Source: Nocardia iowensis (GTDB lineage: Bacteria; Actinomycetota; Actinomycetes; Mycobacteriales; Mycobacteriaceae). Taken from it: a stretch of DNA of 64,000 nt. The stretch covers positions 4,960,001 through 5,024,000 of the forward strand of contig NZ_CP078145.1 of the NCBI RefSeq assembly GCF_019222765.1, in the 5' to 3' direction. Shown here one piece after another: positions 1 through 64,000 of this stretch; positions within the stretch are counted from its first letter, which is position 1, and each line of letters starts with the position of its first letter. The notes beneath the pieces are model-generated. The model ran no database searches. It worked only from the letters and a program-made list of their open reading frames with translations, and was not told where the DNA came from. The position numbers were made by a program, and so were the translations under genes.

Positions 1-515
1 GCCTCTCGCTCCGTGACATTTTCTCGGTTCTTGATATGCGGGCGTACTGCCGACGACGGCCGGACCGTGGCGGCGAAGGTGCCGACCTCGGCCACCAGCC
101 GGTCCCCTATCGAGGTCGTCCCCGACGCGAACGCGGTGTCACCGATCTGCGCGTCGAGGCAAATTCGATGGCACAGCAGATCGCCCGGGTAGGCGGCGGA
201 ATGTATTCGGCAATTCCGTGCCGCCCCGAACAACAGCACGCCATCCGCTGCGGACTCGCGCCCCGCTATCCACAGCAGTGCCGCCGCCTGGCCGAACGAC
301 TCGAGCAGCAGCGATACCGGATATGCCCACGCGTCCGAATCCGCCGTTTCAGCGATGCCCTGATAACACGGCTCGCAGGCGGTCACCGCCTTGATCGCGT
401 GCACGGATTCGCCGGGCACGAGATCGAGCACCTGATCCAGCAATAGCATCGGATAACGCTGCGGTAGCAAGCGCCGGATCTGTCCGTGGTCGCGCATGAT
501 CAGTTCCCGTGTCAT
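1..515 (-). CDS. FabZ-like hot-dog dehydratase homologue, partial (3' end beyond the window)
   Basis: The reading frame is open from an ATG at 515 to the left edge with no stop, so the C terminus is missing. The first ~80 residues match the FabZ opening: a LPQRYPMLLLDQV helix, an IKAVT strand and LLLESFGQAA containing the Glu of the dehydratase pair (Glu72). The HFPG motif that carries the catalytic His in FabZ is absent; the corresponding stretch reads AETADSDAWAYP. It may therefore be a non-catalytic or half-site partner of the next hot-dog protein upstream, as in split HadAB-type dehydratases (inference). The start overlaps the stop of the upstream gene by one base (TGATG), so translation is probably coupled. 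An alternative ATG lies at 497. Role: probable beta-hydroxyacyl-ACP dehydration during acyl-chain or polyene building. Confidence 0.7.
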   Translation of the reverse strand, partial: MTRELIMRDHGQIRRLLPQRYPMLLLDQVLDLVPGESVHAIKAVTACEPCYQGIAETADSDAWAYPVSLLLESFGQAAALLWIAGRESAADGVLLFGAARNCRIHSAAYPGDLLCHRICLDAQIGDTAFASGTTSIGDRLVAEVGTFAATVRPSSAVRPHIKNRENVTERE

Positions 516-973
516 CAGCTGCCCGCGAATTCCGCGGTGATCGCGGCGATCCGGAGGCCGTCGTCTCGACAACACCGGGACCGGACGACGAAGATGCCGG
601 GTTCGGCGCTCGCTCGCACGCTGACGTCCAGGTGCATCGTGTCCCCCGGGAAGATCGGCGCCAGGAAGCGCATCGACCGCACCGCCGACAGCCGGACCGA
701 ACGCCCGGCGAGCACTTGGCGGATCGCCTGGTCGAGGCATTCCAGGATGAAAACCCCTGGTAGCACGGGAAAGCCGGGAAAATGCCCGACAAGATAGGGT
801 TCGTCGTCCATAACGTGCTTGACCGCGCGAAAGACCAGCTCGTCCCGTCGGCCGTCGGCGACCCACGCATCGAGATCGGGCGGCACCCGCAGCTCATCGA
901 CCGCGGCGAGCGGGGCGGCCCGCATGCCACGCACGGGCGCCAGCGGACGATAGCGGTCGAGGCTGCCGGTCAC
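515..973 (-). CDS. FabZ-like 3-hydroxyacyl-ACP dehydratase (hot-dog fold)
   Basis: This 152-aa protein has the usual length of a single hot-dog domain. It carries the FabZ signature [16 protein letters not shown], in which His64 (HFPG) and Glu78 form the expected catalytic pair. It should remove water from a beta-hydroxyacyl-ACP to give the enoyl thioester. It starts with GTG at 973, inside a 4-bp GTGA overlap with the FabG gene, and its stop overlaps the start of a second hot-dog gene. The trio FabG plus two hot-dog proteins is therefore one translationally coupled unit. The fold and active-site residues are clear. The acyl substrate is inferred only from its association with NRPS genes, and a role in ordinary fatty-acid synthesis is less likely given the operon. 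Confidence 0.8.
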
Positions 974-1710
974 AATGTCAGGCCTCCGTCGACGGCGAAC
1001 GTCTGGCCGGTGATGTAGGAAGCCGCATCGGAAATGAGGAAAGCCACCAGCGGAGCGACATCACCGGGTTCGCCGAGGCGGCCCAGCGGAATCGAATCGA
1101 GCGCGTCCTTTCGCTTTGCCGCGGGGAGCCCTTTGGTCATGTCCGTCTCGATGAAGCCGGGCGCGACCACATTGACGCGGACACCGTACGGCGCCACCTC
1201 CTTGGCCAGCGATTTACTCATCCCGATGATGCCCGCCTTCGACGCCGAATAGTTGCTTTGCGTCGCGCTTCCGTAGATACCGGCAACCGACGAAATATTG
1301 ACGACAACCCCGCGTCTACGCTTCATGAATCTGTACAGCACCGATCGACAGAAATTCCAGGTGCCGGTGAGATTGGTGTCGATGACGGCATCCCAGTCGT
1401 CCCGGGGCATCAATACGATCGGATTGTCCCGGACGATCCCGGCATTGTTTATCAACGCGCCCACCGGGCCCACCGATCGGTACGCAGCGGTCACAAACCT
1501 GTCGACCGCATCCGAGTCACGGACATCGCATGCCCCGAGATAAAACGGCACACCAATGGCCGCGAGCTCGGCTTTGATCTTCATCGAGTCTTCGCTTTCG
1601 GCCGAATAGCATCCCGCGATCGCGTAATTGCGGGCAGCGAGATGCAGTGCGAGCGTCCGTCCGATTCCCCGGGAAGCGCCGGTGACGAGTGCACAGAAAT
1701 GATCAGCCAA
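970..1710 (-). CDS. fabG: FabG-type 3-oxoacyl-ACP reductase (SDR)
   Basis: A 246-aa classical short-chain dehydrogenase. The NADP-binding TGASRGIG lies at residues 10-17 and NNAG at 88-91, with the tetrad Asn113, Ser141, Tyr154 and Lys158 (YSASK). The C-terminal [11 protein letters not shown] is typical of FabG. It reduces a beta-ketoacyl-ACP to the beta-hydroxy form, the step before the two hot-dog dehydratases that overlap its 3' end. The start is TTG at 1710, chosen because GGAGGG sits five bases upstream and the protein begins exactly at the first beta strand. A 124-bp gap separates it from the CoA-transferase gene upstream, so it may have its own promoter. The family assignment is firm; the pathway is inferred. 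Confidence 0.88.
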
Positions 1711-1834
1711 GGCACCCTCCGGATTTGCCGATGCTGCTATTTGGAGTCGTAGGCAATTCTACTTCCGAAAGCGAGCAACCAGAACGCATCGCTGCGCGAA
1801 TGCCGAGGCGATTATTGTCCATAGCGAGTACCTG

Positions 1835-3055
1835 TTAAATCGCACCGGCGCCGCGGAGTGCGGCGATGTCCGACCCGCTCAAACCGATTTCGGCCAGTAC
1901 GGTTTCGGTGGCCGATCCAGGCGCGGGCGCCCCGAAACGAACCCGCGTCGGCGTCCGCGAAAACTTCACCGCCGGTCCGGTGATCGGCGCGGTCGTCCCG
2001 TTGCTCAGAGTGGTCTGCTGCAGCATGTCCCGCTCCAGCACATGCGGGTCGCACGCGACCTCGGCGAGGCTTCGCTCGATCGTCACGGGGACATCGGCGG
2101 CGTCAAGGACGGCGCGCACGTACTCGACCGGGTGGGCCGCGCACCATTGCCCGACAACGTGATTCACCTCTGCGCGATTGGCCACCCGTTCGGCGTTGAC
2201 CGCGAATCCGGGCGCCTTCGCCAACTCCGGACGCCCGATCGCGGCCGCGAACCGGCGCCATTGTTTGTCCAGCGCGATGGCGAGGTAGACCCGGCCGTCA
2301 CGGCATTCGTAGGAATTGCTCGGCACCACGAATTCACTCTGATCACCCCACCGGGTGAGCGGAACGCCGGTGGCCGCGAGCGTCAGGTAGCCATCGCTTT
2401 GGAAAAGCAGTGCGTCCAGCATCGATACGTCGACATGCTGGCCTTCGCCCGTGCGGTCGCGATGCCGTAGCGCGGCGAGCGCACCGATGGCGGCGTGCAG
2501 TCCCGCCAAGTCGTCGGCAAGGAAGGTGGGCGCCTTGCTCGTCGCGGCCGCGGGGTCGCCGTTGAGCCGAGACCACCCGCTGCTGGCCTGCGTGATCGGG
2601 TCATAGCCGCTGCGCGTGGCATCGGGGCCGAACTGCCCCCAACCGGAAATCGACACGAAGACGATGTCGGTCTTCACGGCACAGCAGTGCTCGTAGTCGA
2701 TTCCCCAGCCCGCCAACGTGCCGGGCCGGAAGTTCTCGACGACCACGTCGACCGTGTCCACCAGACGCAAGAACACGTCGCGAGCCGCCGGAACCCGAAG
2801 GTCGAGCGAGACACTGCGCTTGTTCCGGTTGACGGTCTGGTCGAACCAGGACAGCCCGGTGCCGGGGATTTCCGGTGGCAACCTGCCCGCCCGGGTTCGC
2901 GGCATCTCGATCCGCAGCACGTCGGCGCCGAGATCGGCGAGCACGCAGCTGGCCATCGGGCCGGACCAGACCGTGGTGCAATCCAACACCCGCACCCCGT
3001 GCAGCGGCCCGTCCAGATCGGTCCGAGAGCGGCGGTAGAACTCCGTCTTCTTCAT
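1835..3055 (-). CDS. CaiB/BaiF family III CoA-transferase
   Basis: A 406-aa protein of the length usual for family III CoA-transferases. It opens with LHGVRVLDCTTVWSGPMAS and LADLGADVLRIE, the characteristic first Rossmann segment, and has NRNKRSVSLDL and VVVENFRPGTLAGWGID. The Asp expected to form the acyl-anhydride intermediate lies in FLADDLAG (Asp181). Such enzymes move CoA between carboxylic acids or, in the racemase branch, epimerise 2-methylacyl-CoAs; this sequence alone does not separate the two. The gene follows the thiolase by 10 bp in the same operon. It may activate or recycle an acid feeding the acyl cassette, or be a borrowed catabolic gene; the substrate is unknown. Confidence 0.85.
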   Translation of the reverse strand: MKKTEFYRRSRTDLDGPLHGVRVLDCTTVWSGPMASCVLADLGADVLRIEMPRTRAGRLPPEIPGTGLSWFDQTVNRNKRSVSLDLRVPAARDVFLRLVDTVDVVVENFRPGTLAGWGIDYEHCCAVKTDIVFVSISGWGQFGPDATRSGYDPITQASSGWSRLNGDPAAATSKAPTFLADDLAGLHAAIGALAALRHRDRTGEGQHVDVSMLDALLFQSDGYLTLAATGVPLTRWGDQSEFVVPSNSYECRDGRVYLAIALDKQWRRFAAAIGRPELAKAPGFAVNAERVANRAEVNHVVGQWCAAHPVEYVRAVLDAADVPVTIERSLAEVACDPHVLERDMLQQTTLSNGTTAPITGPAVKFSRTPTRVRFGAPAPGSATETVLAEIGLSGSDIAALRGAGAI

Positions 3056-3065
3056 CGGCTACCCG

Positions 3066-4235
3066 TCACATCCGCTGCAGAATCGACGCGGTGCCGAGCG
3101 AGCCGCCGCAGCACATGGCGATCAGCGCGGTTTCCCGGCCGGTGCGCTCGAGCTCGTGCAGCGCCGATACCAGAAGCCGGGCGCCGGTCGCGCCCATGGG
3201 GTGACCGAGCGCGATCGCCCCGCCGTTCACATTGGTCCTGTCCAGGTCCGCCTTGTGCGCCCGCGCCCAGGACAGGACGACCGCCGCGAATGCCTCGTTG
3301 ATCTCGTACAGGTCGATGTCCTGCAACGACATTCCAGCGCGGTCGAGGATCTTGCCGGTAGCCACGGCGGGACCGTCCAGCAGATAGTAGGGGTCGGCGC
3401 CGGTGACCAGCTGATGCAGCAGCCGTCCCCGCGGCCGAATGCCGAGTGCCCGCGCTTTGCGTTCGGACATCCACAGCGCCGCCGCCGCGCCGTCGGACAC
3501 TTGGGAGGTGGTCGCGGCGGTGTGCAGGCCGCCGTCGATGGTGGGCGGCAAGCAGGCCAGGTCGCTCATCGAGGATGCGCGCAGACCCTGGTCCCGGTCC
3601 ACCGTCAGAGATTCGGTCGGCGCACCGTCCGAGCTCGGGGCAGGCGCCTGGATCGGGACGACCTCCCGGTCGAAGCGACCGGCCGCCCATGCGGCGGCCG
3701 CACGGTGCTGCGAGCGCCATCCGTAGGTGTCGATCTCGGTGCGCGACAAGCCTTCCCGGCGGGCGATCCGTTCCGCGCCACCGAACTGGCCGCCGCGTGG
3801 GTCGTCCCAGCTGTAGCTCTTCGTCTTGTAATGGCCCGGCCCGTTGCGGAAGTTGACACCCATCGGCACTCGGCTCATCGATTCCACGCCACAGCCGATA
3901 CCCACGTCGATGACACCGGCGGCGATGAGCGCCGCGACCAAATGGTTGGCCTGCTGGGCGGATCCGCACGACACGTCGACGGTCGTGCACGCCACCCCAT
4001 AGTCCAGTCCGGTGTTCAACCAGGCATTGCGCGTGACATTCAAACTCTGCTCACCGGCCTGGGTGACGCAGCCGCCGATGATCTGTTCCACCTCGCCCGG
4101 CTCGATACCCGCCTGCCGGATGACCTCGACGAGCACATGCTGAAGCAGCTCGACCGCTTTGACGCCGGCCAGCGCGCCGTCGCGCTTGCCGATCGGCGTC
4201 CGTACGGCCGCCACGATGACTGGCGCCACGGTCAT
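3066..4235 (-). CDS. Thiolase (acyl-CoA acetyltransferase)
   Basis: A 389-aa thiolase. The nucleophilic Cys90 lies in VDVSCGSAQQAN, followed by GVESMSRVPMG. The C-terminal GHPMGATG contains His345 and the second catalytic Cys375 lies in MCCGGSLG. The last motif departs from the common C-x-GGG form by having Ser in place of the third Gly. It resembles mycobacterial FadA-type thiolases and could run either beta-ketoacyl-CoA cleavage or Claisen condensation. Its start overlaps the stop of the diiron gene by 4 bp, and the CoA-transferase starts 10 bp after it. Beside FabG and two dehydratases it could supply or trim a CoA-linked acyl unit (inference). The family is certain; the direction and substrate are not. 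Confidence 0.88.
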   Translation of the reverse strand: MTVAPVIVAAVRTPIGKRDGALAGVKAVELLQHVLVEVIRQAGIEPGEVEQIIGGCVTQAGEQSLNVTRNAWLNTGLDYGVACTTVDVSCGSAQQANHLVAALIAAGVIDVGIGCGVESMSRVPMGVNFRNGPGHYKTKSYSWDDPRGGQFGGAERIARREGLSRTEIDTYGWRSQHRAAAAWAAGRFDREVVPIQAPAPSSDGAPTESLTVDRDQGLRASSMSDLACLPPTIDGGLHTAATTSQVSDGAAAALWMSERKARALGIRPRGRLLHQLVTGADPYYLLDGPAVATGKILDRAGMSLQDIDLYEINEAFAAVVLSWARAHKADLDRTNVNGGAIALGHPMGATGARLLVSALHELERTGRETALIAMCCGGSLGTASILQRM

Positions 4236-5242
4236 CGCGCCGCCAGCACACGGCGATTCGCCGAGAACCCCAGCAGATTCATCTGCGACATTCCGTCGCG
4301 CACCCGCTCGGTCAGCAGACCGATCTGGCTGAGCGCGGAGACGATCTTCGCGAAGATCGCCTGCCGGTAGGCGATCATCAGTGGGTCGGTGAGCGCGTAG
4401 TGCATGCCGTCGGAACGGGTGACGTCGATGCGGTCCCAGATGTCCTCGAGCAGGAACCGGCGCCGCATCAGCTGCGCGGCGTCCAGCACGACCTCCTCGC
4501 GCTCACGCCGTTCCGCGTCGGTGAGCTCGGTGTACAACTCCTTGAGGCTGAGCACTCCGAACGACACGTGCCGCGCCTCGTCGCGGGCAACCAGCCGGGT
4601 GATGTCGCGGATGAGGTCATCGTGGAAGGTCGTGTTCGCCATCCGGAACGCCGCCATCGCCAGCGCCTCGACCATGATCTGCATGCCGAGTGCGGTGACG
4701 TCCCACCGGGAATCGGAAAGTATGTCGCCCAGCAAGGTGGACAGTGAGTCGGAAATCGGATACGGCTCAGGAACTTTCTCGCGTAGGTATCGCGAGAACA
4801 CCTCGACATGCCGCGCCTCGTCGACGACCTGACTGACCGCCAACTGTTTGTTCTCCAGATCGGGCAGCATCTCGACGAGCCGCGCCGCGGCGACGAGGGC
4901 GCCCTGCTCACCGTGCAGGAATTGGCTGATCATCCACGATTGGAATTCCCACCGGTACAGATCCCAGCTTTCCCGGCCGCGTCGCGCGAATGGCGAACTC
5001 TCGAACGACGACATACTGAAGGTCGAATCATTCGGCAGTGGAGCACCGAACTCTACCTCGGTCGACCAGTCGACATCCGACTTCGCACTCCACTGCGCGG
5101 CGCGCGCCCGCTCGATGAGGGAAAGCGTTCGCGGCGAACGTGGTTCGTAATCCCAAGTGAGGCGTGCGGTGATCGGCGCGTCCACGTGCCATTCGTGTTC
5201 GTTTCCGTGGGCCGAGCGGGTCAGGCCCATATCGCTGTTCAT
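4232..5242 (-). CDS. Ferritin-like non-heme diiron oxygenase (AurF-like or desaturase-like)
   Basis: A 336-aa, mostly helical protein with a complete carboxylate diiron set spaced as in a four-helix ferritin-like bundle: Glu112 (HGEQGAL), Glu142-x-x-His145 (DEARHVEVF), Glu192 (VEALAMAAF) and Glu222-x-x-His225 (ARDEARHVSF). Members of this superfamily include N-oxygenases (AurF, CmlI), hydroxylases and soluble acyl-ACP desaturases. The DEARH motifs alone do not decide between them. It overlaps both LmbU upstream and the thiolase downstream by 4 bp, so it is co-expressed with acyl-chain genes. The likely job is oxidative tailoring of the peptide or unsaturation of the acyl chain (inference). 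A later in-frame ATG at 5230 is an alternative start. Confidence 0.72.
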   Translation of the reverse strand: MNSDMGLTRSAHGNEHEWHVDAPITARLTWDYEPRSPRTLSLIERARAAQWSAKSDVDWSTEVEFGAPLPNDSTFSMSSFESSPFARRGRESWDLYRWEFQSWMISQFLHGEQGALVAAARLVEMLPDLENKQLAVSQVVDEARHVEVFSRYLREKVPEPYPISDSLSTLLGDILSDSRWDVTALGMQIMVEALAMAAFRMANTTFHDDLIRDITRLVARDEARHVSFGVLSLKELYTELTDAERREREEVVLDAAQLMRRRFLLEDIWDRIDVTRSDGMHYALTDPLMIAYRQAIFAKIVSALSQIGLLTERVRDGMSQMNLLGFSANRRVLAAR

Positions 5243-5946
5243 TCCAGGATCTCCCGTGCCGCCCGGTCGAGGGTGCCGACCACCCAGTCGGCGAGATTGT
5301 CACAGTTTGCGCGTTCCGCTGCGGTACGCCAGTGTTCCTGACGTTCATAGGTCAGGTCGATTTTCAAGGGCGAGGCCAGTTTCGGCAACTGTATGACGCC
5401 GTTGCGGCCATTCCGTTCGACCATTTGCGCGGCACGCAGGCGCCGCCGCAATTCGTTGCGGGACCATTGCAATCGCTCGGCTCGGGCCAGCCACGTGTCC
5501 TGTTCCGCCTCGATCAGCGCGGCCACCTCCGCGTGATGACCGAAACTCAGTCTGTCCCGCCGGCGGGACATCGGAAACTTACGGGCCACCCAGGCACAGT
5601 TGCGCAGCGTCTGATAGCGAAAAGACGTTTCCTTGATCGCCTGTTCATAACGGTTGCCGAATTCATCCTCACCGTAAATGAGCCAATCACCAACCCACCA
5701 TGCCGAGGAATTGGCTATCGTAAAAATCTTCGAGCCGATCTCGCGCCACGACTCATAGGACAGGCTGTGCGGCAATATAAGACCGGTAGGCCTGGCTCGA
5801 CCGCCTTGATCTGGTCCGGAGCCGAAAATCGCGCCGGCCAGCAGCTGTTGTGCTCGCGGCTCACGCCAAGAAATTACTTTACCTTCGGGGCGATCGCAGT
5901 CCACGGATATTCCGAGATCTTCCCCCCCACGGACAAGGCTACCCAT
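5239..5946 (-). CDS. lmbU-like: LmbU-family cluster-situated transcriptional regulator
   Basis: A 235-aa protein resembling LmbU, the regulator of lincomycin biosynthesis. The conserved centre includes SYESWREIGSKI (residues 63-74), SSAWWVGDWLIYGEDEFGNRY (starting near 80), YQTLRNCAWVARKF (111-124), and RRRDRLSFGHHAEVAAL (128-144), which probably holds the DNA-binding helix-turn-helix. WSRNELRRRLRAAQ follows. The frame stays open further upstream into the P450 gene, but the start is placed at the ATG at 5946 because AGGAAG lies seven bases before it and the family match begins here. It heads a run of overlapping genes (diiron, thiolase, CoA-transferase) and probably controls them and the NRPS genes. 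Its target site cannot be seen from sequence. Confidence 0.85.
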   Translation of the reverse strand: MGSLVRGGEDLGISVDCDRPEGKVISWREPRAQQLLAGAIFGSGPDQGGRARPTGLILPHSLSYESWREIGSKIFTIANSSAWWVGDWLIYGEDEFGNRYEQAIKETSFRYQTLRNCAWVARKFPMSRRRDRLSFGHHAEVAALIEAEQDTWLARAERLQWSRNELRRRLRAAQMVERNGRNGVIQLPKLASPLKIDLTYERQEHWRTAAERANCDNLADWVVGTLDRAAREILE

Positions 5947-6074
5947 TTTCTTTCTTCCTACTAGATGAGTCTTTTGGAACAGTTCGCTATCGAGAAGTTG
6001 TGTGTTAACGCGCAGGCAGGAGGCAAATAAAATTGTTGTTCGAGCCTCTTGTGTCGAGGGAGGTGCGCGGCGTA
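5947..6074. promoter_or_regulatory. Gap between P450 and LmbU-like gene
   Basis: This 128-bp spacer is noticeably less GC-rich near its left end than the flanking genes. It carries the ribosome-binding site AGGAAG for the LmbU-like gene. It is long enough for an internal promoter serving the regulator and the genes after it, but no clear -10/-35 pair was recognised. Confidence 0.35.
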
Positions 6075-7463
6075 TCAGGCAAGCCGACGCGGTATCCGCA
6101 CCCGTCCACCGTGCTTCGGGACCACCAGCAGGTTGTTCATCTCGGCGGGCTCGTCGCTCGGACGATCCGGGTGCAGGTCGACCTCGCGCAGCACGACGCG
6201 AAGCACCGTCTCCATCTCCGATTGCGCGAATCCGGCGCCGAGGCACCTGCGATCACCGCCGCCGAACGGAATCCAGGCGAACTGTGGGACGTCCGGCGCC
6301 AGCCACCGCTCGGGACGGAACGCCGCCGCGTCCGGACCCCAGACCTCGGTGTCGGAGTGCAGGCCGCCGATCGACGGCGCCACGAAAACCCCGGCAGGAA
6401 GCCGATATCCGGCCAGTTCGACCGGTTCGGCCAGCCGCCGAGCCACGGTGTAGAGCGGTGGACGCACCCGCAGCGCCTCCTTCACGACCGCGGTGCGATA
6501 GGGATCGCGCGGGTCGTCGAGGCCATCGCGCACCCTCGCCAACGCGTCCGGGTGACGAAGCAGCCGTTCGAAGGTCCAGGTCAACGCGATCGCGGAGGTT
6601 TGGTGTCCGGCGGTCAGCAACGTGACGAGGCCGTCGCGCACCGAGGTGTCGTCGGGATTCGCCGCCAGCAGTTGGGACAGGATGTCGGAACGCCGCGCTG
6701 CCGCCGGATTCGCTCGCCGCTCGGTGATCAGTCGGTAGATCAGTGTGTCCGCGTAGTCCAATTCACGAATGACCCGCCGCCAGGGCCAATAGCGACTCAT
6801 CGGCGGATGCAACAGCATCGCCAGATGAAAGAACCGCACCTCCATGATCGCCCGGACAGCGCGAGCGAGCTCGCGGGACCCCGCCTCCCCGACATCGCCG
6901 AACAGCGCGGTGATCATGATATCGAGCGACAGCGTTTCGATACGCGGCAACAACGGGAATACCCGGCCTACCGGCCAGTCCGCGACCGCCCGCTCGGTCA
7001 ATTCTTCGACCAACGCGACAACTGCCTGAATTTGCTCCGTGTGCAGCGCGCGAATCATGTACTTTCGCTGGATTTCGTGTTCGCTGCCGTCCAGTGCCAG
7101 CACGGATTTGTGTCCGACCATGGGAACCATCATCGCCTGCGCGCGCCCGGCCTCGAAGACATCGGATTCGCCGCGAAATATCTGGCGGATATGATCCGGA
7201 TCCCTGACGACGACGAGCACACCCGCCGGTTCGGCTCGCAAGGTAAAGATATCCCCATAGCGATCGTGTAGGGCCGGTAGGTAACGATCCCTGCGTTTCC
7301 ATAATCGCATCGTCTGCAGACCGACCGAGCCGGTCGGGCCGGGCGGTAAACCGTCGAGATCGGCCGGGGTGAGCTTGCTCCGTGGCGCGTCCTGCGGCTT
7401 CCAACTGTATAAACGATCGGTAGCTGACGGGCGCGTCTTCGGCATCTGGCCAGATGTCGTCAT
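6075..7463 (-). CDS. Cytochrome P450
   Basis: A 462-aa soluble P450 without a membrane anchor. The heme-binding loop FGGGDRRCLG places the iron ligand at Cys407, the K-helix ExxR is KEALR (Glu329, Arg332), and the meander contains FRPERW. The N-terminal GLPPGPTGS and RYGDIFTLR style is close to mycobacterial CYP135/138 and cyanobacterial CYP110-type enzymes. In the I-helix the usual acid before Thr is replaced: the motif is AGHQT (Gln288-Thr289) instead of AGxE/DT. GGAGGGGAG just before the ATG at 7463 supports this start. It is the first gene of the leftward operon, and is likely to hydroxylate the peptide, an amino-acid-loaded carrier or the acyl chain; the substrate cannot be read from the sequence. 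Confidence 0.93.
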   Translation of the reverse strand: MTTSGQMPKTRPSATDRLYSWKPQDAPRSKLTPADLDGLPPGPTGSVGLQTMRLWKRRDRYLPALHDRYGDIFTLRAEPAGVLVVVRDPDHIRQIFRGESDVFEAGRAQAMMVPMVGHKSVLALDGSEHEIQRKYMIRALHTEQIQAVVALVEELTERAVADWPVGRVFPLLPRIETLSLDIMITALFGDVGEAGSRELARAVRAIMEVRFFHLAMLLHPPMSRYWPWRRVIRELDYADTLIYRLITERRANPAAARRSDILSQLLAANPDDTSVRDGLVTLLTAGHQTSAIALTWTFERLLRHPDALARVRDGLDDPRDPYRTAVVKEALRVRPPLYTVARRLAEPVELAGYRLPAGVFVAPSIGGLHSDTEVWGPDAAAFRPERWLAPDVPQFAWIPFGGGDRRCLGAGFAQSEMETVLRVVLREVDLHPDRPSDEPAEMNNLLVVPKHGGRVRIPRRLA

Positions 7464-7760
7464 ACTCCCCTCCCAGGGATCAAACCGAGCCGGCGAAGTA
7501 TGCGCCCGAGCACGCTACGCCGACGAATGCTCGACCCCCACCCGCCGGTGACCCAGGTGGCGGTGTCCGTGGAGGCCGGGCACGCAGGCAAGTCTACGGT
7601 CGGCCCGCCGTCAAAAGGCGGCTCCTCGGCCGATCCCGCACACCTGTTCACTCAATGTCGGGCGGCCGCAAAGATCAATTGGTCGACGCACCGGACAGCG
7701 TTCGCGCCGAATCCCTTCCGAAACAACTCGATTGGCCTTCAGCGGCGAAATGATTGCGCG
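7464..7760. promoter_or_regulatory. Divergent promoter region between P450 operon and aldehyde dehydrogenase
   Basis: The 297 bp between the two divergent starts must hold the promoter of the P450-led operon and probably that of the aldehyde dehydrogenase. The right-hand frame is open through much of it, but codon use and the family alignment do not support coding before 7761. A short CCGCC...GGCGG inverted repeat lies at 7605-7621. No clear -35/-10 pair was recognised. This is a natural place to test LmbU or SARP binding. Confidence 0.45.
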
Positions 7761-9173
7761 ATGAGCGAATTCGGGATGACCATCGAAGGCGACCACGTCA
7801 TCGGCCACCGCATGTTCGAAGTTGTCGATCCGGCAACCGGCGAAGTGTTCGCCCAGGCTCCGGAGTGCTCGCCCGCGCAACTCGACGCCGCAATGCACAG
7901 CGCGCTGTCCGCGTTCACCGACTGGGCGGCCGACGACGACCGACGACGCGAGGTGCTCGACTCCGCGGCCGCGGCGGTACTCGCCGCCGCCGATCCGCTG
8001 GCCGAGCTGCTCACCGCCGAGCAAGGCAAACCACTGGCCGACTCGCGACGCGAAATTGCCAGTGCGGCACTGTGGTTGCGGTACTTCGCGCAACTGGAGC
8101 TGGCTCCGGAGATCGTGCGCAACGGCAAGCACAGCCATGCGCGGATCTATCGCAGAGCGCTCGGTGTGGTCGCCGCGATCACGCCGTGGAATTTCCCGAT
8201 CGCACTCGCCATGTGGAAGATCGCACCCGCCCTGCGCGCGGGCAACACGATGCTGCTCAAACCGTCACCGTGCACACCGCTGTCGTCGCTCGAGCTCGGC
8301 CGAATTCTGGCCGGTGTCCTGCCTGCCGGTGTCCTGAACGTCGTTTCCGGGACCGATCCGCTCGGCGCGGCGATCACCGCACACCCGACTCCCCGCAAGA
8401 TCAGCTTCACCGGATCCATCTCGACCGGTCGGCTCGTCGGAGTAGCTGCCGCACAGGCACTGAAGCCCGCGACGCTGGAACTCGGCGGAAATGATCCGGC
8501 AATCCTCCTTGACGACGTCGTCCCCGCCGAGGTGGCCGAAGCATTGTTCTGGGCCGCGTTCGGCAACAACGGGCAGACCTGCTTCGCCGTCAAGCGGGTC
8601 TACGTTCCCGATGCGCTGCACGACGAGGTCGCCGACGCGCTCATCGAGATCGCCGGTCGCGTCCGGGTCGGCGACGGTAGGCAGCCCGGCGTCCAACTCG
8701 GACCGCTGATCAACGGGCACCAACTCGACCGGGTCCGCGGATTGGTCGCCGATGCCGTGCGGCACGGCGCGACCGCCACGGCAGGCAAACAGGCCGTCGG
8801 CCCACCCGGATTCTTCTGCGCGCCAACCATCGTTACCGACGTGACCGACGGCATCCGCTTGGTCGATGACGAACAGTTCGGACCCGCTCTGCCGATCATT
8901 CGCTATCACGACCTGGACGACGCCGTCGCTCGCGCCGATAACGGCAGGTACGGTCTCACCGCGTCCGTGTGGTCCGGCGACCCCGAATGGGCGCACTCGA
9001 TTGCCACCCGGCTCGATTGCGGGCAGGTGTCGATCAACGCCCACGGTGGCGCGGTCCGGCCGCACCTCCCCTTCGGCGGGCACAAGTACAGCGGTATCGG
9101 TGTAGAGAACGGCATCTGGGGCCTGCACGAATTCACCTCGATGCAGGTCATCTCCGGCCCCAGCGGAACTTGA
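7761..9173 (+). CDS. NAD(P)+-dependent aldehyde dehydrogenase
   Basis: A 470-aa enzyme of the ALDH superfamily. TPWNFPIALAMWKIAPALRAG (starting near residue 141) contains Asn144, which stabilises the thiohemiacetal. Glu240 lies in ELGGNDP and the catalytic Cys274 in GNNGQTC. The C terminus has PHLPFGGHKYSGIG. It is closest in style to betaine-aldehyde and succinate-semialdehyde type dehydrogenases and oxidises an aldehyde to an acid. The start is put at the ATG at 7761 because the family alignment begins about ten residues later, although the open frame extends to 7500 and the ribosome site is weak. It is divergent from the P450 operon and lies near a reductase-terminated NRPS that should release an aldehyde or alcohol, so a tailoring role is possible (inference). 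Confidence 0.9.
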   Translation: MSEFGMTIEGDHVIGHRMFEVVDPATGEVFAQAPECSPAQLDAAMHSALSAFTDWAADDDRRREVLDSAAAAVLAAADPLAELLTAEQGKPLADSRREIASAALWLRYFAQLELAPEIVRNGKHSHARIYRRALGVVAAITPWNFPIALAMWKIAPALRAGNTMLLKPSPCTPLSSLELGRILAGVLPAGVLNVVSGTDPLGAAITAHPTPRKISFTGSISTGRLVGVAAAQALKPATLELGGNDPAILLDDVVPAEVAEALFWAAFGNNGQTCFAVKRVYVPDALHDEVADALIEIAGRVRVGDGRQPGVQLGPLINGHQLDRVRGLVADAVRHGATATAGKQAVGPPGFFCAPTIVTDVTDGIRLVDDEQFGPALPIIRYHDLDDAVARADNGRYGLTASVWSGDPEWAHSIATRLDCGQVSINAHGGAVRPHLPFGGHKYSGIGVENGIWGLHEFTSMQVISGPSGT

Positions 9174-9523
9174 TGGGTAGCTGCCGAGTCAGCACCATGT
9201 TGTTGTTGGTTCTTTTCCGCAACCGCCCGACCCTCCGCTGGCCACTTCGGTACGGATCCGATGGTGGTCAGTTCGACAGCGCCGACAAACCTCGCATAAC
9301 GCCTGGCCTACAGCACTTTTAGGCTGGTCTGTGAGCACAATCACTTTCGGCTCATCGACAGTCGGCTTCGCGCCGACTACCTCGACCGATCGTGCCGAGA
9401 CACGGTAGTTACCGCCGATTCTTCAACGACTCCGCGAACTGAGTGATTGCTGATAGTTTGCCGAAGTTACTTCCACTTGATAATTTCGCCCCGTCAGGCA
9501 GTTCGAAAGATTGGGGATTATCC
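9174..9523. other. Non-coding gap with a possible terminator hairpin and a promoter
   Basis: There is no convincing gene in this 350-bp stretch. AGTCGGC (9360-9366) and GCCGACT (9372-9378) form a perfect 7-bp stem around a five-base loop, which could end the aldehyde dehydrogenase transcript, although no T-run follows. The right part is AT-richer and ends in a GGGG ribosome site seven bases before the GTG at 9524, so it probably holds the promoter of the glycine-zipper gene. Confidence 0.4.
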
Positions 9524-10264
9524 GTGCATACAAGAACTTCCAAGCTCATGGTCGCGCTCGTCGCCACAGCCGTGCCAGTCGCCACCGGTTCGCTGATACC
9601 CGCTGGGGCCGCGGTCGCCTCGCCTGGCTACGCACCGGTAACCGTCGCCGCGGCCGAATTCGCACCCGAAGACGCTCAGCGCCAACTCATTACGCAGCTT
9701 TTCGGCGAGCCGATACCGGCCGCATCCGCTAGTTCCACCACCACCACCACCGACGACGCCCAACCGGTGGCCGCGACTCCGGTAGCCCAACGTCCGATCG
9801 GTGGCTTGCCCGACTACCCCGCCCACGTGTTTCCCAGCGCCGAAGCAGGCGCCATCATCGGCGGCCTGACCGGCGGGGCGATCGGCGGCGTGGCCGGAAC
9901 CGCATTCGGATTGGGCCTAGGCTGCGTGGCCGGACTTCCGTTCCTGATCGTCGGCTGCCCGGTCGGCGCGATCCTCGGCGCCACAATCGGTTTCGCTGTC
10001 GGCACTACTGTCGGCGCGGTGTCCGGCGTCGTGCTCGGGACATCGGACGGAATCGCCCGTCAGTTGCCACCGCCGACCACCACCGATTCCGCCACGGCTC
10101 CCACTGCCGCACAAGCCATCCCCGACACGCAAACCGCACTACCGAGCACGACGGACTTCCCCGCACCTGAAGCCGACGTCATCGAGACGGGAATACAGCA
10201 AATCCAGGCGGGCCTGCAACAGGCCGCGCACGCCATCGGCATCCCGCAGCCCGCTGCCGGATAG
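9524..10264 (+). CDS. Secreted glycine-zipper protein, function unknown
   Basis: A 246-aa exported protein. A signal peptide covers roughly residues 1-33 (basic start, ALVATAVPVATG core, AxA-type end AVASPG). A Thr/Ala/Pro-rich low-complexity segment follows (66-90). Residues 108-172 form a glycine zipper of small residues at regular spacing (GAIIGGLTGGAIGGVAG, then GAILGATIGFAVGTTVGAV), interrupted by two Cys. The tail is again Pro/Thr/Ala-rich. Such segments can insert in or associate with membranes, but no function can be assigned. The start is GTG at 9524, with GGGG seven bases upstream and the signal peptide beginning there; the open frame continues back to 9443. Proteins of this look are common in Nocardia-like genomes (from memory). 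A link to the NRPS genes is not shown. Confidence 0.72.
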   Translation: MHTRTSKLMVALVATAVPVATGSLIPAGAAVASPGYAPVTVAAAEFAPEDAQRQLITQLFGEPIPAASASSTTTTTDDAQPVAATPVAQRPIGGLPDYPAHVFPSAEAGAIIGGLTGGAIGGVAGTAFGLGLGCVAGLPFLIVGCPVGAILGATIGFAVGTTVGAVSGVVLGTSDGIARQLPPPTTTDSATAPTAAQAIPDTQTALPSTTDFPAPEADVIETGIQQIQAGLQQAAHAIGIPQPAAG

Positions 10265-10283
10265 CATGCCGAGGATGCGGGAT

Positions 10284-10323
10284 AAGGCTCGTCTCCCTGC
10301 CGCACAGCCCGGAGACGAGCCTT
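10284..10323. terminator. Bidirectional terminator, perfect 13-bp stem
   Basis: AAGGCTCGTCTCC (10284-10296) pairs perfectly with GGAGACGAGCCTT (10311-10323) around a 14-base loop. It lies between two convergent genes that stop at 10264 (plus) and 10365 (minus), so it can serve both strands. This is the strongest hairpin noticed in the window. Confidence 0.85.
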
Positions 10324-10364
10324 CTCAGTGCGCACCACCACTACCCCCGGATGCTCGTCGATCG

Positions 10365-13300
10365 CTATTCGCGGGAAGTCCCGATCGGCGTGGGCAGGAA
10401 TCCTGATTCCATGAAGGCACCGATGTAGGTGTCGAGCACGTTCTCATCGATCGGTGGACAGGAGATCGCGCTCTCGGCGAGCGCCCGTCGCGTGTTGGTG
10501 CTGTCCAGCACGACGTCGGCCGCGCCGCCTGTGTAGTTGCTGCCGAGCAGGGCCGCACGAACCAAGGAGTCGTCACCTGCCAGGTAGCGCGTGTGGGCTT
10601 CGTCGGCGAGCCGCTGTTGGACCTTGTCGAGTGACTCGGTCTCGATAGCTAGACCGTGTTTACGTAGGCAGTCGAAGATGTCGCGGATCGCTACCGGTTC
10701 GTCGTTCACCAAGTGGTATTCGATACCGGCCGCGGGACCGATGGAAATCTCCACAATGGCGCGGGCCACGTAATTCACCGGAACGAGCGAGATCGTCGCG
10801 GCCCCGACCTCGGGTGCGACACCGAGGATCACCGCCGCGCGGATCATGTTCCAGAACGAGTCGTCGGCACTGTTGATACCGAGCCGAAGGTCGCCGGAAA
10901 CCAGCCCGGGCCGGTAGATCCGGACGGGTACACCGCGCTCGCCCGCGTGCCGGACCAGTTGCTCGGCGGCCCATTTGCTCGCCACGTACCCCTGCGCGGG
11001 CAACTCGTCCGCAGTGATTCGGGTGGTCTCGCGGACCACGGCGCCGGGGCGCACGGTGGCGATCACGGTGTTGGCGGTGGAGACGAAATGTACGGGCTTG
11101 ATCCGCCGAGTTGTCGCGAGCCGCAACACTTCCCGGGTCCCCCCGACATTGGCGGCCCGTAACCGGGAATACGGCTCGAGGTGATTGACCTTGGCGCCGT
11201 TGTGGTAGATCGCGTCGATGCGATCGGCGAGCCACGCATGGGCGACGGCGGACAGCCCGAACGACGGTGCGGCGAGATCGCCTGGCACGGCGACGATCCG
11301 GGCCTCCAGCGCGTCGTCCCACAGCTGGTAGCGCCGCAAGGCACGGTGGATCCGGTCGCGGCCCTGACGGCCGTTGTCGGCACGGACCAGACACCAGACG
11401 AGGGCGTCGGTGCGATCGAGCAGTTCCCGCAGCAGGTATGCCCCCACGAAACCGGTCGCTCCGGTCAACAGCACGTCGCGCGCGGGTCCCTGGCGGCTCG
11501 GTGCGCGGCCCGCGGTCGAGATCTCCGGTCCGAGTACGGCATCGGCGGCGATCACGGCCGGGTCGTGCACCGGCGCGTCCTGACCGGCTATGCGAGCGGC
11601 GAGGCCGCGCACGGTGGCGGCGCTGAACAGCGTCGACACCGGAAGATCGACGCCGAGTCGGGTCGACAGCGCGTGTTGCAGGGTAAGAGTGAGCAATGAA
11701 GTGCCGCCCCGCGCGAAGAAGTCGTCGTCGGCACCGACCTGCTCGACACCGAGCACCTGCGCGAACACCTCCGCAATGGCCTCCTCGGTCGGTGTGGACG
11801 GCGGACGGAAGGCCGCGGCTTCGAACCTCGGGTCCGGCAACGCCTTCCGGTCCAGCTTGCCGACCGGGGTCAGCGGAAGCTCGTCGAGCACCACGATCGC
11901 GGCGGGCACCATGTGCCGTGGCAGTCTGCGCGCGGCGAACCCCGTCAGACGATCCGCGTCGAGCTGCCGTCCGGGTACCCCACGCACATAGGACACCAGA
12001 ACTGTTTCCCTCGAAGCGGTTTCGCGACCGACCGTGACTGCGAAGTCGACGTCTTCGTGGCCACCGAGCACCGCGTCGATTTCGCCGAGTTCGATACGGA
12101 AGCCACGGACCTTCACCTGGAAGTCCGACCGCCCGACGTACTTCAGGTCCCAGCGCGGTTGGGAAACAGCGTCGGCCGACTGTTCTGGCGGCACACACCG
12201 GCGCACCATGTCACCGGTCCGGAACATTCGCGCTCCCGGCTCGCCCCACGGATTGGCGAGGAACCGATCTGCCGTGAGCCCGGCCCGCTCGTGGTAGCCG
12301 CGGGCCAATGCCGCTCCGGCCAAATACAATTCGCCGGTGACACCGGGCGGCACCGGATTCAGCCGGGAATCCAGGACCACTGCGGACACACCGGGAACCG
12401 GTGTGCCGATGGTGATGTCACGTCCAGCGGTTTGCGCACCGAAGGTCGCGGCGATGGTGGCTTCGGTCGGTCCGTAGGCGTTGATGTAGCGGCGGCCCGG
12501 CTGCCACTTCGCCACCAGCTCCGGTGTCGTGATGTCACCGCCGACCAACCAAGTCCCGATCGGCACACCGGTCGGATCGATGGTGCTGAGCACCGCGGGG
12601 GTGACGCTGCCGTGCGTCACCCGCTCGTCGCGTAGCACCGCCGCCAGCTCGGGCCCGCCGATCACGGTCGGCGGCACGATGATCAAGGTAGCGCCGACCG
12701 ACAACGCGCACAGCCATTCCAATGCCGCCGGGTCGAAACTCGGCGAAATCGAGTGCAGCAGTCGATGTTGCGGCTCGAGGTTCAGAACACCCACCGCATG
12801 CTCGATCAATCCGGCCAATCCGGCATGGGTGACCGTGACGCCCTTCGGCACGCCCGTCGAACCGGAGGTGTAGATCAGATACGCCGGATTGTGCGGGCGC
12901 AGTGGCGCAATACGGTCGGCGTCGGTGATCGGCAGCGCCGACCGCTGCGCGCACAGCGCCGCCATGGCCGGATGGTCGACCACCAGCCAGGTGAGTTCGC
13001 CGGGCAGGTGGGCCACGTATTCGGCCGTAGTCAAGCCGATCACCGCCGCTGAATCGGTCACCATATGCCGCACCCGATCCACCGGATACGTCGGATCGAC
13101 GGGCACGTACGCACCACCGGCCCTGGCGACCGCCAGCACCGCTGACAACATTTCGTAGGAGCGCGGGAAGGACAGTGCAACAAGGGTTTCCGGCCCTACC
13201 CCGCGATCGATCAGCACGCGCGCCAGCTGTGCCGAATGATCGTCGAGTTCACCGTAGGTGATCGTTCGGCCGTGGTCGCGCACCGCGACCCGGTCACGCC

Positions 13301-16300
13301 CCCACCGCACACCACGCAGCAGCAGCTCCGGCATCAGCGCACCGGCCGTTGCCTCCACGGGACGAACCTCGGTGAGTGCGGCGTACTCGTCTTCGGCAAG
13401 CAGCGGAAGATCGCCCACCGGCGATTGCGGCCGGGCGACGATCTCTGCCAGCAACCGCGTGAACCGGTCCGTCATCGCCCGGATCGTGGCTTCGTCGAAC
13501 ACGTCTCGCGCAAAAGACACCTGCGCGGCCAATCCCGCGCCTGTCTCCCGGATAACCAGCGACAGATCGAACTTCTCGACGCGGGTCTCGAAATCGACTG
13601 CGGCGACGTGTAATCCGGGCAGCTCGAAGGTGGCTTCCGGCAGATTTTGGAACACCAACCCGACTTGGAACAGTGGATTTCGTGCCGTGGACCGATCCGG
13701 ATTCAGCAGCTCGACCAGCCGCTCGAACGGAATATCGGCATGCGCGAACGCGTCCAGATCGACGTCTCTGACCCGTTCGAGCAATTCCCCGAAATTCTCC
13801 TGCCCGCGGACCTTGGTGCGCAGCACCAGGGTGTTGACGAACATACCGATCACCGCATCGAGTTCGGGCTCGCCGCGCCCGGCCACCGCGGTGCCGACGA
13901 CGATGTCGTCGGTGCCCGACCAGCGGGCCAGAAATACGGCGAACGCGGTATGCAGCACCATGAACAATGTCGCATTCCGCGCACGGGCCAGCTCGCACAG
14001 ACCGCGATATACCTCGCCGTCGATCGAGAACAGCACCTGCCCACCTTCGAGCGACCGGGTGGCCGGTCGGGGCCGGTCGAAAGGCAGAGCGAGCTCATCG
14101 GGCAAGCCGGACAGCGTGGTGCGCCAGTAGTCGACCTGCCTGGAGATCAGGCTGTCCGGATCCGTCTCGGAACCCAGCACCTCCCGCTGCCAACGGCTGA
14201 AATCGGCGTACTGCACCACTAGCGGAACCCAATCCGGCTCCGCACCAACCGATCTAGCCGCGTAGGCCACCATCACATCGCGGGTCAACGGCCCCATCGA
14301 CCACCCGTCACTACAGATGTGGTGCGCAACGAACACCAGCACATGCTCGGTGACCACGCCGGTGTAGACGTGGAACAGACTGGCCCGCAACGGAACCTCG
14401 AATGCGACATCGAAGCCGGTGGTGGCTACCTCGGCAATCCGCGGCAGCACGGCAGCAGCGTCGACCGGCTCCGGCGTGAGGTCGATGACCGCTTGCTCGG
14501 CGGGCAGGATCGACTGATAGGGAACACCATTGTGCTGCGGGTAGAACGTCCGCAGCGTCTCGTGTCGCGCTATCACATCCCAAATGGCTTGTCGCAGTGC
14601 CGCTACGTTCAGAACGCCGGTCAGCCGCACCGCGACGGGAATGTTGTAGGCCGCCGAATCCCGATCGAACTGGTTGAGGAACCACATTCGCTGCTGTGCC
14701 ATCGACAGTGGAATTCGTTCCGGCCGAGGCTCGGCCACCAATGCTCGCCGCCCCGTCGCACCCAGGTGCCGTCCGACCTCGGCGGCCAGCGCGACCACTG
14801 TCGGCGCGGTGAACAGCAGCCGCGCGGGCACCCGTGCGTCCAATTCGGCGCCGAGCCGGGCCGCGACCTGGGTAGCCAACAGCGAGTTGCCGCCGAGTGC
14901 GAAGAAGTTGTCGTCCAAGCCGGTTCGGTCGACACCGAGCACGGCAGCGAACACGTCGGCGACCGTCTTCTCGATGGGATGTTCCGGCGCACGGAATACC
15001 GCGGTTTCGACTATCGGTGCGGGTAAAGCCTTGCGGTTCAACTTGCCGTGCGCGGTCAGCGGTAGCGCATCCATGACGACAACTGCCGACGGAACCATGT
15101 AGTCGGGCAACCTACTCGCCAGCTCGGTACGCACCTCCGCTACGTCTGAACGCCCGACTATATACGCGACGATCCGCTGGTCACCCGGAGTGTCCTCGCG
15201 GACGTCAACGGCGACTTGGCGGACCGATTCCAGGGCGAGTAAGGCGGTCTCGATCTCGCCGAGCTCGATGCGGAATCCGCGCACCTTCACTTGATCGTCG
15301 GCACGTCCCAGGTATCCGAGGTTGCCGTCGGAGTTCCACACGGCCAGGTCGCCGGAGCGGTACAGGCGGGATCCGTCGGCGGCGAAGGGGTTGGCCACGA
15401 ACCGTCCCGCCGTCAATCCCGCGTGGCCGAGGTAGCCACGAGCCAATTGCGCACCCCCGATATAGATCTCGCCCGGCACCCCCGCCGGGACCGGACGCAA
15501 CCGGTTGTCCAACACCAAGATCCGTAAACCGGTTAGCGCAGAACCGATTACGCTGCGCTCGGTTGCCACGACCCGGTGACAGGTTACGTGGACGGTCGTT
15601 TCGGTGATGCCGTACATGTTCACCAGGTGCGCTGCCGAGTCCCCGTGGCGGGCGCGCCAGTCGTCGAGTCGGCGAAATTCGAGTGCCTCACCGCCGAACA
15701 CGATGTACCGCAACGACAACGGGACGACATCCGCGCTCGCCGACGCTATCCGGTCCGCTTCGGCCAGCTGATAGAACGCCGAGGGAGTTTGGCTGAGCAC
15801 GGTTACCCGCTCGGTACGCAGCAACTCCAGGAACTGGTCGGCGGCTCGCGACGTGTCGTGGTCGACGACGACCAACGTGCCGCCGTGTAGCAGTGCACCC
15901 CAGAGTTCCCACACCGAGAAGTCGAACGCGTACGAATGGAACATCGTCCACACATCACGGTGATCGAAGCCGAACTGCGGCCGAGTGTTCGCGAACAACG
16001 CCACGACATTGTGGTGCGGGATCTGCACCCCCTTGGGACGCCCCGTCGAACCGGATGTGTAGATCACATAGGCGAGGTTCGCGGGGCGCAGCGGCGCCGA
16101 TCGGTCCTCATCGCCGACCGGCGAGCCGTCCATACCGGAGAGGTCGGTGCCGGTCGCCAAGATCGAGGGGGCTGCGGTCGGCAGGGTGATGCCCGGTCCC
16201 GTCACCACACACACCGGCTCGGCGTCGGCGAGCAAGTAGGCGATCCGGTCCGCCGGATACGCCGGGTCGACCGGCAGATACGCACCGCCCGCCTGCATCG

Positions 16301-17231
16301 TCGCAAGCAATGCGATTATCAGGTCCAGCGATCGGGGCAGTGCCACCGCCACCAGCTTCTCCGGGCCGACACCCATCGCTATCAGCTTGCGCGCCAACCT
16401 GTTCGCTCGAATGTCCAGTTCGCGATAGGTCAATGTTTCAGCGCCGAATTTGACCGCGATCGCGTCCGGGTATGCCGCCACTGCGCGGCCGAACAACTCG
16501 GCCAGTGTCTTTCCGGGATGAGTGGAGCGGGTGAACACTGTGGCGAAGAAGTCGGTGAGCGGTTTCGGCAGGTGGGGCCGGTCCGGTCGCAGACCGATCG
16601 CGGCCAACTCTGCTTGTGTCACACTCACGGCGTCGACCGAGTGTGCGGCGGCGGCGGTCACATAGGCGATGTCGTCCTCCCGGATCGGACGCAAGCGATC
16701 CGCGTACGTCACCGGCTCGCCGGACAATTGGGCGAGTTCGCGTCGCACGCCGGGATCATCGATTCGCAGCCACTCGATCGAATCACGCAGCGTCCGAAGT
16801 GTATTCGGTTCGAAGCCGGGCCATGACGCCGCGACAGTGAGGCCGAAGACCGGTTTCACTTCGGACAGCAGGCGCTCAGCCTGCCGCGCGGGTGCATTCG
16901 CGTCGATCACGACGAACCCCGCACCGGTCTTCGCCACCGCCCACATCGCCGACACCGCCTCGATCGACGACTCGATGACCACCGCGACAAGAGCCCCCGC
17001 ACCGATGTTGCGCCCGATCAGGAACCGCGCCAACCGCGACGACAGCTCGTCGAGCTCGCGATAGCTGAGCGAAGCCCCGCCGAACGCTACAGCCGTACCG
17101 TCGGGATCGGCCTCCGCTGCCACCGCCAGCAACCGCGGCAAGGTGGTCACCCCGGACCGTCGCGTACGCACTGGGCGCGTCCGTCCCGTATCCCGTACCG
17201 ACCCAGTCTCAACGGACGCCATAGCCCTCAC
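10365..17231 (-). CDS. NRPS, degenerate A remnant-A-PCP-C-A-PCP-thioester reductase
   Basis: A 2288-aa two-module NRPS. Residues ~25-200 are a truncated, degenerate adenylation domain. A full A domain follows (~235-735) with [20 protein letters not shown] and NMYGITETT; its specificity residues read DFWSVGMVHK, close to the Thr code. A carrier (GGNSLLA, ~750-815) precedes a C domain (~838-1280, HHICSDG). The second A domain (~1297-1800) gives DPLSLGAIAK by eye, with no confident substrate, and has about 20 extra residues between A7 and A8. Its carrier reads GGTSLL. The end (~1917-2288) is a reductase: TGATGFVGAYLLRELL, NVGGTREVL and YVASK. The expected product is a Thr-X dipeptide aldehyde or, after a second reduction, alcohol. 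The GTG at 17231 has GGGGAG six bases upstream. The product and its link to the nine-module line are unknown. Confidence 0.93.
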   Translation of the reverse strand: MRAMASVETGSVRDTGRTRPVRTRRSGVTTLPRLLAVAAEADPDGTAVAFGGASLSYRELDELSSRLARFLIGRNIGAGALVAVVIESSIEAVSAMWAVAKTGAGFVVIDANAPARQAERLLSEVKPVFGLTVAASWPGFEPNTLRTLRDSIEWLRIDDPGVRRELAQLSGEPVTYADRLRPIREDDIAYVTAAAAHSVDAVSVTQAELAAIGLRPDRPHLPKPLTDFFATVFTRSTHPGKTLAELFGRAVAAYPDAIAVKFGAETLTYRELDIRANRLARKLIAMGVGPEKLVAVALPRSLDLIIALLATMQAGGAYLPVDPAYPADRIAYLLADAEPVCVVTGPGITLPTAAPSILATGTDLSGMDGSPVGDEDRSAPLRPANLAYVIYTSGSTGRPKGVQIPHHNVVALFANTRPQFGFDHRDVWTMFHSYAFDFSVWELWGALLHGGTLVVVDHDTSRAADQFLELLRTERVTVLSQTPSAFYQLAEADRIASASADVVPLSLRYIVFGGEALEFRRLDDWRARHGDSAAHLVNMYGITETTVHVTCHRVVATERSVIGSALTGLRILVLDNRLRPVPAGVPGEIYIGGAQLARGYLGHAGLTAGRFVANPFAADGSRLYRSGDLAVWNSDGNLGYLGRADDQVKVRGFRIELGEIETALLALESVRQVAVDVREDTPGDQRIVAYIVGRSDVAEVRTELASRLPDYMVPSAVVVMDALPLTAHGKLNRKALPAPIVETAVFRAPEHPIEKTVADVFAAVLGVDRTGLDDNFFALGGNSLLATQVAARLGAELDARVPARLLFTAPTVVALAAEVGRHLGATGRRALVAEPRPERIPLSMAQQRMWFLNQFDRDSAAYNIPVAVRLTGVLNVAALRQAIWDVIARHETLRTFYPQHNGVPYQSILPAEQAVIDLTPEPVDAAAVLPRIAEVATTGFDVAFEVPLRASLFHVYTGVVTEHVLVFVAHHICSDGWSMGPLTRDVMVAYAARSVGAEPDWVPLVVQYADFSRWQREVLGSETDPDSLISRQVDYWRTTLSGLPDELALPFDRPRPATRSLEGGQVLFSIDGEVYRGLCELARARNATLFMVLHTAFAVFLARWSGTDDIVVGTAVAGRGEPELDAVIGMFVNTLVLRTKVRGQENFGELLERVRDVDLDAFAHADIPFERLVELLNPDRSTARNPLFQVGLVFQNLPEATFELPGLHVAAVDFETRVEKFDLSLVIRETGAGLAAQVSFARDVFDEATIRAMTDRFTRLLAEIVARPQSPVGDLPLLAEDEYAALTEVRPVEATAGALMPELLLRGVRWGRDRVAVRDHGRTITYGELDDHSAQLARVLIDRGVGPETLVALSFPRSYEMLSAVLAVARAGGAYVPVDPTYPVDRVRHMVTDSAAVIGLTTAEYVAHLPGELTWLVVDHPAMAALCAQRSALPITDADRIAPLRPHNPAYLIYTSGSTGVPKGVTVTHAGLAGLIEHAVGVLNLEPQHRLLHSISPSFDPAALEWLCALSVGATLIIVPPTVIGGPELAAVLRDERVTHGSVTPAVLSTIDPTGVPIGTWLVGGDITTPELVAKWQPGRRYINAYGPTEATIAATFGAQTAGRDITIGTPVPGVSAVVLDSRLNPVPPGVTGELYLAGAALARGYHERAGLTADRFLANPWGEPGARMFRTGDMVRRCVPPEQSADAVSQPRWDLKYVGRSDFQVKVRGFRIELGEIDAVLGGHEDVDFAVTVGRETASRETVLVSYVRGVPGRQLDADRLTGFAARRLPRHMVPAAIVVLDELPLTPVGKLDRKALPDPRFEAAAFRPPSTPTEEAIAEVFAQVLGVEQVGADDDFFARGGTSLLTLTLQHALSTRLGVDLPVSTLFSAATVRGLAARIAGQDAPVHDPAVIAADAVLGPEISTAGRAPSRQGPARDVLLTGATGFVGAYLLRELLDRTDALVWCLVRADNGRQGRDRIHRALRRYQLWDDALEARIVAVPGDLAAPSFGLSAVAHAWLADRIDAIYHNGAKVNHLEPYSRLRAANVGGTREVLRLATTRRIKPVHFVSTANTVIATVRPGAVVRETTRITADELPAQGYVASKWAAEQLVRHAGERGVPVRIYRPGLVSGDLRLGINSADDSFWNMIRAAVILGVAPEVGAATISLVPVNYVARAIVEISIGPAAGIEYHLVNDEPVAIRDIFDCLRKHGLAIETESLDKVQQRLADEAHTRYLAGDDSLVRAALLGSNYTGGAADVVLDSTNTRRALAESAISCPPIDENVLDTYIGAFMESGFLPTPIGTSRE
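16590..17160 (-). other. Degenerate adenylation-domain remnant inside the NRPS N terminus
   Basis: Residues ~25-215 of the 2288-aa NRPS align with the first third of an A domain: LSYRELDELSSRLARFLIG, an A2-like KTGAGFVVIDANAPA, then the A3 position. Where the AMP-binding loop [12 protein letters not shown] should be, the sequence reads VTAAAAHSVDAVSVTQAEL. Motifs A4-A10 are missing, and a complete A domain starts about 30 residues later. It cannot adenylate; it may be a relic or a structural or docking segment. Confidence 0.75.
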
Positions 17232-17290
17232 ATCGCTCTCCCCTGCACATCGATTACGTCCGCAGATCGCTCACCGCCCGCCAGCACTAT

Positions 17291-17304
17291 TGGTCAACTG
17301 ACCA
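17291..17304. promoter_or_regulatory. Operator-like palindrome TGGTCA-AC-TGACCA
   Basis: A perfect inverted repeat of six bases with a two-base spacer, 60 bp upstream of the GTG of the reductase NRPS. This is the form of a TetR or MarR-type operator. The half-site TGGTCA recurs at 55915-55920, upstream of the SARP gene. Confidence 0.5.
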
Positions 17305-17413
17305 GTTTGTGACACATCGGCTTTCCCGAGTCCGCGACCGCACCGTCGCCACCCGCCGGATTCTTATCACGAACCGGACGGCTGGACTCCGCACCGAGCC
17401 TTCCATCTGAAAG

Positions 17414-17430
17414 TAGCTAAGCGATAGCTA
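17414..17430. promoter_or_regulatory. Operator-like repeat TAGCTA-N5-TAGCTA
   Basis: TAGCTA is itself a palindrome and occurs twice with a five-base spacer, making a 17-bp symmetric site in an AT-richer patch about 185 bp upstream of the reductase NRPS. It could be a dimer-binding site or part of a promoter; its function is unknown. Confidence 0.35.
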
Positions 17431-17688
17431 TTTGTCGACTCCGTCGCGAACCCGCTACCCGAGAGGGTTCACATGTCCGCGCCTCCTCGACATCGGCATA
17501 GGACTGCCGCCTGACGGGCACACAGGATCATGCCGAGATTAACGGCAGACGTCCCCTTGGCGAACACATTGTGCCCGCCCACATTGCTTCGGATTTGCTA
17601 CTTTACCCAACACGCGACACCTCCGCGACTCAACGCCCATTGCCCGCCGGGATGGTTGCGAATTCCTGAGACGCTTTCGGTTTACGCC

Positions 17689-17704
17689 ACCCGGCACGCC
17701 GGGT
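17689..17704. promoter_or_regulatory. Palindrome ACCCGGC-AC-GCCGGGT
   Basis: A perfect 7+2+7 inverted repeat about 90 bp before the small secreted protein at 17795. It may be an operator for that gene or a terminator-like hairpin from an older transcript. The two-base spacer makes it a poor RNA hairpin, so a protein-binding site is more likely. Confidence 0.35.
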
Positions 17705-17794
17705 AAGGCAAGATGGACATGCGGTGCGTGAGCGCCGTGGTGTTTTCTGATTGTTTCCGCGATCTACTTCCGCTACTCAGGAGGACGAAGATCT

Positions 17795-18190
17795 ATGGTG
17801 ACTATTCGGAACTACCGACATGCTGCCCTCATTGTGACCGTCTTCGGTGCGATGGGATTCGCCGTTGTCTCGGCCGCTGCTCCCACTCTCGCCGCCAATA
17901 CCATCGACGCCACCGCTATCGGTCCCGCCAACGTGGCGATCGACTACAGCTGTGAGGCCTCGGCCGGGGTGGCCGCTATCCGGGTGATGGTGGGCGAACC
18001 CGATGCGGAGAGTCCGTCGGCCACCGGCACGCAGAACGAGATCACCTGCGACGGGACCAACCAGTCCACCGTGGTCATGCTCGACGGAGAGCCGGTGTCG
18101 GCGGGGCAGCGAGTGCAGGTGCGAGTCGCGTTGGTCGATCGCGAGGAGACCGTGATCGCCGGGCAAGCCAAGGCGGTCTCGCTGGGGTAG
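17795..18190 (+). CDS. Small secreted protein, function unknown
   Basis: A 131-aa exported protein. The signal peptide runs from a basic start (MVTIRNYRHA) through a hydrophobic core to an AAAPTLAAN cleavage region near residue 34. The mature part, ~97 aa, is predicted to be mostly beta strand and has two cysteines (Cys53 and Cys85) that could form a disulfide. The start is well supported by AGGAGG ten bases upstream. No family was recognised, though small secreted proteins of this look are frequent in Nocardia-like genomes (from memory). It is divergent from the reductase NRPS and convergent with the DUF899 gene, and no functional link to the peptide clusters is visible. Confidence 0.75.
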   Translation: MVTIRNYRHAALIVTVFGAMGFAVVSAAAPTLAANTIDATAIGPANVAIDYSCEASAGVAAIRVMVGEPDAESPSATGTQNEITCDGTNQSTVVMLDGEPVSAGQRVQVRVALVDREETVIAGQAKAVSLG

Positions 18191-18200
18191 CGCCCGCGTT

Positions 18201-18233
18201 GACACCCAGGCGAGGACGGCTGGTCAGGGTGTC
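18201..18233. terminator. Possible convergent terminator
   Basis: GACACCC (18201-18207) pairs with GGGTGTC (18227-18233), a 7-bp stem with a 19-base loop between two convergent genes. The right arm lies inside the last codons of the DUF899 gene. The loop is long, so support is weak. Confidence 0.35.
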
Positions 18234-18949
18234 TCGTTGTCGTATTCGTCGCGCAGTCGAACCCATTCTTCACCGGACTCGTTGCGTCCCTTGGGAGCAC
18301 GATCAAGCCACTGGTACATGCCCCAGAGGACGTCTCCGCCGCGGGCGTACGACGAATAGGTGTGATACACGACGTCGTCCTGCACAGCGAAGGCGCTGGT
18401 GCCGGGCAAGTCGTTGGGGAGGCTTTCCGGGTCGGCCGGCGGGAGCGCGCGGAAATTGTACACCGCTCCGTCCGCCAATTGCTGGTCGGTGAAGGAGACG
18501 CCGAAGTCGAAATTGAAGTCGCTACCCAGGGAGGACACCAACGGAAAGCTCCAACCCATCCGTTTCTTGAAGGCCGTCAATTCCGCGATCGGCGACCGCG
18601 ACACGGCGATCATGGCGACGTCGTGGTTCTCGAGATGGACGACAAAGCCGTTGAACCCGTCCGCCATCGAAGCGCAACTAGGACAACTCGGAAACATGAA
18701 GTGGTACACGAGCAACTGCGACCGGCCGCGGAACAGGTCGCGAAGCGACGCCGTGCCCTCACCCGTCTCGAAGCGGTAGTCCTTGTCGACCCGCACCCAC
18801 GGCAGCGCCTGCCGCTGCCGTGCCAGCTCGTCACTGCGGCGAGTGAGTTCCTTCTCGGCTTCCAACAACTCCAGTCGCGCGGTCAGCCACTCCTCCCGCG
18901 TACCAATCCGATGCCGGGACACCTCGCCGCCCCACGGATCATCCGTCAT
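18224..18949 (-). CDS. DUF899 family thioredoxin-like protein
   Basis: A 241-aa protein of the DUF899 type. It has an N-terminal helical segment (REEWLTARLELLEAEKELTR), then a thioredoxin-like fold with strand LLVYHFMF, the cysteine pair SCPSCASM, and FPLVSSLGSDFNFDFGV. The C-terminal part contains YSSYARGGDVLWGMYQWLD. DUF899 proteins are predicted thiol-redox proteins; no specific reaction is known. The ATG at 18949 is preferred over a GTG at 18958 because AAGGGCGGG lies eight bases before it. It is downstream of the giant NRPS gene on the same strand but 205 bp away, so co-transcription is possible but not shown. A role in the pathway is speculative. Confidence 0.85.
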   Translation of the reverse strand: MTDDPWGGEVSRHRIGTREEWLTARLELLEAEKELTRRSDELARQRQALPWVRVDKDYRFETGEGTASLRDLFRGRSQLLVYHFMFPSCPSCASMADGFNGFVVHLENHDVAMIAVSRSPIAELTAFKKRMGWSFPLVSSLGSDFNFDFGVSFTDQQLADGAVYNFRALPPADPESLPNDLPGTSAFAVQDDVVYHTYSSYARGGDVLWGMYQWLDRAPKGRNESGEEWVRLRDEYDNETP

Positions 18950-18969
18950 CTGCCGCACCCGCCCTTCAA

Positions 18970-19128
18970 GTGCCGAACGGCTTTCGTAGCTTTCAGCTCG
19001 ACTTCTCGAACGATACGCCCACGGTGATCGTCCGCACCACCGCCGACGCGCGCCTGATCCGGCCGTTACCGCGATCGGCTCACGATGGCGGGCTCGGCAG
19101 CGACATCACTTTCGCGGCACACCCGTAG
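18970..19128 (+). pseudogene. Possible decayed coding fragment, 52 codons
   Basis: In one plus-strand frame the short gap reads from a GTG at 18970 to a TAG at 19126-19128 with normal GC-rich third positions and a protein-like sequence (FRSFQLDFSNDTPTVIVR). There is no ribosome-binding site and no recognisable family. It may be the C-terminal remnant of a lost gene, or chance. Confidence 0.25.
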
Positions 19129-19143
19129 CCAGGAGGAGCGTGT

Positions 19144-19165
19144 GCCCAAAGTGCCTACTTTGGGC
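19144..19165 (-). terminator. Hairpin spanning the stop codon of the giant NRPS
   Basis: GCCCAAAG (19144-19151) and CTTTGGGC (19158-19165) form a perfect 8-bp stem. The six-base loop contains the TAG stop codon (19155-19157) of the 6975-aa NRPS. It is a candidate terminator without a T-run. Confidence 0.45.
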
Positions 19166-22100
19166 TCGGGAACGCCGAATTCAAGAGGTTGTTGAGCATT
19201 TGGCCGACGAGCTGCATGTTTTCTGGGCGGTCGAAGTCTCCGTGGGCGCAGTTCACCTCGAGTACTTTTATGTGGCCGCTGATGTGAGGGCGCCAGGCTT
19301 GTTCGAGCTCGTTTTCGACATCGGCTGTTCGGTTGCCTTCCGCGTCCACGGTGGCGCCGAAGATTGTCATATCGCCGTCGAAGAATGGCGAGGTGTAGCC
19401 TTCCCACAGTTTGCAGTTGTTGACGAGGACTTTTGTCAGGCGCTCCACCAGTTCCTGGATGACGGGAGCGTCGAGCTGATCTTGGAATCGGTCTACTGCC
19501 CAGGCTCGGACGCCGGCCATAGCCTCGTCGTCCGTTACGTCGGAATCGGCGGCCGACCCCTCCGGCGGTTTGCTGTCTATGGCGCCGAGGAATCCGACTT
19601 CCATTCCCCGACACGACATTTCGGCCGCCATCGCGTGCGCGACTACTCCGCCATACGACCAGCCCAGCAGATAGTAGGGGCCCTCGCCCTGGAGCGACTG
19701 GATCCTGTCGATGTAGTCCGCCACCATCTCCGCCATGGAACCGGCCGTCGGCCCGCCGTCCAGCCCACGGGACTGAATGGCATACACCGGCCGGTCGGGC
19801 AGGTGCTTGCCGAGTTGCTGGTAGAACCAGCCGAGACCACCGCCGGGATGCAGGCACCACAACGGTTTCCGCGAACCAGATTCCTTCAGCACCAGAACTG
19901 GATCGAAATCCGTACCCACGGCGCCACCTTCGTCGAGCCGGGCCGCCAATTGGGCGACGGTGGGGGCGTCGAATATCACCCGGACCGGGACATCGACCCC
20001 AACCACGGCCCGGATCCGGCTGGTGAGGCGGGTGGCCAGCAGCGAATGCCCACCCAACGCGAAGAAGTCGTCTTCGATACCCACCCGGTCGAGTCCGAGG
20101 ATTTCGGCGAACAACTCCGTCAACACCCGCTCCCGCTCAGTGCGCGGGGCACGATATTCCTTGGCAGACAACAATTCCGGGTCCGGCAACGCGCTACGAT
20201 CAAGTTTTCCATTAGCCGTCAACGGCAGGCTGTCGATGACCATCACTGTCGCGGGCACCATGAAATCCGGCAACCGCTCACCCACCCACCGGCGGACGTC
20301 AGCAGCCAGCAAGCTCGCCTGAGGATCGTTGGCATACACCGCCAGATCCGCCACGAATGATGGAGCGAGGTACACATCGGTCAGCGGGCGGTGCTTCGCC
20401 GTCACGGTGTCGAGGAAAACCGCATCCATGCGGCCCGCCTCCGCGGACCAGGTAACGGCAGTGGTGTATCCGCAGTCCTCACCCACCACATGCAGGTCCT
20501 CCGGCAACACACCCACCCGCTCGGCGACCGTGCCGAGTACTCCTTCGAAACCGACCCCGAGCGCGTCGGTGGCGGTGCCGGGCAGCCCCGCCCGGATCCG
20601 ATCGGTGGCCTCGACTTCGCCGATCAACCCGGCATGCGGAATGCCGGTGACCCGAATACCGCCACCGTGCCGGGCCCACAGCAGGCTACGCAACCGGTCG
20701 AGGTCGACGAATTCGACCTCCGGGAGATCGGCCACCGACAGGGATTTCGTCGGAGTCTTGTGCAGGACAACGTCATAGCGATACCGGGTCAACTCGTTGA
20801 CCGAGAATCCCCGCTTGAGCTGAATATCGACGGCATCGAACCCGTTCACCTCACGGCACACACCGGAGAAGTACTCCGGCGCCAGCAGCAATTCCTGCTC
20901 GGCGGCGATATCCCGACGCACCCGATCGCCGACCGCCGCCGGATCCGCATCCCCGTTGCGTGCGATCTGTACAGCGGTCGTGAACTCCTCGAGCAGGCCC
21001 AGGTTGCGGATATCGCCGAGGAACACCGCACCACCGGGCGCCAGAAGCGCCGAGACCTGCTCGAGGACACGACGCAGATACCCTTCGCCCGGAAAATACT
21101 GGACCACCGAGTTCAACACCACGGTGTCGAAGTAGTTTTCCGGCAATCCGGCGGTGTCGTCGGCGCCGCGCACGCTCATCACCACGCGGTCGACCCAGTC
21201 CTCGTCCAGCTCGTCCAACCGTTGCCGCAGCGTGGCAATGGTCGCGGCCGAGAAGTCCGTCGCCCAATACTCGGCGCATGCCGGGGCCACCTGCGACAGC
21301 AACAAACCCGATCCGACGCCGATCTCCAGCACGCGCCGCGGCCGCAGCCCGCGAATCCGCTCGACCGTGGCCGACCGCCATTCCCGCATCTGCTCCAGCG
21401 GAATCGCGGACCCGGTGTAGCTGCTGTTCCAGCCACCGAAGTCCGCGCCGAACGGCATCCGGTCGGTGTCGCTACCCGGGCCGCCGTCGGCCGCCGCGGG
21501 CGCGGAATACAGGTCGTCATAGACTCGGCGCCACTGCCCGACCAGCTCGTCTTCGCCCACGGCCGGTCCGGAGCGGTCGGCCACCACGTACCCGATCAGC
21601 TGCTTGCCGCCGGTATCGGTGTCACGCGCGACAACAACCGCCTGAGATACCGACGGATGTTGCGCCAGTATGGTTTCGACCTCGCCGGGCTCAACCCGGA
21701 AACCACGGATCTTGACCTGATCATCAACCCGGCCGACGAACTCCAGCGCTCCCGTCGAGGTCCACCGCACCACGTCCCCGGTGCGATACAACCGACCACC
21801 GGCCGGATCGAATGGATCGGCCACGAACCGTGTCGCAGTCAGCCCCGCCCGCCCCCGATAGCCCCTCGCCAACTGGGCACCAGCGATATACAACTCACCC
21901 GGGACCCCGACCGGAACTGGAAGCATCCCCGAATCCAGGACGAACGCCCGCATATTGACCAGTGGACGCCCGATCGGCACCGATCCTTCTGATTCCGCAA
22001 CAGCCGCGAAAGTCGTTGCGAACACCGTGGTCTCGGTCGGACCGTAGCCATTGACCACTTCGACATCGGCAGACACGGCCAGCACTCGACGAGCCAATGC

Positions 22101-24290
22101 CGAGGAGAGTTCGGCGCCACCGGCGATCACCTGAACCAAGCCATGTAAAGCATTGCCGGGCAACGCTTCGGCGCGCTCCAGCAATACCGACAACAGTGCC
22201 GGGGTCGCGAACATCCTGGTCACCGATCGAGTTTCGACCAGCTCGAGCATTTCGCCCGGATCCGAACGCAACTCACTCGCCAACACCAATCCACCGCCGA
22301 CGCACAACGCCGCCCACATCTCATAGGTCGAAGCGTCGAAGGCCATCGACGAATGGACCAGCACCCGTTCGTCCGGTCCGGTCAACCATCCCTGCGACAC
22401 GTGATTGACCACATTACGGTGCGTGATACCAACACCTTTGGGGACACCGGTCGAGCCGGAGGTGTAGATCACATACGCAAGGTTCTGCGGCCGCACCACA
22501 ACCCGATCGAGGTCGACCAGAGCTGGCCCATCAATGGTCTCGGGTGCGTCCAAATACAGGCGCGGGGTGGATGTATCGGGCAATGCGTCGGCGATGCCAC
22601 GGTCGGTGACGACAACGACCGGCGCGGCATCGGCGAGGATGAACGCCAACCGATCGGACGGATACGCCGGATCGATCGGCAAATATCCACCACCGGCTTT
22701 CAACACCGCAAGCAACGCCACGATCAATTCCACCGACCGAGGTACCGCGACCGCGACAATGCTGTCCGGATCCACCCCGCGCGAAAGCAGCACCCGCGCA
22801 ACATGATCGGCGCGTCGGTCGAGTTCCCGATACGATACCGCGGCTTCCGCGCAGACCACCGCGACCGCATCCGGCGTTCGAGCGACCTGCGCCTCGAACA
22901 ACCCCACGAGGGTGCGGTCCTGGTCGATCTCGACCGTGGTGTCGTTCCACCGATGCAACACCAACTCACGCTCGGCACTGTCGAGCACGTCGATCGACCG
23001 CACCGAGATACCCGGATCAGCGACGACCGACCGCAATACGTGCACGAACCGTGCCGCGATCGCCTCGACCGTCGGCCGATCGAACAACTCGGTCGCGTAC
23101 TCGATGAGCCCATTCCACGGCAGCCCCGCGGGGGTATCGGCGATATTGAAGAACAGGTCGAACCGCGAGGCGGCGAGGGAGGCGTTGTAGGGCTCGAACC
23201 CGACGCCCGGCAACGCCAAATTGGCCAGGCTGTTGTTCTGGAACGCCAACGTCACCTGGAACAGCGCATGGTGCGCTGCCGAGCGGGTCGGGTTGAGCAA
23301 CTCGACCAGCAACTCGAACGGCGCGTCCTGATTCTCGTAGGCGGCCAGCGCTTTCGCCCTGACCTGACAGAGGATTTCGGTGAACGCCGCCGCCGGGGAC
23401 AGCCTCGTCCGCAGCACCCAGGTATTGACGAAGAAGCCGACCAGGTCGGACAACGCCTCATCGGTGCGACCCGCGATCGGCGAACCGAGCGGAATATCCT
23501 CTCCAGCACCCAGTTTGAACAACAGCACGGCCAGGGCCGACTGCAACACCATCGACACCGTGGCGCCCTCACGAGCCGCCAGCCGCTCGACACCGATCCG
23601 CGTTGCCACGTCGATGTCGAACAGCACCATGTCGCCGCGATAGCTGGCCACCCGCGGGCGCGGCCGGTCGGTCGGCAACCGCAACTGCTCCGGCAGATCC
23701 TCGAGTTCATGACGCCAGTAGTCGAACTGCCGCGACAGCAGGCTGTCGGGATCCTCCGGCGAACCCAGCAGTTCCCGCTGCCACAGCGTGTAATCGACGT
23801 ACTGCACCGGCAACGGCTCCCACACCGGTGTCCGATCCGCCAGACGTGCCGCGTACGCCACCGAAAGATCCCGCAGCAGCGGTGCCATCGACCACCCGTC
23901 ACCGGCGATGTGGTGGATCAGCAACACCACGACACAGTCGTCCGCGCCGGAACGCACCACCGTGACCCGGAGCGGGATCTGGCTGGACAGGTCGAACCCG
24001 TAGCGCACGGCCCCGGCCACCGCCGCGTCCACCTCGGCGGGGTCCGCGTCGGTGACGACCACGGGCGCTTCGACGGAGCCCGCGTCGAGCACCTGCTGGG
24101 CGGGCATGCCGTCGGCCTCAACGAAGACAGTGCGCAGACTCTCGTGCCGCGCGATCACATCACCGATCGCCGCGCGCAACACCGGCACAGCCAACCCCCG
24201 CATCCGCACCGCGACCGGAATGTTGTAGGTCGCCGACGGTCCTTCCAACCGGTGGATGAACCACAACCGGCGCTGGGCGTACGACGTCGG
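19155..24290 (-). other. NRPS module 9: C-A(nMT)-PCP-TE
   Basis: An L-accepting C domain (HHIAGDG) and an A domain with FDASTYEMW; specificity residues read DAYFIGGVFK by eye, identical to module 7. An N-methyltransferase ([28 protein letters not shown], about 21530-20300) interrupts the A domain between A8 and A9. A GGHSLLA carrier and the thioesterase (about 19900-19155) follow. Confidence 0.85.
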
Positions 24291-27200
24291 AACGACGTCC
24301 GGCCTCGATCGGGCCAGTAGCGCGGGACGCACCTGCGCATCGGCATCGAGCCGAGTCGCCAACTGCGCCACCGTCGGAGCATCGAAAACCGCCCGGATCG
24401 GGACCTCGACCCCGAGCATCGCCCGGATCCGGCTGGCCAGACGCGTGGCCAGCAACGAATGGCCACCCAACTCGAAGAAGTTGTCGTCGATACCCACCCG
24501 GTCGCGACCGAGCACCTCGCCGAACAACTCGGCCAGCACCCGTTCGTCCTCGCCGCGCGGCGCGCGGTATTCCGCTGACGAGGTGAACTCCGGCGTCGGC
24601 AGCGCCTTGCGATCCAGTTTTCCGCTCACGGTCAACGGCACCGTGTCGATCACCAGGACCGCCGCGGGCACCATGTACTCGGGCAACAACTCCGCGGCGA
24701 ATCGGCGCACCTGTCCCGCATCGATCGCCTCGGCGCCCGTTCGGTCGGGCACCACATAGCCGACCAGCTGTTTGCCGCCGGTCTCGGTGTGGTGCGCCAC
24801 CACGACGGCCCGGGATACCGAAGGATGCTGGGCCAGCACGCTTTCGACCTCGCCGGGTTCGATCCGGAAGCCACGGATCTTGACCTGATCGTCGACCCGG
24901 CCGAGGAACTCCAACTGCCCGGAGCTGTTCCAGCGCACCACGTCCCCGGTGCGGTACAACCGTCCCCCACCCACCGGATCGAAGGGGTCGGCCACGAACC
25001 GGGCCGCGGTCATCCCCGGGCGACCGTAGTACCCGCGCGCCGTCTGGGTACCGGCCACATACAACTCACCGGCAACCCCTACCGGAGTCGGCGCCAACCA
25101 TGAATCCAGCACGAACGCGCGCACATTGGTCAAAGGACGCCCGATCGGCACCGAGCCGTTCCCCGCCGAGGTCGGTTCGGCCACGCACACCGTCGCGAAA
25201 ACCGTTGCCTCCGTGGGCCCGTAGCCGTTGACGACTTCGACATCGGGAGCAACGGCCCGCAACCGGCGCGCCAGCGCCGCGGACACCTCGGCGCCACCGA
25301 CCACCGCCTGAGCCACTGTGCGAAAGGTGTTGCCAGGCAATGCCTCAACCAGATCGAGCAGCACCGGCAAGAGCCCAGGCGTCGAGAACATTCGGGTCAC
25401 CGCCCGCGACTCGATCAGCTCGACCATTTCGGCGGGATCCGAACGCAGCTCACTGGTCAATACGAGCGCATGACCACCGCCCAGCGTCGACCAGATCTCG
25501 TAGGTCGAGACATCGAACGACACCGAGGTGTGCATCAGCACGCGGTCGCTTGGACCCGTCGACCACTGCTGGCAAACGAGATTCGCCACGTTATCGTGCG
25601 TGATCGCAACGCCTTTGGGCACACCGGTCGAGCCGGAGGTGTAAATCAGGTACGCCAGATTCTGCGGCCCGACTCCGCTTCGACTGATTCGGCCCGCTAC
25701 CTCGACTGTTTCGAGTGTGTCGAGGTAAAGGAGGGGTGTTGTCATATCGGGCAGGATGCTCGCGGTTGCGTGATCGGTCACGACTACGACCGGGGCCGCG
25801 TCAGAAAGGATGAACGCCAACCGATCCGACGGATAGGCCGGGTCGATCGGCAAATACGCACCACCTGCCTTGAGCACCGCCACCAACGTCACGATCAACT
25901 CCGCGGACCGGGGCACCGCCACCGCGACAATGCGGTCCGGCCCCACACCACGCGAAATCAGCAGCTGCGCAAGGTGCTCGGCGTGACCGTCGAGCTCCCG
26001 ATACGACACTTCGGTGTCCGCCTCGATGAGCGCGACGGCGTCCGGCGTCCGGGTTACCTGAGTTTCGAACAATCCCACCAGTGTTCGATCAGCGTGGAAC
26101 GACGCGGCAGTGTCGTTCCACTGACGCAACACCAGTTCGCGTTCGTCGGCGCCCAGCATGTCGATCGAGCGCACCGGCACGTCCGAGTCTGAAACCACCT
26201 GCTGCAGAATGCGGACCAATCGTCCCGCCATCGCCTCGACCGCGCCCCGATCGAACGAATCGGGTCGATATTCGAAGTGCAGCGTCAGGGCGGGCGCGGT
26301 ATTCGCGATGACCGTCAACGGATAGTGAGTCGGCGCGTTCGGGCGCGAGTCGCTGATCGTGATGCCGCTGGTGCTGGTGACCTCCCCGATTCCGGTGTGG
26401 TCGACCGGATAGGACTCGAACGCGATGAGGGTGTCGAACAGGACGTGCAAGCCGACGGCCTGATGGATGTCGCTCAATCCGACGTGGTGATAGTCCAACA
26501 GGGCTGTCTGGCGCGCCTGCAAGTCGATGAGCAGGTCGGTCAGAGTGGCACGGGGGTCGAACCGCACCCGCACCGGCACGGTATTGATGAACAATCCGAC
26601 CATCGAATTCACCCCAGCGATCACCGGAGGGCGTCCCGACACGGTGGCGCCCGCCAGCACATCGTGGCTGCCCGTCGATGCGGCGAGCAGCACTCCCCAC
26701 GCGCCTTGCACGACAGTACTGAGGGTGGTTCCGAGTTCCGTCGACCGCCGGGTCAACTCCATGGCCGTTTCCGGCGGCAGCGGTACCTCGATCCGCTCCA
26801 CCTGGGGCAACTCGGCGCCATCGGCCTTGTCGGCGCCACCCACGCTGTCGGCGAGCAGGGTTGGTTCGCGCACGCCGTCGAGTTCTCGGCACCAGGCCCG
26901 CACGCCCGCCTCGAAGTCCTGCTCCCCCAACCACTTCAAGAATTCCTTGTACTCGAACGCGGGCGGCAGCTCAGCGTCCCCGCCGTACAGACGGAACAGG
27001 TCCACCACCAACAGCGGCAACGACCACCCGTCCAACAACACATGATGAGCCGTCAGTACCAGCTCTGCACGATCCGCACCCACCCGCACCAGCATCAGCC
27101 GCAACAACGGCGGAACCGCCACATCGAAATGAGCGTCCCGATCCTCGGCCAACAACCGCTCCAGCGCCACACCGCGGTCTTCCGCCGCCAGCTCGCCTAA

Positions 27201-30200
27201 ATCCACGACCCGCCAAGGCAGCTCCACCCCTTCCACGACAACCTGCACCGGGTCACCACGACGATCGGCAACAAACCCCACCCGCAAATTCGCGTACCGA
27301 TCCAACAATCGCTGACCGGCGGACCGCATCTGTTCCGCATCCACGCGTCCGACCAGCCCGAACACGATCTGCATGTGGTACGCGTCGAAACCCGACCCCG
27401 CCAATACCTGATGGAACAACAACCCCGACTGCATCGAGGTCAACGGCCACACATCCACCAACCCCGGATACCGCTGCTCCAACACCTCGAGCTCAGCTTG
27501 CCCCACCCCGCTCGACAACACATCCGACGGAGACAAACCACCCCCACCGGCCGACACATGTCCTGCCAACCCCTCGATCGCGTCGCGCCACAGGGTGGCC
27601 AATTCCTGTATCTCGTTCTCGGCCAGCACTTCCACGGGCGCGGCGAATATCGCCTGCAACACCGGTCCCTCGCTGGTGTCGAGCACGATCGTGTTGACAT
27701 CCAGCACCGCCATCGCGGGCATCGGCGCCGACGCCGGATCCACCGGCGTGATCAACTGTCCGGCATCGACCGAGGGGGTCCAGCCCGCGCCGCGCAGTCG
27801 GTGCGGCAACAAATCCGTCGAGGTGAAGCGGCCGAGGTAGTTGAATCCGATCTGTCCGGCCGAATACTGTTGCAGCACTTCGGCGGTCTCGGGATTCAGG
27901 TACCGCAGCATCCCGTAGCCCATGCCCTTCTCCGGTACCGCACGCAGCTGTTCCTTCACCGACTTGACCAGCGCACCCGCGATCGGGCCACCGGCGCACA
28001 GCTCGTCCCACTCCGCTACGGGTGCGGTCAACCGCACCGGGAACATGCTGGTGAACCAGCCGACGGTCGTCGACAAATCGGCACCGGGAACGATGTCTTC
28101 CTGCCGACCGTGGCCCTCCAACCTGATCAACACCGATTGCTCACCGACACCCCTGTGCTCGCGCCAGCGGTTGACGGCTACCGCCAAGGCCGTCAGCAAT
28201 CCGTCCTCGACCCCACCGTGGAACGCCGCGGGCAACGTGGTCAGCAAGATTTCGGTCGTCGGCACCGGTATACGCACCTGCGCGTGACCGAGCTTCGCCA
28301 TGACGTCGACCGCCGGATCCAGCGGCCTGCTGCCGAGTAGCGGATCGGGTCCGTCGAGAACCGAACGCCACCAAGACAACTCGGTCACCCGCTCCGGCCG
28401 GGCCGCTTGCTCGACCAATCCGTGGGCCCACCGCCGCATGGAGGTACCCGTCCTCGGCAGCACCGGTGTCGACCCGGTGGAGACCGCCTGCCACGCGGTT
28501 GCCAAGTCCGGCAACAGAATCCGCCACGACACACCGTCGACCACCAGATGGTGCGCCACCACGGCCAACCAGCCCGCCCGACCGGGACCGGCATCGAGCC
28601 ACACGAACTGCACCATCACCCCTTCCGCGGCAGCCAACCGCCCCACCGCGGCCCCCATCTCCGACACCACCGCCCCGGACATGTCCTCGATCCCCGCCAC
28701 CGACACCCGTGACAACAGCCCGCCCACATCGACCGCACCCACCGGCGCCACCTCGAGCCCCGGCCCGCGCTCGTCATCGACCAATCGGGCCCGCAACACG
28801 TCATGCCGATCGATCACCGCCGACAAGGTCGCCACCAGTCCCGCCCGATCCACGTCCACCGGCAGATCCAGCACCATCGACTGCGTCGAACTGTCGAACC
28901 CGCCGCCCAACTCGCGCACGAACCGAGCCACCGGCAACAACGGCAGCCATCCCACCGCCCCACCGGCCAGCTCCGCCAGCACCGGGCCGGCTACCGCACG
29001 GCCCGCGGCGACGGTCGCCAGCGCCCCCGCTGTCCGACACTCGAACACCTCCCGCGGCGTGACCTCCACCCCCAACTCGCGTGCCCGTGACACCACCTGA
29101 ATCGAACGAATACTGTCCCCGCCCAACTCGAAGAAGCTGTCGTCGAGCCCTACCCGGTCAAGCCCGAGCACCTCGGCGAACACCGTGGTCAGGATCTGCT
29201 CCTCCGCCGAAAGCGGTGCCCGGTACTCGCGCGACGAACTCAGCTCGGGATCGGGCAACGCCTGACGATCCACCTTGCCGTTCGCCGTCAACGGCACCGC
29301 ATCGATCACCATCACCACCGTCGGCACCATGAAATCAGGCAGCCGCTCGGCTACGAACTCCCGAACCAGCCCTCCGTCGAGCACGTGCCCATCCGCTGCC
29401 CGGTCATCCTCGACCGAACCGGCCCGGTCTGCGACTACGTACCCGATCAGCTGCTTGCCCCCGGCATCGGTGTCGCGCGCGACCACCACCGCTCGGGACA
29501 CCGAAGGATGCTGCGCCAGCGCGCTTTCGACCTCGCCCGGCTCGACCCGGAACCCACGGATCTTGACCTGATCGTCGACCCGGCCGACGAACTCCAGCAC
29601 CCCTGCCGCAGTCCACCGCACCACGTCACCGGTGCGATACAACCGGCCACCGGCGGGATCGAAGGGATCGGCCACGAACCGCGCCGAGGTCAACCCCGCG
29701 TTGCCCTGATACCCCCTGGCCAGCTGCGCACCGGCCACATACAACTCACCGGCGACCCCGACCGGCACCGGTCGCAACCACGAATCCAACACAAACGCCC
29801 GCATATTGGCCAACGGCCGGCCGATCGGCGCCGACCCTTCGGAGACCGCATCGGCGGCGAACACCGTCGCGAACACGGTGGTCTCGGTCGGACCGTAGCC
29901 ATTGACCACCGCCGCACCGTCGGCAATCCGCTTGACCCGGCGCACCAACGCCGAGGAGAGTTCGGCGCCACCGGCGATCACCTGGGTAAGACGCTCGAAC
30001 GCGTTGCTGGGCAGCGTTTCCGCATGATCCAGCAACACGGCCAACAGCGCAGGCGTGGCGAACATCCGCGTCACCGAACGAGACGCGACCAGCTCCAGCA
30101 TTTCGGCCGGATCCGAACGCAACTCACTCGCCAACACCAACCCGCCGCCGACGCACAACGCCGCCCACATCTCATAGGTCGAAGCGTCGAAGGCCATCGA

Positions 30201-33200
30201 TGAATGCACCAGCACCCGTTCGTCCGGGCCGGTAAACCAACCCTGAGAGACATGATGCGCCACGTTACGGTGCGTGATACCAACACCTTTGGGTACGCCG
30301 GTCGAGCCGGAGGTGTAAATCACGTACGCCAAGTTCTGCGGCCGGACCTCGCCCCGACCGTAGCGATCCACGGTGGCCGGTGTTTCCGTGGTGTCGAGGT
30401 AGAGGAGTGGCGTTGTGGTGTCGGGCAGAATGCTCGCGGTAGCGTGATCGGTCACCACAGCCACCGGCGCGGCGTCGGAAAGAATGAACGCCAACCGATC
30501 CGAGGGATAGGCCGGATCGATCGGCAGATACGCGCCTCCGGCTTTCCACACCGCCAACAGCGCGACGATCAACTCCACCGACCGAGGCAGCGCGACCGCG
30601 ACAATGCTGTCCGGCCTCACCCCACGCGAAACCAGAACGTGCGCAAGCCGATCGGCTCGGCTGTCGAGTTCCCGATACGACACGTCGAAGCCCATGCCGC
30701 TCACGGCGACCGCCTCCGGTGCCTGAGCGACCTGAGCCTCGAACAGCCCGATGACGGTGGTATCGGGGACTTCGACCGCGGTGTCGTTCCACCGATGCAA
30801 CACCAGTTCGCGTTCGTCGGGGCCCAGGATATCGATCGAGGCCACCGGTACGTCCGGGTCCGCGACCACCTGCTGCAAGATCCGCGTCAACCGGCCCGCC
30901 ATCGCCTCGACCGCGGCCCGATCGAACTCGCCGGTGCGGTAGTCCAGATACAGCGTCAAAGTGGGTGCGGCGCCGGCGATGACCGTCAACGGGTAATGCG
31001 TCACCGAGTCCGGGCGCAGGTCGCTGATAGTGATACCGCTGGCGTCGGTCGCCGCCTCGATGCCGGTGTGGTCGACCGGATAGGACTCGAACGCGATGAG
31101 GGTGTCGAACAGGACGTGCAAGCCGACGGCCTGATGGATGTCGCTCAATCCGACGTGGTGATAGTCCAACAGGGCTGTCTGGCGCGCCTGCAAGTCGGTG
31201 AGCAGATCGGCAAGCGTGTCGCGGTGGCCGAACAGCACCCGCACGGGCACGGTATTGATGAACAGACCGACCATCGAATCCACCCCGGCGATCTCCGGGG
31301 GACGACCCGACACCGTGGCACCGACGATGACGTCATGGCGACCGGTCGCCGCGGCGAGCAGGACGCCCCACGCGGCCTGGACGACCGTGTTCACGGTGAC
31401 TCCGAGTTCGCCTGCCCGCCTGTTCAATGCCGAACCGATTTCGGCGGTCAGCGGTACACCGACCCGCTCGACTTCGGCCGCGGCATCATCGGTGCCGTGC
31501 ACACTGCTCGCGAGCAGTGTGGGTTCGTGCACGCCGTCGAGTTCCCGGCGCCACGCCCGCACACCCGCCTCGACATCCTGGCCCGCCAACCACTTCAAAA
31601 ATTCCTTGAAGGCGGGGGGTTTCGGCAATTGTCTGGCAGCACCGTAGGAACCGTAGAGCCGCAACAGATCTCGAATCAGCAGCGGCAGCGACCAACCATC
31701 CATCAAGACGTGATGGGCAGTCATGACGAACTCCGAACGCCACTCGCTCATCAGCACCAGCGTGAATCGCAGCAACGGCGGGACGGCCATATCGAAATGC
31801 GCGAGCTGGTCTTCGCTGAGCAGCCGCTCCAATGCTACCTCGCGATCGGCCTGGTCGAGATGACGCAAATCAACCACACGCCAGGGCAATTCAACGTCAT
31901 TCAGTACGATCTGGATCGGCTGGCCGTGCGAGCCGGCGGCAAAGCCCACCCGCAGATTCGGATACCGATCCAGCAATCCCTGACTCGCCGCACGCATCCG
32001 TCCTGGATCCACCTGTCCGGCAAGCTCGAACACCACCCGCATGTGATAGGCATCGAATCCCGAGCCCGCCAGCGCCTGATGAAACAACAACCCGGACTGC
32101 ATCGGCGTCAACGACCAGACATCCACCAAGCCCGGGTACCGCGCCTCCAATACCTCGATCTCGTGTTGCCCCAACCGAACCAATGGCACATCCGACGGCG
32201 TCAACCCGCCCGCACCCGACGTCCCGGCGTGCTGAGCCAGCCCCGTCAGCGCGCTCCGCCACAGTTCGGCAAGCTGCTCCGTCTCGGTCTTCCCGAGCAC
32301 CCCCGTAGGTGCCGCGAACACCGCTTGCAGTACCGGGCCCGCACTGGTGTCGACGACCAAGGTGTTGACATCCAGCACCGCCAGCGCCGCCAGCGCTGGG
32401 TCGGGGGCCGCACTGAATGCCGCGCTATCCGCCGTCGGGGTCCACCCGGCTCCCTGCAATCGTTGCGGCAGAAGATCGGTGGAGTCCAACCGGCCGAGGT
32501 AGTTGAATCCGATCTGACCAGCCGAATACTGTTGCAGCACAACGGCGGTGTCCGAATTCAGGTACCGCAACAAGCCGTACCCGATCCCCTTGTCCGGTGT
32601 CGCACGCAATTGTTCCTTGATCGCCTTCAGCAAGACGCCCGCCGCCGGACCGCCCACACAGAGTTCGTCCCACTCGGCCGAGGCCGCGTTCAGGCGCACC
32701 GGGAACATACTGGTGAACCAGCCGACCGTACTGGACAGGTCGGCACCGGGAACCGTCGATTCTTCGCGGCCGTGGCCTTCCAACCGGATCAGCACCTCGG
32801 ACACCCCGTCGCCCTCGGTGCTGCCGTGGGCGTCCCGCCAGTGACTTATCGCCGCTGCCAATGCGGCCAACAGCCCGTCCTCGACCCCGCCGTGGAATAC
32901 CGCGGGCAGCGTGGTCAACAACGCCTCGGTCACCGCCACCGGAAGCTGGACACTCACGTGCTCCACAGTCGCCATCACGTCGATTTCCGGATCCAACGGC
33001 CGGGTACCCATCATCGGGTCCGGGCCGTCCAGAACCGAACGCCACCAAGGCAACTGCTCCACCAGTTGGGGCGCGGCAGCGCGCTCGACCAACCCGTGCG
33101 CCCAGCGCCGCATCGAGGTCCCCGTCCTCGGCAATTCGGGTGTCGATCCCGCCGACACCGTCTGCCAGGCGGATGCCAAGTCCGGCAGCAAGATCCGCCA

Positions 33201-36200
33201 CGACACACCATCCACCGCCAGGTGATGCGCCACGATCGACAACTGGCCGGACTGCTCGGGTCCCGCATCGAACCAGACGAACTGCACCATCACCCCGGTC
33301 GACGGCGACAACCTGCGCACGGCCGCACCGACGTGCTCGGTGATCACCTCGGCCCGCTCACCGCTGCGGTCCGCTGAATGCTGTTCGGGGACAGCCATCT
33401 CGACCCGGTGCAACAACCGCTCCACATCCACCGAACCCACCGGCGCCACCTCGAGGCCCGCCCCGCGCTCGTCATCGACCAGCCGCGACCGCAACACATC
33501 ATGACGATCGATCACCGCCGACAACGTCGCCAGCAACCCGGCTCGATCGATACCGAGCGGCAGGTCCAGCAGCATCGACTGCGTAAAACCATCGAACCCC
33601 GCACCCAGCCCCCGCACGAACCGAGCCGCGGGCAACAACGGCATCCACCCCACACCGCCACCGGGCAGCTCGCTCAACACCGGACCGGTCACACCACGAC
33701 CGCGAGCTATCGCGGCCAACGCCGCCGCGGTCTGATGCTCGAACACCTCGCGCGGACTGACCGCCACCCCGGACTCCCGCGCCCGCGACACCACCTGGAT
33801 CGAGCGAATACTGTCTCCGCCCAATTCGAAGAAGCTGTCATCCACGCCTACCCGATCCAGCCCCAAGACCTCGGCAAACACCCTCGTCAGGAGTCGCTCC
33901 TCGGTCGTGCGCGGTGCCAGGTACCGCGTCGTAGCGGTGAACTGGGGCTCCGGCAGGGCGGCACGGTCGAGCTTCCCGTTCTGGGTCAACGGCACCGAGT
34001 CGATCACCATCACCACTGCGGGCACCATGAACTCCGGCAATCGCGCGGAAGCGAATTCGCGCACCGCGGCGCCGTCGAGTTCGGCTTCGCGCGGGCCGGA
34101 TCGGTCGGCGACCACATATCCCACCAACTGCTTGCCACCGTCTGTGCCACGTGCCACCACCACCGCTCGTGAAACCGAAGGATGTTGGGCCAGAACGGCT
34201 TCGACTTCGCCGGGCTCGACCCGGAAGCCGCGGATCTTGACCTGTTCATCGACCCGACCGGCGAACTCCAATTGTCCGGAGTTGTTCCAGCGCACCACAT
34301 CACCGGTGCGATACAGCCGACCACCGGCCGGATCGAACGGGTCCGCCACAAACCGTGCAGCGGTCAGCCCGGCCCGTCCGTGATAACCACGCGCCAAATG
34401 TGCACCGGCTACATACAACTCGCCCGTAACACCCACCGGCACCGGCGCCAACCACGAATCCAGCACGAACACCCGGACATTGCCCAACGGACGCCCGATC
34501 GGGATGGCACCATCGACCTCGCCCGCGGCCTCGCATTCAGTCACACAGACCGTAGTCTCTGTGGGCCCGTAACTGTTGATGACCTGAACATCGGCGTTTA
34601 TCGCATGCAACTTCCGAACAACACTCGCTGCCAACTCGGCACCACCGACGATGAGCCGTTTCAGCGTCCGCAAGGGGTCGCCGGGCATCGACTCGACATA
34701 GTCGACCAAGGCGGACAGCAATGGTGGTGTCGCGATCATCTTCGTCACCGACCGTGCCGAAACCAACCGCGTGATCTCCACAAGGTCCGAACGCAGCTCC
34801 TCGGCAACAACCAATGCCGCGCCACCGAGCAGCGCGGGCCAAATCTCGTAGGTAGAGGCATCGAAGGCCAGGGAGTGGTGCATCAGCGACCGATCCCCAG
34901 CGCCTACGGGACGCACCTGGGACACCAGATTCAGCACGTTGCCGTGCGTGATGGCGACGCCTTTGGGCGCCCCTGTCGAACCGGACGTGTAAGTCATATA
35001 CGCCAAGTTCTGCGGTCCCACCGTGCCTAGCCGATCCAGATCGGTGCGGCCCGACCCGGTCGCGGCGAGGTCGAGTGCGTCCAGGTAGAGGTGCGGCGTG
35101 GAGCTCGGCGGCAGCAGGTCCGCGGTAGCGGAATCGGTGACGACAACAAACGGTGCGGCGTCGGTGAGGACGAATGCCAACCGATCCGCGGGATACGCCG
35201 GATCGATCGGCAGGTACCCACCACCGGCCTTCAACACACCCAGCAACGCGACAACCAACTCCACCGAGCGGGGCAACGCCACCGCAACGATGCTGTCGGG
35301 TTTCATCCCGCGCGAAATCAGCTCGCGCGCAAGATTGTCGGCGCGGATATCGAGGTCCCGATACGACATCTCGGTAGCCCCGCAGATGACGGCGAGCGCG
35401 TCCGGGGTCGCGTCGGCCTTTGCCTCGAACAGCCCGGTGATCGTGGGGCCCGCGACTCCAGCGGTGGTGTCGTTCCACCGTTGCAGTACCAGTTGGCGTT
35501 CGTCGGTATCCAGGGCATCGACCGACCCCACCGGCAGGCTCGGGTTCGCCACCACCTGCCGCAGTATGCGCACCAACCGCGCGGCCATCGCCTCGATCGT
35601 GGGTCGGTCGAACAAATCGGTCGCGTACTCGATAAGTCCGGTCCACTGCGCACCGGCAGGCGCGTCGCCGATGTTGAAGGACAAGTCGAACCGTGAGGTA
35701 GCGGTGAACGCGGAATAGGGCTCGATCCGCACCCCGGACAATTCGAGGGTGGGCAACGCGTTGTTCTGAAATGCCAACGACACCTGGAACAACGGATGAT
35801 GGGCGGCCGAGCGGGCCGGTTTGAGCAACTCGACCAGCAACTCGAACGGCGCGTCCTGGTTCTCGTACGCGGCCAGCGCTTTCGCCCTGACCTGACCGAG
35901 GATCTCGGTGAACGACGCCGCCGGAACCACGGCTGCCCGCAGCACCAAGGTGTTGACGAAGAACCCGACCAGCTCGGCAAGGGCGTCGTCGGTCCGACCG
36001 GCGATCGGTGTTCCGATCGGAATATCCTTCCCGGCACCGTGTTTGAACAACAACACCGCCAACGCCGACTGCAGCACCATCGACACCGTCGCGCCCTCGC
36101 GGCGCGCCAAATGTTCCACCGCGGTGCGGATCTCCGGATCGATGGCGAACGTCACCACATCGCCGCGGTAGCTGGGCACGCGCGGCCGTGACCGATCGGT

Positions 36201-39200
36201 CGGCAGCGGCAATTGCTCGGGCAGACCGTCGAGTTCGCCGCGCCAATACTCGAACTGCTGCGACAGCACGCTGTCCTGATCGTTCGGCGAGCCAAGCAGT
36301 TCCTGCTGCCACAAGGTGTAATCCACATACTGGACCGGCAACGGCTCCCACTCCGGTACCCGGCCCTGCCGACGCGCCGCGTACGCCATCGACAGATCCC
36401 GCAGCAAGGGCGCCGCAGACCAGCCGTCAGCGGCGATGTGATGGATCAGCAACACGACAACACACTCGTCTACGCCGCAACGCACCACCGTGACCCGGAG
36501 TGGGATCTGAATCGACAGGTCGAACCCATATCGCACGGCCGCCGTCACCGCGGCGTCCACGTCGCCGGGATCCGGCTCGGTCACCGTGACCGGCACCTCG
36601 ATCTCGTCGGCGTCGACCACCCGCTGGGACGGCACCCCGTCGGTTTCCACGAAGATCGTGCGCAGACTCTCGTGCCTGGCGACGACATCGCCGATCGCGG
36701 CGGCCAACGCCGACACATCCACCCCGTGCAACCGCACCGCCACCGGGATGTTGTAGTTGGCGGACGGCCCCTCCAGGCGGTGCATGAACCACAACCGTCG
36801 CTGCGCGAACGACAACGGAATCACGGCCGGGCGCTGCCGCGCCGACAGCACCGGACGCAACCGAGTGCGGTCGCCGAGCCGAATCGCCAACTGCGCCACC
36901 GTCGGCGCATCGAAGATCGTCCGGATCGGGACCTCGACGCCGAGCACCACCCGGATCCGGCTGGCCAGTCGGGTCGCCAGCAACGAGTGACCACCCAGCG
37001 CGAAGAAGCTGTCGTCGATGCCGACTCGATCGTGGCCGAGGACCTCGGCGAACAACTCGGTCAGCATTTGCTCCTGGATGCTGCCCGGTGCCCGATACCG
37101 CACCGAGGACCTCAGCTCCGGGACCGGCAACGCCGCACGATCCAATTTCCCGTTGGCGGTCAACGGGACGGAGTCGATGACCATCACCACCGACGGCACC
37201 ATGAAATCCGGCAACCGCTCCGCGGCGAATCGACGGACCTCCGCACCGTCGAGCTGCTTCGCCGCCACTCGATCGGCACCGCCCCGGTGCCCATTCACTC
37301 GCCCGTGCCCGTTGCCCTCGACCGAACCGGTTCGGTCGCCGACCACATACCCGATCAGCTGCTTGTCGCCGGTACCGGTGTCGTGGGCCAACACCACCGC
37401 TCGGGACACCGAGGGATGTTGCGCCAGAACAGTTTCGACCTCCCCCGGCTCGACCCGGAAGCCGCGGATCTTGACCTGATCATCGACCCGGCCCGCGAAC
37501 TCCAACTGCCCGGAGTTGTTCCAGCGCACTACATCACCGGTGCGGTACAACCGGCCACCACCCACCGGATCGAACGGGTCGGCGACGAACCGGGCCGCGG
37601 TCAAGCCCGACCGACCGTGATAACCACGCGCCAGTTGGGCGCTGGCCACATACAACTCCCCCGCGACGCCCACCGGCACCGGCGCCAACCAGGAATCCAA
37701 CACGAACACTCGGGTATTGGCCACCGGGACGCCGATCGGCACCACCGCACCTGTCGCGTCGTCGGGGACGGTGTAAGCCGTCACGTCGACCGTAGCCTCG
37801 GTCGGGCCATAAAGGTTGTCGACCCGTATGTCTCCCCAGCTGGCCCGCAATGCGTGCACCAGCCCGGAAGGGAGCGAGTCGGCGCCGGTGTGCACCTCCG
37901 TCAAGCTCTGGAAAGGGTTGTCGGACAGGTATTCGGCGTGCTCGAGCAACGCCGAGAGCAAGGGTGGCGTCGCGAACATCTTCGTCACCGATCGGGTCCC
38001 GGTCAGCCGGGTGATCTCCGCCAGATCCGAACGCCGCTCACCGGCCACCACCAAGGTCGCACCACCACACAGCGCGGGCCAGATCTCATAGGTCGAGGCG
38101 TCGAACGCGATCGACGAATGCACCAGCACCCGATCCTCGACACCGACCGACCACGCCTGAGCGACCAGATTCACCACGTTACGGTGCGTGATGCCAACAC
38201 CTTTCGGCACACCCGTCGAGCCGGAGGTGTAGATCACGTACGCCAAATTCTGCGGACGCGCTGGGCGGACTCGATCGATGCCGATCCGGTCCTCGTCCGC
38301 GGCGGTGTCGAGGTAGAGGCGCGGTGTCGTGTTGTGCGGCAACGTGTCCGCGGTGGCGCGGTCGGTCACGACGACGACCGGCGCGGCATCGTTCAGTACG
38401 AACGCCAGCCGGTCCGAGGGATAGCCCGGATCGATCGGCAGATACCCGCCACCGGCTTTCAGCACACCCAGCAACGCCACGATCAACTCCACCGACCGAG
38501 GCAACGCCACCGCGACGAGGGTGTCCGGCCCCACCCCGCACGAAACCAGCAGGTGCGCAAGCCGATCCGCGCGGGCATCGAGTTCCCGGTAGCTCAGCCG
38601 CACCGCACCACAGACCACCGCGGCCGCATCCGGCGTCCGGGCGACCTGCGCTTCGAACAATCCGGCCACGGTGCCGTCCGGGTCCACCGGGACAGCGGTG
38701 TTGTTCCACCGGTGCAGCACCAGGTCGCGTTCCTCGACATCGAGGACGTCGACCGAGCCCACCGGCAGACTCGGGTTCGCCACCACCTGCCGCAGTATGC
38801 GCACCAACCGCGCCGCCATCGCCTCGATCGTGGACCGATCGAACAGATCGGTGGCGTATTCGACATGCATGTCCCACCCGGCCGCGCCGCCACCGTTGTT
38901 CCGCGCACCGGTCGCGGCGTCGCCGATATTGAAGGTCAGATCGAACCGCGAGGTCAGCGCGGGAAGGGCATACGGTTCGAAGCCGACCCCCGACAAATCC
39001 AGGGTGGCCGCGGTGTTGTTCTGGAAGCTCAGCAGAACCTGGAACAAGGGATGGTGTGCCGCCGAGCGAGCCGGATTGAGCATCTCCACCAGCAACTCGA
39101 ACGGCAGATCCTGATTCTCGTAGGCCGCCAACGCTTTCGCTTTGACCTGGCCCAGAACCTCGGTGAACGACGCCGCCGGACGCACCTCCGTCCGCAACAC

Positions 39201-40082
39201 CCACGTATTGACGAAGAATCCCACCAATTCGTTCAGCGCGTCATCGGTGCGACCGGCGATCGGTGATCCGATCGGAATATCCTCGCCAGCACCGATTTTG
39301 AACAACAACACGGCCAGCGCGGACTGGAAAACCATCGACACCGTCGCGCCGGCCCGACTCGCCAACTCTTCGAGTTCTCCCCTGGTTTTCGCATCGATAC
39401 CGAAAACCAGCATGTCCCCGCGATAGCTCGCCACCCGCGGTCGCGGCCGGTCGGTCGGCAGTCGCAACTGCTCCGGCAGGCCGTCGAGCTCACGACGCCA
39501 ATAGTCGAACTGCTGGGACAGGACACTGTCCGGATCGTCCGGTGAACCCAGCAACTCCTGCTGCCACAGCGTGTAATCCACATACTGCACCGGTAACGAG
39601 TCCCACCCCGGCGCCCGCCCTTGCCGACGAGCCGCGTAGGCCTCCGACAGATCCCGCAGCAACGGCGTCATCGACCAGCCGTCACCGGCGATGTGGTGAA
39701 TCAACAACACCACCACGCACTCGTCCACACCACAGCGGAAAACGTTGGCGCGGATCGGAATTTCCGAGGCCAGGTCGAACTCGTACCGGGCCGCCTCGGT
39801 GACCGCCGTAGCCAACTCGGCGGGGCCGACCTCGCTGATGATGACCGGCAACTTGGCCTCATCCACATCGAGTACCTGCTGGCCGGGCACACCGTCGGCT
39901 TCGACGAAGATCGTGCGCAGGCTCTCGTGCCGGGCAACCACATCGCCGATCGCCGCCGCGAAAGCCGGCGCATCGAACACACCACGCAATCGGACCGTCA
40001 ACGGCATGTTGTAGGTCGCCGATGGTCCCTCCAACCGGTGGATGAACCACAATCGGCGCTGCGCGAACGACAACGGAATCAT
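19155..40082 (-). CDS. Giant NRPS, modules 5-9, with thioesterase
   Basis: A 6975-aa five-module NRPS. The order is C-A-PCP (module 5), C-A-PCP-E (6), C-A-PCP-E (7), C-A-PCP (8) and C-A(nMT)-PCP-TE (9). The C domains of modules 7 and 8 have HHVLMDG and HHVLLDG and the MQSGLLFH opening of D-accepting C domains, matching the E domains before them ([22 protein letters not shown]). The carriers of modules 6 and 7 read GGDSIRS, the others GGHSLLA. The TE (~6728-6975) has GWSYGG and a late HGDF. The start is the ATG at 40082: it overlaps the upstream stop as TGATG and has GAGAGGTGGG before it, while the open frame to 40148 lies inside the upstream gene. It extends the tetrapeptide from the upstream NRPS and releases the nonapeptide by hydrolysis or cyclisation. 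Confidence 0.96.
24340..27480 (-). other. NRPS module 8: C-A-PCP
   Basis: A D-accepting C domain ([16 protein letters not shown]) and an A domain with FDVSTYEIW; specificity residues read DVYFVGGVFK by eye, probably an aliphatic residue. The carrier is GGHSLLA. There is no tailoring domain. Confidence 0.8.
26392..26526. repeat. 135-bp perfect repeat, copy 1 (module 8 C domain)
   Basis: This block is identical over 135 bases to 31063-31197 in the equivalent part of the module 7 C domain, encoding [17 protein letters not shown] and flanks. The sequences diverge at synonymous sites on both sides, which suggests recent gene conversion. Confidence 0.85.
27570..32150 (-). other. NRPS module 7: C-A-PCP-E
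   Basis: A D-accepting C domain (HHVLMDG), an A domain with code DAYFIGGVFK by eye, a GGDSIRS carrier and an epimerisation domain ([11 protein letters not shown]). It incorporates a D residue at position 7. Confidence 0.83.
31063..31197. repeat. 135-bp perfect repeat, copy 2 (module 7 C domain)
   Basis: The second copy of the 135-base block at 26392-26526, in the same orientation 4.7 kb away within one gene. Confidence 0.85.
32260..36830 (-). other. NRPS module 6: C-A-PCP-E
   Basis: An L-accepting C domain (HHIAADG) and an A domain whose specificity residues read DAYIIGSVCK by eye, with no confident substrate. A GGDSIRS carrier and an epimerisation domain ([11 protein letters not shown]) follow. 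It incorporates a D residue at position 6. Confidence 0.82.
36880..40082 (-). other. NRPS module 5: C-A-PCP
   Basis: An L-accepting C domain (HHIAGDG) and an A domain with code DAYFVTLVDK by eye, identical to module 3 but without a methyltransferase. The carrier is GGHSLLA. It accepts the chain from module 4 of the upstream protein. Confidence 0.83.
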
Positions 40083-43000
40083 CACAGACCCACCTCTCGA
40101 TTCATCCTGCGCAGCGCCGGTCTGCGGGATGGCGCCAGTTCGGGCCATCTGCGGGCGAGCTCGGCGACGGTCGCGGCGTCGAATATCACCCGGATCGGGA
40201 CTTCGACGCCGAGCACCGCCCGGATCCGACTGGCCAGGCGGGTTGCCAGCAAGGAATGACCGCCCAACGCGAAGAAGCTGTCATCCACCCCCACCCGGTC
40301 GAGTCCGAGGATCTCGGCGAACAATCCGGCAAGCACCCGTTCCCGCTCGCTGCTCGGCGCCCGATACTCCGCCGCGGCGGCGAACTCCGGGTCCGGCAAC
40401 GCGGCCCGATCGAGCTTGCCGTTCGCGGTCAACGGCACACTGTCGAGCACCATCACCACCGACGGCACCATGAAATCCGGCAGCCGCTCGGCGGCCAGAT
40501 CCCGCACGGCGGCAGGGAGGAGGGTGTCCTGGGGATTGCTGGCGTATGCGGCGGGATCGCCCACCACCGTCGGCGGCACATAGACGTCGGTCAGTGGCCG
40601 GTTCTGTGCCGTCGCGGTGTCGATGAACACCGCATCCATCCGATCCGGCCGCGCCGACCAAGTGACCGCCGTGGTGTATCCCAGCCGCCGACCCAGCACG
40701 TGCAAGTCCTCGGGCAGCAATCCGGCACCCATTCGAGCAGCGGAATCGGCGAGTATTCCTTCGAAAGCCGCTGCGTCCGGGTCGGTTCGCGCACCGGCCG
40801 GGACGGGGTGACCCGTCCGGATCCGGTTCGTCGCCTCGATCTGGCCGATCAAGCCAGCGTGCGGAATCCCGGTGACCCGAATACCGTCCTGGTGTCGATC
40901 CTCCAGTAGTGTGCGCAACCAATCATGGTCGCGGAACTGCACTTTCGGCACCTCGGCTACGGACAGTGCTTTTGTGGGCGTCTTGCGCAGCACCACGTCG
41001 TATCGGTAGCGGGTCAACTCGTTGACCGAATAGCCGCGTTTGAGCTCGATATCAACGGTGTCGTAGTCGGTCGCGCGGCACAGGGCGTGGAAGTATTCGG
41101 GTGCGACCAACAGTTCTTGTTCGGCGAAGATGGTGCGGCGCACGCGTTCCCGGATGGCCGTCGGGTCGTCACCGTCGTTGCGGGCGATCTGCACGGCCGT
41201 GGTGAACTCTTCCAGCAGACCCAGATTCCGGACGTCACCGACGAATATCGCCCCACCGGGAGCCAGCAGTCCGAGTACCTGCTCGAGGACTCGACGCAGA
41301 TACCGTTCACCGGGGAAGTACTGGACCACCGAGTTCAGTACCACCGTGTCGAAATAGTCTTCCGGTAATCCGGCGATGTCTTCGGCGGACCGGACACTCA
41401 GCGAGACTCGCTCGGTCCACCGGGCGTCGAGCTCGTCCAACTGTTGTTGCAGCGTGCTGATGGTCGCGGCGGAGAAGTCCGACGCCCAGTATTCGGCACA
41501 GTCGGGTGCCAACTGGGACAACAACAAACCCGATCCGACGCCGATCTCGAGCACTCGCCGCGGTGCCAGGCCACGGATCCGCTGCACCGTGGCCTCGCGC
41601 CATTCGCGCATCTGCGCCACCGGAATCGACGTCCCGGTATAGCTGCTGTTCCAGCCGCCGAAATCCATACCGAATTCAGCGGCGGCACCGCCACGATCCG
41701 CGCCACCGTTCCCGTTTCTGGCAGTGCCTGCGCCATTGCGGGGAGTATCAGCGCTCTTGCCTGCCGCGCCATACAGGTCGTCGTATACGCGACGCCACTG
41801 AGCGACCAGTTCCTGCTCCGCGGCGACCGGCCTGGACCGGTCTGCCACCACATACCCCACCAACTGCTGACCACCGGTGCTGGAGTCGCGCACGACGACC
41901 ACTGCTCGGGACACCGCGGGATGTTGCGCCAGCACGGTTTCGACTTCACCGGGTTCGACCCGGAAGCCGCGGATCTTGACCTGATCATCCACCCGGCCGA
42001 CGAACTCCAACTGCCCGGAGTTGTTCCAGCGCACCACATCACCGGTGCGGTACAACCGACCACCACCCGTCGCATCGAAGGGGTCGGCGACGAACCGGGC
42101 CGCGGTCAACCCCGCACGCCCGTGATAACCACGCGCCAACTGGGCACCGGCCACATACAGCTCGCCCGGGACCCCCACCGGAACCGGCGCCAACCACGAA
42201 TCCAACACGAACACCCGCACATTCCCGGACGGGCGGCCGATCGGAACCGCGCCCTCGATGTCGCCCCGCGCGTCGTAATCGGTCACACAGGCCGTGGTTT
42301 CGGTGGGGCCATAACCATTCATCACCTGTACGCCAGCGTATTTCGCGTTCAGTCTGTGCACGACGGCCGCTGTCAGCTCGGCACCGCCGACGATCACCCG
42401 CCGCAAACTCCGCAGCGGGGTGCCGGGCAAGGGCTCGACATGATCGACCAATGCCGACAGCAACGGTGGTGTCGCAAACATCTTCGTGACCGACCAGGTC
42501 TCGACCAACCCGGTGATCTCCACCAGATCCGAACGTTGCGCACCGGCCACCACCAGCGCCGCACCACCGGCCAGGGCTGGCCAGATCTCATAGGTCGTCG
42601 CGTCGAACGCGATCGAAGAATGCGCCAATACCCGATCCCCGGGATCGATCGACCAGGCCCGGGCAACCAGGTTCACCAGGTTACGGTGGGTGATCCCAAC
42701 ACCTTTCGGTACACCGGTGGAACCGGAGGTATAGGTCACGTAAGCCAAATTCTGCGGCCGCGGGCCAGGTGTGACCGCACCGGCGGTTTCGGCGCCGAGC
42801 GCAGCACCGTTGCTGCCCGGTGTGTCGAGATAGTGGTACGGGGCTGCCGTGTCGGGCAGGAAGAGTGCGGTCGCGGAGTCGGTCACGACAACGACCGGGG
42901 CGGCGTCGGCGAGGATGAACGCCAACCGCTCCGACGGATAGCCCGGATCGATCGGCAGATACCCACCACCGGCTTTCAGCACGCCCAGCAGCGCCACGAT

Positions 43001-46000
43001 CAACTCCGCCGACCGTGGCAACGCCACCGCGACCAGCGTGTCCGGCCCTACGCCACGCGCGACGAGTGCGCGCGCCAGCCCGTCGGCTCGGATATCGAGT
43101 TCCCGATACGACATTTCGGTGTCGCCGCCGATGACGGCGATCGCCCCTGGTGTCCGGGCGACTTGGGCCTCGAACAGCCCGACCATGGTGATGTCCGGGA
43201 CCGCGACGGCGGTGTCGTTCCATCGACGCAGCACCAACTCGCGTTCGTCGGTGTCGAGGACATCGATCGACCCCACCGGCCCGCCCGGGTCCGACACGAT
43301 CCGGTCCAGTATCCGCACGAACCGGGCAACCATCGCCTCGACCGTCGACCGATCGAACAAGTCGGTCGAATACTCGACGAATCCGCTCCACGGGTCACCG
43401 GCGGGTGCGTCGGCGACATTGAAGAACAGGTCGAACCGCGAAGCCGCGATGGACGCCGGATAGGGCTCGAACCCGACGCCCGGCAGCTGCAGTGTCGGCA
43501 GCGTGTTGTTCTGGAATGCCAATGACACCTGGAACAACGGATGGTGCGCCGCCGAGCGCGCCGGGTTGAGCAACTCGACCAGCAACTCGAACGGAACATC
43601 CTGGTTCTCGTACGCGGCCAACGCCTTCGATCGGACCTGGCCCATGACCTCGGTGAAAGACGTTGCCGGACAGACAGTTGCGCGCAGCACCCAGGTGTTG
43701 ACGAAGAACCCGACCAGATCGGCCAGCGCTTCGTCGGTGCGACCGGCGATCGGTGAGCCGATCGGAATATCTTCTCCGGCACCGAGTTTGAACAACAGCA
43801 CCGCAAGTGCGGACTGCAACACCATCGACACCGTCGCACCCTCACGGGCCGCCAATCGCTCCAGTTCCGTCCTGGTTCGCGCATCGACGCCGAAGACCAC
43901 CATGTCTCCGCGATAGCTGGCCACCCGAGGACGCGGCCGATCGGTCGGCAACCGCAACTGGTCCGGCAACCCGTCGAGTTCACGACGCCAATAGTTGAAC
44001 TGCTGGGACAGCACACTGTCGGGATCGGTCGGTGATCCGAGAAATTCTTGCTGCCACAGCGTGTAGTCCACGTACTGCACCGGCAACGGCGCCCATTCCG
44101 GCGCTCGATGCTCGAGGCGAGCGGCATACGCGCTCGCCAGGTCCCGCAACAGCGGCGCCGCCGACCAGCCGTCGCCCGCGATGTGATGGACCAGCAGCAC
44201 CAGCACGCACTCGTCGGCGCCGGACCGGAATACGTTGGCGCGGATGGGAATCTCCGAGGACAGATCGAACCCGTACCGCACCGCCGCCGTCACCGCCGCG
44301 TCCAGCTCAGTGGGCGCCATCTCGCCGGTTTCCGCCTCGACCGCGACCGGTACCTCGACACTGCCCGCATCGAGCACCTGCTGGGTCGGCACACCATCGG
44401 CTTCGACGAAGATCGTGCGGAGGCTCTCGTGCCGGGCAACTACATCACCGAGTGCGGCCGCGAAGGCCGACGCGTCGAACACGCCACGCAGCCGGACCGG
44501 CAACGGCATGTTGTAGGTCGCCGACGGCCCCTCCAGCCGGTGGATGAACCACAAACGGCGCTGCGCGTACGACACCGGAACCACGTCCGGTCGTGGCCGG
44601 GCGAACAGCGGCGGGCGCACCTGAACATCGGCATCGAGCCGAGTCACCAACTGTGCCACCGTCGGCGCATCGAATATCGTCCTGATCGGCACTTCGACTC
44701 CGGTGACCGCACGAATCCGGCTGGCCAGGCGGGTCGCCAGCAGTGAGTGACCACCCAGCGCGAAGAAACTGTCATCCACGCCGACCCGATCCAGTCCGAG
44801 GATTTCGGCGAACAGTTCGGCCAATACCTGTTCGCGTTCGCTGTCCGGCGCCCGATACTCCGCCGACGAGGCGAACTCCGGATCCGGCAATGCTTTCCGG
44901 TCCAGCTTTCCGCTTGTGGTCAACGGCACCGAGCCGATCACCATCACCGTCGCGGGCACCATGAACTCCGGCAACCGGTCGCCTGCCCACCGGCGCACGT
45001 CGGCGGCCAGCAGACCCGCCTGCGGGTTGTTGGCATACCCGGCCGGGTCGCCCACGGCTGCGGGGGCGGTGTAGACGTCGGTCAGTGGCCTGCCGTCAGC
45101 GGTCGCGGCGTCGACGAAGACGGCCTCCATCCGATCCGGCCGCGCGGACCAGGTGACCGCGGTGGTGTATCCCATTCGCCGGCCAAGCACATACAGGTCC
45201 TCCGGCACGGCACCCGCACGGTCGGCGATCATGTCGAGCGTTCCCTCGAAACCGACGCCGAGTGCGTCGGTAGCGACGCCGGAGTGCCCCGCCCGGATTC
45301 GGTTGGTCGCTTCGATCTCGCCGACCAGCCCGGCGTGCGGGATGCCGGTCACCCGAATGACGTCCGGATGCTGGTCGCGCAGCAGCGCTCGCAACCGATC
45401 ATGGTCGCGGAAAGCGACTTTCGGAGCCTCGGCGACGGACAGCGCGTTCGTCGGAGCCGGGTGCAAGACCACGTCGTATCGATACCGCGTCAACTCGTTC
45501 ATCGAGTATCCGCGTTTGAGTTCGATATCGACGGCACCGAGGTCCAGAACGTCACCCAGCGCGCGGAAGTACTCCGGTGCCAGCAGCAATTCTTGTTCGG
45601 CCGAGATGTCTCGGCGGACCCGTTCACCGACCGCTACCGGATCGTCGCCACCGTTGCGCGCGATCTGCGCCGCGGTGGTGAACTCCTCGAGCAGTGCCAG
45701 ATTCCGGACATCACCGATGAACACCGCCCCGCCGGGAGCCAGCACCCGCAGCACCCGCTCGAGCACCCGACGCAAATAGCTCTGACTCGGGAAGTACTGG
45801 ATCACCGAGTTCAACACCACCGTGTCGAAATAGTGCTCCGGCAACCCCGCGGTGTCGTCGGCGCTCCGCACACTCAGCGAGACACGGTCGACCCACTCGC
45901 CGTTCAGTTCACCCAGCTGTCGCCGCAGTGTGCTGATCGTCGCGGCCGAGAAATCCGTCGCCCGGTATTCCTCGCAGTCCGGTGCCAGGTGCGACATGAT

Positions 46001-49000
46001 CAAGCCCGACCCCACACCGATCTCAAGTACCCGGCGCGGATGCAACGCCCGAATGCGCTCCACGGTGGTCGCGCGCCATTCACGCATCTGCTCCACCGGA
46101 ATCGCGGCCCCGGTATAGCTGCTGTTCCAGCCGCCGAAATCGGTACCGAACGCGACCTCGCCACTGTCGACAGGTCGGGCATACTTTCCATTTCCGTTTC
46201 GGCCGTACAGGTCGTCGTACACCCGCCGCCACTGCCCCACCAACTCGCCTTCCCCGGCGGTCGCCCCGGCGTCGGCGACCACGTACCCGACCAACTGCTT
46301 TCCCGCGTCGGAGTCGTGTGCCACGACCACGGCTTGGGCGACCGAACGATGTTGGGCAAGCACGTTTTCGACCTCGCCCGGCTCGACCCGGAAGCCGCGG
46401 ATCTTGACCTGATCATCGACCCGGCCCGCGAACTCCAGCACGCCCGCCGAAGTCCAGCGCACCACATCACCGGTGCGATACAGCCGACCACCACCGGTCC
46501 GGTCGAACGGGTCGGCGACAAACCGGGCCGCGGTCAGCCCGGCCCGACCGTGATACCCCCGCGCCAGCTGGGCACCGGCCACATACAACTCACCCGAGAC
46601 CCCCACCGGCACCGGCACCAGCCACGAATCCAGCACGAATACCCGCGTATTGGCCACCGGCGCCCCGATGGGCACCACCGCACCCAGCTCACCATCGGGC
46701 ACGCGATAGGCGGTCACATCGACCGTCGCCTCGGTGGGGCCATAGAGATTATCGATCCGCAGATCCTGTCCTATGGCACGCAGCGAACGCACCAAACCGG
46801 AAGCAAGCGTGTCAGCGCCGGTATTCACCTGCCGCAGACTCTGGAAAGGCCTGCCGGGCAACGATTCCGCGTGCTCGACCAATGCCGACAGCAACGGTGG
46901 CGTCGCAAACATCTTCGTCACCGACCACGACCCCACCAACCGGGTGATCTCCACCGGATCCGAGCGCTGCTCGACGGCGATCACCAACGTCGCGCCCCCG
47001 CACAGCGCGGGCCAGATCTCATAGGTCGAGGCATCGAACGCGATCGACGAATGCACCAGCACCCGGTCCTCGACACCCGCCGACCACGCCTGGGCAACCA
47101 GGTTGGCCACGTTATGGTGGGTGATACCAACGCCTTTCGGAACACCGGTGGAGCCGGAGGTGTAGATCACGCACGCCAAATTCTGCGAGCCCACCCCGAC
47201 AACCCGGTCCAGTCCTGCCCGGTCACCCTCCTCGGCGGTGTCGAGCGCTTCCATGGAGTCGAGATAGAGGTGTGGTGTCGTGGTCGGCGGCAGTGCGTGG
47301 GCGGTCGCGGAGTCGGTCACGACGACAATCGGCGCGGCATCGGCGAGGACGAATGCCAACCGATCCGAGGGGTACGCCGGATCCATCGGCAGATACCCGC
47401 CGCCTGCCTTCAACACACCCAGCAATGTCACGATCAGGTTGGTGGACCGGGGCAAGGCCACCGCGACCACACCGTCCGGACCCACGCCGCGCGAGATCAA
47501 GGCCCGCGCCAGCCGATCGGCGCGAATGTCGAGCTCGTGGTAGGTCATCTTCCTGTCCGCGCAGACGACCGCGATCGCGTCCGGGGTCGCAGCTACCTGC
47601 GCGCGAAACAGACCGGTGATGGTGGTGTTGTCCGGTACCTCGACGGTGGTGTCGTTCCACCGGCGCAACACCAGCTCGCGCTCGTCGGCGTCGAGGACAT
47701 CGATCGACCCCACCGGGACATCGGGAGCCGACCCGACCTGCCGCAGCAGGCGCACCAACCGAGCAGCCATCGCCTCGACCGTCGACCGGTCGAACAGCTC
47801 GGTCGCATATTCGACGAATCCGTTCCACGGATCACCGGCGGGGGCTTCCGCGATATTGAAGAACAGGTCGAACCGCGCGGTCGCGGTGGTTGCGGGATAG
47901 GGCTCGATCCGCACTCCGGAAAGCTCGAGGGCGGGCAGGGTGTTGTTCTGAAATGCCAACGTCACCTGGAACAACGGATGATGCGCCGCTGAGCGGGTTG
48001 GGTTGAGCAACTCCACCAGCAACTCGAATGGAACATCCTGATTCTCGTATCCGGCCAACGCCTTTTCCCGGACCACGCCCAGGATCTCGGTGAACGATGC
48101 GTCCGGCACTACGGCCGCCCGGAGCACCCAGGTATTGACGAAGAACCCGACCAGCTCGGTCAACGCCTCGTCGGTCCGACCGGCGATCGGCGCCCCGATC
48201 GGAATGTCCTCCCCTGCACCGAGTTTGAACAGCAACACCGCCAACGCCGACTGCAACACCATCGACACCGTCGCGCCCTCGCGAGCCGCCAAATGTTCTA
48301 CCGCGGTACGGATCTCCGGATCGATACGGAAGAACACCATGTCTCCGCGATAGCTGGCCACCCGCGGCCGGGGCCGATCGGTCGGCAACCGCAACTGCTC
48401 GGGCAGACCGTCGAGCTCATGACGCCAATACTCGAACTGCTGGGACAACACGCTGTCCGGATCGGTCGACGACCCCAGCAACTCGCGCTGCCAGAGCGTG
48501 TAATCCGCGTACTGCACCGGCAGCGGTCGCCACCGCGGTTCGTGACGCTGCCGTCGCGCCGCGTACGCCTCCGACAAGTCTCGCAGCAACGGCGTCAACG
48601 ACCAGCCGTCGCCCGCGATGTGATGGATCAACAACACCAGCACGGACTCGTCGGCGCCCGACCGGAACACGGTGGCGCGGAGGGGAATCTCCGACGACAA
48701 ATCGAATCCATACCGCACCGCGGCGGTCACCGCCGCGTCCAGCTCGGCGGGATCCACGTCGTCGGTGTTCCGTTCGGCCACCACGACCGGCACCTCGACA
48801 CTGTCCGGGTCGAGTACCCGTTGGGACGGCACGCCGTCGGCGTCGACGAAGACCGTCCGCAGACTCTCGTGCCGAGTGACCACGTCCCCGATCGCGGCGG
48901 TCAACGCCGACACATCCACCCCGTGCAACCGCACCGCCAACGCCATGTTGTAGGTGGCCGACGGTCCCTCCAGTCGGTGGATGAACCACAGCCGCTGCTG

Positions 49001-52000
49001 TGCGAACGACAGCGGAACAACATCCGGCCGTGGTCGAGCCAGCAAGGCCGGACGCACCTGGACGCCCGCGTCGAGCCGAGTCGCCAACTGCGCCACCGTC
49101 GGCGCGTCGAACACCGTCCGGATCGGCACCTCGATCCCCAACTCCACCCGAATCCGGCTGGCCAGCCGGGTCGCCAGCAACGAATGGCCGCCCAACTCGA
49201 AGAAGCTGTCGTCCACGCCCACCCGGTCACGTCCGAGGACCGCACCGAACAGCTCGGCCAGCACCCGCTCCCGCGCGCTGCCCGGCGCCCGATACCGGAC
49301 CGAGGACACCGACTCCGGCGCGGGCAACGCCGCGCGATCCAGTTTCCCGTTCGCGGTCAGCGGCACCGAGTCGATCACCATCACGACCGTGGGCACCATG
49401 AACTCCGGCAACCGTTCGGCGGCGAACGCGCGTACGTCCGCGCCAACGAGGTCGATTCGAGCGGGCCCGTTGCCGCCCGATTCGTCTCCTGCCCGGTCGG
49501 CCACGACATAGCCGATCAGCTGCTTGTCGCCGGTGTCGGTGTCGCGCACCACCACCAGCGCCCGCGCGACCGAAGGATGCTGCGCCAGTACCGATTCGAC
49601 CTCGCCGGGCTCGACTCGGAAACCGCGGATCTTGACCTGATCATCGATTCGCCCGAGAAACTCCAACTGCCCGGAGTTGTTCCGACGCACCAGATCACCG
49701 GTGCGATACAGGCGACCACCGCTCGGATCGAAGGGATCGGCGATGAACCGTGCCGCGGTCAGATCCGCCCGGCCGTGATACCCCCGGCCCAACTGCGCAC
49801 CGGCCACATACAACTCGCCCGCCACCCCTACCGGAACCGGCGCCAACCACGAATCCAGCACGAACAACCGCACATTGGCCAACGCGGACCCGATCGGCAC
49901 CACCGCGTCATCGAAGTGTTCCCCGGCCTCGAACGGTCGGCGGATCGCGAATGTCGTTGTCTCGGTGGGCCCGTACACGTGCACGACGCGGGTGTCGGGG
50001 CACAGCCGCAAAGCCCGCCCGAACACCTCGGGCGGCATCTCCTCGCCGCCGACCCACACCTCCCGAAGCCCGGCGAGCGCATCGGGGCGATGGTCGATGA
50101 ACAACTCGAACAACCGGGTGGTGAGGAATACGGCGGTGACGCCATTCGCCACCAATTGCCGACCCAGCACTGCGATATCGGTGCGGCCCGGCGGCGCGAC
50201 AACTACTCGGCCACCGCCCAGCAGCGGCACCCAGATCTCATAGGTGGAGGCATCGAACGCGACCGAAGAATGCACCAGCACGCTGGCGTGCGCACCGTCG
50301 CGCCAACTCGGCTTGGTCGCGAAGGCCACCACGTTGCGGTGCGTGATGGCAACACCTTTCGGGACACCGGTAGAGCCCGAGGTATAGGTCACGTACGCCA
50401 AATTCTGCGGGGCCGCCGCAACGGCCCGATCCGAGGCGGCTTCGTCCACTACGTCGATGGTGTCGAGGTAGAGGCGCGGTGCCGCGGTATCGGGCAGCAG
50501 ATCGGCGGTGGCGGAATCGGTCACGACCACCACCGGTGCGGCGTCGCTTAGGATGAATGCCAACCGATCCGAGGGATACGTCGGATCGATCGGCAGATAC
50601 CCACCACCGGCCTTCGATACCGCCAGCAACGCCACGATCAACTCCACCGATCGTGGCAACGCCACCGCGGCAATGCTGTCCGGGCTCACCCCGCGTGCGA
50701 TCAGGGCGCACGCCAATTCACCTGCGCGCGCGTCGAGTTCCCGATAAGACACTTCGTTGTTGCCGCAGACCACCGCCACCGCATCGGGCGTCCGAGCGAC
50801 CTGCGCTTCGAACAATCCGGCCACGGTGCCGTCCGGGTCCACCGGGACAGCGGTGTTGTTCCACCGGTGCAACACCAGCTCGCGTTCCTCGACATCGAGG
50901 ACATCGACCGACCTCACCACGGTGTCCGGGTCCGACACCACCTGCCGCAGGATCCGCACCAACCGACCTGCCATGGCCTCGACCGTGGCGCGATCGAACA
51001 GATCGGTGGCGTATTCGATGTATCCGTCCCACCCGGCGGCGGAGCCGTTGCGGTTGTTCCGCGCCCCGGACGGGGCGTCGCCGATGTTGAAGGTCAAGTC
51101 GAACCGGGAGGTGTTGGTGGCCGGCATGCAGGGCGCTACCCGCACCCCCGGCAGCCGCAGGGTGGGCAGGGTGTTGTTCTGCAGCGTCAGCAGTACCTGG
51201 AACAGCGGATGGTGCGACGCCGAGCGGGCCGGATTGAGCAACTCGACCAGCAGCTCGAACGGCGCGTCCTGGTTGTCGTACGCCGCCAACGCTTTTGCTC
51301 GAACCGTACCCAGCACCTCGGTGAATGATGCTGCGGGAGAGACAGTTGCGCGCAGCACCCAGGTGTTGACGAAGAACCCGACCAGATCGGCCAGTGCGTC
51401 ATCGGTGCGACCGGCGATCGGTGAGCCGATCGGAATATCGTCTCCGGCACCGAGTTTGCACAACAGCACGGCCAGTGCCGACTGCAACACCATCGACACC
51501 GTCGCACCCTCACGGGCCGCCAGCTGCTCCACTGCGGAACGCACGTCGGGATCGATGCCGAACAACACCACATCGCCGCGGTAGCTGGCCACCCGAGGAC
51601 GCGGCCGGTCGGTCGGCAACCGCAACTGCTCGGGCAGACCGTCGAGTTCGGCGCGCCAGTAACCGAACTGCCGGGACAGCACACTGTCCGGATCGGTCGG
51701 CGAACCCAGCAATTCCTGCTGCCACAGCGTGTAATCCACGTACTGCACCGGCAACGGCGCCCACTGCGGTGCCCGCCCTTCCCGTCGCGCCGCGTACGCG
51801 ATCGACAAGTCCCGCAGCAGCGACGCCGCCGACCAGCCGTCACCGGCGATGTGATGAATCAGTACCAGCAGCATCCACTCATCGGCCGCGCACCGAAACG
51901 CGCTGGCGCGGATCGGGATCTGCGTGGACAGCTCGAACCGATACCGCGCCGCCTCGGCGACTGCCGCGTCCACCGCGGCGGGATCCACGTCGGCGATGGT

Positions 52001-55000
52001 CACCGGCACCTCGACGCTGTCCGCCTCGAGCACATGCTGGGCGGGCACGCCGTCGGTTTCGACGAAGACCGTGCGCAAGCTTTCGTGCCTGGCAACCAGA
52101 TCAGCGACCGCGGCGGTGAACGCCGACGCATCGAACGCACCGGTCAACCGCGCGGCCAGCGGCATGTTGTAGGTGGCCGATGGCCCCTCCAGCCGATGGA
52201 TGAACCACAACCGGCGCTGCGCGAACGACAACGGCACCACGTCCGGCCGCCGCCGGGCCAGCAGCGTCGGACGCATCGTGACACCGGCATCGAGCCGGGT
52301 CACCAACTGCGCCACCGTCGGTGCGTCGAACACCGTCCGGATCGGCACCTCGACTCCCATCACCACCCGAATCCGGCTGATCAGGCGGGTAGCGGACAGC
52401 GAATGCCCACCCAGCTCGAAGAAGCTGTCGTCCGCACCGACCCGGTCGATTCCCAGTACCTCACCGAACAACCCCGCCAGCACCCGTTCTCGCTCGCTGC
52501 CCGGCGCCCGATACGCCATCGAGGAGGTGAACTCCGGATCAGGCAGCGCGGCTCGATCGAGCTTGCCGTTGGGTGTCAATGGCACGCGGTCGATCACCAT
52601 CACCACGGTCGGCACCAGGAATTCCGGCAGGCGCTCCGCGGCGAACCGGCGCACCTGTCCTCCATCGAGCGCGTGCGCACCCGTCCCGCCGTTGCCTTCG
52701 ACCGAGCCGCTTCGATCGGCGACCACGTACCCGATCAGCTGCTTGTCGCCGCCGGTTTCGGTGTCGCGGGCCAGCACCACCGCCTGCGACACCGAAGGAT
52801 GTCGAGCCAGTACCGATTCGACCTCACCCGGCTCCACCCGGAAGCCTCGGATCTTGACCTGGTCGTCTGCCCGGCCGACGAACTCCAGTACCCCCGCCGA
52901 CGTCCAGCGCACCACATCACCGGTGCGATACAACCGGCCGCCGGTCGGATCGAACGGATCCGCCACGAACCGCGCCGCGGTCAACCCCGGTCGACCGTGA
53001 TAGCCCCGCGCCAATTGCGCACCGGCCACATACAGTTCACCGGCCACCCCGATCGGGACCGGCGCCAACGACGAGTCCAACACGAACACCCGCATGTTCC
53101 CCAGCGGCGTCCCGATCGGGCTCTCACCCCGGGCGCCATGTGCTTCCCGCAGGCCCAGCTTCGTCACATGCACCGTGGTTTCGGTGATCCCGTACATATT
53201 CACCAGGGCTGGACCGCCGGTGGCGCCGACCGAGTACCACGGCTGCAGGTGGGCGTGATTCAGCGCTTCGCCACCGAATATCACCATGCGCAGGGCGGAA
53301 TCGATAGTGCCGGACACCGATCGAGCTTCGGCCAACGCGTGGAAAGCCGACGGGGTCTGATTCAGGATCGTCACCCCGTCGCCGACGACGAGATCCCACA
53401 GCTGCGCGGGCGTGCGCACCACGTCCCACGGCACGACGACGACCCGGCCGCCGTGCAGGAGCGCACCCCAGATCTCCCAGACAGAAAAGTCGAACGCTTG
53501 GGAATGACACCAAGCCCAGACATCGTCGGCATCGAATTCGCACCACGGCGCGGTACTCAGGAAAAGCGATGCCACATTGCGGTGGGTGACGGCAACACCC
53601 TTCGGCGTGCCGGTGGAACCGGACGTGTAGATGAGATACGCGAGATTGCCGGGCAGCAGCGCAGCGGGCCGCGCTACTTCATGCCGATCTACGTCGGCCT
53701 CGTCGATCAGGATAAGGGGAACTCTGTTGTGCGGGAGCGTTTTCGAGGTGGCGACGTCGGTGAGGACCGCGATCGGTGCGGCATCGCCGAGGACGAAAGC
53801 CAACCGCTCGGCGGGATATCCCGGATCGATCGGCAGATAAGCACCACCGGCCTTCAACACCGCCAGTATCGCGACAATCAACTCCGCTGACCTCGGCAGT
53901 GCCACCGCCACCACGCTGTCCGGACGCACACCGTGCGAGATCAAGGTCCGCGCGACACGGTCCGCCCAGGTATCGAGCTCCCGATAGGAAAGCTCCGCGG
54001 CACCGGACACCACCGCCACCGAGTCCGGGGCAATGCGCACCCGGTCCTCGAACAACCCCACCAAGGTCGCGGCCGGATCAACCGGCACCGCTGTGTCGTT
54101 CCACGCCTCGACTACCAGCGACCGGTCCGCACCGAGAATGTCGACTGCCCCGATAGGCGCCGCTGGATCGGTTATCGCCTGCTGCAGGTACTGCGCGATC
54201 GATCCGAGATAGCCGCGGAGATCATCTTCGGTGTAGAGCTGCGCGTCGCCCTCGATCCGCAGATATCCACCACGGTCCGACTGCCTTTCATAGTGCAGGA
54301 CGATCGAGAGATCCCCGCTGTTACCCGCCGAGAAGACCTGGAGGTCAGCCTGCCCGCCGGTCATTCGCAAGGCACCGAAGAACGACATGATATTGATGAC
54401 CGGGCCGAACGGGTTCCCCTTGACGGGCGGCATTTTCAGGTCGCGCCGGATCTCCGACATCCCGTATCTGAGGTGATCTCGGGCACCGGCGATGCTGGCC
54501 TGGAGCCGTTCGGCCAGCTGGCCCAGCGACAGGTCCCTGCTCGAATCGACCAGCAGTGGAACGGTATCCGACAGTTGGCACGGCGTTCGCCGCGCGATGG
54601 CCGTTTGATTCGAGACCGGCATCTGCACACAGAATTCATCGCGCAACGAATAGCGCTGGATGGCGGCGGCCGCGACGGACATCAACAGATAGGGCAGCTT
54701 GACCCCGATCGATTGCGCGGAGCTGATCAGCCGACCCAGCTCCGCACCCGAAATGCCATGTGTGCAGCCGATCCGCCCCGGCTTCGCGCCGGGTGCGGCG
54801 TTGCCGGGAAGTCTCAGCGGTTCGATCCCGGGCGGGATCTGCCCGCGCCAGTACTCGCGATCGATCGCCTGCTGGTGACGGCGATACGCGCGATCGCTGT
54901 CGATGATCTCGTCGACCGGCACGAAATCGGCCGGCTCGACGGGTGTTCCGGATGCCAGGGCGCAGTACACATCGAGCACTCGTTGGGCCCAGGTGGCGAC

Positions 55001-55438
55001 ACCGACGCCATCCATGATGATGTGGTGGAAGCACATCGACAGGAAGTACTGTCCCGCACCGACTTTGAGCAGCGCGACGCGCAACAGCGAATCCAGCTCC
55101 AGATCGAAGGCGACCTCGAGTTCTCGGGACATGTAGTCGAAAGCCATCGACGTCGGGGCGGGCTGTTCGGTGAGATCGAGGTAGGCGGGCAGCCAATCCC
55201 GGGTGTCCCGTTCGACCTGCATCGGCCCCTCGGCGCCACGGACGAAATTGACCGTGAGCGCTTCCGACTCGGCGAACACCCGCCGCAACGCGGTGACGAA
55301 ATGACCGAGCTCCAGCTCGGCGTGAATTTCGATATATATCAGACAATTATTGGGAATATCCGAAAGCTCGTGCGCTAACCAGAGTTCTTTCTGAATCGAA
55401 GTCAGACTGCGCAGCAGTGATTTGTTACCGGATTGCAT
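40082..55438 (-). CDS. Giant NRPS, loading and modules 1-4
   Basis: A 5118-aa four-module NRPS: Cstarter-A-PCP, C-A-PCP, C-A(nMT)-PCP, C-A(nMT)-PCP. The first C domain (~10-440) is intact (HHIIMDG) but unlike the other eight, in the style of starter C domains that N-acylate the first residue. A1 carries the exact Thr code DFWNIGMVHK. A2-A4 read DAYFWGVTFK, DAYFVTLVDK and DAYFIGGACK by eye. N-methyltransferases are inserted between A8 and A9 in modules 3 and 4 ([16 protein letters not shown]). The protein ends right after the fourth carrier, so it hands over to the next NRPS in trans. The start at 55438 is supported by GGGAG seven bases upstream and the C-domain beginning there. It faces a divergent SARP gene, the probable activator. 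Confidence 0.96.
40089..40098 (-). promoter_or_regulatory. Ribosome-binding site deciding the start of the second giant NRPS
   Basis: On the minus strand GAGAGGTGGG precedes the ATG at 40082 by six bases and lies inside the end of the upstream gene. With the TGATG overlap it makes 40082, not the further-upstream 40148, the likely start. Confidence 0.7.
40150..44600 (-). other. NRPS module 4: C-A(nMT)-PCP
   Basis: A C domain with HHIAGDG and an A domain with FDATTYEIW and code DAYFIGGACK by eye. The N-methyltransferase (about 41790-40500) follows a Gly/Asn-rich linker with [12 protein letters not shown]. The carrier is GGHSLLA. Confidence 0.83.
44630..49040 (-). other. NRPS module 3: C-A(nMT)-PCP
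   Basis: A C domain with HHIAGDG and an A domain with code DAYFVTLVDK by eye. The N-methyltransferase lies at about 46260-44980 ([17 protein letters not shown]). The carrier is GGHSLLA. Confidence 0.83.
49080..52260 (-). other. NRPS module 2: C-A-PCP
   Basis: A C domain with HHIAGDG and an A domain with [18 protein letters not shown] and [10 protein letters not shown], giving code DAYFWGVTFK by eye, probably an aliphatic residue. The carrier is GGHSLLA. Confidence 0.82.
52290..55438 (-). other. NRPS module 1: starter C-A(Thr)-PCP
   Basis: A divergent starter-type C domain (HHIIMDG) and an A domain with [17 protein letters not shown] and [12 protein letters not shown]. Together these give DFWNIGMVHK, the classic L-Thr code. 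The carrier reads GGHSLSA. It loads and N-acylates Thr. Confidence 0.88.
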
Positions 55439-56010
55439 GACAAACTCCCTCGCTTATCACCTTTGCCGGGCGGTGCCGATCCACTGCTGGCCGAACGAAT
55501 TCGTTTTCGGCGGTGCAGCCGCTCAGCACGCGCATCGCCGGACAGCACCGCCGCGCGCCCTGCTCGCTGTGCTGGCAAAGGTGGGGACACGCGGTGCCCC
55601 CGGTCGACTGCCGCCGCCCCCGTCGACGAATCCGCGCCGGGTCGCTTCATTGACCACCGGCGCGTCACCCTCCCCGAATCCCCGTGGGCGACAACCCTGT
55701 CCGCGGCCCGCGACAGCAGGGCGAAACGGTGACTCAGCTGGTGCGGCGCGTGGTAGAGCCGGGAAGTGGACGCTTGCTCACAACTAGATGAGCCGTTGCT
55801 GACCAGACAGCTCGTCGACTGCCGATGAACTCGTAGCCCCCGAATCATGCTGCCGCACACTCGATCAGGATGTCTCGAGCTGCGTAACTGCCGCTGTACT
55901 AGTGCGTAAATGACTGGTCAAAGTGGTAACTATCCTGCGTTCCTGCGTCGGAAATGTCCGGCGCCACCTATGCTCAGCGCTGGTAGCACATGGTTCAGGA
56001 GGGCTTGTCC
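55439..56010. promoter_or_regulatory. Divergent control region between NRPS genes and SARP
   Basis: 572 bp with no convincing gene; frames open on both strands look like GC-rich chance and lack family matches. It must drive the 36-kb NRPS transcript leftwards and the SARP gene rightwards. A TGGTCA half-site lies at 55915-55920 and a TATGCT -10-like hexamer at 55969-55974, without a good -35. No clear pair of SARP heptamer direct repeats was recognised by eye. Confidence 0.5.
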
Positions 56011-59000
56011 ATGGCGCACACACAGATCAGATACGGGGTGCTCGGTTCGTTCACGGCAATGCGAGATGACCGTGAAATCGAGTTGGGCCCAGCGAAACAG
56101 CAAGCCGTGCTTGCGGCACTGATGCTAGAGATGAACCGGCCGGTAACGGTGAACGCGATCATCGACGGGGTGTGGGGCGAACACCCCCCTGGTGACGCGC
56201 GCAACGGTGTGCAGACCTACGTCAGCAGGCTACGTCGCGTCCTTGCTCCGTGCCGTAAGACCGCGGAACCCGCGCTGGTGTGGGCCGAGACCGGGTACGT
56301 GCTACATGGCGACCCTTCGCTGTCGGACCACGTCGCGTTCGACCGGCTCATCGCGACCGCCGAGCGATGCCGCCGCGAAAGCGACCTCGACGCGGCGGCC
56401 ACCCACACCGATGCCGCGTTGGCACTGTGGCGCGGTGAACCGTTCAGCGGTCTGGCGGGTCCGATCATCGAGGCCGAACGCCGCAGGTTGCAGGAGCGCT
56501 ACCTGACCGCGCTCGAGCACCGTGCCGGGATCAAGCTCGCCCGCGGCCACTACGCCGAAGCAGTCGCCGAACTCGCCCCGCTGGTCAGTTCGTACCCGTT
56601 GCAGGAACGGTTCCGGACGCTGCTCATGCTCGGTCTCTACCACTGCGGGCGCCAGGCCGAGGCGCTGATGGTTTTCCAGGACGCTCAACGCCGTCTCGCC
56701 GAGGAGATAGGGATCGAACCGGGGCGCGAACTTCGCGAACTGCACCGCCGGATCCTGCGCGACGAGATCGAACCACCGCTCGACGCGCCATCGGGAGCAC
56801 CGACCGGTCGGAATGAATCTGCCTACGGCGTCGCGGATTTCAACATTCCGGCGGAAGGAGCCCCCACGATAAGCGCCATCGGTGGTACAACCGACGCCGG
56901 CAGCACAGAATCGCGGCCCGAGGTGGCGACGAGCCGGAACCAGCTTCCCGGCGATATCGCGGACTTCACCGGCCGCAACGACGAGATGCGTCGCCTGCTT
57001 GCCGACACCCCGGCGACCGAGGCCCGCCCGGCCGTATTGATCGAGGCCATCGACGGCATGCCCGGTGTCGGTAAGACGACGCTGGCGATTCACGCGGCCC
57101 ATCGACTCAGCAGCCGCTATCCCGACGCTCAGCTCTACATCGACCTGCACGGGCATGCCGACGAACGGGCGCCCATCGAACCGATGGTGGCGCTGGACCG
57201 GCTGTTACGCGCCGTAGGGGTACCGAGCGAGTCGATACCCCCCGATCTGGATGCCCGAGCGGCGTTGTGGCGCACCGAGATCGCTTCCCGTTCGGCGCTC
57301 CTCGTCCTGGACAACGTGGCCGACGCCGACCAGGTTCGGCCGCTGCTTCCTGGCACACCCAGCTGTCTGGTCCTGATCACCAGCCGACGGCGGCTGGTCG
57401 AGCTGGACGTCGCCAAAACGCTGTCGCTGGACGTGCTTTCGGCCGAGGACGCTACGGCACTGTTCACCACCATCGTCAACGACGACCGAGTCCTGGCCGA
57501 GCCCGACGCGGTGGACGAAACCGTTCGGCTGTGCGGTTATCTTCCGCTGGCGATCCGAATCGCGGCAGGCCGCCTCCGCGCGCGGCCGGTCTGGCCGATC
57601 GACCGTTTGGCCGAGCGGCTTCGCCACCCCAGCCATCGACTCGAGCACCTGTCCGCGGGGTCGAGGAGCGTGGCCGCCGCACTCACCGCGAGCTTTCAAG
57701 ATCTGCCGATCGAACAACAACGCGTGTTCCGGCTGCTCGGCTTGCATCCTGGCCGCGACTTCGATACCTATGCCACCGCTGCCCTGGCCGACATCGGGGT
57801 CGACGCCGCCGAACAGATCCTGGAAGGCCTTGTCGATGTTCATCTGCTGGAGCAAGTGGTGTCCGGGCGCTACCGATTTCACAACCTGGTGCGGGATTAC
57901 GCCGCGACCCTGAGTGAGCCGTCCGATATCGACTGCAGCGCGGCGTTGACCCGGTTGTTCGACTACTACCGGTATGCCGCCTGGGCGGTCGGCAGCAAAA
58001 TCTTGCCGGACCGCACAATTCGTATCGGTCACCTGCCCAAGCCGACGACACCGACACCCGCACTGGCCGGTCACCATGAATGTGTGGCCTGGTTGCACCG
58101 CGAACGGCTCAACTTGCTGGCCATTGCCAGAGAAGCGACCCGGGCCCGCTGGTCCGACTACACCAGGCTGTTCTCCGAAGTGCTGTGGTGGCCGTACGTG
58201 ACCGGCCTTCGATGCTCCGACGACGTCATAACATTGCACTTCGACGCTGTCGAGGTCGCCCGCAGCAGCGGTGAACACGCGGAAGAGTGCCGTCTGCTCG
58301 TCAATCTCGGCTACACGCTCTGGCGAATTCGGCACTACCAGCAGGCCCTGGTGGTGCTCGACGATGCCATACGGCTGGCCCACGGTATGGGTGACTATTC
58401 CAATGCGGCCAGAGCCATGCACCACAGTGGGCTGGTCTACTTCCGCTTGGCTCGTTATCGGGATGCGCTGATGGGCTACCACCAAGCCTTGTCGTTGTCG
58501 CGCTCGATCGATGACAAGTTCATGGAAGGCTACGCGCTACAGGGTATCGGGCAGGTCTACGAGCGGATGGGCTACTGCGACGACGCACTCGACCATCTCC
58601 GGCAAGCCCTCAGCGTCGCCGACGACACCGGCGACCCCTACCTCCGCTCCTGTGCTCTGATGCGCATGAGCGACACCGACATTCGGATCGGCAGATATGA
58701 CGACGCTCTCGCCCACCTGGCGGACGCCAGGAAAACGCTGGCGCCGATGTCGTCGAACACCCTCTTCCACAACTATCTTTCGATTCGAATCGGGCACGCC
58801 TCTTGTCTTACGAAGCAGTACGAGAACGCGCTCGACAACTTCCGGACGGCGCTGGCTCTCGCCGAGCGCAACAATGATCTGATTCTCGAGTGTTGCGCAC
58901 ATTTAGGTATCGGCGATGTCCATCGGCGGCAAGAACACCCTCGGGAAGCACTCGCACATTACGAGCGCGCACTCCAGATTGCCTACGCGTCCGGCTCACC

Positions 59001-59304
59001 TTACGAAGAGGTGCTCGCCTATGACGCTATCGCCGCGGTCAACCATCACTCGGCGCGCTTTTCCATTGCCCGCCAGCACTGGAAGGCTGCCCTGACGATC
59101 GCCGCCGGTCTGGGAATACCCGAAACCCAACGCATCGCCGACCATATCGCCGACATCGACTCCACTGTGCTCAGCACGGCAACGCAAGCCGCCGAATCGC
59201 GCTCGGCCGAGTTCCGCAGAGCCGCGGACTTGCTCCGGTGCAATATTCCGCCCTCGCATCGCACGTCCGCCATGGCGATGATGGTCGACCCGGGGCCACC
59301 ATGA
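56011..59304 (+). CDS. Large SARP-family transcriptional activator (AfsR-like)
   Basis: A 1097-aa regulator with the AfsR layout. An OmpR-type winged helix (residues ~5-90, VTVNAIIDGVWGEHPP, VQTYVSRLRRVL) is followed by a bacterial transcriptional activation domain (~95-245, AVAELAPLVSSYPLQERF, GIEPGRELRELHRRIL). An NB-ARC ATPase has the P-loop GMPGVGKTTL near residue 350 and LLVLDNV. The C-terminal half (~750-1050) consists of TPR-like helical repeats. Such proteins bind direct repeats near promoters and recruit RNA polymerase, with ATP and the TPR region tuning activity. The ATG at 56011 is chosen because AGGAGGG sits seven bases before it; an in-frame ATG at 55990 lies before that site. 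Divergent placement beside the giant NRPS genes makes it their likely pathway activator. Confidence 0.93.
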   Translation: MAHTQIRYGVLGSFTAMRDDREIELGPAKQQAVLAALMLEMNRPVTVNAIIDGVWGEHPPGDARNGVQTYVSRLRRVLAPCRKTAEPALVWAETGYVLHGDPSLSDHVAFDRLIATAERCRRESDLDAAATHTDAALALWRGEPFSGLAGPIIEAERRRLQERYLTALEHRAGIKLARGHYAEAVAELAPLVSSYPLQERFRTLLMLGLYHCGRQAEALMVFQDAQRRLAEEIGIEPGRELRELHRRILRDEIEPPLDAPSGAPTGRNESAYGVADFNIPAEGAPTISAIGGTTDAGSTESRPEVATSRNQLPGDIADFTGRNDEMRRLLADTPATEARPAVLIEAIDGMPGVGKTTLAIHAAHRLSSRYPDAQLYIDLHGHADERAPIEPMVALDRLLRAVGVPSESIPPDLDARAALWRTEIASRSALLVLDNVADADQVRPLLPGTPSCLVLITSRRRLVELDVAKTLSLDVLSAEDATALFTTIVNDDRVLAEPDAVDETVRLCGYLPLAIRIAAGRLRARPVWPIDRLAERLRHPSHRLEHLSAGSRSVAAALTASFQDLPIEQQRVFRLLGLHPGRDFDTYATAALADIGVDAAEQILEGLVDVHLLEQVVSGRYRFHNLVRDYAATLSEPSDIDCSAALTRLFDYYRYAAWAVGSKILPDRTIRIGHLPKPTTPTPALAGHHECVAWLHRERLNLLAIAREATRARWSDYTRLFSEVLWWPYVTGLRCSDDVITLHFDAVEVARSSGEHAEECRLLVNLGYTLWRIRHYQQALVVLDDAIRLAHGMGDYSNAARAMHHSGLVYFRLARYRDALMGYHQALSLSRSIDDKFMEGYALQGIGQVYERMGYCDDALDHLRQALSVADDTGDPYLRSCALMRMSDTDIRIGRYDDALAHLADARKTLAPMSSNTLFHNYLSIRIGHASCLTKQYENALDNFRTALALAERNNDLILECCAHLGIGDVHRRQEHPREALAHYERALQIAYASGSPYEEVLAYDAIAAVNHHSARFSIARQHWKAALTIAAGLGIPETQRIADHIADIDSTVLSTATQAAESRSAEFRRAADLLRCNIPPSHRTSAMAMMVDPGPP

Positions 59305-59337
59305 CGGTTGGCCGCCTCGTCCCGGCCGCCAGCGAAG

Positions 59338-59937
59338 TTACCGCTGCCGCCCGAGCAAGGGCAGGAATCGGCCCGTGCGGGCTGCGTAGTCCCCGTATGC
59401 GGCCCCGTGGGCAGAGCGCAGATACGGCTCTTCGACCTGTCTGACCTGGATTTCGATGGCGACCACCGCGAACACGAGCCCGCCAAGCGCGACCGCGTTG
59501 GGGACCAGCAAAGCCAGGCCCGAGAAGGTGGCCGCTACGCCAGTCAGCACAGGATTACGGACCCACCGGAACGGGCCGGTAGTGACCAGCGCTGTGCGCA
59601 CGCCGGGATCGACATCGGCCCGCCACGACGCGCCCATGCCCAGCTGGGACACAAAGGTGAGCGCGATGCCGACGACGGCGAGTGCGGCACCCGCGCCGCG
59701 AATCGGTTGCGCATCGAGCACCGGAAAGGGCTCCAGCCCAACGAGTTCGGCGATCGGCGCGGCAACGATCCCGAGGAAGCCGACGGTGGAGATCGTCTTC
59801 GCCCACCACTGAGCGGTACCGGGCCGGTCACGGACTCGGATCTCGGTGTTCCCGGTGCGCCGGAACTGGACGACCGTGCGCGCACCGACGGCCACCAACA
59901 ACCACATGCCGATCAGGACAAGCGCGGCTAACGCCAT
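59338..59937 (-). CDS. Isoprenylcysteine carboxyl methyltransferase-like membrane protein
   Basis: A 199-aa integral membrane protein of the ICMT/PEMT type. The N-terminal hydrophobic helix (MALAALVLIGMWLLVAVGA) is followed by a second (GFLGIVAAPIAELVGL), a third, and a helical hairpin near the end. The conserved C-terminal pieces GPFRWVRNPVLTG and VEEPYLRSAHGAAYGDYAARTGRFLP match the SAM-binding part of the family. Bacterial members methylate small lipophilic substrates; the target is unknown. The start is the ATG at 59937, with GAAGAGG six bases upstream and the first membrane helix beginning there; the frame stays open to 60078. It converges on the SARP gene with a 33-bp gap and is probably outside the biosynthetic cluster. 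Confidence 0.82.
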   Translation of the reverse strand: MALAALVLIGMWLLVAVGARTVVQFRRTGNTEIRVRDRPGTAQWWAKTISTVGFLGIVAAPIAELVGLEPFPVLDAQPIRGAGAALAVVGIALTFVSQLGMGASWRADVDPGVRTALVTTGPFRWVRNPVLTGVAATFSGLALLVPNAVALGGLVFAVVAIEIQVRQVEEPYLRSAHGAAYGDYAARTGRFLPLLGRQR

Positions 59938-60044
59938 CCCCGAACCTCTTCTCCCCGGGCCAGCACCGACCACGTCGGCCCCACTCCTCCCACGGTATCC
60001 GTTTCGTTGATCCGGATGCTGCCGCTGCCCGCCGGATCGGCGAC

Positions 60045-60377
60045 CTAACCTTCGGGATAGAAGACGAACAGCGTGCAACCCGTGGTCGTCTGTGGGATGT
60101 GTGAGGAACCTGCGGGGGCATGAATGAAGGACCCGGCGGGATAGTCCCGGTTTCCGTCATTGAAGACGCCGGAGACCACGAAGACCTCCTCGGGGCCCGG
60201 TTCGTGCACGTCGATCCCCTGCCAGCAGGCGTTCGGATCCATCTCGAGGAAATATGCCTTCGCACCGTTGTCGCCGACCCACAGGGAGCGCGAGCGGATG
60301 CCAGGGAAAAGCTCACGAACCGGGGCGTCCTGCACAGCGGACCACACGTAACCGGACATGTTCTGGTCTGTCGTCAT
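60045..60377 (-). CDS. Small single-domain cupin protein
   Basis: A 110-aa single cupin. The first motif lies in DVHEPGPEEVFVVSGVFNDG and the second in YPAGSFIHAPAGSSHIP, with His and Glu positioned as metal ligands. It resembles ChrR-type or dioxygenase-like cupins that bind a metal and a small ligand. The ATG at 60377 has GGGGAGG eight bases upstream. It is divergent from a GlxA-type AraC regulator, with 71 bp between the starts, so it is a likely target of that regulator. No reaction can be assigned. Confidence 0.8.
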   Translation of the reverse strand: MTTDQNMSGYVWSAVQDAPVRELFPGIRSRSLWVGDNGAKAYFLEMDPNACWQGIDVHEPGPEEVFVVSGVFNDGNRDYPAGSFIHAPAGSSHIPQTTTGCTLFVFYPEG

Positions 60378-60448
60378 GGAGTCAGCCTCCCCGACCGGTA
60401 TGCCTCCCGCCGAGTGTCAGAGATGACATCTCGAGGTACTTTTCTGCC

Positions 60449-61435
60449 ATGCACCGCGTTGTGGCACTTGTCCGCTCACCACAGTCGACCTTCGAACTCA
60501 GTTGCGCGGCAGAGGTGTTCGGGATCGAGAGAGGAGGAATTCCGGCGCGCTACGCGTTCGACGTGTGCACGGAACACCCTGGACCCGTCGCGACGTCCGC
60601 CGGGTACGACATGCTCGTGACAGCTGGACTCGATGCGCTCGACCGGGCGGATACGGTGCTCGTCCCTGGCTGGTTGCCCACCGACGAGCCGCCCTCAGCT
60701 GCGGTCATCCGGTCGCTGCGGAACGCACACGCCCGCGGCGCGCGGCTGGTCAGCATCTGCACCGGCGTCTTCGCGCTGGCGCACGCCGGCGTGTTGGACG
60801 GGCGTCGGGCGACCACGCACTGGGCCCGAGCGGACGAACTGGCCACCCGCTTTCCAGCCGTCCAGCTCGACCGGGACGTGCTCTACGTCGATCACGGTGA
60901 CGTAGCCACCAGCGCGGGCGCCGGAGCAGGCATCGACTTGTGCCTGCATTTGGTACGTACCGACCAGGGGGCCGAATACGCCGCGCAGGTCGCACGGAGC
61001 ATGGTGATGCCACCCCACCGCGAGGGCGGGCAGTTGCAGTACGCGGCACCGCCACACCCGATGCAGATCGATGGTTCGCTTGCGCCGTTGCTGGAGTGGG
61101 TAATCGGTCGGCTCGGTGAACCGCTCACGGTCGAGGACCTGGCCGCGCGGGCCGGCGTCTCGTCACGGACGCTCGCCCGCCGCTTCATCGACCAGCTCGG
61201 CGTCGGCCCCGGACAGTGGCTGCTCACCCGGCGAATCACGGCCGCACGGGAATTGCTGGAAACCTCGGATCTGCCGGTGGACGCCGTCGCACGCCGCGTC
61301 GGACTCTCCTCGGCCACCAACCTCCGCAGGCGCTTTCTTCGCACGCTCGGCACGACACCGGGTGCTTACCGTAGGGCGTTCAGAACCGAACCGGAGCACT
61401 CGGTCGGCTTCCAGAACGAACAATTGGCGGAATGA
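60449..61435 (+). CDS. GlxA-family transcriptional regulator (DJ-1/PfpI + AraC)
   Basis: A 328-aa two-domain regulator. Residues ~1-190 form a DJ-1/PfpI-like amidotransferase-type domain (VALVRSPQSTFELSCAAEVF, SICTGVFALAHAGVLDGRRATTHW), with the Cys at the nucleophile elbow retained. The C terminus carries two AraC helix-turn-helices (LTVEDLAARAGVSSRTLARRF and LPVDAVARRVGLSSATNLRRRF). This is the GlxA/FtrA layout, usually activators responding to small metabolites. The start is the ATG at 60449, where the DJ-1 domain begins; the frame extends back to 60254 over the cupin gene. It is divergent from and probably controls the cupin. Confidence 0.88.
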   Translation: MHRVVALVRSPQSTFELSCAAEVFGIERGGIPARYAFDVCTEHPGPVATSAGYDMLVTAGLDALDRADTVLVPGWLPTDEPPSAAVIRSLRNAHARGARLVSICTGVFALAHAGVLDGRRATTHWARADELATRFPAVQLDRDVLYVDHGDVATSAGAGAGIDLCLHLVRTDQGAEYAAQVARSMVMPPHREGGQLQYAAPPHPMQIDGSLAPLLEWVIGRLGEPLTVEDLAARAGVSSRTLARRFIDQLGVGPGQWLLTRRITAARELLETSDLPVDAVARRVGLSSATNLRRRFLRTLGTTPGAYRRAFRTEPEHSVGFQNEQLAE

Positions 61436-61498
61436 CCGAGTACCGCCCCCCACCTGAGCCCTCCACCATGTACCGCTCGGCGGCCTGCATTGGGGTAC

Positions 61499-61516
61499 TC
61501 CCAGGGAACTCCCAGC
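61499..61516. promoter_or_regulatory. Direct-repeat operator TCCCAGG-N4-TCCCAGC
   Basis: Two seven-base units, 11 bp apart start to start, about 45 bp before the response-regulator gene. The layout is that of PhoP-type boxes (two heptamers, four-base spacer). A nearly identical site occurs at 63866-63883. Probable autoregulation site. Confidence 0.65.
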
Positions 61517-61559
61517 TGGGGTCCAGGTTGGCTGGATGGGGCGGGCGCATTCTGTTGGG

Positions 61560-62273
61560 ATGAGCAGCGCCGAGCCTCTGACCCGTGTTCTCGTTGTCGA
61601 CGACGAGCCGATGATCTTGGAGTTGTTGCGCACGAGCCTGCGTTATCAGGGGTTCGAGGTGGCTACCGCGCTCAGTGGTAACGAAGGTTTGGACATGACG
61701 CGCCGGTTCCGGCCGGATGTGCTGATCGTGGACGTGATGATGCCGGGGATGGACGGGTTCGGTCTGCTCCGGCGGCTGCGGGCGGGCGGGTTCGATGCTC
61801 CGGTGTTGTTCCTGACGGCTCGCGATCAGGTCGAGGCCAAGCTGACCGGGTTGAGTCTCGGCGCGGACGACTACGTGACCAAACCGTTCAGCCTGGAGGA
61901 AGTGATCGCGCGATTGCGGGTCATCCTGCGCCGCGCCGGGACGTTGGGCCGCGGCCGGGTGGAGCGGCTGACCGTAGCCGATATCGAACTCGACGACGAA
62001 AGCCATCAGGTGTGGAAGGCCGGTGCGCCGGTGTTGTTGTCCCCCACCGAGTTCACGCTGCTGCGTTATTTCATGGTCAATGCGGGCAAGGTGCTGAGCA
62101 AACCGATGATCCTGGATCACGTGTGGCGCTACGACTTCGGCGGCGATGCCAGCGTCGTCGAATCGTATGTGTCGTATCTGCGGCGCAAGATCGACACCAC
62201 CGAGCCGAAGTTGATTCACACCCTCCGGAGCGTCGGTTATGTACTGCGCGAACCACAACCGGGTTCGTGGTGA
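61560..62273 (+). CDS. OmpR/PhoP-family response regulator
   Basis: A 237-aa response regulator. In the receiver the acidic pair is Asp14-Asp15 (VVDDEP), the phospho-acceptor Asp58 (VLIVDVMMPGMDG), Thr86 and Lys108 (YVTKPF). The winged-helix output follows (LSPTEFTLLRYFMVNAGKVLSK, VESYVSYLRRKID, TLRSVGYVLR). It is close to mycobacterial PhoP, TcrA and PrrA-like regulators. The ATG at 61560 fits the receiver start; an ATG at 61536 would add eight residues, and neither has a clear ribosome site. The kinase gene overlaps its stop as GTGA. A PhoP-like direct repeat sits just upstream. Probably not part of the peptide cluster. Confidence 0.9.
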   Translation: MSSAEPLTRVLVVDDEPMILELLRTSLRYQGFEVATALSGNEGLDMTRRFRPDVLIVDVMMPGMDGFGLLRRLRAGGFDAPVLFLTARDQVEAKLTGLSLGADDYVTKPFSLEEVIARLRVILRRAGTLGRGRVERLTVADIELDDESHQVWKAGAPVLLSPTEFTLLRYFMVNAGKVLSKPMILDHVWRYDFGGDASVVESYVSYLRRKIDTTEPKLIHTLRSVGYVLREPQPGSW

Positions 62274-63850
62274 AACGTCGCTTGGCGAGGCTCGGTGCGG
62301 CACTGGAACGACGCATCGCGGCGATCCCGTTACGGGTTGGGCTGGTAGTGGTCCTCGTCGCGCTGGCGGCGAGCGTTCTGCTCGGCGCGGGGGTGGTGCT
62401 GACCTCGGTGATGAGCCGTGCGTTGACCGATCGGATCGATGAGCAACTCGTCGACGCGGCCCACTCCTGGGCCGAGCCGAGCCCGATGCGGCAGATCGCC
62501 GATAGCGACGGGCACCTGCATTGGGTACCCGCTGGCTTTCCCGCGCCGCCACCGTCCTTCGGTGTGCAGCCGCACCGCTTCTTCGAGCGGCGCACCGGCC
62601 CGCAGGGTCAGGTCTACTTCCAGATACCCGGCGACGCGGACGGTTCGGCGGTCGTGGCCGACGTGGCGTCGTCGAACACCGTGGGACCGACGACGGTGGG
62701 ATCGGTCGGCGACGCCGACGTCCGGTGGCGGGTGCTGACCGCGACCAACCAATACGGCTCGGTGACCATCGGGCTTCCACTGACCGAGAACGAGCAGACG
62801 GTGACGTGGCTGGTCATCGTCGAAATTGCCACTGGCGCAAGCGCCTTGGTGCTCCTCGGGGTCTTCGGCTACCTGATGGTCCGGCGTAGTCTGCGGCCAC
62901 TGCGCGTGGTCGAGCACACCGCCGCGGCCATCGCCGCGGGCGACCTGAGGCAGCGAGTGCCGGTGCGCGACGTGGATACCGAGGTCGACCATTTGGCCCG
63001 CTCACTCAACGCGATGCTGACCCAAATCCAGTACGGCGTGGCGGCGACCGAGGCGTCGGAGGAAGCCGCGCGCCGCTCCGAGGCGAAGATGCGGCAGTTC
63101 GTCGCCGACGCCAGCCACGAGTTGCGTACGCCGTTGACCACGATTCGCGGGTTCGCCGAACTCTATCGGCACGGCGGCGACACCGACCCGGTCCAGTTGC
63201 TCACACGCATCGAAGCCGAGGCGGCTCGAATGGGTGTGCTGGTCGAAGACCTGCTGATGCTGGCCAGCCTGGACGCCAACCGACCGCTCGCACAGCAGGC
63301 GGTGGATCTGCTCGCGCTGGCCGGGGACGCGGTGCACAACGCGCACGCCGTGGCCGCACGCCAACAGCCCGATGCCCCCGACCGGCCGATCAGCCTGGCG
63401 GTCCGCGGCCACGGCACCATGGTCGTGCTCGGCGACGAAGCACGACTGCGCCAAATCCTGGCGAACCTGCTCGGCAACGCGCTCACCCACACCCCACCCG
63501 GCACACCGATCGTCGTCCGACTCATCCCAGGTGCCGGTGACGTCCGCATCGAAGTCGCCGACTCCGGGCCAGGGTTGGCTCCCGAGGACACGGCGCGGAT
63601 CTTCGAACGTTTCTACCGCACCGACACCTCTCGCACCCGCGCCAGCGGCGGCACGGGCCTCGGCTTGTCGATCGTCCGAGCCCTGGTGGCCGCGCATGGC
63701 GGCCGCGTCAGCGTCGACAGCGAACCGGGCAACGGCGCCACTTTCACGGTCGTCCTCCCCCGAAACGACGACATCCCCGCCGCACCGTCCTCCGCCGAGG
63801 GCGACAGTTCTCAGCAGACGCACGCCCCGGCGGTGGGTGAACGGTGTTGA
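62270..63850 (+). CDS. Sensor histidine kinase partner
   Basis: A 526-aa membrane histidine kinase. TM1 (~20-45) and TM2 (~180-205) flank an extracytoplasmic sensor of ~135 residues rich in Pro and aromatic residues. A HAMP linker, a HisKA domain with the phospho-His in DASHELRTPLTT (near 284), and a HATPase follow, with NLLGNALTH, ADSGPGLAPEDTARIFERFYR and GGTGLGLSIV. It phosphorylates the response regulator whose stop codon overlaps its GTG start by four bases. The starting GTG at 62270 places a short basic N terminus before TM1; the frame is open further back inside the regulator gene. The signal is unknown. Confidence 0.92.
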   Translation: MKRRLARLGAALERRIAAIPLRVGLVVVLVALAASVLLGAGVVLTSVMSRALTDRIDEQLVDAAHSWAEPSPMRQIADSDGHLHWVPAGFPAPPPSFGVQPHRFFERRTGPQGQVYFQIPGDADGSAVVADVASSNTVGPTTVGSVGDADVRWRVLTATNQYGSVTIGLPLTENEQTVTWLVIVEIATGASALVLLGVFGYLMVRRSLRPLRVVEHTAAAIAAGDLRQRVPVRDVDTEVDHLARSLNAMLTQIQYGVAATEASEEAARRSEAKMRQFVADASHELRTPLTTIRGFAELYRHGGDTDPVQLLTRIEAEAARMGVLVEDLLMLASLDANRPLAQQAVDLLALAGDAVHNAHAVAARQQPDAPDRPISLAVRGHGTMVVLGDEARLRQILANLLGNALTHTPPGTPIVVRLIPGAGDVRIEVADSGPGLAPEDTARIFERFYRTDTSRTRASGGTGLGLSIVRALVAAHGGRVSVDSEPGNGATFTVVLPRNDDIPAAPSSAEGDSSQQTHAPAVGERC

Positions 63851-63865
63851 GGCAGGACGATCGGT

Positions 63866-63883
63866 TCCCAGCATTCTCCCAGC
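63866..63883. promoter_or_regulatory. Direct-repeat operator TCCCAGC-N4-TCCCAGC
   Basis: Two identical heptamers with a four-base spacer, 45 bp before the gene that runs off the right edge. It matches the site in front of the response regulator, so that gene is a probable regulon member. Confidence 0.65.
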
Positions 63884-63927
63884 TTCCGTCCAGGGGCTTT
63901 GCAGGATGCCGGACGAACGTTGTCGAC

Positions 63928-64000
63928 ATGAGCAAGCCGACCATCGTCCCCGTCACCGCCCCGACCGGTACGGCCACGACCGCGCCGGTGAGCGTCGGCC
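63928..64000 (+). CDS. Start of an unidentified gene, cut by the right edge
   Basis: Only 24 codons are present, beginning MSKPTIVPVTAPTG and rich in Thr, Ala, Pro and Val with GC-rich third positions. That is typical of a disordered N terminus before a membrane or secreted protein. It follows the kinase by 77 bp on the same strand, behind a response-regulator-type direct repeat. No clear ribosome site is visible. From memory, genes after such two-component pairs are often GT39-type glycosyltransferases, but nothing here proves it. Confidence 0.5.
   Translation, partial: MSKPTIVPVTAPTGTATTAPVSVG

Follow-up and report, generated by a model that had tools for sequence, protein, structure and literature searches.

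Which peptide is assembled by the nonribosomal peptide synthetase (NRPS) line of Nocardia iowensis, and is it a new one? The initial annotation of the window (i.e., the whole 64,000-nucleotide stretch analysed here) knew of no Nocardia peptide that matched the domain order and suggested that the product may be new. Our results instead point with high confidence to a nocarjamide-type synthetase that would make nocarjamide or a close congener, a statement made at the family level, while the narrower reading that the product is nocarjamide itself is only somewhat favoured.

Two coupled genes with nine modules

The features of the locus are as follows (coordinates are those of the window).

40082..55438, (-): NRPS gene 1 (5,118 aa), modules 1-4 (Cs-A-T, C-A-T, C-A-nMT-T, C-A-nMT-T)
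19155..40082, (-): NRPS gene 2 (about 6,975 aa), modules 5-9 and thioesterase
55990..59304, (+): divergent AfsR/SARP-type regulator (BTAD, NB-ARC, TPR)
54131..55408, (-): starter condensation domain, module 1 (HHIIMDG)
32550..33590, (-): epimerisation domain, module 6 (HHLAVDG)
27879..28910, (-): epimerisation domain, module 7 (HHLVVDG)
19239..19865, (-): type I thioesterase (GWSYGG)

Gene 1 starts at ATG 55438, with GAGGGAG upstream. The longest open reading frame of gene 2 begins at 40148, but its true start is most likely the ATG at 40082, which overlaps the gene 1 stop by one base (TGATG) and has AGAGG upstream. This overlap supports translational coupling, in line with the description of two co-linear, coupled genes. 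Since the frames remain open over 5,118 and about 6,975 codons, respectively, a chance origin of the nine-module layout was dismissed; the gene 2 frame is also open in all 17 relatives' regions examined.

Pfam models, applied to four non-overlapping pieces of both proteins, identified 11 Condensation-type stretches (9 C and 2 E), 9 AMP-binding domains and as many carrier domains, along with 3 methyltransferase insertions and 1 thioesterase. The motif order is C-A-T twice and then C-A-nMT-T twice in gene 1, followed in gene 2 by C-A-T, C-A-T-E, C-A-T-E, C-A-T and C-A-nMT-T-TE, with N-methyltransferases confined to modules 3, 4 and 9. Both lines of evidence confirm the domain counts first proposed, including E domains after modules 6 and 7, and Pfam together with C-domain comparison likewise confirms a single starter C domain and a single thioesterase, for which a candidate triad Asp and His were picked out by eye. 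The two C domains that follow E domains (C7 and C8) are 72% alike and only 26-31% identical to C2-C6 and C9, and by sequence they form a distinct C-domain class.

Adenylation codes and the nocarjamide producer

Adenylation codes were derived by alignment, with the final K confirmed via the Lys of the A10 motif in 9/9 window modules and in the 8/8 readable modules of Nocardia tenerifensis; module boundaries, drawn from the carrier motif, are approximate.

52289..55438, (-): module 1, DFWNIGMVHK (Thr)
49064..52288, (-): module 2, DAYFWGVTFK (Val)
44624..49063, (-): module 3 with N-methyltransferase, DAYFNGLVDK (MeLeu by comparison with nocarjamide)
40085..44623, (-): module 4 with N-methyltransferase, DAYFIGGACK (MePhe by comparison)
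36864..40082, (-): module 5, DAYFHGLVDK (Leu by similarity to module 3; 84% identity between the A cores)
32229..36863, (-): module 6 with E domain, DAYIIGSVCK (Phe-type clade; Phe likely)
27549..32228, (-): module 7 with E domain, DAYFIGGVFK (D-Val)
24339..27548, (-): module 8, DVYFVGGVFK (Ala by comparison)
19158..24338, (-): module 9 with N-methyltransferase and thioesterase, DAYFIGGVFK (MeVal)

An independent paper assigns the module 2 code to Val and DFWNVGMVHK, the code of N. tenerifensis module 1, to Thr (PMC9113097). The predicted Leu, Ala and Phe residues depend on the match to nocarjamide and therefore represent a calibration rather than an independent proof.

Nocarjamide was obtained from N. 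tenerifensis IFM 10554T and, in the available part of its description, is 3-methylbutanoyl-Thr-Val-MeLeu-MePhe-Leu-Phe-Val-Ala-MeVal closed by an ester onto Thr (MeVal9-O-Thr1), with an observed [M+Na]+ of 1138.6897 and a reported activity as Wnt signalling activator (PMC11364655). It contains D-Phe6 and one D-Val (PMC11364655; PMC6713684, available part). The product predicted here with 3-methylbutanoyl and Phe6 would be C60H93N9O11, with a calculated [M+Na]+ of 1138.6887. Nine residues, an acylated Thr1, N-methyl groups at positions 3, 4 and 9, a D residue at position 6 and the Thr1 ester are common to nocarjamide and to the peptide predicted from the window, and its one D-Val would fall at position 7 according to the E domains of modules 6 and 7. 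Indeed, the nine co-linear modules with a terminal thioesterase of a nocarjamide-type line are present, as is, judged by sequence only, an opening module that codes for Thr and carries a starter C domain.

The draft genome of N. tenerifensis NBRC 101015, which we take to be the same type strain as IFM 10554T, carries an orthologous locus (L006 / G129:C254), in which the same divergent regulator adjoins gene 1. The two loci share a protein identity of 73-77% (starter C, 73%; gene 1, 74.6%; gene 2, 76.7% over 5,751 aligned residues) and differ in their codes. Those of N. tenerifensis read DFWNVGMVHK (Thr1), DAYFWGGTFK (Val2), DAYFNGLVNK (Leu3) and DAYFIGGACK (Phe4), then DGYFIGGACK (Phe6), DAYFIGGVFK (Val7), DVYFVGGVFK (Ala8) and DAYFIGGVFK (Val9), i.e., with identical Val7 and Val9 codes and one letter of difference between Phe4 and Phe6, and this predicted order tracks the known nocarjamide sequence. 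The window codes are identical at modules 4, 7, 8 and 9, one letter off at modules 1, 2 and 3, and different at module 6, the comparison covering modules 1-4 and 6-9 because N. tenerifensis module 5 falls in an assembly gap; a code of the type DAYF[N/H]GLV[D/N]K would be expected there. In addition, the methyltransferase-to-carrier stretch of module 3 gave five full-length matches in this draft, three in the orthologous locus and one in each of two other NRPS, plus two weak partial matches (C307 and C60); the orthologue would thus be the sole triple-N-methyltransferase NRPS locus seen in a draft with gaps, an elimination that is not absolute.

A nocarjamide-type domain order, combined with an orthologue in the producer species, suggests that the line probably makes a known compound or one very near to it. 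The proposed scaffold acyl-Thr-X-MeX-MeX-X-D-X-D-X-X-MeX is therefore supported by its agreement with the published compound, as is closure through the Thr1 hydroxyl, given the MeVal9-O-Thr1 ester of nocarjamide, while, contrary to the initial annotation, a matching Nocardia peptide is known. A new scaffold was dropped as a candidate once the literature search turned up nocarjamide, and novelty holds only as a possible congener differing in residue 6 or in the acyl group. Searches on codes, Nocardia nonapeptide depsipeptides and Nocardia cyclic nonapeptide gene clusters returned no rival product, and no gene assignment for nocarjamide was found in the open literature searched.

Note that, in the same partial source, nocarjamide was detected only in co-culture with macrophage-like cells and not in single culture (PMC11364655), meaning that such clusters can be silent. 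One could therefore consider that a module is skipped or that the cluster is dead, leading to fewer residues or to no product, but silent is not dead: across the nine-module line, the C, E, nMT, carrier and TE domains retain their core motifs, and neither frame is interrupted here or in the relatives' regions examined, which makes this explanation very improbable.

Starter group, residue 6 and product length

The starter C domain is only 20-21% identical to the remaining C domains of both genes, and the nearest solved chains are 7c1k/7c1h/7c1p, ObiF1, CDA synthetase and EntF. The first three chains correspond to RzmA-Cs, which takes acyl-CoA in vitro and whose cluster, as described in the available part of the source, has neither an ACP nor an acyl ligase gene; direct acyl-CoA use is inferred by the authors of that work (PMC7804268). 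Among solved structures, the lipopeptide starter C domains of RzmA and CDA synthetase I thus come nearest to the module 1 domain, although the likeness is distant (141 bits at best). An aryl-acid starter was raised by sub-threshold hits of the NCBIfam MxcG and EntF models to the opening C-A stretch of gene 1; it was disfavoured since the RzmA, ObiF1 and CDA-type starter C chains are closer than EntF, since the surroundings of the locus hold no conserved aryl-acid gene, and since nocarjamide carries 3-methylbutanoyl. More generally, a gene that could provide the starter acyl group was not found as a conserved neighbour in the 18 regions compared. The starter C domain would put a short acyl group on Thr1, probably 3-methylbutanoyl from isovaleryl-CoA. 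The line would next add Val, MeLeu, MePhe, Leu, D-Phe (or another aromatic residue), D-Val, Ala and MeVal. Release by the thioesterase, through attack of the Thr1 hydroxyl, would then yield a cyclodepsipeptide of nine residues.

The same scaffold with another residue 6 (e.g., Trp or Tyr) and/or another N-acyl group, which is a sub-case of the nocarjamide-type reading, is a possibility that we hold at somewhat less than even. The module 6 code differs at four letters from that of N. tenerifensis, its SVCK ending is also found in a Trp code (DGWAVASVCK; PMC9113097), and no conserved starter-supply gene fixes the acyl group. Moreover, the A core of window module 6 resembles N. tenerifensis module 4 (71%) more than it does module 6 of that species (67%), while each of the other seven comparable modules best matches its own counterpart, and the tree clade pairing both module 6 domains has a support of 0.098. 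In contrast, module 6 belongs to a wider Phe-type clade of 31 domains (support of 0.862), its A domain is nearest to module 4 within its own synthetase (77%), and four other modules have codes identical to those of N. tenerifensis. From these sequence comparisons, Phe is the likely residue 6. The calculated [M+H]+ would be 1116.707 for nocarjamide itself, 1155.718 with Trp6 and 1132.702 with Tyr6.

A longer product could be envisaged if the adjacent two-module NRPS (10365-17231), which lies on the same strand, 1.9 kb downstream, and whose first full A domain looks Thr-like by eye, joined the pathway and added residues. However, the nine-module line ends in a thioesterase and the adjacent NRPS in its own thioester reductase domain, nocarjamide has nine residues, and the genes of that flank find only loose matches next to the orthologues: P450s at about 30% (two genomes), an SDR at 31-39% (two genomes) and an unspecific match between NRPS. 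We consider this extension the least credible of the alternatives, with hardly any chance of being right.

Distribution of the synthetase in Nocardia

Returning to the nocarjamide-type reading, the synthetase family occurs in 21/150 Nocardia genomes: 20 further genomes contain a match to the gene 1 starter domain, at 62-90% identity and in frames some 5,000 codons long, with a TAG inside the matched part in one of them (G144). The nocarjamide code set at modules 7-9 was found in 5 of the 19 genomes read, and a Leu-like code at module 7 in the other 14, from which congeners are predicted. The family is also present in Nocardia vulneris and in Nocardia brasiliensis (G029/L002 and G030/L003), where G029, read through both genes, has Leu/Val/Leu-type codes at modules 7-9. 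The Leu7/Val8/MeLeu9 congener predicted for N. vulneris or N. brasiliensis would have a calculated [M+H]+ of 1172.769. In the accessible part of Komaki et al. 2014, nine amino acids are predicted for N. brasiliensis NRPS cluster #18. This cluster may be the orthologue of the window locus, as the nine-residue prediction is alike in a species with an orthologue, although the G029 codes at modules 7-9 differ.

The AfsR/SARP-type regulator, which probably controls expression, is the only widely conserved neighbour: it lies beside the NRPS in 12/18 regions (the window's own included) and in N. tenerifensis, and no other accessory gene was common to more than 6/18 regions. No MbtH was found in the window, and two matches occur elsewhere in the genome. 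We tentatively propose, without giving it even odds, that a so far unrecognised nocarjamide-type family across Nocardia varies adenylation at modules 6-9 while its N-methyl and D positions stay fixed, and that it is induced by host cells via the AfsR/SARP-type STAND regulator.

Altogether, the first reading, which would have prompted a hunt for a ‘new’ peptide, is corrected: the locus provides candidate genes for a known compound, nocarjamide, and the same synthetase type across 21 of the 150 Nocardia genomes, N. brasiliensis included, leads to predicted congeners.

Synthetase genes and their match to nocarjamide

The host genome is a single contig of 8,948,074 bases, with the window at 4,960,001-5,024,000, and the two genes below together constitute a nine-module NRPS (motif order; C, condensation; A, adenylation; T, carrier; nMT, N-methyltransferase; E, epimerisation; TE, thioesterase).

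55438-40082, minus strand, NRPS gene 1: starter C-A-T, C-A-T, C-A-nMT-T, C-A-nMT-T
40082-19155, minus strand, NRPS gene 2: C-A-T, C-A-T-E, C-A-T-E, C-A-T, C-A-nMT-T-TE

Pfam searches with the proteins in four pieces gave 11 condensation-type, nine adenylation, nine carrier, three methyltransferase and one thioesterase domains, which, with the motif order, confirms the nine-module, two-gene line of the initial annotation. Gene 2 would most likely start at 40082, because its junction with gene 1 reads TGATG with AGAGG upstream.

N. tenerifensis IFM 10554T is the source of nocarjamide, which a review of natural products of the genus gives as 3-methylbutanoyl-Thr-Val-MeLeu-MePhe-Leu-Phe-Val-Ala-MeVal (C60H93N9O11), with MeVal esterified to Thr and with D-Phe, one D-Val, one L-Val and the remainder L (PMC11364655), in agreement with PMC6713684. 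The predicted D residues of the window line are 6 and 7, compared with D-Phe and one D-Val in nocarjamide. With 3-methylbutanoyl and Phe6, the predicted product has the computed formula C60H93N9O11 and an [M+Na]+ of 1138.6887, the value reported for nocarjamide being 1138.6897 (PMC11364655). No gene cluster for nocarjamide is named in the open literature searched, although subscription papers, including the original 2018 report, may name one. Komaki et al. (2014) described an N. brasiliensis NRPS cluster #18 with a predicted nine-residue peptide (PMC4035055), which we infer to be the orthologue of the window synthetase. The acyl-Thr, tri-N-methylated nonapeptide scaffold proposed initially was good: the predicted length, three N-methyl positions, acyl-Thr start and lactone all agree with nocarjamide. 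Its suggested novelty fails, as the N. tenerifensis compound already matches. We assign the window locus to the nocarjamide type, as a new member.

An orthologous locus is present in N. tenerifensis NBRC 101015 (genome G129; L006, G129:C254), which we take to be the same type strain as IFM 10554T. Using the module 3 methyltransferase-to-carrier stretch as a probe, G129 displayed five full-length matches, three in the orthologue and one each in two other NRPSs, as well as two weak partial matches (C307, C60); therefore, no second locus with three such methyltransferase domains was seen in this draft.

Set against nocarjamide, the N. tenerifensis adenylation specificity codes can be read as Thr, Val, Leu, Phe, (assembly gap), Phe, Val, Ala, Val, with modules 7 and 9 (Val, MeVal) identical and modules 4 and 6 (MePhe, Phe) one letter apart. 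The window codes are identical to these at modules 4, 7, 8 and 9 and differ by one letter each at 1, 2 and 3 and by four at 6. An independent source (PMC9113097) tabulates the window module 2 code as Val. The Leu, Phe and Ala readings are putative and depend on the nocarjamide comparison. Eight window modules could be compared with N. tenerifensis, and seven of them had their own counterpart as the best match; module 6, the exception, showed 71% to N. tenerifensis module 4 and 67% to module 6. In a tree of 170 adenylation domains from 19 genomes, window module 6 clustered with module 6 of G080 and G127 (support 1.0), this group being nested in a 31-domain clade (0.862) that contains all but one of the 19 module 4 domains. 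Placing window module 6 directly beside its N. tenerifensis counterpart had no support (0.098). The window module 6 residue is likely Phe, with Trp or Tyr as conceivable substitutes.

Condensation and epimerisation domains

By identity, the eleven window condensation and epimerisation domains form four groups: the starter domain C1, alone at 20-21% to other C domains; C2-C6 with C9 (70-80% mutual identity); C7 with C8 (72%, each 26-31% to the C2-C6/C9 group); and E6 with E7 (72%). C7 and C8 are precisely the two located after an E domain, as would be expected for D-accepting domains. The top matches of C1 in two open searches were in named Nocardia, and its nearest solved chains were the 7c1k/7c1h/7c1p entries, followed by ObiF1, CDA synthetase I and EntF. 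In PMC7804268, 7C1H is called RzmA, RzmA-Cs accepted acyl-CoA in vitro, and the RzmA cluster lacks an ACP or acyl ligase gene; direct acyl-CoA use is the inference of its authors, who did not fully exclude acyl-ACP.

In N. tenerifensis (L076 / L077), the starter C motif is DHIIMDG and the E6 motif HHLVIDA, and the known product of this species is nonetheless acylated and contains D-Phe; the first His of the starter C motif and the last Gly of the E6 motif may therefore be dispensable.

Cluster extent and neighbouring genes

Flanks were compared in 18 regions (17 fetched loci and the window), over ~8 kb upstream in most and less in G029 (N. brasiliensis). The sole widely shared flanking gene was:

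55990-59304, divergent, AfsR/SARP-type regulator

It lies beside the NRPS genes in 12 of the 18 regions, and N. tenerifensis also has one; G060, G101, G108, G110, G022 and G144 gave no match to it in ~8 kb upstream of the NRPS genes. This locus aside, no flanking ORF of at least 100 codons was common to more than six of the 18 regions at 40% identity, and the only other window flanking ORF with a counterpart at this level was AraC-type (covering 60254-61435; two genomes). Since the flanks share so little, the conserved unit is the two NRPS genes, usually including the regulator, and the acyl starter would have to be supplied from elsewhere, plausibly as isovaleryl-CoA. The Pfam MbtH model matched this genome twice, at G000:C1:700958-701110 and 8107958-8108113, and neither site is near the window.

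Other window genes are:

10365-17231, minus strand, separate NRPS of 2,288 aa: partial adenylation domain, then A-T-C-A-T and thioester reductase
6075-7463, P450
5239-6246, LmbU-family regulator
4232-5242, AurF-like protein
1835-4235, minus strand, CoA-transferase family III and thiolase genes, adjoining the AurF-like gene

The first full adenylation domain of the 2,288-aa NRPS is Thr-like when read by eye. This NRPS and the nearby P450, LmbU-family and AurF-like genes may form a small cluster of their own, to which the CoA-transferase and thiolase genes perhaps belong. Outside the window, the same genome holds a 14,602-codon open frame with many condensation domains (G000:C1, about 8,025,000-8,068,000).

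Distribution and code diversity in Nocardia

With the starter C domain as a probe, all 150 Nocardia genomes surveyed (own included) gave some match, 21 of them at E 4.4e-192 or better and 62% identity or more; the best match thereafter fell to E 1.0e-90 and 38%. The 21 genomes include N. suismassiliense, N. ninae, N. brasiliensis (two strains), N. vulneris and N. tenerifensis, and the loci of all but G030 and G146 were read, giving 19: 17 fetched regions, part of the N. tenerifensis locus, and the window. Adenylation domains are split four and five in each of the 18 complete loci. Across all 19, the motifs of the three nMT and the two E domains fall at aligned positions, apart from small differences in sequence. 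The Val7/Ala8/Val9 code set occurs in five loci (the window, G041, G080, G127 and N. tenerifensis); the remaining 14 carry a Leu-like code at module 7, ten of them at module 9 too, and, on these codes, should produce congeners. The interest of the locus lies in a candidate gene family for nocarjamide and in the congeners that it predicts.
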